Source: Odiellus spinosus
Lineage: Eukaryota; Arthropoda; Arachnida; Opiliones; Phalangiidae
Length of the DNA: 64,000 nucleotides
Assembly: GCA_963920705.1 (NCBI GenBank)
Contig: OY987230.1
Location: 3,348,001-3,412,000, forward strand
Direction of reading: 5' to 3'
Part shown: piece by piece, positions 1 to 64,000 of the stretch
Layout of the letters: each line of letters opens with the position of its first letter
How positions within the stretch are numbered: the first letter of the stretch is position 1
Translations under genes and position numbers: made by a program
Notes under the pieces: generated by a model
Told to the model about the DNA's origin: nothing
Seen by the model: the letters and a program-made list of their open reading frames with translations, nothing else
Databases searched by the model: none

Positions 1-126
1 CGATTTAGACAAAATTAAGACCACTAGAAAGAGCAAATATTGGTCTATCTGAAAATCAAGAGTTTTGGAAAATCCGTTGAAAAACATGGAAAATATGGAC
101 AATTCAAAAAGCATCTAATATCAAAA
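1..126 (+). repeat. Arm A of the satellite unit
   Basis: This 126-bp arm is homologous in reverse complement to arm B. A hand alignment gives about 25 differences in 127 columns, near 80% identity. Arm-A hallmarks are GATTTAGACAAAATTAAGAC at its outer end, GCAAATATTGGTCTATCT in the middle and CATCTAATATCAAAA at the inner end. It contains the 18-mer AAAATCCGTTGAAAAACA at 69-86. A-tracts centred near 70, 82, 91 and 102 are spaced roughly one helical turn apart, which suggests intrinsic curvature. Confidence 0.9.
69..86 (+). other. 18-bp block invariant between arms (candidate binding box)
   Basis: AAAATCCGTTGAAAAACA is identical in arm A (69-86) and arm B (198-215, minus strand), while the arms overall differ at about one base in five. 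Rare units break it (AAAATAAGTTG near 43297 and 46273, AAAATACGTTG near 50634 and 59200, AAATCCATTG near 53200). Many flip junctions fall in or next to it. Recognition by a protein is a guess. Confidence 0.5.
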
Positions 127-166
127 AGCGAATTTTTAAAATCTGAAATTTGACTATTTTGATATT
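117..166. repeat. Central hairpin of the unit
   Basis: A perfect 10-bp inverted repeat, AATATCAAAA (117-126) and TTTTGATATT (157-166), closes a 30-nt core at the exact centre of the A/B dyad. The core has two common forms, GAATTTTGAAAATC and GAATTTTTAAAATC. With both arms added, a whole-unit hairpin or cruciform with roughly 127-bp imperfect stems can be drawn. Whether it forms in cells cannot be told from sequence. Confidence 0.85.
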
Positions 167-283
167 GTATGATTTCTTGAATTGGCCATATTTTTCTTGT
201 TTTTCAACGGATTTTTGAAAACTCTTGTTATTTAGACTGTCCATTAATTGCTCTTTCGAATGACTTTGGTTTTGTCTAAATTG
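157..283 (-). repeat. Arm B of the satellite unit (inverted homologue of arm A)
   Basis: Read on the minus strand, this arm starts CAATTTAGACAAAACCAAAG and runs through GCAATTAATGGACAGTCTAA. It is collinear with arm A at about 80% identity. It shares the unbroken 18-mer (198-215, minus strand) and the TCGAAAGAGCAA block (248-259, minus strand). Its outer part carries TTCGAA, absent from arm A at the same place, which should give a 383-bp BstBI ladder. B arms from different units resemble each other far more than the A arm of their own unit, so the inverted-dimer unit is older than the current array. Confidence 0.9.
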
Positions 284-326
284 CAAAATTGTGACAAATA
301 TAAAATTGGTTAAAATAAAGCAAAAA

Positions 327-385
327 CGCTTAAAAATCCAAGATTATTGGATTCAAATGGACACAAAACTTTTGATTTTTAAGCG
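327..385. repeat. Nested inverted repeats of the linker
   Basis: CGCTTAAAAATC (327-338) and GATTTTTAAGCG (374-385) form a perfect 12-bp inverted repeat with a 35-nt spacer. A second pair overlaps its left arm: AATCCAA (335-341) and TTGGATT (347-353), with a 5-nt loop. The outer pair is lost in the many units with CACTT instead of CGCTT, which pair over only 10 bp. The linker is therefore a second, smaller dyad between the big A/B dyads. Confidence 0.85.
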
Positions 386-1840
386 ATTTAGACAAAATTA
401 AGACTACTCGAAAGACCAAATATTGGTCTATCTAAAAAACAAGAGTTTTGGAAAATCCGTTGAAAAACATGGAAAATATGGACAATTCAAAAAGCATCTA
501 ATATCAAAAAGCGAATTTTGAAAATCGGAAATTTGACTATTTTGATATTCTATGATTTCTTGAATTGGCCATATTTTTCTTGTTTTTCAACGGATTTTTG
601 AAAACTCTTATTATTTAGACTGTCCATTAATTGCTCTTTCGAATGACTCTGGTTTTGTCTAAATTGCAAAATTGTGACAAATATAAAATTGGTTAAAATT
701 AAGCAAAGACGCTTAAAAATCCAAGATTATTGGATTCAAATGGACACAAAACTTTTGATTTTTAAGCGATTTAGACAAAATTAAGACCACTCGAAAGAGT
801 AAATATTGGTCTATCTAAAAAACAAGAGTTTTGGAAAATCCCTTGAAAAACATGGAAAATAAGGACAATTCAAAAAACATCTAATATCAAAAAGCGAATT
901 TTGAAAATCTGAAATTTGACTATTTTGATATTCTATGATTTCTTGAATTGGCCATATTTTTCTTGTTTTTCAACGGATTTTTGAAAACTCTTATTATTTA
1001 GACTGTCCATTAATTGCTCTTTCGAATGACTTTGGTTTTGTCTAAATTGCAAAATTGTGACAAATATAAAATTGGTTAAAATAAAGCAAAAACACTTAAA
1101 AATCCAAGATTATTGGATTCAAATGGACACAAAACTTTTGATTTTTAAGCGATTTAGACAAAATTAAGACCACTCGAAAGAGCAAATATTGGTCTATCTG
1201 AAAATCAAGAGTTTTGGAAAATCCGTTGAAAAACATGGAAAATATGGACAATTCAAAAAACATCTAATATCAAAAAGCGAATTTTGAAAATCTGAAATTT
1301 GACTATTTTGATATTCTATGATTTCTTGAATTGGCCATATTTTTCTTGTTTTTCAACGGATTTTTGAAAACTCTTATTATTTAGACTGTCCATTAATTGC
1401 TCTTTCGAATGACTTTGGTTTTGTCTAAATTGCAAAATTGTGACAAATATAAAATTGGTTAAAATTAAGCAAAAACGCTTAAAAATCCAAGATTATTGGA
1501 TTAAAATAGACACAAAACTTTTGATTTTTAAGCGATTTAGACAAAATTAAGACTACTCGAAAGAGCAAATATTGGTCTATCTAAAAAACAAGAGTTTTGG
1601 AAAATCCGTTGAAAAACATGGAAAATGTGGACAATTCAAAAAGCATCTAATATCAAAAAGCGAATTTTGAAAATCTGAAATTTGACTATTTTGATATTCT
1701 ATGATTTCTTGAATTGGCCATATTTTTCTTGTTTTTCAACGGATTTTTGAAAACTCTTATTATTTAGACTGTCCATTAATTGCTCTTTCGAATGACTTTG
1801 GTTTTGTCTAAATTGCAAAATTGTGACAAATATAAAATTG

Positions 1841-3370
1841 TTTAAAATAAAGCAAAAACACTTAAAAATCCAAGATTATTGGATTCAAATGGACATAAAA
1901 CTTTTGATTTTTAAGCGATTTAGACAAAATTAAGACTACTCGAAAGAGCAAATATTGGTCTATCTAAAAAACAAGAGTTTTGGAAAATCCGTTGAAAAAC
2001 ATGGAAAATATAGCCAATTCAAAAACATCTAATATCAAAAAGGGAATTTTTAAAATCTGAAATTTGACTATTTTGATATTCTATGATTTCTTGAATTGGC
2101 CATATTTTTCTTGTTTTTCAACGGATTTTTGAAAACTCTTATTATTTAGACTGTCCATTAATTGCTCTTTCGAATGACTTTGGTTTTGTCTAAATTGCAA
2201 AATTGTGACAAATATAAAATTGGTTAAAATTAAGCAAAGACGCTTAAAAATCCAAGATTATTGGATTCAAATGGACACAAAACTTTTAATTTTTAAGCGA
2301 TTTAGACAAAATTAAGACCACTCGAAAGAGTAAATATTGGTCTATCTAAAAAACAAGAGTTTTGGAAAATCCCTTGAAAAACATGGAAAATAAGGACAAT
2401 TCAAAAAACATCTAATATCAAAAAGCGAATTTTGAAAATCTGAAATTTGACTATTTTGATATTCTATGATTTCTTGAATTGGCCATATTTTTCTTGTTTT
2501 TCAACGGATTTTTGAAAACTCTTATTATTTAGACTGTCCATTAATTGCTCTTTCGAATGACTTTGGTTTTGTCTAAATTGCAAAATTGTGACAAATATAA
2601 AATTGTTTAAAATAAAGCAAAAACACTTAAAAATCCAAGATTATTGGATTCAAATGGACACAAAACTTTTGATTTTTAAGCGATTTAGACAAAATTAAGA
2701 CTACTCGAAAGAGCAAATATTGGTCTATCTAAAAAACAAGAGTTTTGGAAAATCCGTTGAAAAACATGGAAAATATAGCCAATTCAAAAACATCTAATAT
2801 CAAAAAGGGAATTTTTAAAATCTGAAATTTGACTATTTTGATATTCTATGATTTCTTGAATTGGCCATATTTTTCTTGTTTTTCAACGGATTTTTGAAAA
2901 CTCTTATTATTTAGACTGTCCATTAATTGCTCTTTCGAATGACTTTGGTTTTGTCTAAATTGCAAAATTGTGACAAATATAAAATTGGTTAAAATTAAGC
3001 AAAGACGCTTAAAAATCCAAGATTATTGGATTCAAATGGACACAAAACTTTTAATTTTTAAGCGATTTAGACAAAATTAAGACCACTCGAAAGAGTAAAT
3101 ATTGGTCTATCTAAAAAACAAGAGTTTTGGAAAATCCCTTGAAAAACATGGAAAATAAGGACAATTCAAAAAACATCTAATATCAAAAAGCGAATTTTGA
3201 AAATCTGAAATTTGACTATTTTGATATTCTATGATTTCTTGAATTGGCCATATTTTTCTTGTTTTTCAACGGATTTTTGAAAACTCTTATTATTTAGACT
3301 GTCCATTAATTGCTCTTTCGAATGACTTTGGTTTTGTCTAAATTGCAAAATTGTGACAAATATAAAATTG
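1841..3370 (+). repeat. Tandem 2-mer higher-order repeat (2 x 765 bp)
   Basis: Bases 1841-2605 recur almost unchanged at 2606-3370. Shared private variants at a 765-bp spacing include ATTGTTTAAAAT, a one-base-short TTCAAAAACATC, AAAAAGGGA (2041 and 2806), CAAAGACGC, CTTTTAATTTT and AAAATAAGGAC. A difference between copies is GGACATAAAA against GGACACAAAA. One unit of each pair is 382 bp, which explains 765 rather than 766. Confidence 0.85.
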
Positions 3371-6300
3371 GTTAAAATAAAGCAAAAACACTTAAAAATC
3401 CAAGATTATTGGATTCAAATGGACACAAAACTTTTGCTTTTTAAGCGATTTAGACAAAATTAAGACCACTCGAAAGAGCAAATATTGGTCTATCTAAAAA
3501 ACAAGAGTTTTGGAAAATCCGTTGAAAAACATGGAAAATATAGCCAATTCAAAAAACATCTAATATCAAAAAGCGAATTTTTAAAATCTGAAATTTGACT
3601 ATTTTGATATTCTATGATTTCTTGAATTGGCCATATTTTTCTTGTTTTTCAACGGATTTTTGAAAACTCTTATTATTTAGACTGTCCATTAATTGCTCAT
3701 TCGAATGACTTTGGTTTTGTCTAAATTGCAAAATTGTGACAAATATAAAATTGGTTAAAATAAAGCAAAAACGCTTAAAAATCCAAGATTATTGGATTCA
3801 AATGGACACAAAACTTTTGATTTTTAAGCGATTTAGACAAAATTAAGACTACTCGAAAGAGCAAATATTGGTCTATCTAAAAAACAAGAGTTTTGGAAAA
3901 TCCGTTGAAAAACATGGAAAATATGGACAAAACAAAAAGCATCTAATATCAAAAAGCGAATTTTGAAAATCAGAAATTTGACTATTTTGATATTCTATGA
4001 TTTCTTGAATTGGCCATATTTTTCTTGTTTTTCAACGGATTTTTGAAAACTTTTATTATTTAGACTGTCCATTAATTGCTCTTTCGAATGACTTTGGTTT
4101 TGTCTAAATTACAAAATTGTGACAAATATAAAATTGGTTCAAATTAAGCAAAAACGCTTAAAAATCCAAGATTATTGGATTCAAATGGACACAAAACTTT
4201 TGATTTTTAAGCGATTTAGACAAAATTAAGACCACTCGAAAGAGCAAATATTGGTCTATCTGAAAATCAAGAGTTTTGGAAAATCCGTTGAAAAACATGG
4301 AAAATATGGACAATTCAAAAAACATCTAATATCAAAAAGCGAATTTTGAAAATCTGAAATTTGACTATTTTGATATTCTATGATTTCTTGAATTGGCCAT
4401 ATTTTTCTTGTTTTTCAACGGATTTTTGAAAACTCTTATTATTTAGACTGTCCATTAATTGCTCTTTCGAATGACTTTGGTTTTGTCTAAATTGCAAAAT
4501 TGTGACAAATATAAAATTGGTTAAAATTAAGCAAAAACGCTTAAAAATCCAAGATTATTGGATTAAAATAGACACAAAACTTTTGATTTTTAAGCGATTT
4601 AGACAAAATTAAGACCACTCGAAAGAGCAAATATTGGTCTATCTAAAAAACAACAGTTTTGGAAAATCCGTTGAAAAACATTGAAAATATGGACAATTCA
4701 AAAAGCATATAATATCAAAAAGCGAATTTTGAAAATCTAAAATTTGACTATTTTGATATTCTCTGATTTCTTGAATTGGCCATATTTTTCTTGTTTTTCA
4801 ACGGATTTTTGAAAACTCTTATTATTTAGACTGTCCATTAATTGCTCTTTCGAATGACTTTGGTTTTGTCTAAATTGCAAAATTGTGACAAATATAAAAT
4901 TGTTTAAAATAAAGCAAAAACACTTAAAAATCCAAGATTATTGGATTCAAATGGACACAAAACTTTTGATTTTTAAGCGATTTAGACAAAATTAAGACTA
5001 CTCGAAAGAGCAAATATTGGTCTATCTAAAAAACAAGAGTTTTGGAAAATCCGTTGAAAAACATGGAAAATATGGACAATTCAAAAAGCATCTAATATCA
5101 AAAAGCGAATTTTGAAAATCTGAAATTTGACTATTTTGATATTCTATGATTTCTTGAATTGGCCATATTTTTCTTGTTTTTCAACGGATTTTTGAAAACT
5201 CTTATTATTTAGACTGTCCATTAATTGCTCTTTCGAATGACTTTGGTTTTGTCTAAATTGCAAAATTGTGACAAATATAAAATTGGTTAAAATAAAGCAA
5301 AAACGCTTAAAAATCCAAGATTATTGGATTAAAATGGACACAAAACTTTTGATTTTTAAGCGATTTAGACAAAATTAAGACCACTCGAAAGAGCAAATAT
5401 TGGTATATCTAAAAAACAAGAGTTTTGGAAAATCCGTTGAAAAACATGGAAAATATAGCCAATTCAAAAAACATCTAATATCAAAAAGCGAATTTTTAAA
5501 ATCTGAAATTTGACTATTTTGATATTGTATGGTTTCTTGAATTGGCCATATTTTTCTTGTTTTTCAACGGATTTTTGAAAACTCTTATTATTTAGACTGT
5601 CCATTAATTGCTCTTTCGAATGACTTTGGTTTTGTCTAAATTGCAAAATTGTGACAAATATAAAATTGGTTAAAATTAAGCAAAAACGCTTAAAAATCCA
5701 AGATTATAGGATTCAAATGGACACAAAATCTTTGATTTTTAAGCGATTTAGACAAAATTAAGACCACTCGAAAGAGCAAATATTGGTCTATCTGAAAATC
5801 AAGAGTTTTGGAAAATCCGTTGAAAAACATGGAAAATATGGACAATTCAAAAAACATCTAATATCAAAAAGCGAATTTTGAAAATCTGAAATTTGACTAT
5901 TTTGATATTGTATGGTGTCTCGAATTGGCCATATTTTTCTTGTTTTTCAACGGATTTTTGAAAACTCTTATTATTTAGACTGTCCATTAATTGCTCTTTC
6001 GAATGACTTTGGTTTTGTCTAAATTGCAAAATTGTGACAAATATAAAATTGGTTAAAATAAAGCAAAAACGCTTAAAAATCCAAGATTATTGGATTAAAA
6101 TGGACACAAAACTTTTGATTTTTAAGCGATTTAGACAAAATTAAGACCACTCGAAAGAGCAAATATTGGTCTATCTGAAAATCAAGAGTTTTGGAAAATC
6201 CGTTGAAAAACATGGAAAATATGGACAATTCAAAAAACATCTAATATCAAAAAGCGAATTTTGAAAATCTGAAATTTGACTATTTTGATATTCTATGATT

Positions 6301-8542
6301 TCTTGAATTGGCCATATTTTTCTTGTTTTTCAACGGATTTTTGAAAACTCTTATTATTTAGACTGTCCATTAATTGCTCTTTCGAATGACTTTGGTTTTG
6401 TCTAAATTGCAAAATTGTGACAAATATAAAATTGGTTAAAATTAAGCAAAAACGCTTAAAAATCCAAGATTATTGGATTAAAATAGACACAAAACTTTTG
6501 ATTTTTAAGCGATTTAGACAAAATTAAGACCACTCGAAAGAGCAAATATTGGTCTATCTAAAAAACAACAGTTTTGGAAAATCCGTTGAAAAACATTGAA
6601 AATATGGACAATTCAAAAAGCATATAATATCAAAAAGCGAATTTTGAAAATCTGAAATTTGACTATTTTGATATTGTATGGTGTCTCGAATTGGCCATAT
6701 TTTTCTTGTTTTTCAACGGATTTTTGAAAACTCTTATTATTTAGACTGTCCATTAATTGCTCTTTCGAATGACTTTGGTTTTGTCTAAATTGCAAAATTG
6801 TGACAAATATAAAATTGGTTAAAATAAAGCAAAAACGCTTAAAAATCCAAGATTATTGGATTAAAATGGACACAAAACTTTTGATTTTTAAGCGATTTAG
6901 ACAAAATTAAGACCACTCGAAAGAGCAAATATTGGTCTATCTGAAAATCAAGAGTTTTGGAAAATCCGTTGAAAAACATGGAAAATATGGACAGTTCAAA
7001 AAACATCTAATATCAAAAAGCGAATTTTGAAAATCTGAAATTTGACTATTTTGATATTCTATGATTTCTTGAATTGGCCATATTTTTCTTGTTTTTCAAC
7101 GGATTTTTGAAAACTCTTATTATTTAGACTGTCCATTAATTGCTCTTTCGAATGACTTTGGTTTTGTCTAAATTGCAAAATTGTGACAAATATAAAATTG
7201 GTTAAAATTAAGCAAAAACGCTTAAAAATCCAAGATTATTGGATTAAAATAGACACAAAACTTTTGATTTTTAAGCGATTTAGACAAAATTAAGACCACT
7301 CGAAAGAGCAAATATTGGTCTATCTAAAAAACAACAGTTTTGGAAAATCCGTTGAAAAACATTGAAAATATGGACAATTCAAAAAGCATATAATATCAAA
7401 AAGCGAATTTTGAAAATCTAAAATTTGACTATTTTGATATTCTCTGATTTCTTGAATTGGCCATATTTTTCTTGTTTTTCAACGGATTTTTGAAAACTCT
7501 TATTATTTAGACTGTCCATTAATTGCTCTTTCGAATGACTTTGGTTTTGTCTAAATTGCAAAATTGTGACAAATATAAAATTGTTTAAAATAAAGCAAAA
7601 ACACTTAAAAATCCAAGATTATTGGATTCAAATGGACACAAAACTTTTGATTTTTAAGCGATTTAGACAAAATTAAGACTACTCGAAAGAGCAAATATTG
7701 GTCTATCTAAAAAACAAGAGTTTTGGAAAATCCGTTGAAAAACATGGAAAATATGGACAATTCAAAAAGCATCTAATATCAAAAAGCGAATTTTGAAAAT
7801 CTGAAATTTGACTATTTTGATATTCTATGATTTCTTGAATTGGCCATATTTTTCTTGTTTTTCAACGGATTTTTGAAAACTCTTATTATTTAGACTGTCC
7901 ATTAATTGCTCTTTCGAATGACTTTGGTTTTGTCTAAATTGCAAAATTGTGACAAATATAAAATTGGTTAAAATTAAGCAAAAACGCTTAAAAATCCAAG
8001 ATTATAGGATTCAAATGGACACAAAATCTTTGATTTTTAAGCGATTTAGACAAAATTAAGACCACTCGAAAGAGCAAATATTGGTCTATCTGAAAATCAA
8101 GAGTTTTGGAAAATCCGTTGAAAAACATGGAAAATATGGACAATTCAAAAAACATCTAATATCAAAAAGCGAATTTTGAAAATCTGAAATTTGACTATTT
8201 TGATATTGTATGGTGTCTCGAATTGGCCATATTTTTCTTGTTTTTCAACGGATTTTTGAAAACTCTTATTATTTAGACTGTCCATTAATTGCTCTTTCGA
8301 ATGACTTTGGTTTTGTCTAAATTGCAAAATTGTGACAAATATAAAATTGGTTAAAATAAAGCAAAAACGCTTAAAAATCCAAGATTATTGGATTAAAATG
8401 GACACAAAACTTTTGATTTTTAAGCGATTTAGACAAAATTAAGACCACTCGAAAGAGCAAATATTGGTATATCTAAAAAACAAGAGTTTTGGAAAATCCG
8501 TTGAAAAACATGGAAAATATAGCCAATTCAAAAAACATCTAA

Positions 8543-8563
8543 TATCAAAAAGCAAAAACACTT
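8543..8563 (+). repeat. Half-unit deletion junction, copy 1
   Basis: Sequence passes directly from the inner end of arm A (ATATCAAAAAGC) to the linker (GCAAAAACACTT) at about 8553. Core, arm B and the linker start are missing, a 192-bp loss that leaves a 191-bp unit. The motif AAAGC is present at both ends of the lost segment, so a microhomology or slippage deletion is likely. Confidence 0.9.
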
Positions 8564-9882
8564 AAAAATCCAAGATTATTGGATTCAAATGGACACAAAA
8601 CTTTTGATTTTTAAGCGATTTAGACAAAATTAAGACTACTCGAAAGAGCAAATATTGGTCTATCTAAAAAACAAGAGTTTTGGAAAATCCGTTGAAAAAC
8701 ATGGAAAATATGGACAATTCAAAAAGCATCTAATATCAAAAAGCGAATTTTGAAAATCTGAAATTTGACTATTTTGATATTCTATGATTTCTTGAATTGG
8801 CCATATTTTTCTTGTTTTTCAAAGGATTTTTGAAAACTCTTATTATTTAGACTGTCCATTAATTGCTCTTTCGAATGACTTTGGTTTTGTCTAAATTGCA
8901 AAATTGTGACAAATATAAAATTGGTTAAAATAAAGCAAAAACGCTTAAAAATCCAAGATTATTGGATTAAAATGGACACAAAACTTTTGATTTTTAAGCG
9001 ATTTAGACAAAATTAAGACCACTCGAAAGAGCAAATATTGGTATATCTAAAAAACAAGAGTTTTGGAAAATCCGTTGAAAAACATGGAAAATATAGCCAA
9101 TTCAAAAAACATCTAATATCAAAAAGCGAATTTTTAAAATCTGAAATTTGACTATTTTGATATTGTATGGTTTCTTGAATTGGCCATATTTTTCTTGTTT
9201 TTCAACGGATTTTTGAAAACTCTTATTATTTAGACTGTCCATTAATTGCTCTTTCGAATGACTTTGGTTTTGTCTAAATTGCAAAATTGTGACAAATATA
9301 AAATTGGTTAAAATTAAGCAAAAACGCTTAAAAATCCAAGATTATAGGATTCAAATGGACACAAAATCTTTGATTTTTAAGCGATTTAGACAAAATTAAG
9401 ACCACTCGAAAGAGCAAATATTGGTCTATCTGAAAATCAAGAGTTTTGGAAAATCCGTTGAAAAACATGGAAAATATGGACAATTCAAAAAACATCTAAT
9501 ATCAAAAAGCGAATTTTGAAAATCTGAAATTTGACTATTTTGATATTGTATGGTGTCTCGAATTGGCCATATTTTTCTTGTTTTTCAACGGATTTTTGAA
9601 AACTCTTATTATTTAGACTGTCCATTAATTGCTCTTTCGAATGACTTTGGTTTTGTCTAAATTGCAAAATTGTGACAAATATAAAATTGGTTAAAATAAA
9701 GCAAAAACGCTTAAAAATCCAAGATTATTGGATTAAAATGGACACAAAACTTTTGATTTTTAAGCGATTTAGACAAAATTAAGACCACTCGAAAGAGCAA
9801 ATATTGGTATATCTAAAAAACAAGAGTTTTGGAAAATCCGTTGAAAAACATGGAAAATATAGCCAATTCAAAAAACATCTAA

Positions 9883-9903
9883 TATCAAAAAGCAAAAACA
9901 CTT
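9883..9903 (+). repeat. Half-unit deletion junction, copy 2
   Basis: The junction at about 9893 is identical to that at 8553, exactly 1,340 bp (3.5 units) downstream. Sequence from roughly 7830 to 8635 matches 9170 to 9975 at that offset. The deletion therefore happened once and was copied by a later duplication or unequal exchange, rather than arising twice. Confidence 0.88.
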
Positions 9904-10109
9904 AAAAATCCAAGATTATTGGATTCAAATGGACACAAAACTTTTGATTTTTAAGCGATTTAGACAAAATTAAGACCACTCGAAAGAGCAAATATTGGTC
10001 TATCTAAAAAACAAGAGTTTTGGAAAATCCGTTGAAAAACATGGAAAATATAGCCAATTCAAAAAACATCTAATATCAAAAAGCGAATTTTGAAAATCTG
10101 AAATTTGAC

Positions 10110-13100
10110 TATTTTGATATTCTATGATTTCTTGAATTGGCCATATTTTTCTTGTTTTTCAACGGATTTTTGAAAACTCTTGTTATTTAGACTGTCCATT
10201 AATTGCTCTTTCGAATGACTTTGGTTTTGTCTAAATTGCAAAATTGTGACAAATATAAAATTGGTTAAAATTAAGCAAAAACACTTAAAAATCCAAGATT
10301 ATTGGATTCAAATGGACACAAAACTTTTGATTTTTAAGAGATTTAGACAAAATTAAAACCACTCGAAAGAGCAAATATTGGTCTATCTAAAAAACAAGAG
10401 TTTTGGAAAATCCGTTGAAAAACATGGAAAATATAGCCAATTCAAAAAACATCTAATATCAAAAAGCGAATTTTTAAAATCTGAAATTTGACTATTTTGA
10501 TATTGTATGGTTTCTTGAATTGGCCATATTTTTCTTGTTTTTCAACGGATTTTTAAAAAATTATTATTATTTAGACTGTCCATTAATTGCTCTTTCGAAT
10601 GACTTTGGTTTTGTCTAAATTGCAAAATTGTGACCAATATAAAATTGGTTAAAATTAAGCAAAAACGCTTAAAAATCCAAGATTATTGGATTCAAATGGA
10701 CACAAAACTTTTGATTTTTAAGCGATTTAGACAAAATTTAGACCACTCGAAAGAGCAAATATTGGTCTATCTAAAAAACAAGAGTTTTGGAAAATCCGTT
10801 GAAAAACATGGAAAATATAGCCAATTCAAAAAACATCTAATATCAAAAAGCGAATTTTTAAAATCTGAAATTTGACTATTTTTATATTGTATGGTTTCTT
10901 GAATTGGCCATATTTTTCTTGTTTTTCAACGGATTTTTGAAAACTCTTATTATTTAGACTGTCCATTAATTGCTCTTTCGAATGACTTTGGTTTTGTCTA
11001 AATTGCAAAATTGTGACAAATATAAAATTGGTTAAAATTAAGCAAAAACGCTTAAAAATCCAAGATTATAGGATTCAAATGGACACAAAATCTTTGATTT
11101 TTAAGCGATTTAGACAAAATTAAGACCACTCGAAAGAGCAAATATTGGTCTATCTGAAAATCAAGAGTTTTGGAAAATCCGTTGAAAAACATGGAAAATA
11201 TGGACAATTCAAAAAACATCTAATATCAAAAAGCGAATTTTGAAAATCTGAAATTTGACTATTTTGATATTGTATGGTGTCTCGAATTGGCCATATTTTT
11301 CTTGTTTTTCAACGGATTTTTGAAAACTCTTGTTATTTAGACTGTCCATTAATTGCTCTTTCGAATGACTTTGGTTTTGTCTAAATTGCAAAATTGTGAC
11401 AAATATAAAATTGGTTAAAATTAAGCAAAAACACTTAAAAATCCAAGATTATTGGATTAAAATAGACACAAAACTTTTGATTTTTAAGCGATTTAGACAA
11501 AATTAAGACCACTCGAAAGACCAAATATTGGTCTATCTGAAAATCAAGAGTTTTGGAAAATCCGTTGAAAAACATGGAAAATATAGCCAATTCAAAAAAC
11601 ATCTAATATCAAAAAGCGAATTTTTAAAATCTGAAATTTGACTATTTTGATATTCTATGATTTATTGAATTGGCCATATTTTTCTTGTTTTTCAACGGAT
11701 TTTTGAAAACTCTTATTATTTAGACTGTCCATTAATTGCTCTTTCGAATGACTTTGGTTTTGTCTAAATTGCAAAATTTTGACAAATATAAAATTGGTTA
11801 AAATTAAGCAAAAACGCTTAAAAATCCAAGATTATTGGATTCAAATGGACACAAAACTTTTGATTTTTAAGCGATTTAGACAAAATTAAGACCACTCGAA
11901 AGAGCAAATATTGGTCTATCTGAAAATCAAGAGTTTTGTTAAATCCGATGAAAAACATGGAAAATATGGACAATTCAAAAAACATCTAATATCAAAAAGC
12001 GAATTTTTAAAATCTGAAATTTGACTATTTTGATATTGTATGGTTTCTTGAATTGGCCATATTTTTCTTGTTTTTCAACGGATTTTTGAAAACTCTTGTT
12101 ATTTAGACTGTCTATTAATTGCTCTTTCGAACGACTTTGGTTTTGTCTAAATTGCAAAATTGTGACAAATATAAAATTGGTTAAAATAAAGCAAAAACAC
12201 TTAAAAATCCAAGATTATTGGATTAAAATGGACACAAAACTTTTGATTTTTAAGCGATTTAGACAAAATTAAGACTACTCGAAAGAGCAAATATTGGTCT
12301 ATCTAAAAAACAAGAGTTTTGGAAAATCCTTTGAAAAACATGGAAAATATAGCCAATTCAAAAAACATCTAATATCAAAATGCGAATTTTTAAAATCTGA
12401 AATTTGACTATTTTGATATTCTATGATTTATTGAATTGGCCATATTTTTCTTGTTTTTCAACGGATTTTTGAAAACTCTTATTATTTAGACTGTCCATTA
12501 ATTGCTCTTTCGAATGACTTTGGTTTTGTCTAAATTGCAAAATTGTGACAAATATAAAATTGGTTAAAATTAAGCAAAAACGCTTAAAAATCCAAGATTA
12601 TTGGATTCAAATAGACACAAAACTTTTGATTTTTAAGCGATTTAGACAAAATTTAGACCACTCGAAAGAGCAAATATTGGTCTATCTGAAAATCAAGAGT
12701 TTTGGAAAATCCGTTGAAAAACATGGAAAATATAGCCAATTCAAAAAACATCTAATATCAAAAAGCGAATTTTTAAAATCTGAAATTTGACTATTTTGAT
12801 ATTCTATGATTTCTTGAATTGGCCATATTTTTCTTGTTTTTCAACGGATTTTTGAAAACTCTTGTTATTTAGACTGTCCATTAATTGCTCTTTCGAATGA
12901 CTTTGGTTTTGTCTAAATTGCAAAATTGTGACAAATATAAAATTGGTTAAAATTAAGCAAAAACACTTAAAAATCCAAGATTATTGGATTCAAATGGACA
13001 CAAAACTTTTGATTTTTAAGAGATTTAGACAAAATTAAAACCACTCGAAAGAGCAAATATTGGTCTATCTAAAAAACAAGAGTTTTGGAAAATCCGTTGA

Positions 13101-15470
13101 AAAACATGGAAAATATAGCCAATTCAAAAAACATCTAATATCAAAAAGCGAATTTTTAAAATCTGAAATTTGACTATTTTGATATTGTATGGTTTCTTGA
13201 ATTGGCCATATTTTTCTTGTTTTTCAACGGATTTTTAAAAAATTATTATTATTTAGACTGTCCATTAATTGCTCTTTCGAATGACTTTGGTTTTGTCTAA
13301 ATTGCAAAATTGTGACCAATATAAAATTGGTTAAAATTAAGCAAAAACGCTTAAAAATCCAAGATTATTGGATTCAAATGGACACAAAACTTTTGATTTT
13401 TAAGCGATTTAGACAAAATTTAGACCACTCGAAAGAGCAAATATTGGTCTATCTAAAAAACAAGAGTTTTGGAAAATCCGTTGAAAAACATGGAAAATAT
13501 AGCCAATTCAAAAAACATCTAATATCAAAAAGCGAATTTTTAAAATCTGAAATTTGACTATTTTTATATTGTATGGTTTCTTGAATTGGCCATATTTTTC
13601 TTGTTTTTCAACGGATTTTTGAAAACTCTTATTATTTAGACTGTCCATTAATTGCTCTTTCGAATGACTTTGGTTTTGTCTAAATTGCAAAATTGTGACA
13701 AATATAAAATTGGTTAAAATTAAGCAAAAACGCTTAAAAATCCAAGATTATAGGATTCAAATGGACACAAAATCTTTGATTTTTAAGCGATTTAGACAAA
13801 ATTAAGACCACTCGAAAGAGCAAATATTGGTCTATCTGAAAATCAAGAGTTTTGGAAAATCCGTTGAAAAACATGGAAAATATGGACAATTCAAAAAACA
13901 TCTAATATCAAAAAGCGAATTTTGAAAATCTGAAATTTGACTATTTTGATATTGTATGGTGTCTCGAATTGGCCATATTTTTCTTGTTTTTCAACGGATT
14001 TTTGAAAACTCTTGTTATTTAGACTGTCCATTAATTGCTCTTTCGAATGACTTTGGTTTTGTCTAAATTGCAAAATTGTGACAAATATAAAATTGGTTAA
14101 AATTAAGCAAAAACACTTAAAAATCCAAGATTATTGGATTAAAATAGACACAAAACTTTTGATTTTTAAGCGATTTAGACAAAATTAAGACCACTCGAAA
14201 GACCAAATATTGGTCTATCTGAAAATCAAGAGTTTTGGAAAATCCGTTGAAAAACATGGAAAATATAGCCAATTCAAAAAACATCTAATATCAAAAAGCG
14301 AATTTTTAAAATCTGAAATTTGACTATTTTGATATTCTATGATTTATTGAATTGGCCATATTTTTCTTGTTTTTCAACGGATTTTTGAAAACTCTTATTA
14401 TTTAGACTGTCCATTAATTGCTCTTTCGAATGACTTTGGTTTTGTCTAAATTGCAAAATTTTGACAAATATAAAATTGGTTAAAATTAAGCAAAAACGCT
14501 TAAAAATCCAAGATTATTGGATTCAAATGGACACAAAACTTTTGATTTTTAAGCGATTTAGACAAAATTAAGACCACTCGAAAGAGCAAATATTGGTCTA
14601 TCTGAAAATCAAGAGTTTTGTTAAATCCGATGAAAAACATGGAAAATATGGACAATTCAAAAAACATCTAATATCAAAAAGCGAATTTTTAAAATCTGAA
14701 ATTTGACTATTTTGATATTGTATGGTTTCTTGAATTGGCCATATTTTTCTTGTTTTTCAACGGATTTTTGAAAACTCTTGTTATTTAGACTGTCTATTAA
14801 TTGCTCTTTCGAACGACTTTGGTTTTGTCTAAATTGCAAAATTGTGACAAATATAAAATTGGTTAAAATAAAGCAAAAACACTTAAAAATCCAAGATTAT
14901 TGGATTAAAATGGACACAAAACTTTTGATTTTTAAGCGATTTAGACAAAATTAAGACTACTCGAAAGAGCAAATATTGGTCTATCTAAAAAACAAGAGTT
15001 TTGGAAAATCCTTTGAAAAACATGGAAAATATAGCCAATTCAAAAAACATCTAATATCAAAATGCGAATTTTTAAAATCTGAAATTTGACTATTTTGATA
15101 TTCTATGATTTATTGAATTGGCCATATTTTTCTTGTTTTTCAACGGATTTTTGAAAACTCTTATTATTTAGACTGTCCATTAATTGCTCTTTCGAATGAC
15201 TTTGGTTTTGTCTAAATTGCAAAATTGTGACAAATATAAAATTGGTTAAAATTAAGCAAAAACGCTTAAAAATCCAAGATTATTGGATTCAAATAGACAC
15301 AAAACTTTTGATTTTTAAGCGATTTAGACAAAATTAAGACCACTCGAAAGAGCAAATATTGGTCTATCTGAAAATCAAGAGTTTTGGAAAATCCGTTGAA
15401 AAACATGGAAAATATAGCCAATTCAAAAAACATCTAATATCAAAAAGCGAATTTTTAAAATCTGAAATTT
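10110..15470 (+). repeat. Tandem 7-mer higher-order repeat (2 x about 2,682 bp)
   Basis: Two adjacent copies run from about 10110 to 12790 and 12791 to 15470; ends are approximate. Shared rare variants at the 2,682-bp offset include AAGAGATTTAGAC with AATTAAAACC, GTGACCAATATAAA, AAATTTAGACC, TTTTTATATTGT, TTTTGTTAAATCCGATG and CGAACGACTTTGG. Very few differences separate the copies, so the duplication is recent compared with divergence between units. Confidence 0.85.
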
Positions 15471-16935
15471 GACTATTTTGATATTCTATGATTTATTGAA
15501 TTGGCCATATTTTTCTTGTTTTTCAACGGATTTTTGAAAACTCTTATTATTTAGACTGTCCATTAATTGCTCTTTCGAATGACTTTGGTTTTGTCTAAAT
15601 TGCAAAATTTTGACAAATATAAAATTGGTTAAAATTAAGCAAAAACGCTTAAAAATCCAAGATTATTGGATTAAAATGGACACAAAACTTTTGATTTTTA
15701 AGCGATTTAGACAAAATTAAGACTACTCGAAAGAGCAAATATTGGTCTATCTAAAAAACATGAGTTTTGGAAAATCCGTTGAAAAACATGGAAAATATGG
15801 ACAATTCAAAAAACATCTAATATCAAAAACGAATTTTGAAAATCTGAAATTTGACTATTTTGATATTCTATGATTTCTTGAATTGGCCATATTTTTCTTG
15901 TTTTTCAACGGATTTTTGAAAACTCTTATTATTTAGACTGTCCATTAATTGCTCTTTCGAATGACTTTGGTTTTGTCTAAATTGCAAAATTGTGACAAAT
16001 ATAAAATTGGTTAAAATTAAGCAAAAACGCTTAAAAATCCAAGATTATAGGATTCAAATGGACACAAAACCTTTGATTTTTAAGCGATTTAGACAAAATT
16101 AAGACCACTCGAAAGAGCAAATATTGGTCTATCTGAAAATCAAGAGTTTTGGAAAATCCGTTGAAAAACGTGGAAAATATGGACAATTCAAAAAACATCT
16201 AATATCAAAAAGCGAATTTTGAAAATCTGAAATTTGACTATTTTGATATTGTATGGTTTCTCGAATTGGCCATATTTTTCTTGTTTTTCAACGGATTTTT
16301 GAAAACTCTTGTTATTTAGACTGTCCATTAATTGCTCTTTCGAATGACTTTGGTTTTGTCTAAATTGCAAAATTGTGACAAATATAAAATTGGTTAAAAT
16401 AAAGCAAAAACACTTAAAAATCCAAGATTATTGGATTCAAATGGACACAAAACTTTTGATTTTTAAGCGATTTAGACAAAATTAAGACTACTCGAAAGAG
16501 CAAATATTGGTCTATCTAAAAAACAAGAGTTTTGGAAAATCCTTTGAAAAACATGGAAAATATAGCCAATTCAAAAAACATCTAATATCAAAATGCGAAT
16601 TTTTAAAATCTGAAATTTGACTATTTTGATATTCTATGATTTATTGAATTGGCCATATTTTTCTTGTTTTTCAACGGATTTTTGAAAACTCTTATTATTT
16701 AGACTGTCCATTAATTGCTCTTTCGAATGACTTTGGTTTTGTCTAAATTGCAAAATTGTGACAAATATAAAATTGGTTAAAATTAAGCAAAAACGCTTAA
16801 AAATCCAAGATTATTGGATTCAAATAGACACAAAACTTTTGATTTTTAAGCGATTTAGACAAAATTAAGACCACTCGAAAGAGCAAATATTGGTCTATCT
16901 GAAAATCAAGAGTTTTGGAAAATCCGTTGAAAAAC

Positions 16936-17030
16936 AAGAAAAATATGGCCAATTCAAGAAACCATACAATATCAAAATAGTCAAATTTCAGATTTTAAAA
17001 ATTCGCTTTTTGATATTAGATGTTTTTTGA
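16936..17030 (-). repeat. 95-bp core inversion inside one unit, copy 1
   Basis: A + unit reads arm A up to the shared AAAATCCGTTGAAAAACA, then changes to the inner part of arm B on the opposite strand (AGAAAAATATGGCC). It passes an inverted core and the inner part of arm A, and returns to arm B at GAATTGGCC. The centre of the unit is flipped while the outer arms keep their orientation. Both breakpoints lie in sequence common to the two arms, as expected for exchange between inverted repeats. Confidence 0.88.
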
Positions 17031-19614
17031 ATTGGCCATATTTTTCTTGTTTTTCAACGGATTTTTGAAAACTCTTATTATTTAGACTGTCCATTAATTG
17101 CTCTTTCGAATGACTTTGGTTTTGTCTAAATTGCAAAATTGTGACAAATATAAAGTTGGTTAAAATAAAGCAAAAACACTTAAAAATCCAAGATTATTGG
17201 ATTCAAATGGACACAAAACTTTTGATTTTTAAGCGATTTAGACAAAATTAAGACCACTCGAAAGAGCAAATATTGGTCTATCTGAAAATCAAGAGTTTTG
17301 GAAAATCCGTTGAAAAACATGGAAAATATGGACAAATTAAAAAACATCTAATATCAAAAAGCGAATTTTTAAAATCTGAAATTTGACTATTTTGATATTG
17401 TATGGTTTCTTGAATTGGCCATATTTTTCTTGTTTTTTAACGGATTTTTGAAAACTCTTGTTATTTAGACTGTCCATTAATTGCTCTTTCGAACGACTTT
17501 GGTTTTGTCTAAATTGCAAAATTGTGACAAATATAAAATTGGTTAAAATAAAGCAAAAACACTTAAAAATCCAAGATTATTGGATTAAAATGGACACAAA
17601 ACTTTTGATTTTTAAGCGATATAGACAAAATTAAGACCACTCGAAAGAGCAAATATTGGTCTATCTAAAAAACGTGAGTTTTGGAAAATCCGTTGAAAAA
17701 CATGGAAAATATGGACAATTCAAAAAGCATCTAATATCAAAAAGCGAATTTTTAAAATCTGAAATTCGACTATTTTGATATTGTATGATTTCTTGAATTG
17801 GCCATATTTTTCTTGTTTTTCAACGGATTTTTGAAAACTCTTGTTATTTAGACTGTCCATTAATTGCTCTTTCGAATGACTTTGGTTTTGTCTAAATTGC
17901 CAAGACGTGACAAATACAAAATTGGTTAAAATAAAGCAAAAACACTTAAAAATCCAAGATTATTGGATTCAAATGGACACAAAACTTTTGATTTTTAAGC
18001 GATTTAGACAAAATTAGTCCACTCGAAAGAGCAAATATTGGTCTATCTAAAAAACATGAGTTTTGGAAAATCCGTTGAAAAACATTGAAAATATGGACAA
18101 TTCAAAAAGCATCTAATATCAAAAAGCGAATTTTGAAAATCTGAAATTTGACTATTTTGATATTCTATGATTTCTTGAATTGGCCATATTTTTCTTGTTT
18201 TTCAACGGATTTTTGAAAACTCTTATTATTTAGATTGTCCATTAATTGCTCTTTCGAATGACTTTGGTTTTGTCTAAATTGCCAAGACGTGACAGATATA
18301 AAATTGGTTAAAATAAAGCAAAAACACTTAAAAATCCAAGATTATTGGATTAAAATGGACACAAAACTTTTGATTTTTAAGCGATTTAGACAAAATTAAG
18401 ACTACTCGAAAGAGCAAATATTGGTCTATCTAAAAAACATGAGTTTTGGAAAATCCGTTGAAAAACATGGAAAATATGGACAATTCAAAAAACATCTAAT
18501 ATCAAAAAGCGAATTTTGAAAATCTGAAATTTGACTATTTTGATATTCTATGATTTCTTTAATTGGCCATATTTTTCTTGGTTTTCAACGGATTTTTGAA
18601 AACTCTTATTATTTAGACTGTCCATTAATTGCTCTTTCGAATGACTTTGGTTTTGTCTAAATTGCAAAATTGTGACAAATATAAAATTGGTTAAAATTAA
18701 GCAAAAACGCTTAAAAATCCAAGATTATAGGATTCAAATGGACACAAAACCTTTGATTTTTAAGCGATTTAGACAAAATTAAGACCACTCGAAAGAGCAA
18801 ATATTGGTCTATCTGAAAATCAAGAGTTTTGGAAAATCCGTTGAAAAACATGGAAAATATGGACAATTCAAAAAACATCTAATATCAAAAAGCGAATTTT
18901 GAAAATCTGAAATTTGACTATTTTGATATTGTATGGTTTCTCGAATTGGCCATATTTTTCTTGTTTTTCAACGGATTTTTGAAAACTCTTGTTATTTAGA
19001 TTGTCCATTAATTGCTCTTTCGAATGACTTTGGTTTTGTCTAAATTGCAAAATTGTGACAAATATAAAATTGGTTAAAATAAAGCAAAAACACTTAAAAA
19101 TCCAAGATTATTGGATTCAAATGGACACAAAACTTTTGATTTTTAAGCGATTTAGACAAAATTAAGACTACTCGAAAGAGCAAATATTGGTCTATCTAAA
19201 AAACAAGAGTTTTGGAAAATCCTTTGAAAAACATGGAAAATATAGCCAATTCAAAAAACATCTAATATCAAAAAGCGAATTTTTAAAATCTGAAATTTGA
19301 CTATTTTGATACTCTATGATTTATTGAATTGGCCATATTTTTCTTGTTTTTCAACGGATTTTTGAAAACTCTTATTATTTAGACTGTCCATTAATTGCTC
19401 TTTCGAATGACTTTGGTTTTGTCTAAATTGCAAAATTGTGACAAATATAAAATTGGTTAAAATTAAGCAAAAACACTTAAAAATCCAAGATTATTGGATT
19501 CAAATAGACACAAAACTTTTGATTTTTAAGCGATTTAGACAAAATTAAGACCACTCGAAAGAGCAAATATTGGTCTATCTGAAAATCAAGAGTTTTGGAA
19601 AATCCGTTGAAAAA

Positions 19615-19711
19615 CAAGAAAAATATGGCCAATTCAAGAAACCACACAATATCAAAATAGTCAAATTTCAGATTTTAAAAATTCGCTTTTTGATATTAGA
19701 TGTTTTTTGAA
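19615..19711 (-). repeat. 95-bp core inversion inside one unit, copy 2
   Basis: This has the same structure as the inversion at 16936, 2,680 bp downstream, with small later changes (CCACACAAT for CCATACAAT, TTTATTGTT for TTTCTTGTT). It lies within the second 7-mer duplication, so the flip predates that duplication. Confidence 0.87.
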
Positions 19712-22700
19712 TTGGCCATATTTTTATTGTTTTTCAACGGATTTTTGAAAACTCTTATTATTTAGACTGTCCATTAATTGCTCTTTCGAATGACTTTGGT
19801 TTTGTCTAAATTGCAAAATTGTGACAAATATAAAGTTGGTTAAAATAAAGCAAAAACACTTAAAAATCCAAGATTATTGGATTCAAATGGACACAAAACT
19901 TTTGATTTTTAAGCGATTTAGACAAAATTAAGACCACTCGAAAGAGCAAATATTGGTCTATCTGAAAATCAAGAGTTTTGGAAAATCCGTTGAAAAACAT
20001 GGAAAATATGGACAAATTAAAAAACATCTAATATCAAAAAGCGAATTTTTAAAATCTGAAATTTGACTATTTTGATATTGTATGGTTTCTTGAATTGGCC
20101 ATATTTTTCATGTTTTTCAACGGATTTTTGAAAACTCTTGTTATTTAGACTGTACATTAATTGCTCTTTCGAACGACTTTGGTTTTGTCTAAATTGCAAA
20201 ATTGTGACAAATATAAAATTGGTTAAAATAAAGCAAAAACACTTAAAAATCCAAGATTATTGGATTAAAATGGACACAAAACTTTTGATTTTTAAGCGAT
20301 ATAGACAAAATTAAGACCACTCGAAAGAGCAAATATTGGTCTATCTAAAAAACGTGAGTTTTGGAAAATCCGTTGAAAAACATGGAAAATATGGACAATT
20401 CAAAAAGCATCTAATATCAAAAAGCGAATTTTTAAAATCTGAAATTCGACTATTTTGATATTGTATGATTTCTTGAATTGGCCATATTTTTCTTGTTTTT
20501 CAACGGATTTTTGAAAACTCTTGTTATTTAGACTGTCCATTAATTGCTCTTTCGAATGACTTTGGTTTTGTCTAAATTGCCAAGACGTGACAAATACAAA
20601 ATTGGTTAAAATAAAGCAAAAACACTTAAAAATCCAAGATTATTGGATTCAAATGGACACAAAACTTTTGATTTTTAAGCGATTTAGACAAAATTAGTCC
20701 ACTCGAAAGAGCAAATATTGGTCTATCTAAAAAACATGAGTTTTGGAAAATCCGTTGAAAAACATTGAAAATATGGACAATTCAAAAAGCATCTAATATC
20801 AAAAAGCGAATTTTGAAAATCTGAAATTTGACTATTTTGATATTCTATGATTTCTTGAATTGGCCATATTTTTCTTGTTTTTCAACGGATTTTTGAAAAC
20901 TCTTATTATTTAGATTGTCCATTAATTGCTCTTTCGAATGACTTTGCTTTTGTCTAAATTGCCAAGACGTGACAAATATAAAATTGGTTAAAATAAAGCA
21001 AAAACACTTAAAAATCCAAGATTATTGGATTCAAATGGACACAAAACTTTTGATTTTTAAGCGATTTAGACAAAATTAGTCCACTCGAAAGAGCAAATAT
21101 TGGTCTATCTAAAAAACATGAGTTTTGGAAAATCCGTTGAAAAACATTGAAAATATGGACAATTCAAAAAGCATCTAATATCAAAAAGCGAATTTTGAAA
21201 ATCTGAAATTTGACTATTTTGATATTCTATGATTTCTTGAATTGGCCATATTTTTCTTGTTTTTCAACGGATTTTTGAAAACTCTTATTATTTAGATTGT
21301 CCATTAATTGCTCTTTCGAATGACTTTGGTTTTGTCTAAATTGCCAAGACGTGACAGATATAAAATTGGTTAAAATAAAGCAAAAACACTTAAAAATCCA
21401 AGATTATTGGATTCAAATGGACACAAAACTTTTGATTTTTAAGCGATTTAGACAAAATTAAGACGACTTGAAAGAGCAAATATTGGTCTATCTCAAAATC
21501 AAGAGTTTTAAAAATCCGTTGAAAAACATGGAAAATATGGACAATTCAAAAAACATCTAATATCAAAAAGCGAATTTTTAAAATCTGAAATTTGACTATT
21601 TTGATATTGTATGGTTTCTTGAATTGGCCATATTTTTCTTGTTTTTCAACGGATTTTTGAAAACTCTTATTATTTAGACTGTCCATTAATTGCTCTTTCG
21701 AATGACTTTGGTTTTGTCTAAATTGCAAAATTGTGACAAATATAAAATTGGTTAAAAGAAAGCAAAAACACTTAAAAATCCAAGATTATTGGATTCAAAT
21801 GGACACAAAACTTTTGATTTTTAAGCGATTTAGACAAAATTAAGACCACTCGAAAGAGCAAATATTGGTCTATCTAAAAAACAAGAGTTTTGGAAAATCC
21901 GTTGAAAAACATGGAAAATATGGACAATTCAAAAAACATCTAATATCAAAAAGCGAATTTTTAAAATCTGAAATTTGACTATTTTGATATTCTATGATTT
22001 CTTGAATTGGCCATATTTTTCTTGTTTTTCAACGGATTTTTGAAAACTCTTATTATTTAGACTGTCCATTAATTGCTCTTTCGAATGACTTTGGTTTTGT
22101 CTAAATTGCAAAATTGTGACAAATATAAAATTGGTTAAAATTAAGCAAAAACACTTAAAAATCCAAGATTATTGGATTCAAATGGACACAAAACTTTTGA
22201 TTTTTAAGCGATTTAGACAAAATTAAGACCAATCGAAAGAGCAAATATTGGTCTATCTAAAAAACAAGAGTTTTGGAAAACCCGTTGAAAAACATGGAAA
22301 ATATGGACAATTCAAAAAGCATCTAATATCAAAAAGCGAATTTTGAAAATCAGAAATTTGACTATTTTGATATTCTATGATTTCTTGAATTGGCCATATT
22401 TTTCTTGTTTTTCAACGGATTTTTGAAAACTCTTATTATTTAGACTGTCCATTAATTGCTCTTTCGAATGACTTTGGTTTTGTCTAAATTGCAAAATTGT
22501 GACAAATATAAAATTGGTTAAAATAAAGCAAAAACACTTAAAAATCCAAGATTATTGGATTCAAATGGACACAAAACTTGATTTTTAAGCGATTTAGACA
22601 AAATTAAGACTACTCGAAAGAGCAAATATTGGTCTATCTAAAAAACAAGAGTTTTGGAAAATTCGTTGAAAAACATGGAAAATATGGACAATTCAAAAAA

Positions 22701-23632
22701 CATCTAATATCAAAAAGCGAATTTTTAAAATCTGAAATTTAACTATTTTGATATTCTATGATTTCTTGAATTGGCCATATTTTTCTTGTTTTTCAACGGA
22801 TTTTTGAAAACTCTTATTATTTAGACTGTCCATTAATTGCTCTTTCGAATGACTTTGGTTTTGTCTAAATTGCAAAATTGTGACAAATATAAAATTGGTT
22901 AAAATTAAGCAAAAACACTTAAAAATCCAAGATTATTGGATTCAAATGGACACAAAACTTTTGATTTTTAAGCGATTTAGACAAAATTAAGACCACTCGA
23001 AAGAGCAAATATTGGTCTATCTAAAAAACAAGAGTTTTGGAAAATCCGTTGAAAAACATGGAAAATATGGACAATTCAAAAAGCATCTAATATCAAAAAG
23101 CGAATTTTGAAAATCTGAAATTTGACTATTTTGATATTCTATGATTTCTTGAATTGGCCATATTTTTCTTGTTTTTCAACGGATTTTTGAAAACCCTTAT
23201 TATTTAGACTGTCCATTAATTGCTCTTTCGAATGACTTTGGTTTTGTCTAAATTGCAAAATTGTGACAAATATAAAATTGGTTAAAATAAAGCAAAAACA
23301 CTTAAAAATCCAAGATTATTGGATTCAAATGGACACAAAACTTTTGATTTTTAAGTGATTTAGACAAAATTAAGACTACTCGAAAGAGCAAATATTGGTC
23401 TATCTAAAAAACAAGAGTTTTGGAAAATCCGTTGAAAAACATGGAAAATATGGACAATTCAAAAAACATCTAATATCAAAAAGCGAATTTTTAAAATCTG
23501 AAATTTGACTATTTTGATATTCTATGATTTCTTGAATTGGCCATATTTTTCTTGTTTTTCAACGGATTTTTGAAAATTCTTGTTATTTAGACTGTCCATT
23601 AATTGCTCTTTCGAATGACTTTGGTTTTGTCT

Positions 23633-23808
23633 AAAGTGCCAAAACGTGACAAATATAAAATGGGTTAAAATTAAGCAAAAACGCTTAAAAATCAAAGATT
23701 ATTGGATTCAAATGGTCACAAAACATTTGATTTTTAAGCGATTTAGACAAAATCAAAACCAATCGCAAGAGCAAATATTGGTCAATCTTAAAAACAAGAG
23801 TTTTTGAA
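23633..23808 (+). repeat. Diverged unit subtype, + orientation
   Basis: This stretch departs from the consensus at many more sites than its neighbours. It has CTAAAGTGCCAAAACGTGAC, ATGGGTTAAAATT, AATCAAAGATT, GGTCACAAAACATTTG, AAATCAAAACCAATCGCAAG and GTCAATCTTAAAAAC. The reverse complement of nearly the same set appears at 47.3, 51.8 and 55.5 kb. It ends about 100 bp before the first large orientation switch. Confidence 0.85.
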
Positions 23809-23928
23809 AATCCGTTGAAAAACATGGAAAATATGGACAATTCAAAAAACATCTAATATCAAAAAGCGAATTTTTAAAATCTGAAATTTGACTATTTTGA
23901 TATTGTATGATTTCTTGAATTGGCCATA

Positions 23929-24224
23929 TTTTCCATGTTTTTCAATGGATTTTCCAAAACTCTTGTTTTTTAGATAGTCCAATATTTGCTCTTTCGAGTG
24001 GTCTTAATTTTGTCTAAATTGCTTAAAAATCAAAAGTTTTGTGTCCATTTTAATCCAATAATCTTGGATTTTTAAGCGTTTTTGCTTAATTTTAACCAAT
24101 TTTATATTTGTCACAATTTTGCAATTTAGACAAAACCAAAGTCATTCGAAAGAGCAATTAATGGACAGTCTAATTAATAAGAGTTTTCAAAAATCCGTTG
24201 AAAAACAAGAAAAATATGGCCAAT
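23929..24224 (-). repeat. Orientation block 2 (-), less than one unit
   Basis: After the switch in CCATATTTT the sequence reads arm A, linker and arm B in reverse. It includes ATAGTCCAATATTTG and CTAAATTGCTTAAAA, unusual forms for arm A. The unit spanning the switch has A sequence on both sides of its core. Confidence 0.82.
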
Positions 24225-24580
24225 TCAAAAAACATCTAATATCAAAAAGCGAATTTTTAAAATCTGAAATTTGACTATTTTGATATTGTATGGTTTCTTG
24301 AATTTACCATATTTTTCTTGTTTTTCAACGGATTTTTGAAAACTCTTATTATTTAGACTGTCCATTAATTGCTCTTTCGAATGACTTTGGTTTTGTCTAA
24401 ATTGCAAAATTGTGACAAATATAAAATTGATTAAAATTAAGCAAAAACACTTAAAAATCCAAGATTATTGGATTCAAATGGACACAAAACTTTTGAATTT
24501 TAAGCGATTTAGACAAAATTAAGACCACTCGAAAGAGCAAATATTGGTCTATCTGAAAATCAAGAGTTTTGGAAAATCCG
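24225..24580 (+). repeat. Orientation block 3 (+), about one unit
   Basis: The switch lies in CAATTCAA (24221-24229), where reversed arm B becomes the inner end of arm A. A nearly complete + unit follows, with private changes AATTTACCATA and TTTTGAATTTTAAG. The block ends inside the shared 18-mer at 24573-24590, where A becomes reversed B. Confidence 0.82.
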
Positions 24581-27500
24581 TTGAAAAACAAGAAAAATAT
24601 GGCCAATTCAAGAAATCATACAATATCAAAATAGTCAAATTTCAGATTTTAAAAATTCGCTTTTTGATATTAGATGTTTTTTGAATTGTCCATATTTTCC
24701 ATGTTTTTCAACGGATTTTCCAAAACTCTTGTTTTTTAGATAGACCAATATTTGCTCTTTCGAGTAGTCTTAATTTTGTCTAAATCGCTTAAAAATCAAA
24801 AGTTTTGTGTCCATTTGAATCCAATAATCTTGGATTTTTAAGTGTTTTTGCTTTATTTTAACCAATTTTATATTTGTCACAATTTTGCAATTTAGACAAA
24901 ACCAAAGTCATTCGAAAGAGCAATTAATGGACAGTCTAAATAATAAGAGTTTTCAAAAATCCGTTGAAAAACAAGAAAAATATGGCCAATTCAAGAAATC
25001 ATAGAATATCAAAATAGTCAAATTTCAGATTTTCAAAATTCGCTTTTTGATATTAGATGCTTGTTGAATTGTCCATATTTTCCATGTTTTTCAACGGATT
25101 TTCCAAAACTCTTGTTTTTTAGATAGACCAATATTTGCTCTTTCGAGTGGTCTTAATTTTGTCTAAATCGCTTAAAAATCAAAAGTTTTGTGTCCATTTG
25201 AATCCAATAATCTTGGATTTTTAAGTGTTTTTGCTTTATTTTAACCAATTTTATATTTGTCACAATTTTGCAATTTAGACAAAACCAAAGTCATTCGAAA
25301 GAGCAATTAATGGACAGTCTAAATAATAAAAGTTTTCAAAAATCCGTTGAAAAACAAGAAAAATATGGCCAATTCAAGAAATCATAGAATATCAAAATAG
25401 TCAAATTTCAGATTTTCAAAATTCGCGTTTTGATATTAGATGCTTTTTGAATTGTCCATATTTTCCATGTTTTTCAACGGATTTTCCAAAACTCTTGTTT
25501 TTTAGATAGACCAATATTTGCTCTTTCGAGTGGTCTTAATTTTGTCTAAATCGCTTAAAAATCAAAAGTTTTGTGTCCATTTGAATCCAATAATCTTGGA
25601 TTTTTAAGCGTTTTTGCTTAATTTTAACCAATTTTATATTTGTCACAATTTTGCAATTTAGACAAAACCAAAGTCATTCGAAAGAGCAATTAATGGACAG
25701 TCTAAATAATAAGAGTTTTCAAAAATCCGTTGAAAAACAAGAAAAATATGGCCAATTCAAGAAATCATAGAATATCAAAATAGTCAAATTTCAGATTTTC
25801 AAAATTCGCTTTTCGATATTAGATGTTTTTTGAATTGTCCATATTTTCCATGTTTTTCAACGGATTTTCCAAAACTCTTGTTTTTTAGATAGACCAATAT
25901 TTGCTCTTTCGAGTGGTCTTAATTTTGTCTAAATCGCTTAAAAATCAAAAGTTTTGTGTCCATTTGAATCCAATAATCTTGGATTTTTAAGCGTTTTTGC
26001 TTAATTTTAACCAATTTTATATTTGTCACAATTTTGCAATTTAGACAAAACCAAAGTCATTCGAAAGAGCAATTAATGAACAGTCTAAATAATAAGAGTT
26101 TTCAAAAATCCGTTGAAAAACAAGAAAAATATGGCCAATTCAAGAAATCATAGAATATCAAAATAGTCAAATTTCAGATTTTAAAAATTCGCTTTTTGAT
26201 ATTAGATGTTTTTTGAATTGTCCATATTTTCCATGTTTTTCAACGGATTTTCCAAAACTCTTGTTTTTTAGATAGACCAATATTTGCTCTTTCGAGTAGT
26301 CTTAATTTTGTCTAAATCGCTTAAAAATCAAAAGTTTTGTGTCCATTTGAATCCAATAATCTTGGATTTTTAAGTGTTTTTGCTTTATTTTAACCAATTT
26401 TATATTTGTCACAATTTTGCAATTTAGACAAAACCAAAGTCATTCGAAAGAGCAATTAATGGACAGTCTAAATAATAAGAGTTTTCAAAAATCCGTTGAA
26501 AAACAAGAAAAATATGGCCAATTCAAGAAATCATAGAATATCAAAATAGTCAAATTTCAGATTTTCAAAATTCGCTTTTTGATATTAGATGCTTTTTGAA
26601 TTGTCCATATTTTCCATGTTTTTCAACGGATTTTCCAAAACTCTTGTTTTTTAGATAGACCAATATTTGCTCTTTCGAGTGGTCTTAATTTTGTCTAAAT
26701 CGCTTAAAAATCAAAAGTTTTGTGTCCATTTGAATCCAATAATCTTGGATTTTTAAGTGTTTTTGCTTAATTTTAACCAATTTTATATTTGTCACAATTT
26801 TGCAATTTAGACAAAACCAAAGTCATTCGAAAGAGCAATTAATGGACAGTCCAAATAATAAGAGTTTTCAAAAATCCGTTGAAAAACAAGAAAAATATGG
26901 CCAATTCAAGAAATCATAGAATATCAAAATAGTCAAATTTCAGATTTTCAAAATTCGCTTTTTGATATTAGATGCTTTTTGAATTGTCCATATTTTCCAT
27001 GTTTTTCAACGGATTTTCCAAAACTCTTGTTTTTTAGATAGACCAATATTTGCTCTTTCGAGTGGTCTTAATTTTGTCTAAATCGCTTAAAAATCAAAAG
27101 TTTTGTGTCCATTTGAATCCAATAATCTTGGATTTTTAAGTGTTTTTGCTTTATTTTAACCAATTTTATATTTGTCACAATTTTGCAATTTAGACAAAAC
27201 CAAAGTCATTCGAAAGAGCAATTAATGGACAGTCTAAATAATAAGAGTTTTCAAAAATCCGTTGAAAAACAAGAAAAATATGGCCAATTCAAGAAATCAT
27301 AGAATATCAAAATAGTCAAATTTCAGATTTTCAAAATTCGCTTTTTGATATTAGATGCTTTTTGAATTGTCCATATTTTCCATGTTTTTCAACGGATTTT
27401 CCAAAACTCTTGTTTTTTAGATAGACCAATATTTGCTCTTTCGAGTGGTCTTAATTTTGTCTAAATCGCTTAAAAATCAAAAGTTTTGTGTCCATTTGAA

Positions 27501-30500
27501 TCCAATAATCTTGGATTTTTAAGTGTTTTTGCTTAATTTTAACCAATTTTATATTTGTCACAATTTTGCAATTTAGACAAAACCAAAGTCATTCGAAAGA
27601 GCAATTAATGGACAGTCTAAATAATAAGAGTTTTCAAAAATCCGTTGAAAAACAAGAAAAATATGGCCAATTCAAGAAATCATAGAATATCAAAATAGTC
27701 AAATTTCAGATTTTAAAAATTCGCTTTTTGATATTAGATGTTTTTTGAATTGTCCATATTTTCCATGTTTTTCAACGGATTTTCCAAAACTCTTGTTTTT
27801 TAGATAGACCAATATTTGCTCTTTCGAGTGGTCTTAATTTTGTCTAAATCGCTTAAAAATCAAAAGTTTTGTTTCCATTTGAATCCTATAATCTTGGATT
27901 TTTAAGCGTTTTTGCTTAATTTTAACCAATTTTATATTTGTCACAATTTTGCAATTTAGACAAAACCAAAGTCATTCGAAAGAGCAATTAATGGACAGTC
28001 TAAATAATAAGAGTTTTCAAAAATCCGTTGAAAAACAAGAAAAATATGGCCAATTCAAGAAATCATAGAATATCAAAATAGTCAAATTTCAGATTTTAAA
28101 AATTCGCTTTTTGATATTAGATGTTTTTTGAATTGTCCATATTTTCCATGTTTTTCCACGGATTTTCCAAAACTCTTTATTTTCAGATAGACCAATATTT
28201 GCTCTTTCGAGTGGTCTTAATTTTGTCTAAATCGCTTAAAAATCAAACGTTTTGTGTCCATTTGAATCCAATAATCTTGGATTTTTAAGTGTTTTTGCTT
28301 AATTTTAACCAATTTTATATTTGTCACGTCTTGGCAATTTAGACAAAACCAAAGTCATTCGAAAGAGCAATTAATGGACAGTCTAAATAATAAGAGTTTT
28401 CAAAAATCCGTTGAAAAACAAGAAAAATATGGCCAATTCAAGAAATCATAAAATATCAAAATAGTCAAAGTTCAGATTTTAAAAATTCGCTTTTTGATAT
28501 TAGATGTTTTTTGAATTGGCCATATTTTTCTTGTTTTTCAACGGATTTTCCAAAACTCTTGATTTTCAGATAGACCAATATTTGCTCTTTCAAGTGGTCT
28601 TAATTTTGTCTAAATCGCTTAAAAATCAAAAGTTTTGTGTCCTTTTGAATCCAATAATCTTGGATTTTTAAGTGTTTTTGCTTTATTTTAACCAATTTTA
28701 TATCTGTCACGTCTTGGCAATTTAGACAAAACCAAAGTCATTCGAAAGAGCAATTAATGGACAATCTAAATAATAAGAGTTTTCAAAAATCCGTTGAAAA
28801 ACAAGAAAAATATGGCCAATTCAAGAAATCATAGAATATCAAAATAGTCAAATTTCAGATTTTAAAAATTCGCTTTTTGATATTAGATGCTTTTTGAATT
28901 GTCCATATTTTCAATGTTTTTCAACGGATTTTCCAAAACTCATGTTTTTTAGATAGACCAATATTTGCTCTTTCGAGTGGACTAATTTTGTCTAAATCGC
29001 TTAAAAATCAAAAGTTTTGTGTCCATTTGAATCCAATAATTTTGGATTTTTAAGTGTTTTTGCTTTATTTTAACCAATTTTATATTTGTCACGTCTTGGC
29101 AATTTAGACAAAACCAAAGTCATTCGAAAGAGCAATTAATGGACAGTCTAAATAACAAGAGTTTTCAAAAATCCGTTGAAAAACAAGAAAAATATGGCCA
29201 ATTCAAGAAATCATACAATATCAAAATAGTCGAATTTCAGATTTTAAAAATTCGCTTTTTGATATTAGATGCTTTTTTAATTGTCCATATTTTCCATGTT
29301 TTTCAACGGATTTTCCAAAACTCATGTTTTTTAGATAGACCAATATTTGCTCTTTCGAGTGGACTAATTTTGTCTAAATCGCTTAAAAATCAAAAGTTTT
29401 GTGTCCATTTGAATCCAATAATCTTGGATTTTTAAGTGTTTTTGCTTTATTTTAACCAATTTTATATTTGTCACAATTTTGCAATTTAGACAAAACCAAA
29501 GTCATTCGAAAGAGCAATTAATGGACAGTCTAAATAATAAGAGTTTTCAAAAATCCGTTGAAAAACAAGAAAAATATGGCCAATTCAAGAAATCATAGAA
29601 TATCAAAATAGTCAAATTTCAGATTTTAAAAATTCGCTTTTTGATATTAGATGTTTTTTGAATTGGCCATATTTTTCTTGTTTTTCAACGGATTTTCCAA
29701 AACTCTTGATTTTCAGATAGACCAATATTTGCTCTTTCAAGTGGTCTTAATTTTGTCTAAATCGCTTAAAAATCAAAAGTTTTGTGTCCTTTTGAATCCA
29801 ATAATCTTGGATTTTTAAGTGTTTTTGCTTTATTTTAACCAATTTTATATCTGTCACGTCTTGGCAATTTAGACAAAACCAAAGTCATTCGAAAGAGCAA
29901 TTAATGGACAGTCTAAATAACAAGAGTTTTCAAAAATCCGTTGAAAAACAAGAAAAATATGGTCAATTCAAGAAACCATACAATATCAAAATAGTCAAAT
30001 TTCAGATTTTAAAAATTCGCTTTTTGATATTAGATGTTTTTTGAATTGTCCATATTTTCCATGTTTTTCAACGGATTTTTAAAACTCTTGATTTTCAGAT
30101 AGACCAATATTTGCTCTTTCGAGTGGTCTTAATTTTGTCTAAATCGCTTAAAAATCAAAAGTTTTGTGTCCATTTTAATCCAATAATCTTGGATTTTTAA
30201 GCGTTTTTGCTTAATTTTAACCAATTTTATATTTGTCACAATTTTGCAATTTAGACAAAACCAAAGTCATTCGAAAGAGCAATTAATGGACAGTCTAAAT
30301 AACAAGAGTTTTCAAAAATCCGTTGAAAAACAAAAAAAATATGGCCAATTCAAGAAATCATACAATATCAAAATAGTCAAATTTCAGATTTTAAAAATTC
30401 GCTTTTTGATATTAGATGTTTTTTGAATTGTCCATATTTTCCATATTTTTCAACGGATTTTTAAAACTCTTGATTTTCAGATAGACCAATATTTGCTCTT

Positions 30501-33500
30501 TCGAGTGGTCTTAATTTTGTCTAAATCGCTTAAAAATCAAAAGTTTTGTGTCCATTTGAGTCCAATAATCTTGGATTTTTAAGTGTTTTTGCTTAATTTT
30601 AACCAATTTTATATTTGTCACGTCTTGGCAATTTAGACAAAACCAAAGTCATTCGAAAGAGCAATTAATGGACAGTCTAAATAATAAGAGTTTTCAAAAA
30701 TCCGTTGAAAAACAAGAAAAATATGGCCAATTCAAGAAATCATACAATATCAAAATAGTCGAATTTCAGATTTTAAAAATTCGCTTTTTGATATTAGATG
30801 CTTTTTGAATTGTCCATATTTTCCATGTTTTTCAACGGATTTTCCAAAACTCTTGTTTTTTAGATAGACCAATATTTGCTCTTTCGAGTGGTCTTAATTT
30901 TGTCTATATCGCTTAAAAATCAAAAGTTTTGTGTCCATTTTAATCCAATAATCTTGGATTTTTAAGTGTTTTTGCTTTATTTTAACCAATTTTATATTTG
31001 TCACAATTTTGCAATTTAGACAAAACCAAAGTCATTCGAAAGAGCAATTAATGGACAGTCTAAATAACAAGAGTTTTCAAAAATCCGTTGAAAAACAAGA
31101 AAAATATGGCCAATTCAAGAAATCATACAATATCAAAATAGTCAAATTTCAGATTTTAAAAATTCGCTTTTTGATATTAGATGTTTTTTGAATTGTCCAT
31201 ATTTTCCATGTTTTTCAACGGATTTTTAAAACTCTTGATTTTCAGATAGACCAATATTTGCTCTTTCGAGTGGTCTTAATTTTGTCTAAATCGCTTAAAA
31301 ATCAAAAGTTTTGTGTCCATTTGAATCCAATAATCTTGGATTTTTAAGTGTTTTTGCTTAATTTTAACCAATTTTATATTTGTCACAATTTTGCAATTTA
31401 GACAAAACCAAAGTCATTCGAAAGAGCAATTAATGGACAGTCTAAATAATAAGAGTTTTCAAAAATCCGTTGAAAAACAAGAAAAATATGGCCAATTCAA
31501 GAAATCATAGAATATCAAAATAGTCAAATTTCAGATTTTAAAAATTCGCTTTTTGATATTAGATGTTTTTTGAATTGTCCATATTTTCCATGTTTTTCAA
31601 CGGATTTTCCAAAACTCTTGTTTTTTAGATAGACCAATATTTGCTCTTTCGAGTAGTCTTAATTTTGTCTAAATCGCTTAAAAATCAAAAGTTTTGTGTC
31701 CATTTGAATCCAATAATCTTGGATTTTTAAGTGTTTTTGCTTTATTTTAACCAATTTTATATTTGTCACAATTTTGCAATTTAGACAAAACCAAAGTCAT
31801 TCGAAAGAGCAATTAATGGACAGTCTAAATAATAAGAGTTTTCAAAAATCCGTTGAAAAACAAGAAAAATATGGCCAATTCAAGAAATCATAGAATATCA
31901 AAATAGTCAAATTTCAGATTTTCAAAATTCGCTTTTTGATATTAGATGTTTTTTGAATTGTCCATATTTTCCATGTTTTTCAACGGATTTTTAAAACTCT
32001 TGATTTTCAGATAGACCAATATTTGCTCTTTCGAATGGTCTTAATTTTGTCTAAATCGCTTAAAAATCAAAAGTTTTGTGTCCATTTGAATCCAATAATC
32101 TTGGATTTTTAAGTGTTTTTGCTTAATTTTAACCAATTTTATATTTGTCACGTCTTGGAAATTTAGACAAAACCAAAGTCATTCGAAAGAGCAATTAATG
32201 GACAGTCTAAATAATAAGAGTTTTCAAAAATCCGTTGAAAAACAAGAAAAATATGGCCAATTCAAGAAATCATACAATATCAAAATAGTCGAATTTCAGA
32301 TTTTAAAAATTCGCTTTTTGATATTAGATGCTTTTTGAATTGTCCATATTTTCCATGTTTTTCAACGGATTTTCCAAAACTCTTGTTTTTTAGATAGACC
32401 AATATTTGCTCTTTCGAGTGGTCTTAATTTTGTCTATATCGCTTAAAAATCAAAAGTTTTGTGTCCATTTTAATCCAATAATCTTGGATTTTTAAGTGTT
32501 TTTGCTTTATTTTAACCAATTTTATATTTGACACAATTTTGCAATTTAGACAAATCCAAAGTCATTCGAAAGAGCAATTAATGGACAGTCTAAATAACAA
32601 GAGTTTTCAAAAATCCGTTGAAAAACAAGAAAAATATGGCCAATTCAAGAAATCATAGAATATCAAAATAGTCAAATTTCAGATTTTCAAAATTCGCTTT
32701 TTGATATTAGATGCTTTTTGAATTGTCCATATTTTCCATGTTTTTCAACGGATTTTTAAAACTCTTGATTTTCAGATAGACCAATATTTGCTCTTTCGAA
32801 TGGTCTTAATTTTGTCTAAATCGCTTAAAAATCAAAAGTTTTGTGTCCATTTGAATCCAATAATCTTGGATTTTTAAGTGTTTTTGCTTAATTTTAACCA
32901 ATTTTATATTTGTCACGTCTTGGCAATTTAGACAAAACCAAAGTCATTCGAAAGAGCAATTAATGGACAGTCTAAATAATAAGAGTTTTCAAAAATCCGT
33001 TGAAAAACAAGAAAAATATGGCCAATTCAAGAAATCATACAATATCAAAATAGTCGAATTTCAGATTTTAAAAATTCGCTTTTTGATATTAGATGCTTTT
33101 TGAATTGTCCATATTTTCCATGTTTTTCAACGGATTTTCCAAAACTCTTGTTTTTTAGATAGACCAATATTTGCTCTTTCGAGTGGTCTTAATTTTGTCT
33201 ATATCGCTTAAAAATCAAAAGTTTTGTGTCCATTTTAATCCAATAATCTTGGATTTTTAAGTGTTTTTGCTTTATTTTAACCAATTTTATATTTGACACA
33301 ATTTTGCAATTTAGACAAATCCAAAGTCATTCGAAAGAGCAATTAATGGACAGTCTAAATAACAAGAGTTTTCAAAAATCCGTTGAAAAACAAGAAAAAT
33401 ATGGCCAATTCAAGAAATCATAGAATATCAAAATAGTCAAATTTCAGATTTTCAAAATTCGCTTTTTGATATTAGATGCTTTTTGAATTGTCCATATTTT

Positions 33501-35258
33501 CCATGTTTTTCAACGGATTTTCCAAAACTCTTGTTTTTTAGATAGACCAATATTTGCTCTTTCAGTGGTCTTAATTTTGTCTAAATCGCTTAAAAATCAA
33601 AAGTTTTGTGTCCATTTGAATCCAATAATCTTGGATTTTTAAGTGTTTTTGCTTAATTTTAACCAATTTTATATTTGTCACAATTTTGCAATTTAGACAA
33701 AACCAAAGTCATTCGAAAGAGCAATTAATGGACAGTCTAAATAATAAGAGTTTTCAAAAATCCGTTGAAAAACAAGAAAAATATGGCCAATTCAAGAAAT
33801 CATAGAATATCAAAATAGTCAAATTTCAGATTTTAAAAATTCGCTTTTTGATATTAGATGTTTTTTGAATTGTCCATATTTTCCATGTTTTTCAACGGAT
33901 TTTCCAAAACTCTTGTTTTTTAGATAGACCAATATTTGCTCTTTCGAGTGGTCTTAATTTTGTCTAAATCGCTTAAAAATCAAAAGTTTTGTGTCCATTT
34001 GAATCCAATAATCTTGGATTTTTAAGTGTTTTTGCTTTCTTTTAACCAATTTTATATTTGTCACAATTTTGCAATTTAGACAAAACCAAAGTCATTCGAA
34101 AGAGCAATTAATGGACAGTCTAAATAATAAGAGTTTTCAAAAATCCGTTGAAAAACAAGAAAAATATGGCCAATTCAAGAAATCATAGAATATCAAAATA
34201 GTCAAATTTCAGATTTTAAAAATTCGCTTTTTGATATTAGATGTTTTTTGAATTGTCCATATTTTCCATGTTTTTCAACGGATTTTCCAAAACTCTTGTT
34301 TTTTAGATAGACCAATATTTGCTCTTTCGAGTGGTCTTAATTTTGTCTATATCGCTTAAAAATCAAAAGTTTTGTGTCCATTTGAATCCAATAATCTTGG
34401 ATTTTTAAGTGTTTTTGCTTTCTTTTAACCAATTTTATATTTGTCACAATTTTGCAATTTAGACAAAACCAAAGTCATTCGAAAGAGCAATTAATGGACA
34501 GTCTAAATAATAAGAGTTTTCAAAAATCCGTTGAAAAACAAGAAAAATATGGCCAATTCAAGAAATCATAGAATATCAAAATAGTCAAATTTCAGATTTT
34601 AAAAATTCGCTTTTTGATATTAGATGTTTTTTGAATTGTCCATATTTTCCATGTTTTTCAACGGATTTTCCAAAACTCTTGTTTTTTAGATAGACCAATA
34701 TTTGCTCTTTCGAGTGGTCTTAATTTTGTCTAAATCGCTTAAAAATCAAAAGTTTTGTGTCCATTTGAATCCAATAATCTTGGATTTTTAAGTGTTTTTG
34801 CTTTCTTTTAACCAATTTTATATTTGTCACAATTTTGCAATTTAGACAAAACCAAAGTCATTCGAAAGAGCAATTAATGGACAGTCTAAATAATAAGAGT
34901 TTTCAAAAATCCGTTGAAAAACAAGAAAAATATGGCCAATTCAAGAAATCATAGAATATCAAAATAGTCAAATTTCAGATTTTAAAAATTCGCTTTTCGA
35001 TATTAGATGTTTTTTGAATTGTCCATATTTTCCATGTTTTTCAACGGATTTTCCAAAACTCTTGTTTTTTAGATAGACCAATATTTGCTCTTTCGAGTAG
35101 TCTTAATTTTGTCTAAATCGCTTAAAAATCAAAAGTTTTGTGTCCATTTGAATCCAATAATCTTGGATTTTTAAGTGTTTTTGCTTTATTTTAACCAATT
35201 TTATATTTGTCACAATTTTGCAATTTAGACAAAACCAAAGTCATTCGAAAGAGCAATT
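24581..35258 (-). repeat. Orientation block 4 (-), about 28 units
   Basis: This is an uninterrupted minus run. The inner end of arm B is mostly GAAATCATAGAAT, unlike the ACCATACAAT form of later blocks. The linker junction varies between CACAATTTTGC and CACGTCTTGGC. A 764-bp duplication (about 31950-33477) carries GACACAATTTT and ACAAATCCAAAG twice. Three successive units near 34032, 34415 and 34798 share TTGCTTTCTTTTAACC at 383-bp spacing, a local single-unit amplification. Confidence 0.9.
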
Positions 35259-35297
35259 AATTGCTCTTTCGAATGACTTTGGTTTTGTCTAAATTGC
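35220..35297. repeat. 78-bp perfect palindrome, copy 1
   Basis: The outer end of reversed arm B runs straight into the outer end of forward arm B around AATT|AATT, centre 35258/35259, with no spacer. The first mismatch on extension is at 35219/35298. The flanks continue to match as inverted sequence for about 330 bp per side with few mismatches, including the shared rarer CTACTCG form. Relative to a B-B hybrid unit about 207 bp of centre is missing. Confidence 0.95.
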
Positions 35298-35586
35298 CAA
35301 GTCGTGACAAATATAAAATTGGTTAAAATAAAGCAAAAACACTTAAAAATCCAAGATTATTGGATTCAAATGGACACAAAACTTTTGATTTTTAAGCGAT
35401 TTAGACAAAATTAAGACTACTCGAAAGAGCAAATATTGGTCTATCTGAAAATCAAGAGTTTTGGAAAATCCGTTGAAAAACATGGAAAATATAGCCAATT
35501 CAAAAAACATCTAATATCAAAAAGCAAATTTTTAAAATCTGAAATTTGACTATTTTGATATTGTATGATTTCTTGAATAGGCCATA
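35259..35586 (+). repeat. Orientation block 5 (+), under one unit
   Basis: The block starts at the palindrome centre and ends in CCATATTTT near 35582-35590, where B becomes reversed A. The unit at the end has A-type sequence on both sides of its core (about 35398-35680). Confidence 0.88.
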
Positions 35587-38495
35587 TTTTCCATGTTTTT
35601 CAAAGGATTTTCCAAAACTCTTGATTTTCAGATAGACCAATATTTGCTCTTTCGAGTGGTCTTAATTTTGTCTAAATCGCTTAAAAATCAAAAGTTTTGT
35701 GTCCATTTGAATCCAATAATCTTGGATTTTGAAGTGTTTTTGCTTAATTTTAACCAATTTTATATTGGTCACAATTTTGCAATTTAGACAAAACCAAAGT
35801 CATTCGAAAGAGCAATTAATGGACAGTCTAAATAATAAGAGTTTTCAAAAATCCGTTGAAAAACAAGAAAAATATGGCCAATTCAAGAAATCATACAATA
35901 TCAAAATAGTCAAATTTCAGATTTTCAAAATTCGCTTTTTGATATTAGATGTTTTTTGAATTGTCCATATTTTCCATGTTTTTCAACGGATTTTCCAAAA
36001 CTCTTGATTTTCAGATAGACCAATATTTGCTCTTTCGAGTGGTCTTAATTTTGTCTAAATCGCTTAAAAATCAAAAGTTTTGTGTCCATTTGAATCCAAT
36101 AATCTTGGATTTTGAAGTGTTTTTGCTTTATTTTAACCAATTTTATATTTGTCACAATTTTGCAATTTAGACAAAACCAAAGTCATTCGAAAGAGCAATT
36201 AATGGACAGTCAAATAAAAAGAGTTTTCAAAAATCCGTTGAAAAACAAGAAAAATATGGCCAATTCAAGAAATCATAGAATATCAAAATAGTCAAATTTC
36301 AGATTTTAAAAATTCGCTTTTTGATATTAGATGTTTTTTGAATTGTCCTTATTTTCCATGTTTTTCAACGGATTTTCCAAAACTCTTGTTTTTTAGATAG
36401 ACCAATATTTGCTCTTTCGAGTGGTCTTAATTTTGTCTAAATCGCTTAAAAATCAAAAGTTTTGTGTCCATTTGTATCCAATAATCTTGGATTTTTAAGT
36501 GTTTTTGCTTTATTTTAACCAATTTTATATTTGTCACAATTTTGCAATTTAGACAAAACCAAAGTCATTCGAAAGAGCAATTAATGGACAGTCTAAATAA
36601 CAAGAATTTTCAAAAATCCGTTGAAAAACAAGAAAAATATGGCCAATTCAAGAAACCATACAATATCAAAATAGTCAAATTTCAGATTTTAAAAATTCGC
36701 TTTTTGATATTAGATGTTTTTTGAATTGTCCATATTTTCCATGTTTTTCAAAGGATTTTCCAAAACTCATGTTTTTTAGATAGACCAATATTTGCTCTTT
36801 CGAGTGGTCTAATTTTGTCTAAATCGCTTAAAAATCAAAAGTTTTGTGTCCATTTGAATCCAATAATCTTGGATTTTTAAGCGTTTTTGCTTAATTTTAA
36901 CCAATTTTATATTGGTCACAATTTTGCAATTTAGACAAAACCAAAGTCATTCGAAAGAGCAATTAATGGACAGTCTAAATAATAAGAGTTTTCAAAAATC
37001 CGTTGAAAAACAAGAAAAATATGGCCAATTCAAGAAATCATACAATATCAAAATAGTCAAATTTCAGATTTTCAAAATTCGCTTTTTGATATTAGATGTT
37101 TTTTGAATTGTCCATATTTTCCATGTTTTTCAAGGGATTTTCCAAAACTCTTGATTTTCAGATAGACCAATATTTGCTCTTTCGAGTGGTCTTAATTTTG
37201 TCTAAATCGCTTAAAAATCAAAAGTTTTGTGTCCATTTGAATCCAATAATCTTGGATTTTGAAGTGTTTTTGCTTTATTTTAACCAATTTTATATTTGTC
37301 ACAATTTTGCAATTTAGACAAAACCAAAGTCATTCGAAAGAGCAATTAATGGACAGTCAAATAAAAAGAGTTTTCAAAAATCCGTTGAAAAACAAGAAAA
37401 ATATGGCCAATTCAAGAAATCATAGAATATCAAAATAGTCAAATTTCAGATTTTAAAAATTCGCTTTTTGATATTAGATGTTTTTTGAATTGTCCTTATT
37501 TTCCATGTTTTTCAACGGATTTTCCAAAACTCTTGTTTTTTAGATAGACCAATATTTGCTCTTTCGAGTGGTCTTAATTTTGTCTAAATCGCTTAAAAAT
37601 CAAAAGTTTTGTGTCCATTTGAATCCAATAATATTGGATTTTTAAGTGTTTTTGCTTAATTTTAACCAATTTTATAATTGTCACAATTTTGCAATTTAGA
37701 CAAAACCAAAGTCATTCGAAAGAGCAATTAATGGACAGTCTAAATAATAAGAGTTTTCAAAAATCCGTTGAAAAACAAGAAAAATATGGCCAATTCAAGA
37801 AACCATACAATATCAAAATAGTCAAATTTCAGATTTTAAAAATTCGCTTTTTGATATTAGATGTTTTTTGAATTGGCTATATTTTCCATGTTTTTCAAAG
37901 GATTTTCCAAAACTCATGTTTTTTAGATAGACCAATATTTGCTCTTTCGAGTGGTCTTAATTTTGTCTAAATCGCTTAAAAATCAAAAGTTTTGTGTCCA
38001 TTTGAATCCAATAATCTTGGATTTTTAAGTGTTTTTGCTTTCTTTTAACCAATTTTATATTTGTCACAATTTTGCAATTTAGACAAAACCAAAGTCATTC
38101 GAAAGAGCAATTAATGGACAGTCTAAATAATAAGAGTTTTCAAAAATCCGTTGAAAAACAAGAAAAATATGGCCAATTCAAGAAATCATAGAATATCAAA
38201 ATAGTCAAATTTCAGATTTTAAAAATTCGCTTTTCGATATTAGATGTTTTTTGAATTGTCCATATTTTCCATGTTTTTCAACGGATTTTCCAAAACTCTT
38301 GTTTTTTAGATAGACCAATATTTGCTCTTTCGAGTAGTCTTAATTTTGTCTAAATCGCTTAAAAATCAAAAGTTTTGTGTCCATTTGAATCCAATAATCT
38401 TGGATTTTTAAGTGTTTTTGCTTTATTTTAACCAATTTTATATTTGTCACAATTTTGCAATTTAGACAAAACCAAAGTCATTCGAAAGAGCAATT
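35587..38495 (-). repeat. Orientation block 6 (-), about 7.6 units
   Basis: Minus-oriented units lie between two + islets. An internal period of 1,147 bp (about three units) is visible: TTTTGAAGTG with AGTCAAATAAAAAG recurs at that spacing. Linkers with TATTGGTCACAA and TATAATTGTCAC mark individual units. Confidence 0.88.
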
Positions 38496-38534
38496 AATTG
38501 CTCTTTCGAATGACTTTGGTTTTGTCTAAATTGC
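38457..38534. repeat. 78-bp perfect palindrome, copy 2
   Basis: This is identical to the palindrome at 35220 and lies exactly 3,237 bp downstream, so it was carried by the segmental duplication. Its centre is 38495/38496. Confidence 0.95.
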
Positions 38535-38823
38535 CAAGTCGTGACAAATATAAAATTGGTTAAAATAAAGCAAAAACACTTAAAAATCCAAGATTATTGG
38601 ATTCAAATGGACACAAAACTTTTGATTTTTAAGCGATTTAGACAAAATTAAGACTACTCGAAAGAGCAAATATTGGTCTATCTGAAAATCAAGAGTTTTG
38701 GAAAATCCGTTGAAAAACATGGAAAATATAGCCAATTCAAAAAACATCTAATATCAAAAAGCAAATTTTTAAAATCTGAAATTTGACTATTTTGATATTG
38801 TATGATTTCTTGAATAGGCCATA
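38496..38823 (+). repeat. Orientation block 7 (+), under one unit
   Basis: This is the duplicate of block 5, offset by 3,237 bp, with the same two junctions. Confidence 0.88.
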
Positions 38824-41800
38824 TTTTCCATGTTTTTCAAAGGATTTTCCAAAACTCTTGATTTTCAGATAGACCAATATTTGCTCTTTCGAGTGGTCTT
38901 AATTTTGTCTAAATCGCTTAAAAATCAAAAGTTTTGTGTCCATTTGAATCCAATAATCTTGGATTTTGAAGTGTTTTTGCTTAATTTTAACCAATTTTAT
39001 ATTGGTCACAATTTTGCAATTTAGACAAAACCAAAGTCATTCGAAAGAGCAATTAATGGACAGTCTAAATAATAAGAGTTTTCAAAAATCCGTTGAAAAA
39101 CAAGAAAAATATGGCCAATTCAAGAAATCATACAATATCAAAATAGTCAAATTTCAGATTTTCAAAATTCGCTTTTTGATATTAGATGTTTTTTGAATTG
39201 TCCATATTTTCCATGTTTTTCAACGGATTTTCCAAAACTCTTGATTTTCAGATAGACCAATATTTGCTCTTTCGAGTGGTCTTAATTTTGTCTAAATCGC
39301 TTAAAAATCAAAAGTTTTGTGTCCATTTGAATCCAATAATCTTGGATTTTGAAGTGTTTTTGCTTTATTTTAACCAATTTTATATTTGTCACAATTTTGC
39401 AATTTAGACAAAACCAAAGTCATTCGAAAGAGCAATTAATGGACAGTCAAATAAAAAGAGTTTTCAAAAATCCGTTGAAAAACAAGAAAAATATGGCCAA
39501 TTCAAGAAATCATAGAATATCAAAATAGTCAAATTTCAGATTTTAAAAATTCGCTTTTTGATATTAGATGTTTTTTGAATTGTCCTTATTTTCCATGTTT
39601 TTCAACGGATTTTCCAAAACTCTTGTTTTTTAGATAGACCAATATTTGCTCTTTCGAGTGGTCTTAATTTTGTCTAAATCGCTTAAAAATCAAAAGTTTT
39701 GTGTCCATTTGTATCCAATAATCTTGGATTTTTAAGTGTTTTTGCTTTATTTTAACCAATTTTATATTTGTCACAATTTTGCAATTTAGACAAAACCAAA
39801 GTCATTCGAAAGAGCAATTAATGGACAGTCTAAATAACAAGAATTTTCAAAAATCCGTTGAAAAACAAGAAAAATATGGCCAATTCAAGAAACCATACAA
39901 TATCAAAATAGTCAAATTTCAGATTTTAAAAATTCGCTTTTTGATATTAGATGTTTTTTGAATTGTCCATATTTTCCATGTTTTTCAAAGGATTTTCCAA
40001 AACTCATGTTTTTTAGATAGACCAATATTTGCTCTTTCGAGTGGTCTAATTTTGTCTAAATCGCTTAAAAATCAAAAGTTTTGTGTCCATTTGAATCCAA
40101 TAATCTTGGATTTTTAAGCGTTTTTGCTTAATTTTAACCAATTTTATATTGGTCACAATTTTGCAATTTAGACAAAACCAAAGTCATTCGAAAGAGCAAT
40201 TAATGGACAGTCTAAATAATAAGAGTTTTCAAAAATCCGTTGAAAAACAAGAAAAATATGGCCAATTCAAGAAATCATACAATATCAAAATAGTCAAATT
40301 TCAGATTTTCAAAATTCGCTTTTTGATATTAGATGTTTTTTGAATTGTCCATATTTTCCATGTTTTTCAACGGATTTTCCAAAACTCTTGATTTTCAGAT
40401 AGACCAATATTTGCTCTTTCGAGTGGTCTTAATTTTGTCTAAATCGCTTAAAAATCAAAAGTTTTGTGTCCATTTGAATCCAATAATCTTGGATTTTGAA
40501 GTGTTTTTGCTTTATTTTAACCAATTTTATATTTGTCACAATTTTGCAATTTAGACAAAACCAAAGTCATTCGAAAGAGCAATTAATGGACAGTCAAATA
40601 AAAAGAGTTTTCAAAAATCCGTTGAAAAACAAGAAAAATATGGCCAATTCAAGAAATCATAGAATATCAAAATAGTCAAATTTCAGATTTTAAAAATTCG
40701 CTTTTTGATATTAGATGTTTTTTGAATTGTCCTTATTTTCCATGTTTTTCAACGGATTTTCCAAAACTCTTGTTTTTTAGATAGACCAATATTTGCTCTT
40801 TCGAGTGGTCTTAATTTTGTCTAAATCGCTTAAAAATCAAAAGTTTTGTGTCCATTTGAATCCAATAATATTGGATTTTTAAGTGTTTTTGCTTAATTTT
40901 AACCAATTTTATAATTGTCACAATTTTGCAATTTAGACAAAACCAAAGTCATTCGAAAGAGCAATTAATGGACAGTCTAAATAATAAGAGTTTTCAAAAA
41001 TCCGTTGAAAAACAAGAAAAATATGGCCAATTCAAGAAACCATACAATATCAAAATAGTCAAATTTCAGATTTTAAAAATTCGCTTTTTGATATTAGATG
41101 TTTTTTGAATTGGCTATATTTTCCATGTTTTTCAACGGATTTTCCAAAACTCTTGTTTTTAAGATAGACCAATATTTGCTCTTTCGAGTAGTCTTAATTT
41201 TGTCTAAATCGCTTAAAAATCAAAAGTTTTGTGTCCATTTGAATCCAATAATATTGGATTTTTAAGTGTTTTTGCTTAATTTTAACCAATTTTATAATTG
41301 TCACAATTTTGCAATTTAGACAAAACCAAAGTCATTCGAAAGAGCAATTAATGGACAGTCTAAATAATAAGAGTTTTCCAAAATCCGTTGAAAAACAAGA
41401 AAAATATGGCCAATTCAAGAAACCATACAATATCAAAATAGTCAAATTTCAGATTTTAAAAATTCGCTTTTTGATATTAGATGTTTTTTGAATTGGCTAT
41501 ATTTTCCATGTTTTTCAACGGATTTTCCAAAACTCTTGTTTTTTAGATAGACCAATATTTGCTCTTTCGAGTAGTCTTAATTTTGTCTAAATCGCTTAAA
41601 AATCAAAAGTTTTGTGTCCATTTGAATCCAATAATATTGGATTTTTAAGTGTTTTTGCTTAATTTTAACCAATTTTATATTTGTCACAATTTTGCAATTT
41701 AGACAAAACCAAAGTCATTCGAAAGAGCAATTAATGGACAGTCTAAATAATAAGAGTTTTCAAAAATCCGTTGAAAAACAAGAAAAATATGGCCAATTCA

Positions 41801-43411
41801 AGAAATCATAGAATATCAAAATAGTCAAATTTCAGATTTTCAAAATTCGCTTTTTGATATTAGATGTTTTTTGAATTGTCCATATTTTCCATGTTTTTCA
41901 AGGGATTTTCCAAAACTCTTGATTTTCAGATAGACCAATATTTGCTCTTTCGAGTGGTCTTAATTTTGTCTAAATCGCTTAAAAATCAAAAGTTTTGTGT
42001 CCATTTGAATCCAATAATCTTGGATTTTTAAGTGTTTTTGCTTAATTTTAACCAATTTTATAATTGTCACAATTTTGCAATTTAGACAAAACCAAAGTCA
42101 TTCGAAAGAGCAATTAATGGACAGTCTAAATAATAAGAGTTTTCAAAAATCCGTTGAAAAACAAGAAAAATATAGCCAATTCAAGAAATCATAGAATATC
42201 AAAATAGTCAAATTTCAGATTTTCAAAATTCGCTTTTTGATATTAGATGTTTTTTGAATTGTCCATATTTTCCATGTTTTTCAACGGATTTTCCAAAATT
42301 CTTGATTTTCAGATAGACCAATATTTGCTCTTTCGAGTGGTCTTAATTTTGTCTAAATCGCTTAAAAATCAAAAGTTTTGTGTCCATTTGAATCCAATAA
42401 TATTGGATTTTTAAGTGTTTTTGCTTAATTTTAACCAATTTTATATTTGTCACAATTTTGCAATTTAGACAAAACCAAAGTCATTCGAAAGAGCAATTAA
42501 TGGACAGTCTAAATAATAAGAGTTTTCAAAAATCCGTTGAAAAACAAGAAAAATATGGCCAATTCAAGAAATCATAGAATATCAAAATAGTCAAATTTCA
42601 GATTTTCAAAATTCGCTTTTTGATATTAGATGTTTTTTGAATTGTCCATATTTTCCATGTTTTTCAAGGGATTTTCCAAAACTCTTGATTTTCAGATAGA
42701 CCAATATTTGCTCTTTCGAGTGGTCTTAATTTTGTCTAAATCGCTTAAAAATCAAAAGTTTTGTGTCCATTTGAATCCAATAATCTTGGATTTTTAAGTG
42801 TTTTTGCTTAATTTTAACCAATTTTATAATTGTCACAATTTTGCAATTTAGACAAAACCAAAGTCATTCGAAAGAGCAATTAATGGACAGTCTAAATAAT
42901 AAGAGTTTTCAAAAATCCGTTGAAAAACAAGAAAAATATGGCCAATTCAAGAAACCATACAATATCAAAATAGTCAAATTTCAGATTTTAAAAATTCGCT
43001 TTTTGATATTAGATGTTTTTTGAATTGGCTATATTTTCCATGTTTTTCAACGGATTTTCCAAAACTCTTGTTTTTTAGATAGACCAATATTTGCTCTTTC
43101 GAGTAGTCTTAATTTTGTCTAAATCGCTTAAAAATCAAAAGTTTTGTGTCCATTTGAATCCAATAAAATTGGATTTTTAAGTGTTTTTGCTTAATTTTAA
43201 CCAATTTTATATTTGTCACAATTTTGCAATTTAGACAAAACCAAAGTCATTCGAAAGAGCAATTAATGGACAGTCTAAATAACAAGAGTTTTCAAAAATA
43301 AGTTGAAAAACAAGAAAAATATGGCCAATTCAAGAAACCATACAATATCAAAATAGTCAAATTTCAGATTTTAAAAATTCGCTTTTTGATATTAGATGTT
43401 TTTTGAATTGG
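38824..43411 (-). repeat. Orientation block 8 (-), about 12 units
   Basis: The first 2.3 kb belong to copy 2 of the 3,237-bp duplication. The rest has units with ATAATATTGG in the linker and GGCTATATTTTCC in arm A, repeated at 383- to 766-bp steps near 41.1-43.2 kb. One unit near 43300 has AAAATAAGTTG in the conserved 18-mer. The block ends at GAATTGGCC where reversed A becomes forward B. Confidence 0.88.
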
Positions 43412-43976
43412 CCATATTTTTCTTGTTTTTCAACGGATTTTTGAAAACTCTTATTATTTAGACTGTCCATTAATTGCTCTTTCGAATGACTTTGGTTTTG
43501 TCTAAATTGCAAAATTGTGACCAATATAAAATTGGTTAAAATTAAGCAAAAACGCTTAAAAATCCAATATTATTGGATTCAAATGGACACAAAACTTTTG
43601 ATTTTTAAGCGATTTAGACAAAATTAAGACCACTCGAAAGAGCAAATATTGGTCTATCTAAAAAACAAGAGTTTTGGAAAATCCGTTGAAAAACATGGAA
43701 AATATAGCCAATTCAAAAAACATCTAATATCAAAAAGCGAATTTTGAAAATCTGAAATTTGACTATTTTGATATTCTATGATTTCTTGAATTGGCCATAT
43801 TTTTCTTGTTTTTCAACGGATTTTTGAAAACTCTTGTTATTTAGACTGTCCATTAATTGCTCTTTCGAATGACTTTGGTTTTGTCTAAATTGCAAAATTG
43901 TGACAAATATAAAATTGGTTAAAATTAAGCAAAAACACTTAAAAATCCAAGATTATTGGATTCAAATGGACACAAA
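43412..43976 (+). repeat. Orientation block 9 (+), about 1.5 units
   Basis: The block starts inside the arm homology and ends in the linker at ACAAAACT|CTTGATTTTC (43972-43980). There a + linker joins the middle of a reversed A arm. The bases AAAACT and TTGATTTT are similar on both sides, so the join used short homology. The same start and end recur in blocks 11 and 13. Confidence 0.86.
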
Positions 43977-44322
43977 ACTCTTGATTTTCAGATAGACCAA
44001 TATTTGCTCTTTCGAGTGGTCTTAATTTTGTCTAAATCGCTTAAAAATCAAAAGTTTTGTGTCCATTTGAATCCAATAATCTTGGATTTTTAAGTGTTTT
44101 TGCTTTATTTTAACCAATTTTATATTTGTCACAATTTTGCAATTTAGACAAAACCAAAGTCATTCGAAAGAGCAATTAATGGACAGTCTAAATAATAAGA
44201 GTTTTCAAAAATCCGTTGAAAAACAAGAAAAATATGGCCAATTCAAGAAACCATACAATATCAAAATAGTCAAATTTCAGATTTTAAAAATTCGCTTTTT
44301 GATATTATATGTTTTTTGAATT
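43977..44322 (-). repeat. Orientation block 10 (-), under one unit
   Basis: Minus sequence runs from the middle of reversed A through linker and B to a second switch at GAATTGGCCAT. It has a private TATTATATG and an eight-T run in CATATTTTTTTTG. Confidence 0.85.
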
Positions 44323-44422
44323 GGCCATATTTTTTTTGTTTTTCAACGGATTTTTGAAAACTCTTATTATTTAGACTGTCCATTAATTGCTCTTTCGAAT
44401 GACTTTGGTTTTGTCTAAATTG
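44140..44422. repeat. B-B hybrid unit: near-perfect long palindrome
   Basis: The unit at a minus-to-plus switch begins with reversed B (CAATTTAGAC at 44140) and ends with forward B (GTCTAAATTG at 44422). The outer stems of about 105 bp per side match with about one difference, against about 80% in a normal A-B unit. The same architecture occurs near 43230-43510, 46210-46480, 47880-48164, 52360-52645, 56069-56350 and 61046-61325. Confidence 0.85.
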
Positions 44423-45272
44423 CAAAATTGTGACAAATATAAAATTGGTTAAAATTAAGCAAAAACGCTTAAAAATCCAAGATTATTGGATTCAAATGGA
44501 CACAAAACTTTTGATTTTTAAGCGATTTAGACAAAATTAAGACCACTCGAAAGAGAAAATATTGGTCTATTTGAAAATCAAGAGTTTTGGAAAATCCGTT
44601 GAAAAACATGGAAAATATGGACAATTCAAAAAACATCTAATATCAAAAAGCGAATTTTTAAAATCTGAAATTTGACTATTTTGATATTGTATGATTTCTT
44701 GAATTGGCCATATTTTTCTTGTTTTTCAACGGATTTTTGAAAACTCTTATTATTTAGACTGTCCATTAATTGCTCTTTCGAATGACTTTGGTTTTGTCTA
44801 AATTGCAAAATTGTGACCAATATAAAATTGGTTAAAATTAAGCAAAAACGCTTAAAAATCCAAGATTATTGGATTCAAATGGACACAAAACTTTTGATTT
44901 TTAAGCGATTTAGACAAAATTAAGACCACTCGAAAGAGCAAATATTGGTCTATCTAAAAAACAAGAGTTTTGGAAAATCCGTTGAAAAACATGGAAAATA
45001 TAGCCAATTCAAAAAACATCTAATATCAAAAAGCGAATTTTGAAAATCTGAAATTTGACTATTTTGATATTCTATGATTTCTTGAATTGGCCATATTTTT
45101 CTTGTTTTTCAACGGATTTTTGAAAACTCTTGTTATTTAGACTGTCCATTAATTGCTCTTTCGAATGACTTTGGTTTTGTCTAAATTGCAAAATTGTGAC
45201 AAATATAAAATTGGTTAAAATTAAGCAAAAACACTTAAAAATCCAAGATTATTGGATTCAAATGGACACAAA
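44323..45272 (+). repeat. Orientation block 11 (+), about 2.5 units
   Basis: The block resembles block 9 with one more unit in front. It ends at the same ACAAAACT|CTTGATTTTC linker-to-arm join (45268-45275), 1,296 bp after the first. Confidence 0.86.
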
Positions 45273-45618
45273 ACTCTTGATTTTCAGATAGACCAATATT
45301 TGCTCTTTCGAGTGGTCTTAATTTTGTCTAAATCGCTTAAAAATCAAAAGTTTTGTGTCCATTTGAATCCAATAATCTTGGATTTAAAAGTGTTTTTGCT
45401 TTATTTTAACCAATTTTATATTTGTCACGTCTTGGCAATTTAGACAAAACCAAAGTCATTCGAAAGAGCAATTAATGGACAGTCTAAATAATAAGAGTTT
45501 TCAAAAATCCGTTGAAAAACAAGAAAAATTTGGCCAATTCAAGAAACCATACAATATCAAAATAGTCAAATTTCAGATTTTAAAAATTCGCTTTTTGATA
45601 TTAGATGTTTTTTGAATT

Positions 45619-45659
45619 GGCCATATTTTTCTTGTTTTTCAACGGATTTTTGAAAACTC
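45619..45659 (+). repeat. Arm-B patch in a reversed A arm, 1
   Basis: Between GAATTG and GATTTTCAGATAGACC, both arm A, about 41 bp read as forward arm B: CCATATTTTTCTTG through TTTTTGAAAACTCTT. Orientation is A-type on both sides. This is the pattern of a short gene-conversion tract between the two arms, or a double exchange. Confidence 0.8.
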
Positions 45660-46001
45660 TTGATTTTCAGATAGACCAATATTTGCTCTTTCGAGTGGTC
45701 TTAATTTTGTCTAAATCGCTTAAAAATCAAAGGTTTTGTGTCCATTTGAATCCAATAATCTTGGATTTTTAAGTGTTTGTGCTTTATTTTAACCAATTTT
45801 ATATTTGTCACGTCTTGGCAATTTAGACAAAACCAAAGTCATTCGAAAGAGCAATTAATGGACAGTCTAAATAATAAGAGTTTTCAAAAATCCGTTGAAA
45901 AACAAGAAAAATATGGCCAATTCAAGAAACCATACAATATCAAAATAGTCAAATTTCAGATTTTAAAAATTCGCTTTTTGATATTAGATGTTTTTTGAAT
46001 T

Positions 46002-46043
46002 GGCCATATTTTTCTTGTTTTTCAACGGATTTTTGAAAACTCT
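46002..46043 (+). repeat. Arm-B patch in a reversed A arm, 2
   Basis: The same patch sits one unit downstream of the one at 45619, with the same edges. A single conversion followed by duplication of the unit is simpler than two events. Confidence 0.8.
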
Positions 46044-46385
46044 TGATTTTCAGATAGACCAATATTTGCTCTTTCGAGTGGTCTTAATTTTGTCTAAATC
46101 GCTTAAAAATCAAAAGTTTTGTGTCCATTTGAATCCAATAATCTTGGATTTTTAAGCGTTTTTGCTTAATTTTAACCAATTTTATATTGGTCACAATTTT
46201 GCCATTTAGACAAAACCAAAGTCATTCGAAAGAGCAATTAATGGACAGTCTAAATAACAAGAGTTTTCAAAAATAAGTTGAAAAACAAGAAAAATATGGC
46301 CAATTCAAGAAACCATACAATATCAAAATAGTCAAATTTCAGATTTTAAAAATTCGCTTTTTGATATTAGATGTTTTTTGAATTG

Positions 46386-46950
46386 GCCATATTTTTCTTG
46401 TTTTTCAACGGATTTTTGAAAACTCTTATTATTTAGACTGTCCATTAATTGCTCTTTCGAATGACTTTGGTTTTGTCTAAATTGCAAAATTGTGACCAAT
46501 ATAAAATTGGTTAAAATTAAGCAAAAACGCTTAAAAATCCAAGATTATTGGATTCAAATGGACACAAAACTTTTGATTTTTAAGCGATTTAGACAAAATT
46601 AAGACCACTCGAAAGAGCAAATATTGGTCTATCTAAAAAACAAGAGTTTTGGAAAATCCGTTGAAAAACATGGAAAATATAGCCAATTCAAAAAACATCT
46701 AATATCAAAAAGCGAATTTTGAAAATCTGAAATTTGACTATTTTGATATTCTATGATTTCTTGAATTGGCCATATTTTTCTTGTTTTTCAACGGATTTTT
46801 GAAAACTCTTGTTATTTAGACTGTCCATTAATTGCTCTTTCGAATGACTTTGGTTTTGTCTAAATTGCAAAATTGTGACAAATATAAAATTGGTTAAAAT
46901 TAAGCAAAAACACTTAAAAATCCAAGATTATTGGATTCAAATGGACACAA
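46386..46950 (+). repeat. Orientation block 13 (+), about 1.5 units
   Basis: This is the third copy of the block type seen at 43412 and 44323, with GTGACCAATATAAA in the first linker and the same terminal join at 46946-46955. Joins lie at 43976, 45272 and 46950. Confidence 0.86.
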
Positions 46951-48066
46951 AACTCTTGATTTTCAGATAGACCAATATTTGCTCTTTCGAGTGGTCTTAA
47001 TTTTGTCTAAATCGCTTAAAAATCAAAAGTTTTGTGTCCATTTGAATCCAATAATCTTGGATTTTTAAGCGTTTTTGCTTAATTTTAACCAATTTTATAT
47101 TGGTCACAATTTTGCAATTTAGACAAAACCAAAGTCATTCGAAAGAGCAATTAATGGACAGTCTAAATAACAAGAGTTTTCAAAAATCCGTTGAAAAACA
47201 AGAAAAATATGGCCAATTCAAGAAACCATACAATATCAAAATAGTCAAATTTCAGATTTTAAAAATTCGCTTTTTGATATTAGATGTTTTTTGAATTGTC
47301 CATATTTTCCATGTTTTTCAACGGATTTTCAAAAACTCTTGTTTTTAAGATTGACCAATATTTGCTCTTGCGATTGGTTTTGATTTTGTCTAAATCGCTT
47401 TAAAATCAAATATTTTGTGACCATTTGAATCCAATAATCTTTAATTTTTAAGCGTTTTTGCTTATTTTTAACCCATTTTATATTTGTCACGTTTTGGCAC
47501 TTTAGACAAAACCAAAGTCATTCGAAAGAGCAATTAATGGACAGTCTAAATAACAAGAGTTTTCAAAAATCCGTTGAAAAACAAGAAAAATATGGCCAAT
47601 TCAAGAAATCATACAATATCAAAATAGTCAAATTTCAGATTTTAAAAATTCGCTTTTTGATATTAGATGTTTTTTGAATTGTCCATATTTTCCATGTTTT
47701 TCAACGGATTTTCCAAAACTCTTGATTTTCAGATTGACCAATATTTGCTCTTGCCATTGGTTTTGATTTTGTCTAAATCGCTTAAAAATCAAATGTTTTG
47801 TGTCCATTTGAATCCAATTATCTTTGATTTTTAAGTGTTTTTGCTTAATTTTAACCAATTTTATATTTGTCACAATTTTGCAATTTAGACAAAAACGAAG
47901 TCATTCGAAAGAGCAATTAATGGACAGTCTAAATAACAAGAGTTTTCAAAAATCCGTTGAAAAACAAGAAAAATATGGCCAATTCAAGAAACCATACAAT
48001 ATCAAAATAGTCAAATTTCAGATTTGAAAAAATTCGCTTTTTGATATTAGATGTTTTTTGAATTGG
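46951..48066 (-). repeat. Orientation block 14 (-), about 2.9 units, with diverged units
   Basis: The block contains a diverged unit (47326-47507) and a milder relative near 47735-47830 (AGATTGACC, CTTGCCATTGG, CAATTATCTTTG). Its last B arm has AAAAACGAAGTC and the core reads GATTTGAAAAAATTC. The same two marks appear before the switch at 52545, and the core mark alone before 56251. Confidence 0.86.
47326..47507 (-). repeat. Diverged unit subtype, - orientation, copy 1
   Basis: Read in reverse this matches the variant at 23633-23808: TTTTTAAGATTGACC, CTTGCGATTGGTTTTG, TATTTTGTGACC, AACCCATTTTAT and GTTTTGGCACTTTAGAC. Both arms and the linker are changed, so it is a subtype and not one mutated site. 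Confidence 0.86.
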
Positions 48067-50987
48067 CCATATTTTTCTTGTTTTTCAACGGATTTTTGAA
48101 AACTCTTGTTATTTAGACTGTCCATTAATTGCTCTTTCGAATGACTTTGGTTTTGTCTAAATTGCCAAGACGTGACAAATATAAAATTGGTTAAAATTAA
48201 GCAAAAACACTTAAAAATCCAAGATTATTGGATTCAAATGGACACAAAACTTTTGATTTTTAAGCGATTTAGACAAAATTAAGACCACTCGAAAGAGCAA
48301 ATATTGGTCTATCTGAAAATCAAGAGTTTTGGAAAATCCGTTGAAAAACATGGAAAATATGGACAATTCAAAAAACATCTAATATCAAAAAGCGAATTTT
48401 GAAAATCTGAAATTTGACTATTTTGATATTGTATGGTTTCTCGAATTGGCCATATTTTTCTTGTTTTTCAACGGATTTTTGAAAACTCTTGTTATTTAGA
48501 CTGTCCATTAATTGCTCTTTCGAATGACTTTGGTTTTGTCTAAATTGCAAAATTATGACAAATATAAAATTGGTTAAAATAAAGCAAAAACACTTAAAAA
48601 TCCAAGATTATTGGATTCAAATGGACTCAAAACTTTTGATTTTTAAGCGATTTAGACAAAATTAAGACCGCTCGAAAGAGCAAATATTGGTCTATCTAAA
48701 AAACAAGAGTTTTGGAAAATCCGTTGAAAAACATGGAAAATATAGCCAATTCAAAAAACATCTAATATCAAAAAGCGAATTTTTAAAATCTGAAATTTGA
48801 CTATTTTGATATTGTATGGTTTCTTGAATTGGCCATATTTTTCTTGTTTTTCAACGGATTTTTGAAAACTCTTGTTATTTAGACTGTCCATTAATTGCTC
48901 TTTCGAATGACTTTGGTTTTGTCTAAATTGCAAAATTGTGACAAATATAAAATTGGTTAAAATAAAGCAAAAACACTTAAAAATCCAAGATTATTGGATT
49001 CAAATGGACTCAAAACTTTTGATTTTTAAGCGATTTAGACAAAATTAAGACCGCTCGAAAGAGCAAATATTGGTCTATCTAAAAAACAAGAGTTTTGGAA
49101 AATCCGTTGAAAAACATGGAAAATATAGCCAATTCAAAAAACATCTAATATCAAAAAGCGAATTTTTAAAATCTGAAATTTGACTATTTTGATATTATAT
49201 GGTTTCTTGAATTGGCCATATTTTTCTTGTTTTTCAACGGATTTTTGAAAACTCTTGTTATTTAGACTGTCCATTAATTGCTCTTTCGAATGACTTTGGT
49301 TTTGTCTAAATTGCCAAGACGTGACAAATATAAAATTGGTTAAAATTAAGCAAAAACACTTAAAAATCCAAGATTATTGGATTCAAATGGACACAAAACT
49401 TTTGATTTTTAAGCGATTTAGACAAAATTAAGACCACTCGAAAGAGCAAATATTGGTCTATCTGAAAATCAAGAGTTTTGGAAAATCCGTTGAAAAACAT
49501 GGAAAATATGGACAATTCAAAAAACATCTAATATCAAAAAGCGAATTTTGAAAATCTGAAATTTGACTATTTTGATATTGTATGGTTTCTCGAATTGGCC
49601 ATATTTTTCTTGTTTTTCAACGGATTTTTGAAAACTCTTGTTATTTAGACTGTCCATTAATTGCTCTTTCGAATGACTTTGGTTTTGTCTAAATTGCAAA
49701 ATTATGACAAATATAAAATTGGTTAAAATAAAGCAAAAACACTTAAAAATCCAAGATTATTGGATTCAAATGGACTCAAAACTTTTGATTTTTAAGCGAT
49801 TTAGACAAAATTAAGACCGCTCGAAAGAGCAAATATTGGTCTATCTAAAAAACAAGAGTTTTGGAAAATCCGTTGAAAAACATGGAAAATATAGCCAATT
49901 CAAAAAACATCTAATATCAAAAAGCGAATTTTTAAAATCTGAAATTTGACTATTTTGATATTGTATGGTTTCTTGAATTGGCCATATTTTTCTTGTTTTT
50001 CAACGGATTTTTGAAAACTCTTGTTATTTAGACTGTCCATTAATTGCTCTTTCGAATGACTTTGGTTTTGTCTAAATTGCAAAATTGTGACAAATATAAA
50101 ATTGGTTAAAATAAAGCAAAAACACTTAAAAATCCAAGATTATTGGATTCAAATGGACTCAAAACTTTTGATTTTTAAGCGATTTAGACAAAATTAAGAC
50201 CGCTCGAAAGAGCAAATATTGGTCTATCTAAAAAACAAGAGTTTTGGAAAATCCGTTGAAAAACATGGAAAATATAGCCAATTCAAAAAACATCTAATAT
50301 CAAAAAGCGAATTTTTAAAATCTGAAATTTGACTATTTTGATATTATATGGTTTCTTGAATTGGCCATATTTTTCTTGTTTTTCAACGGATTTTTGAAAA
50401 CTCTTGTTATTTAGACTGTCCATTAATTGCTCTTTCGAATGACTTTGGTTTTGTCTAAATTGCCAAGACGTGACAAATATAAAATTGGTTAAAATTAAGC
50501 AAAAACACTTAAAAATCCAAGATTATTGGATTCAAATGGACACAAAACTTTTGATTTTTAAGCGATTTAGACAAAATTAAGACTTCTCGAAAGAGCAAAT
50601 ATTGGTCTATCTAAAAAACAAGAGTTTTGGAAAATACGTTGAAAAACATGGAAAATATGGACAATTCAAAAAACATCTAATATCAAAAAGCGAATTTTGA
50701 AAATCTGAAATTTGACTATTTTGATATTGTATGGTTTCTCGAATTTTTCCATATTTTTCTTGTTTTTCAACGGATTTTTGAAAACTCTTGTTATTTAGAC
50801 TGTCCATTAATTGCTCTTTCGAATGACTTTGGTTTCGTCTAAATTGCCAAGACGTGACAAATATAAAATTGGTTAAAATAAAGCAAAAACACTTAAAAAT
50901 CCAAGATTATTGGATTCAAATGGACACAAAACTTTTGATTTTTAAGCGATTTAGACAAAATTAAGACCACTCGAAAGAGCAAATATT
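48067..50987 (+). repeat. Orientation block 15 (+), about 7.6 units, with 3-mer order
   Basis: The GCCAAGACGTGAC linker form appears at 48164, 49313 and 50462, exactly 1,149 bp apart, giving two full tandem 3-mers (48164-49312 and 49313-50461). Inside each, GGACTCAAAAC and GACCGCTCG mark two units. The block ends at an ATATTGATATT join (50984-50990) from mid arm A to the inner end of reversed arm A. Confidence 0.88.
50607..50807 (+). repeat. Marker unit shared with 59173-59373
   Basis: The unit has AAAATACGTTG in the conserved 18-mer and CGAATTTTTCCATA at the B-arm inner end. The same changes, with GACTTCTCG upstream, recur 8,566 bp downstream. This links block 15 with block 19 as copies of one ancestral segment, now separated by two flipped blocks. 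Confidence 0.83.
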
Positions 50988-52545
50988 GATATTAGATGTT
51001 TTTTGAATTGTCCATATTTTCCATGTTTTTCAAGGGATTTTCCAAAACTCTTGATTTTCAGATAGACCAATATTTGCTCTTTCGAGTGGTCTTAATTTTG
51101 TCTAAATCGCTTAAAAATCAAAAGTTTTGTGTCCATTTGAATCCAATAATCTTTGATTTTTAAGCGTTTTTGCTTAATTTTAACCCATTTTATATTTGTC
51201 ACGTTTTGGCAATTTAGACAAAACAAAACTCATCGAAAGAGCAAATAATGGACAGTCTATATAATAAGAGTTTTCAAAAATCCGTTGAAAAACAAGAAAA
51301 ATATGGCCAATTCAAGAAACCATACAATATCAAAATAGTCAAATTTCAGATTTTCAAAATTCGCTTTTTGATATTAGATGCTTTTTGAATTGTCCATATT
51401 TTCCATGTTTTTCAACGGATTTTCCAAAACTCTTGTTTTTTAGATAGACCAATATTTGCTCTTTCGAGTGGTCTTAATTTAGTCTAAATCGCTTAAAAAT
51501 CAAAAGTTTTGTGTCCATTTGAATCCAATAATCTTGGATTTTTAAGCGTTTTTGCTTAATTTTAACCAATTTTATATTGGTCACAATTTTGCAATTTAGA
51601 CAAAACCAAAGTCATTCGAAAGAGCAATTAATGGACAGTCTAAATAACAAGAGTTTTCAAAAATCCGTTGAAAAACAAGAAAAATATGGCCAATTCAAGA
51701 AACCATACAATATCAAAATAGTCAAATTTCAGATTTTAAAAATTCGCTTTTTGATATTAGATGTTTTTTGAATTGTCCATATTTTCCATGTTTTTCAACG
51801 GATTTTCAAAAACTCTTGTTTTTAAGATTGACCAATATTTGCTCTTGCGATTGGTTTTGATTTTGTCTAAATCGCTTTAAAATCAAATATTTTGTGACCA
51901 TTTGAATCCAATAATCTTTAATTTTTTAAGCGTTTTTGCTTAATTTTAACCCATTTTATATTTGTCACGTTTTGGCACTTTAGACAAAACCAAAGTCATT
52001 CGAAAGAGCAATAAATGGACAGTCTAAATAACAAGAGTTTTCAAAAATCCGTTGAAAAACAAGAAAAATATGGCCAATTCAAGAAATCATACAATATCAA
52101 AATAGTCAAATTTCAGATTTTAAAAATTCGCTTTTTGATATTAGATGTTTTTTGAATTGTCCATATTTTCCATGTTTTTCAACGGATTTTCCAAAACTCT
52201 TGATTTTCAGATAGACCAATATTTGCTCTTTCGTGTGGTCTTAATTTTGTCTAAATCGCTTAAAAATCAAAAGTTTTGTGTCCATTTGAATCAAATAATC
52301 TTGGATTTTTAAGTGTTTTTGCTTAATTTTAACCAATTTTATATTTGTCACAATTTTGCAATTTAGACAAAAACGAAGTCATTCGAAAGAGCAATTAATG
52401 GACAGTCTAAATAACAAGAGTTTTCAAAAATCCGTTGAAAAACAAGAAAAATATGGCCAATTCAAGAAACCATACAATATCAAAATAGTCAAATTTCAGA
52501 TTTGAAAAAATTCGCTTTTTGATATTAGATGTTTTTTGAATTGGC
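50988..52545 (-). repeat. Orientation block 16 (-), about 4 units
   Basis: The first A arm has TTTTTCAAGGGA. A mildly diverged stretch near 51146-51264 has ATCTTTGATTT, AACCCATT, AAAACAAAACTCATCG and TCTATATAATAAG. A diverged unit follows at about 51803-51984. The block ends at a GAATTGGCC switch. Confidence 0.86.
51803..51984 (-). repeat. Diverged unit subtype, - orientation, copy 2
   Basis: This is the same variant set as at 47326 with one extra T in the linker (ATCTTTAATTTTTTAAGC). It lies 4,477 bp after copy 1. Confidence 0.85.
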
Positions 52546-54697
52546 CATATTTTTCTTGTTTTTCAATGGATTTTTGAAAACTCTTGTTATTTAGACTGTC
52601 CATTAATTGCTCTTTCGAATGACTTTGGTTTTGTCTAAATTGCCAAGACGTGACAAATATAAAATTGGTTAAAATTAAGCAAAAACACTTAAAAATCCAA
52701 GATTATTGGATTCAAATGGACACAAAACTTTTGATTTTTAAGTGATTTAGACAAAATTAAGACCACTCGAAAGAGCAAATATTGGTCTATCTGAAAATCA
52801 AGAGTTTTGGAAAATCCGTTGAAAAACATGGAAAATATGGACAATTCAAAAAACATCTAATATCAAAAAGCGAATTTTGAAAATCTGAAATTTGACTATT
52901 TTGATATTGTATGGTTTCTCGAATTGGCCATATTTTTCTTGTTTTTCAACGGATTTTTGAAAACTCTTGTTATTTAGACTGTCCATTAATTGCTCTTTCG
53001 AATGACTTTGGTTTCGTCTAAATTGCCAAGACGTGACAAATATAAAATTGGTTAAAATTAAGCAAAAACACTTAAAAATCCAAGATTATTTGATTCAAAT
53101 GGACACAAAACTTTTGATTTTTAAGCGATTTAGACAAAATTAAGACCACTCGAAAGAGCAAATATTGGTCTATCTAAAAAACAAGAGTTTTGGAAAATCC
53201 ATTGAAAAACATGGAAAATATAGCCAATTCAAAAAACATCTAATATCAAAAAGCGAATTTTTAAAATCTGAAATTTGACTATTTTGATATTGTATGGTTT
53301 CTTGAATTGGCCATATTTTTCTTGTTTTTCAACGGATTTTTGAAAACTCTTATTATTTAGACTGTCCATTAATTGCTCTTTCGAATGACTTTGGTTTTGT
53401 CTAAATTGCAAAATTGTGACAATTATAAAATTGGTTAAAATTAAGCAAAAACCCTTAAAAATCCAAGATTATTGGATTCAAATGGACACAAAACTTTTGA
53501 TTTTTAAGCGATTTAGACAAAATTAGACCACTCGAAAGAACAAATATTGGTCTATCTAAAAAACATGAGTTTTGGAAAATCCCTTGAAAATCATGGAAAA
53601 TATGGACGATTCAAAAAACATCTAATATCAAAAAGCGAATTTTGAAAATCTGAAATTTGACTATTTTGATATTCTATGATTTCTTGAATTGGCCATATTT
53701 TTCTTGTTTTTCAACGGATTTTTGAAAACTCTTGTTATTTAGACTGTCCATTAATTGCTCTTTCGAATGACTTTGGTTTCGTCTAAATTGCCAAGACGTG
53801 ACAAATATAAAATTGGTTAAAATTAAGCAAAAACACTTAAAAATCCAAGATTATTTGATTCAAATGGACACAAAACTTTTGATTTTTAAGCGATTTAGAC
53901 AAAATTAAGACCACTCGAAAGAGCAAATATTGGTCTATCTAAAAAACAAGAGTTTTGGAAAATCCATTGAAAAACATGGAAAATATAGCCAATTCAAAAA
54001 ACATCTAATATCAAAAAGCGAATTTTTAAAATCTGAAATTTGACTATTTTGATATTGTATGGTTTCTTGAATTGGCCATATTTTTCTTGTTTTTCAACGG
54101 ATTTTTGAAAACTCTTATTATTTAGACTGTCCATTAATTGCTCTTTCGAATGACTTTGGTTTTGTCTAAATTGCAAAATTGTGACAATTATAAAATTGGT
54201 TAAAATTAAGCAAAAACCCTTAAAAATCCAAGATTATTGGATTCAAATGGACACAAAACTTTTGATTTTTAAGCGATTTAGACAAAATTAGACCACTCGA
54301 AAGAACAAATATTGGTCTATCTAAAAAACATGAGTTTTGGAAAATCCCTTGAAAATCATGGAAAATATGGACGATTCAAAAAACATCTAATATCAAAAAG
54401 CGAATTTTGAAAATCTGAAATTTGACTATTTTGATATTCTATGATTTCTTGAATTGGCCATATTTTTCTTGTTTTTCAACGGATTTTTGAAAACTCTTGT
54501 TATTTAGACTGTCCATTAATTGCTCTTTCGAATGACTTTGGTTTCGTCTAAATTGCCAAGACGTGACAAATATAAAATTGGTTAAAATAAAGCAAAAACA
54601 CTTAAAAATCCAAGATTATTGGATTCAAATGGACACAAAACTTTTGATTTTTAAGCGATTTAGACAAAATTAAGACCACTCGAAAGAGCAAATATTG
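52546..54697 (+). repeat. Orientation block 17 (+), with a 765-bp duplication
   Basis: About 5.6 units. Bases of roughly 52990-53755 recur at 53756-54520, sharing GGTTTCGTC, TTATTTGATTC, AAATCCATTG, ACAATTATAAAA, AAAACCCTT, AAATTAGACC, AAAGAACAAA and GGACGATTC. The block ends at a second copy of the ATATTGATATT join (54693-54702). Confidence 0.87.
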
Positions 54698-55785
54698 ATA
54701 TTAGATGTTTTTTGAATTGTCCATATTTTCCATGTTTTTCAAGGGATTTTCCAAAACTCTTGATTTTCAGATAGACCAATATTTGCTCTTTCGAGTGGTC
54801 TTAATTTTGTCTAAATCGCTTAAAAATCAAAAGTTTTGTGTCCATTTGAATCCAATAATCTTTGATTTTTAAGCGTTTTTGCTTAATTTTAACCCATTTT
54901 ATATTTGTCACGTTTTGGCAATTTAGACAAAACAAAACTCATCGAAAGAGCAAATAATGGACAGTCTATATAATAAGAGTTTTCAAAAATCCGTTGAAAA
55001 ACAAGAAAAATATGGCCAATTCAAGAAACCATACAATATCAAAATAGTCAAATTTCAGATTTTCAAAATTCGCTTTTTGATATTAGATGCTTTTTGAATT
55101 GTCCATATTTTCCATGTTTTTCAACGGATTTTCCAAAACTCTTGTTTTTTAGATAGACCAATATTTGCTCTTTCGAGTGGTCTTAATTTAGTCTAAATCG
55201 CTTAAAAATCAAAAGTTTTGTGTCCATTTGAATCCAATAATCTTGGATTTTTAAGCGTTTTTGCTTAATTTTAACCAATTTTATATTGGTCACAATTTTG
55301 CAATTTAGACAAAACCAAAGTCATTCGAAAGAGCAATTAATGGACAGTCTAAATAACAAGAGTTTTCAAAAATCCGTTGAAAAACAAGAAAAATATGGCC
55401 AATTCAAGAAACCATACAATATCAAAATAGTCAAATTTCAGATTTTAAAAATTCGCTTTTTGATATTAGATGTTTTTTGAATTGTCCATATTTTCCATGT
55501 TTTTCAACGGATTTTCAAAAACTCTTGTTTTTAAGATTGACCAATATTTGCTCTTGCGATTGGTTTTGATTTTGTCTAAATCGCTTTAAAATCAAATATT
55601 TTGTGACCATTTGAATCCAATAATCTTTAATTTTTAAGCGTTTTTGCTTAATTTTAACCCATTTTATATTTGTCACGTTTTGGCACTTTAGACAAAACCA
55701 AAGTCATTCGAAAGAGCAATAAATGGACAGTCTAAATAACAAGAGTTTTCAAAAATCCGTTGAAAAACAAGAAAAATATGGCCAA
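54540..55785. repeat. 3,709-bp duplication, copy 2 (partial)
   Basis: Matches copy 1 closely until about 55785. There the sequence changes to TTCAACAAATC and then to an A arm with TTTTCAAGGGA and CTCATG, unlike copy 1. The copy therefore stops in arm B of a unit. Confidence 0.8.
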
Positions 55786-56251
55786 TTCAACAAATCATAC
55801 AATATCAAAATAGTCAAATTTCAGATTTTCAAAATTCGCTTTTTGATATTAGATGTTTTTTGAATCGTCCATATTTTCCATGATTTTCAAGGGATTTTCC
55901 AAAACTCATGTTTTTTAGATAGACCAATATTTGTTCTTTCGAGTGGTCTAATTTTGTCTAAATCGCTTAAAAATCAAAAGTTTTGTGTCCATTTGAATCC
56001 AATAATCTTGGATTTTTAAGGGTTTTTGCTTAATTTTAACCAATTTTATAATTGTCACAATTTTGCAATTTAGACAAAACCAAAGTCATTCGAAAGAGCA
56101 ATTAATGGACAGTCTAAATAATAAGAGTTTTCAAAAATCCGTTGAAAAACAAGAAAAATATGGCCAATTCAAGAAACCATACAATATCAAAATAGTCAAA
56201 TTTCAGATTTGAAAAAATTCGCTTTTTGATATTAGATGTTTTTTGAATTGG
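54698..56251 (-). repeat. Orientation block 18 (-), about 4 units
   Basis: Copies the start of block 16, including its diverged unit (about 55512-55693). It then has a unit whose A arm (TGAATCGTCC, CATGATTTTCAAGG, TTTGTTCTTTCG) is the reverse complement of the + unit near 53521-53620. A unit present in both orientations here records another flip. Confidence 0.85.
55512..55693 (-). repeat. Diverged unit subtype, - orientation, copy 3
   Basis: Matches the 51803 copy at an offset of 3,709 bp, without the extra T. It was carried by the segmental duplication. Confidence 0.85.
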
Positions 56252-59200
56252 CCATATTTTTCTTGTTTTTCAACGGATTTTTGAAAACTCTTATTATTTA
56301 GACTGTCCATTAATTGCTCTTTCGAATGACTTTGGTTTTGTCTAAATTGCCAAGACGTGACAAATATAAAATTGGTTAAAATAAAGCAAAAACACTTAAA
56401 AATCCAAGATTATTGGATTCAAATGGACACAAAATTTTTGATTTTTAAGCGATTTAGACAAAATTAAGACCACTCGAAAGAGCAAATATTGGTCTATCTG
56501 AAAATCAAGAGTTTTGGAAAATCCGTTGAAAAACATGGAAAATATGGACAATTCAAAAAACATCTAATATCAAAAAGCGAATTTTGAAAATCTGAAATTT
56601 GACTATTTTGATATTGTATGGTTTCTCGAATTGGCCATATTTTTCTTGTTTTTCAACGGATTTTTGAAAACTCTTGTTATTTAGACTGTCCATTAATTGC
56701 TCTTTCGAATGACTTTGGTTTTGTCTAAATTGCAAAATTGTGACAAATATAAAATTGGTTAAAATAAAGCAAAAACACTTAAAAATCCAAGATTATTGGA
56801 TTCAAATGGACACAAAACTTTTGATTTTTAAGCGATTTAGACAAAATTAAGACCACTCGAAAGAGCAAATATTGGTCTATCTAAAAAACAAGAGTTTTGG
56901 AAAATCCGTTGAAAAACATGGAAAATATAGCCAATTCAAAAAACATCTAATATCAAAAAGCGAATTTTTAAAATCTGAAATTTGACTATTTTGATATTGT
57001 ATGGTTTCTTGAATTGGCCATATTTTTCTTGTTTTTCAACGGATTTTTGAAAACTCTTGTTATTTAGACTGTCCATTAATTGCTCTTTCGAATGACTTTG
57101 GTTTTGTCTAAATTGCCAAGACGTGACAAATATAAAATTGGTTAAAATTAAGCAAAAACACTTAAAAATCCAAGATTATTGGATTCAAATGGACACAAAA
57201 CTTTTGATTTTTAAGCGATTTAGACAAAATTAAGACCACTCGAAAGAGCAAATATTGGTCTATCTGAAAATCAAGAGTTTTGGAAAATCCGTTGAAAAAC
57301 ATGGAAAATATGGACAATTCAAAAAACATCTAATATCAAAAAGCGAATTTTGAAAATCTGAAATTTGACTATTTTGATATTGTATGGTTTCTCGAATTGG
57401 CCATATTTTTCTTGTTTTTCAACGGATTTTTGAAAACTCTTGTTATTTAGACTGTCCATTAATTGCTCTTTCGAATGACTTTGGTTTTGTCTAAATTGCA
57501 AAATTGTGACAAATATAAAATTGGTTAAAATAAAGCAAAAACACTTAAAAATCCAAGATTATTGGATTCAAATGGACACAAAACTTTTGATTTTTAAGCG
57601 ATTTAGACAAAATTAAGACCACTCGAAAGAGCAAATATTGGTCTATCTAAAAAACAAGAGTTTTGGAAAATCCGTTGAAAAACATGGAAAATATAGCCAA
57701 TTCAAAAAACATCTAATATCAAAAAACGAATTTTTAAAATCTGAAATTTGACTATTTTGATATTGTATGGTTTCTTGAATTGGCCATATTTTTCTTGTTT
57801 TTCAACGGATTTTTGAAAACTCTTGTTATTTAGACTGTCCATTAATTGCTCTTTCGAATGACTTTGGTTTTGTCTAAATTGCCAAGACGTGACAAATATA
57901 AAATTGGTTAAAATTAAGCAAAAACACTTAAAAATCCAAGATTATTGGATTCAAATGGACACAAAACTTTTGATTTTTAAGCGATTTAGACAAAATTAAG
58001 ACCACTCGAAAGAGCAAATATTGGTCTATCTAAAAAACAAGAGTTTTGGAAAATCCGTTGAAAAACATGGAAAATATAGCCAATTCATAAACATCTAATA
58101 TCAAAAAGCGAATTTTGAAAATCTGAAATTTGACTATTTTGATATTGTATGGTTTCTCGAATTGGCCATATTTTTCTTGTTTTTCAACGGATTTTTGAAA
58201 ACTCTTGTTATTTAGACTGTCCATTAATTGCTCTTTCGAATGACTTTGGTTTTGTCTAAATTGCAAAATTGTGACAAATATAAAATTGGTTAAAATAAAG
58301 CAAAAACACTTAAAAATCCAAGATTATTGGATTCAAATGGACTCAAAACTTTTGATTTTTAAGCGATTTAGACAAAATTAAGACCGCTCGAAAGAGCAAA
58401 TATTGGTCTATCTAAAAAACAAGAGTTTTGGAAAATCCGTTGAAAAACATGGAAAATATAGCCAATTCAAAAAACATCTAATATCAAAAAGCGAATTTTT
58501 AAAATCTGAAATTTGACTATTTTGATATTGTATGGTTTCTTGAATTGGCCATATTTTTCTTGTTTTTCAACGGATTTTTGAAAACTCTTGTTATTTAGAC
58601 TGTCCATTAATTGCTCTTTCGAATGACTTTGGTTTTGTCTAAATTGCAAAATTGTGACAAATATAAAATTGGTTAAAATAAAGCAAAAACACTTAAAAAT
58701 CCAAGATTATTGGATTCAAATGGACTCAAAACTTTTGATTTTTAAGCGATTTAGACAAAATTAAGACCGCTCGAAAGAGCAAATATTGGTCTATCTAAAA
58801 AACAAGAGTTTTGGAAAATCCGTTGAAAAACATGGAAAATATAGCCAATTCAAAAAACATCTAATATCAAAAAGCGAATTTTTAAAATCTGAAATTTGAC
58901 TATTTTGATATTGTATGGTTTCTTGAATTGGCCATATTTTTCTTGTTTTTCAACGGATTTTTGAAAACTCTTGTTATTTAGACTGTCCATTAATTGCTCT
59001 TTCGAATGACTTTGGTTTTGTCTAAATTGCCAAGACGTGACAAATATAAAATTGGTTAAAATTAAGCAAAACACTTAAAAATCCAAGATTATTGGATTCA
59101 AATGGACACAAAACTTTTGATTTTTAAGCGATTTAGACAAAATTAAGACTTCTCGAAAGAGCAAATATTGGTCTATCTAAAAAACAAGAGTTTTGGAAAA

Positions 59201-59590
59201 TACGTTGAAAAACATGGAAAATATGGACAATTCAAAAAACATCTAATATCAAAAAGCGAATTTTGAAAATCTGAAATTTGACTATTTTGATATTGTATGG
59301 TTTCTCGAATTTTTCCATATTTTTCTTGTTTTTCAACGGATTTTTGAAAACTCTTGTTATTTAGACTGTCCATTAATTGCTCTTTCGAATGACTTTGGTT
59401 TCGTCTAAATTGCCAAGACGTGACAAATATAAAATTGGTTAAAATAAAGCAAAAACACTTAAAAATCCAAGATTATTGGATTCAAATGGACACAAAACTT
59501 TTGATTTTTAAGCGATTTAGACAAAATTAAGACCACTCGAAAGAGCAAATATTGGTCTATCTGAAAATCAAGAGTTTTGGAAAATCCGTT
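56252..59590 (+). repeat. Orientation block 19 (+), about 8.7 units
   Basis: GCCAAGACGTGAC linkers at 56349, 57115, 57881 and 59029 give a 2-mer, 2-mer, 3-mer order (766, 766, 1,148 bp). A base is missing in GCAAAACACTT near 59068. Units with GGACTCAAAAC and GACCGCTCG are as in block 15. The block ends in the shared 18-mer (59581-59600), where A becomes reversed B. Confidence 0.88.
59173..59373 (+). repeat. Marker unit shared with 50607-50807
   Basis: This has the same AAAATACGTTG and CGAATTTTTCCATA changes as the unit 8,566 bp upstream, in the same context. Downstream contexts differ: here one more unit follows before the flip. Confidence 0.83.
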
Positions 59591-61228
59591 GAAAAACAAG
59601 AAAAATATGGCCAATTCAAGAAATCATACAATATCAAAATAGTCAAATTTCAGATTTTAAAAATTCGCTTTTTGATATTAGATGTTTTTTGAATTGGCTA
59701 TATTTTCCATGTTTTTCAACGGATTTTCCAAAACTCTTGATTCTCAGATAGACCAATATATTCTCTTTCGAGTGGTCTTAATTTTGTCTAAATCGCTTAA
59801 AAATCAAAAGTTTTGTGTCCATTTGAATCCAATAATCTTGGATTTTTAAGTGTTTTTGCTTTATTTTAACCAATTTTATATTTGTCACAATTTTGCAATT
59901 TAGACAAAACCAAAGTCATTCGAAAGAGCAATTAATGGACAGTCTAAATAACAAGAGTTTTCAAAAATCCGTTGAAAAACAAGAAAAATATGGCCAATTC
60001 AAGAAATCATACAATATCAAAATAGTCAAATTTCAGATTTTAAAAATTCGCTTTTTGATATTAGATGTTTTTTGAATTGTCCATATTTTCCATGTTTTTC
60101 AACGGATTTTCCAAAACTCTTGATTTTCAGATAGACCAATATATGCTCTTTCGAGTGGTCTTAATTATGTCTAAATCGCTTAAAAATCAAAAGTTTTGTG
60201 TCCATTTGAATCCTATAATCTTGGATTTTTAAGCGATTTTGCTTAATTTTAACCAATTTTATATTTGTCACAATTTTGCAATTTAGACAAAACCAAAGTC
60301 ATTCGAAAGAGCAATTAATGGACAGTCTAAATAATAAGAGTTTTCAAAAATCCGTTGAAAAACAAGAAAAATATGGCCAATTCAATAAATCATAGAATAT
60401 CAAAATAGTCAAATTTCAGATTTTCAAAATTCGCTTTTTGATATTAGATGCTTTTTGAAATGTCCATATTTTCCATGTTTTTCAACGGATTTTCCAAAAC
60501 TCTTGTTTTTTAGATAGAACAATATTTGCTCTTTCGAGTGGTCTTAATTTTGTCTAAATCGCTTAAAAATCAAAAGTTTTGTGTCCATTTTAATCCAATA
60601 ATCTTGGATTTTTAAGCGTTTTTGCTTAATTTTAACCAATTTTATATTTGTCACAATTTTGTAATTTAGACAAAACCAAAGTCATTCGAAAGAGCAATTA
60701 ATGGACAGTCTAAATAATAAGAGTTTTCAAAAATCCGTTGAAAAACAAGAAAAATATGGCCAATTCAAAAAACATCTAATATCAAAATAGTCAAATTTCA
60801 GATTTTAAAAATTCGCTTTTTGATATTAGATGTTTTTTGAATTGGCTATATTTTCCATGTTTTTCAACGGATTTTCCAAAACTCTTGTTTTTTAGATAGA
60901 CCAATATTTGCTCTTTCGAGTGGTCTTAATTTTGTCTAAATCGCTTAAAAATCAAAAGTTTTGTGTCCATTTGAATCCAATAATCTTGGATTTTTAAGCG
61001 TTTTTGCTTAATTTTAACCAATTTTATATTGGTCACAATTTTGCAATTTAGACAAAACCAAAGTCATTCGAAAGAGCAATTAATGGACAGTCTAAATAAC
61101 AAGAGTTTTCAAAAATCCGTTGAAAAACAAGAAAAATATAGCCAATTCAAGAAATCATACAATATCAAAATAGTCAAATTTCAGATTTTAAAAATTCGCT
61201 TTTTGATATTAGATGTTTTTTGAATTGG
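59591..61228 (-). repeat. Orientation block 20 (-), about 4.3 units
   Basis: Minus units have scattered private changes (ATTCTCAG, CCAATATATTCTC, TTAATTATGTC, TTTTGTAATTTAG). Bases of about 59.9-60.9 kb reappear at 62.95-64.0 kb with an offset near 3,062 bp (eight units). The block ends at a GAATTGGCC switch. Confidence 0.86.
60767..60783 (+). repeat. Short arm-A patch in a reversed B arm, 1
   Basis: Reversed arm B reads GGCCAATTCAAAAAACATCT, of which the end AAAAAACATCT is arm-A sequence, and then returns to B with ATCAAAATAGTC. The patch is about 17 bp and fits a very short conversion tract between arms. Confidence 0.75.
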
Positions 61229-61887
61229 CCATATTTTTCTTGTTTTTCAACGGATTTTTGAAAACTCTTATTATTTAGACTGTCCATTAATTACTCTTTC
61301 GAATGACTTTGGTTTTGTCTTAATTGCCAAGACGTGACAAATATAAAATTGGTTAAAATAAAGCAAAAACACTTAAAAATCCAAGATAAATGGATTCAAA
61401 TGGACACAAAACTTTTGATTTTTAAGCGATTTAGACAAAATTAAGACCACTCGAAAGAGCAAATATTGGTCTATCTGAAAATCAAGAGTTTTGGAAAATC
61501 CTTTGAAAAACATGGAAAATAGGGACAATTCAAAAAACATCTAATATCAAAAAGCGAATTTTTAAAATCTGAAATTTGACTATTTTGATATTCTATGATT
61601 TCTTGAATTGGCCATATTTTTCTTGTTTTTCAACGGATTTTTGAAAACTCTTGTTATTTAGACTGTCCATTAATTGCTCTTTCGAATGACTTTGGTTTTG
61701 TCTAAATTGCAAAATTGTGACAAATATAAAATTGGTTAAAATTAAGCAAAAACACTTCAAAATCCAAGATTATTGGATTCAAATGGACACAAAACATTTG
61801 ATTTTTAAGCGATTTAGACAAAATTAAGACCACTCGAAAGAGCAAGTATTGGTCTATCTGAAAATCAAGAGTTTTGGAAAATCCGTT
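61229..61887 (+). repeat. Orientation block 21 (+), about 1.7 units
   Basis: The block starts at GAATTGGCC and ends in the shared 18-mer (61879-61895). Private changes are ATTACTCTTTCG, GTCTTAATTGCC, AAGATAAATGG, AATAGGGAC, ACTTCAAAATCC and GCAAGTATTGG. Confidence 0.86.
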
Positions 61888-64000
61888 GAAAAACAAGAAA
61901 AATATGGCCAATTCAAGAAATCATACAATATCAAAATAGTCAAATTTCAGATTTTAAAAATTCGCTTTTTGATATTAGATGTTTTTTGAATTGGCTATAT
62001 TTTCCATGTTTTTCAACGGATTTTCCAAAACTCTTGTTTTTTAGATAGACCAATATTTGCTCTTTCGAGTGGTCTTAATCTTGTCTAAATCGCTTAAAAA
62101 TCAAAAGTTTTGTGTCCATTTGAATCCAATAATCTTGGATTTTTAAGCGTTTTTGCTTAATTTTAACCAATTTTATATTTGTCACAATTTTGCAATTTAG
62201 ACAAAACCAAAGTCATTCGAAAGAGCAATTAATGGACAGTCTAAATAATAAGAGTTTTCAAAAATCCGTTGAAAAACAAGAAAAATATGGCCAATTCAAA
62301 AAATCATAGAATATCAAAATAGTCAAATTTCAGATTTTCAAAATTCGCTTTTTTATTTTAGATGCTTTTTGAATTGTCCATATTTTCCATGTTTTTCAAC
62401 GGATTTTCCAAAACTCTTGATTTTCAGATAGACTAATATTTGCTCTTTCGAGTGGTCTAATTTTGTCTAAATCGCTTAAAAATCAAAAGTTTTGTGTCCA
62501 TTTGAATCCAATAATCTTGGATTTTTAAGCGTTTTTGCTTTATTTTAACCAATTTTATATTTGTCACAATTTTGCAATTTAGACAAAACCAAGGTCATTC
62601 GAAAGAGCAATTAATGGACAGTCTAAATAATAAGAGTTTTCAAAAATCCGTTGAAAAACAAGAAAAATATGGCCAATTCAAGAAATCATACAATATCAAA
62701 ATAGTCAAATTTCAGATTTTAAAAATTCGCTATTTGATATTAGATGTTTTTTGAATTGGCTATATTTTCCATGTTTTTCAACGGATTTTCCAAAACTCTT
62801 GTTTTTTAGATAGACCAATATTTGCTCTTTCGAGTAGTCTTAATTTTGTCTAAATCGCTTAAAAATCAAAAGTTTTGTGTCCATTTGAATCCAATAATCT
62901 TGGATTTTTAAGTGTTTTTGCTTTATTTTAACCAATTTTATATTTGTCACAATTTTGCAATTTAGACAAAACCAAAGTCATTCAAAAGAGCAATTAATGG
63001 ACAGTCTAAATAACAAGAGTTTTCAAAAATCCGTTGAAAAACAAGAAAAATATGGCCAATTCAAGAAATCATACAATATCAAAATAGTCAAATTTCAGAT
63101 TTTAAAAATTCGCTTTTTGATATTAGATGTTTATTGAATTGTCCATATTTTCCATGTTTTTCAACGGATTTTCCAAAACTCTTGTTTTTTAGATAGACCA
63201 ATATTTGCTCTTTCGAGTGGTCTTAATTTTGTCTAAATCGCTTAAAAATCAAAAGTTTTGTGTCCATTTGAATCCTATAATCTTGGATTTTTAAGCGTTT
63301 TTGCTTAATTTTAACCAATTTTATATTTGTCACAATTTTGCAATTTAGACAAAACCAAAGTCATTCGAAAGAGCAATTAATGGACAGTCTAAATAATAAG
63401 AGTTTTCAAAAATCCGTTGAAAAACAAGAAAAATATGGCCAATTCAAGAAATCATAGAATATCAAAATAGTCAAATTTCAGATTTTCAAAATTCGCTTTT
63501 TGATATTAGATGCTTTTTGAATTGTCCATATTTTCCATGTTTTTCAACGGATTTTCCAAAACTCTTGTTTTTTAGATAGACCAATATTTGCTCTTTCGAG
63601 TGGTCTTAATTTTGTCTAAATCGCTTAAAAATCAAAAGTTTTGTGTCCATTTTAATCCAATAATCTTGGATTTTTAAGCGTTTTTGCTTAATTTTAACCA
63701 ATTTTATATTTGTCACAATTTTGCAATTTAGACAAAACCAAAGTCATTCGAAAGAGCAATTAATGGACAGTCTAAATAACAAGAGTTTTCAAAAATCCGT
63801 TGAAAAACAAGAAAAATATGGCCAATTCAAAAAACATCTAATATCAAAATAGTCAAATTTCAGATTTTAAAAATTCGCTTTTTGATATTAGATGTTTTTT
63901 GAATTGGCTATATTTTCCATGTTTTTCAACGGATTTTCCAAAACTCTTGTTTTTTAGATAGACCAATATTTGCTCTTTCGAGTAGTCTTAATTTTGTCTA
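61888..64000 (-). repeat. Orientation block 22 (-), runs off the window
   Basis: About 5.5 units; the array continues past the window end. The last 1 kb is the downstream copy of the roughly 3,062-bp repeat. Private marks include TTTTTTATTTTAGATG, CAAGGTCATTC and CATTCAAAAGAGC, which destroys the TTCGAA site of that unit. Confidence 0.88.
63828..63843 (+). repeat. Short arm-A patch in a reversed B arm, 2
   Basis: This is the same patch as at 60767, about 3,061 bp downstream, inside the repeated segment. The conversion therefore predates that duplication. Confidence 0.75.

Follow-up and report, generated by a model that had tools for sequence, protein, structure and literature searches.

How a tandem satellite comes to reverse its orientation repeatedly along a single array is the question raised by a 64-kb stretch of the Odiellus spinosus genome (contig OY987230.1, positions 3,348,001 to 3,412,000; hereafter the window). 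The answer we favor, with a probability of about 0.7, is that flips are founded when inverted arms within the repeat undergo template switching or crossover, and that unequal exchange then copies them.

An imperfectly palindromic satellite unit

The whole window (1..64000) is one array of a 383-bp satellite, as found by lag-383 autocorrelation (0.78), TRF and a profile HMM; TRF rows span it except for 43508-44141, a part that the HMM likewise assigns to the satellite, and its letters contain no N. The unit is ordered A arm, core, inverted B arm and linker. In an example unit, the A arm lies at 385..510 (plus strand, unit positions 1-126), the core at 511..541 (127-157), the B arm at 542..667 (minus strand, 158-283) and the linker at 668..767 (284-383). 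Comparison of the consensus with its own reverse complement and alignment of the arms gave about 83% likeness between the inverted A and B arms, and the hairpin fold of the unit had a z of -13.4. This imperfect palindrome lets plus arrays be aligned with minus arrays through the A and B arms, and the two are about 71% alike over nearly their whole length. Arrays of this satellite occupy ~3.3-3.46 Mb and the start of a 24.9-Mb contig. A mitochondrial COX1 of the same genome is read with the invertebrate mitochondrial code (code 5). No title on this satellite was found in a literature search for a 383-bp satellite or its 12-13-mers.

Flips were called with a profile HMM that models the unit in both orientations and charges every jump equally, whatever the phase or orientation reached. 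Trained on the window, it was also used on other stretches; the sequence covered came to 250 kb, ~74 kb of it outside the satellite, plus short loci. It placed 25 orientation flips and two same-strand shifts in the window, the 25 flip positions being unchanged at four jump costs (-12 to -30). Four of the flips bound two 110-bp inversions (16919/17029 and 19599/19709), leaving 21 large ones, the number given in the initial annotation; all 14 switch coordinates listed there fall within 9 bp of an HMM flip, and the match of the full 21 is inferred, as the other seven were not listed. The window is the turnaround of a macro-dyad, with ~92 kb in plus orientation (C6:3,280-3,372 kb, with six small flipped segments inside), a mixed zone and ~48 kb in minus orientation.

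Register and copying of the junctions

A flip was taken as in register when its two unit positions sum to 281-283 of 383. By this measure 18 of the 25 flips, and 14 of the 21 large ones, are in-register A-to-B junctions inside shared blocks, where the shared sequence is the 18-mer AAAATCCGTTGAAAAACA (five), TTGAATTG (nine), CCATATTTT (three) or CAATTCAA (one). The last three all lie within one stretch, TTGAATTG[G/T]CCATATTTT, split by the base at site 98, which varies in the A arm. The other seven flips break register and share 3-7 bp of microhomology; they fall into three kinds, with 6 bp shared at 35256/38493, 7 bp at 43974/45270/46949 and 3 bp at 50989/54698. The claim that most switches lie in the A/B homology at matching positions is borne out, by two thirds of the large switches (14/21); the other 7/21 need a microhomology join.

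A 110-bp inverted core between the arms of one unit (16919..17034, minus), entered via the 18-mer and left via TTGAATTG, has a second copy at 19599..19714 (minus) with 380-bp flanks 0.992-0.997 identical. At 23924..24228 a linker segment of ~294 bp is inverted (minus; junctions +193/-88 and -178/+105); both ends lie in the same shared stretch, which fits a simple reciprocal inversion between neighboring arms. The minus segment 24573..35255 starts in register at the 18-mer and ends at an out-of-register near-palindrome. There a 335-bp plus insert begins (35256..35590) with a palindromic join (ATTAAT, perfect for 39 bp on each side) and returns in register; its second copy (38493..38827, plus), with both 380-bp flanks 100% identical, lies within a 3,237-bp direct duplication, seen as a direct run. 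A simple foldback origin of this join was rejected, because the palindrome is perfect over only 39 bp per side and the 335-bp arms are 96.1% alike, the ordinary divergence between units; either two different units were joined or the join is old. Three plus/minus alternations follow at 43974..48065, each starting with the out-of-register junction +363/-65 (43974, 45270, 46949) and returning through -105/+178. The minus segment 50986..52543, which starts at the out-of-register junction +41/-120, is copied at 54695..56250 (minus; 380-bp right flank 100% identical, left 97.1%). A minus segment at 59581..61227 has both ends in register (18-mer and TTGAATTG), and at 61878..64000 a minus domain starts that runs without further flip to ~C6:3,457.6 kb. 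One of the same-strand shifts (8550..8553, plus; +124/+317, 4 bp AAGC shared) is a 192-bp internal deletion, repeated at 9890.

Only six distinct junction sequences occur among the 25 flips, three in register and three out of register. With five of 383 phase sums allowed (p 0.013), the chance of three of six falling in register is ~4e-5; counting the reverse-complement type apart gives four of seven and 1e-6. Block preference at the level of founders concerns three types only (0.235 cubed, ~0.013), in intervals picked after the flips had been seen.

The register rule extends beyond the window, to 92 of 100 flips sampled in eight other stretches. This tally leaves out two stretches of C261 without a flip (6,477 and 11,451 bp) and ignores jumps in the last 2.4 kb of one decoded C6 stretch, which lies beyond the satellite. 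Among the 110 in-register flips decoded altogether, 109 lie at unit positions 64-87 or 88-115, the two arm intervals that contain the longest A/B shared blocks; one uses a third block (24-36), and none of the 110 lies in the linker. The enrichment of breakpoints in shared arm sequence, which was the check proposed for the initial annotation, came out in its favor.

The annotation treated the switches as events and omitted copying; many of them look like later copies of fewer founding flips, to judge from flank identity and genome counts. The 25 flips fall into 15 groups by flank identity, and in eight junction groups at least one 380-bp flank lies at the 94th-99th percentile of background, a criterion that may be passed by chance (36 pairs were compared in the largest class). 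An ungapped flank comparison was abandoned, being spoiled by 1-bp indels. The junction +363/-65 has 31 exact copies in the genome, three in the window, 21 on C83 and seven on C215, and lies in a higher-order repeat; the 35256/38493 and +41/-120 junctions have two exact copies each, all in the window. Flip pairs also repeat ~4,977 bp apart at C6:3,288-3,298 kb. After flank comparison and genome junction counts the reading of 21 separate events was rejected, and satellite junction counts need correction for copies before they are used as event counts.

Copying might even be the whole story, all in-register flips deriving from one or two ancient mosaic arms amplified across the genome, with none founded in or near the window. 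The abundance of the mosaic arms speaks for this: exact copies in the genome number 8,749 for the A-head/B-tail arm at the 18-mer and 7,183 for its counterpart, vs 36,512 and 49,218 for unswitched arms. We consider it unlikely, as two out-of-register junctions have exact copies in the window only and haplotypes private to the window are present in both orientations. The near balance of the two mosaic arms was dropped as a sign of reciprocity, because plus-to-minus and minus-to-plus flips alternate along an array and balance is forced when most are in register. A dedicated site-specific recombinase acting on the 18-mer or the CCATATTTT block, in the manner of bacterial shufflons, might account for the service of 109/110 in-register flips by two intervals, but it is scarcely credible: the blocks are no more than the longest runs of A/B identity, a run of 18 bp is roughly to be expected in 125 bp at 17% divergence (estimated chance ~0.6), and the two main intervals, the flip at 24-36 and the out-of-register junctions do not amount to a single fixed crossover site. 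Misjoins in the repeat are also very improbable as a general cause. Satellite arrays are error-prone, 200-N gaps occur at C6:3,279,973 and C6:3,470,071, and one out-of-register flip outside the window lies 40 bp from the former; against this, the window has no N, one exact junction is found on three contigs, flips sit in regular higher-order periods, and most junctions follow a phase rule that a misjoin could not know.

Founding by arm switching followed by copying would work as follows. Most founding flips would arise when an A arm and a B arm are switched at matching positions in their longest shared blocks, probably by replication template switching across the hairpin or by crossover between the inverted arms, turning over a core, a linker or a longer stretch; a minority may have been founded by out-of-register microhomology joins. 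Unequal exchange and amplification of higher-order repeats would then copy the founded flips and spread them, and would explain many of the repeated identical junctions of the window. The palindromic unit, the register, the preference for certain blocks, the shared junction copies and the presence of local haplotypes in both orientations are observed; the enzymology, the choice between crossover and template switch and the timing are inferred. A single reciprocal crossover fails for most neighboring in-register flip pairs of the window, since the two ends differ in interval in seven of ten pairs, both core-only pairs included, and agree in three. Overall, both ends lie in the same interval in 14 of 17 core-only pairs; linker-sized pairs comprise 22 with the same interval, 19 with different ones and four with an out-of-register end.

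Inversion, parallel exchange and array states

The initial annotation held that exchange between A and B inverts everything between them. Register alone is no proof of this, because exchange between plus and minus arrays aligned in parallel also makes in-register mosaics. Real inversion is needed by five window-only haplotypes (two cores and three linkers, among 582 cores and 609 linkers), which are present in both orientations and differ from the commonest haplotype at two to seven sites. Moreover, the first 3.4 kb of the minus segment 24573..35255 (24726-28144) correspond, one unit after another and in inverted order, to plus array lying upstream, with run scores of 5.0, 5.0 and 4.98 vs null maxima of 2.2-3.5 in six shuffles. 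No inverted run was found in the other minus segments, all 12 of the 12 best runs falling to this one stretch.

Signs of exchange without inversion were found as well. Conversion-like A-B-A arms number 32 of 1,246 genotyped in nine stretches: 22/238 at C6:3,412-3,457 kb, a stretch without flips, 6/46 on C83 and 4/329 in the window. For this count the diagnostic sites 53, 56, 98, 110 and 115 were dropped because they looked polymorphic, single-site runs were counted as point mutations except at site 114, and five B-A-B arms at C6:20 kb, which may coincide with flips, were kept out.

The A-B-A patches show non-crossover exchange, and suggest another possible account, to which we give somewhat over one chance in three: a few founding inversions, after which plus and minus units, aligned A with B, undergo unequal crossover or gene conversion, so that later in-register mosaics invert nothing. 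This process may act beside the favored one, and it agrees with the likeness of plus and minus arrays almost throughout and with C83, where identical blocks common to both orientations make 0 pairs vs 14 and 15 expected. Under it, however, no core would ever change orientation. Among identical cores, opposite-orientation pairs number 14 vs 13 expected at C6:174 kb and 34 vs 35 at C6:3268-3280 kb; most of these pairs belong to the commonest haplotype. C6:174 kb also has two private core haplotypes that differ from the commonest one by a single base; each is present in both orientations, at distances of 382 and 1,149 bp.

These comparisons bear on the further claim of a self-shuffling array, which suits the window poorly, with 25 flips among 334 core and linker segments, and 8/355 and 0/238 on its two sides. 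Other arrays do look shuffled in orientation, C6:174-184 kb most of all: one of every two arms there has a flip, and identical cores are as common in one orientation as in the other, which is what inversion in place would predict. At C6:3268-3280 kb a core distance test leans to inheritance, the observed value being reached by 1/30 circular shifts and 19/500 permutations. On C83 and at C6:20 kb orientation goes with haplotype, so that flips there are only inherited. Tentatively, arrays such as C6:174-184 kb may be a passive eukaryotic shufflon, other arrays of the satellite being frozen; each core or linker, lying between homologous inverted arms, would serve as an invertible cassette, and in-place inversion would have run to near randomness, although we lean against this reading. 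If it is true, satellite orientation is a measurable, array-specific state. Arrays in three states (near-random, intermediate and frozen) are present in one genome.

Relation to known systems

Bacterial shufflons carry several invertible segments between inverted repeats, served by a dedicated recombinase at a fixed site. This satellite resembles them in having several segments invertible between inverted repeats, and differs in the fixed site, none having been found here.

A closer parallel is Tribolium madens, whose satellites TmSat1 and TmSat2 form macro-dyads of multi-kb inverted subarrays, attributed by the authors, as a hypothesis, to ectopic recombination between similar subunits (PMC13081366). 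Shared with our satellite are the large inverted halves of the TmSat2 monomer and a small set of repeated inversion-site sequences (PMC13081366), and the window has both multi-kb inverted subarrays from orientation switching and conserved, repeated inversion sites (25 flips, six sequences). Units of 704 and 225 bp in T. madens compare with 383 bp in O. spinosus; inversion sites there are of few, highly homogeneous types (PMC13081366), whereas here they lie mostly in two arm intervals in strict register, one sampled stretch has a flip per two arms, and out-of-register joins occur as well. Inverted repeats inside the monomer were also described for the 1061-bp satellite of Tribolium brevicornis (~470 bp) and the 385-bp satellite of Trichogramma brassicae (~80 bp), a likeness by description, arm-mediated switching not being mentioned in the discussion of that article (PMC13081366). 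The same article gives Tribolium as the only documented case of array-scale orientation switching in satellites, and it was the only paper found in our search on orientation switching and arms. In our satellite the points of switching are legible as A/B mosaic arms, and copies can partly be separated from founders; together with the three array states, this means that long reads from a single organism would allow a direct test of how macro-dyads originate.

In yeast, template switching between imperfect inverted repeats yields arm homogenization and spacer inversion (PMC8604942). That case concerns single short inverted repeats in genes and ours tandem arrays of them, yet both predicted signatures are seen here (PMC8604942): inverted spacers with switch points in shared arm sequence, and arms homogenized without inversion, 22 of the 32 A-B-A arms lying in the flip-free stretch.

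Orientation flips and their register

The window, which contains no N, is filled by one satellite with a 383-bp unit, in a genome of 443 Mb in 286 contigs. The mitochondrial contig has a COX1 that reads in the invertebrate code, which makes the source an animal and probably an arthropod. Alignment of the consensus with its own reverse complement yielded two mutually inverted arms, A at unit positions 1-126 and B at 158-283, separated by a core at about 127-157, and a linker at 284-383. A and B differ at 21 sites of their 125-bp arm alignment. As single-stranded DNA, one unit is predicted to fold into a single long stem made by the two arms, at -87.5 kcal/mol; 100 shuffled versions gave -33.7 (sd 4.0), so that z is -13.4.

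A two-orientation HMM, with every jump at equal cost, placed 25 flips between plus and minus units and two same-strand shifts in the window, identically at four jump costs. At 18 of these flips the unit positions of the two sides sum to 281-283, so that A is joined to B at the matching place (in register). The other seven are out of register: two at -248/+242, three at +363/-65 and two at +41/-120. In-register junctions have 18, 9 or 8 bp in common, out-of-register ones 6, 7 or 3 bp. Each of the 14 flip coordinates provided by the initial annotation lies within 9 bp of an HMM flip, and its statement that most switches fall inside A/B homology holds, 14 of 21 large switches being in register. 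For the seven others it offered no explanation. The same-strand shift jumps from position 124 of the unit to 317, its two sides having 4 bp in common; it is a 192-bp internal deletion present in two copies, at window positions 8550 and 9890.

With 5 of 383 position sums counted as in register, the chance probability is 1e-6 for 4 of 7 junction types, 1e-20 for 12 of 15 junction groups and, under the strictest count (3 of 6 junction sequences), about 4e-5 by arithmetic. Given register, the in-register junctions fall in two arm intervals that cover 0.235 of the half unit, with probabilities of about 0.013 (3/3, arithmetic), 0.003 (4/4) and 3e-8 (12/12), the intervals having been selected after inspection of the data. 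Decoding was extended to eight other stretches, none taken at random: three beside the window on its contig, C6, and five picked through search matches (C6:20 kb, C6:174 kb and the contigs C261, C215 and C83). One of the eight had no flip. Outside the window, 92 of 100 flips, copies among them, were in register, with 71 and 20 in the window's two intervals and one at positions 24-36; the other eight were seven C83 copies of +363/-65 and a flip that lies 40 bp away from a gap in the assembly.

Founders, copies and possible inversion in place

The 25 window flips reduce to three distinct in-register junction sequences, one also present as its reverse complement, and three out-of-register ones. 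Copies were sought by comparing 380-bp flanks between junctions of the same class with a background of 400 pairs in the same phase, for which the median was 0.966 and the 95th percentile 0.987. Eight junction groups had at least one common flank at the 94th-99th percentile of this background, and merging flank-sharing junctions left 12 in-register and three out-of-register groups. Since this criterion may overlook copies and may also admit chance pairs, the founder number lies somewhere from 6 upward.

The palindromic junction -248/+242 and junction +41/-120 each occur at two exact places genome-wide, all in the window. Junction +363/-65 occurs at 31 (three in the window, 21 on C83 and seven on C215), recurring at spacings such as 1,296 and 1,679 bp. 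The 21 copies on C83 (82,564 bp) lie at 6-53 kb, with recurrent spacings (10 kb decoded), and there the orientation flip is therefore now part of an amplified unit. Direct duplications, for example one of 3,237 bp within the window and periods of about 4,977 bp at C6:3,288-3,298 kb, show that flips were copied by unequal exchange.

Exact matches to the arms around the 18-bp shared block (the 18-mer) number, genome-wide, 36,512 for unswitched A, 49,218 for unswitched B, 8,749 for an A head with B tail (a pattern two letters longer) and 7,183 for a B head with A tail. Mosaics thus make up 15.7% of the 101,662 exact-match arms, and the window's 18-mer junctions may be members of a subfamily spread across the genome. 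The two mosaics are nearly equal in number, which was dismissed as a sign of reciprocity, since the alternation of flips forces it.

In-register mosaics could also arise by ordinary unequal exchange, since a plus array can be aligned in parallel with a minus array. Such exchange is unable to reorient a given core or linker, and haplotypes were therefore compared with orientation. On C83 no identical pairs crossed orientations, where 14 were expected for cores and 15 for linkers, and the observed separation exceeded every circular shift and permutation. At C6:20 kb, 9 core pairs versus 28 expected and 0 linker pairs versus 4 were identical across orientations, again separated. In these two arrays the flips are merely inherited. 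At C6:174 kb, identical cross-orientation cores matched expectation (14 versus 13), and the distance test, in which 14/25 shifts reached the observed value for cores and 4/24 for linkers, gave no signal for the former and a slight one for the latter. The evidence at C6:3268-3280 kb is mixed, with 34 core pairs versus 35 expected and a distance test leaning to separation (1/30 shifts, 19/500 permutations). Flips occupy 26/51 segment boundaries at C6:174 kb, 27/62 at C6:3268-3280 kb and 18/52 at C6:20 kb. Cross-orientation sharing mostly involves the commonest core haplotype and as such is weak evidence; two shared pairs private to C6:174 kb are each one base from it. In C6:20-30, 174-184 and 3268-3280 kb, the two strands differ in their consensus A head, one having the variant AGACCAAATTTT and the other the usual AGAGCAAATATT, so that even arrays with many flips retain markers linked to strand.

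The window is intermediate, with 142 identical cross-orientation core pairs versus 183 expected and 6 linker pairs versus 35. Five of its haplotypes, 2-7 differences from the commonest, occur in both orientations and nowhere else in the sample (582 cores, 609 linkers), their nearest opposite copies lying 1.8-15 kb apart. The minus stretch 24726-28144 matches the upstream plus array in inverted unit order, scoring 5.0 against copies 4-8 kb to the left of the window, 5.0 against others at 34-37 kb on that side, and 4.98 against 21533-23549 (null maxima 2.2-3.5 in six shuffles). All 12 best inverted runs involve this single stretch. A true local inversion, or an inverted duplication, did happen at least here.

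Proposed mechanism

Arm products comprise single-switch mosaics, which are the flips, and A-B-A patches in 32 of 1,246 arms, 22 of the 32 in a flip-free stretch. These are the two outcomes that PMC8604942 reports when a polymerase switches template between inverted repeats that match imperfectly. Both ends lie in the same interval in 14 of 17 core-only flip pairs and in the window's linker flip (23,924-24,228); the window's two core-only pairs, mutual copies, have ends in different intervals. Linker-sized pairs numbered 22 same-interval, 19 different-interval and four with an out-of-register end, and longer pairs 20, 11 and 24, respectively. A template switch may exit the arm at a block other than that of entry; it fits both same- and different-interval pairs, whereas a single crossover fits only the former. 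For longer segments, crossover between inverted arms is possible. The out-of-register flips require microhomology joining, and flips have also been copied through unequal exchange.

Array layout and related satellites

The array runs in plus orientation from C6:3,280 to about 3,372 kb, except for four small segments (8 flips) and two 110-bp core-flip copies. Orientation is mixed over the next 38 kb, within the window, and minus from 3,410 to about 3,457.6 kb, with no flips in 238 segments beyond the window. The turnaround of a macro-dyad falls within the window. The satellite ends near C6:3,457.7 kb; going solely by HMM jump spacing, a repeat with a period near 56 bp seems to follow at 3,458.0-3,460.0 kb.

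This kind of satellite is already known. Those of Tribolium madens (PMC13081366) have the same broad plan, with inverted subunits in the monomer, inverted subarrays and conserved inversion sites, for which the authors hypothesize ectopic recombination between similar subunits; macro-dyads are, according to them, documented in Tribolium only. The present case adds base-level register, a microhomology minority, the distinction of founders from copies and three array states. Judged by titles and abstract openings in one open-access collection, no earlier report of the 383-bp satellite was found and, the T. madens paper apart, none of orientation shuffling through the arms.

Short dispersed copies of the satellite at five places, known from A-arm match positions, look like a dispersed element with the satellite in inverted halves, the unswitched A arms being minus towards the left end and plus towards the right (G000:C1:33,020,926-33,023,123, G000:C5:18,269,149-18,271,346, G000:C3:23,306,514-23,309,980, G000:C5:7,089,652-7,093,118 and G000:C2:2,549,894-2,552,470). 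Internal spacings of 1,275, 504 and 383 bp recur in two of them, and of 2,667 and 764 bp in two others. Contig C17 (13.7 Mb) carries several partial COX1 copies, probably mitochondrial insertions, at about 1.1, 3.0, 3.1, 4.2 and 4.4 Mb.
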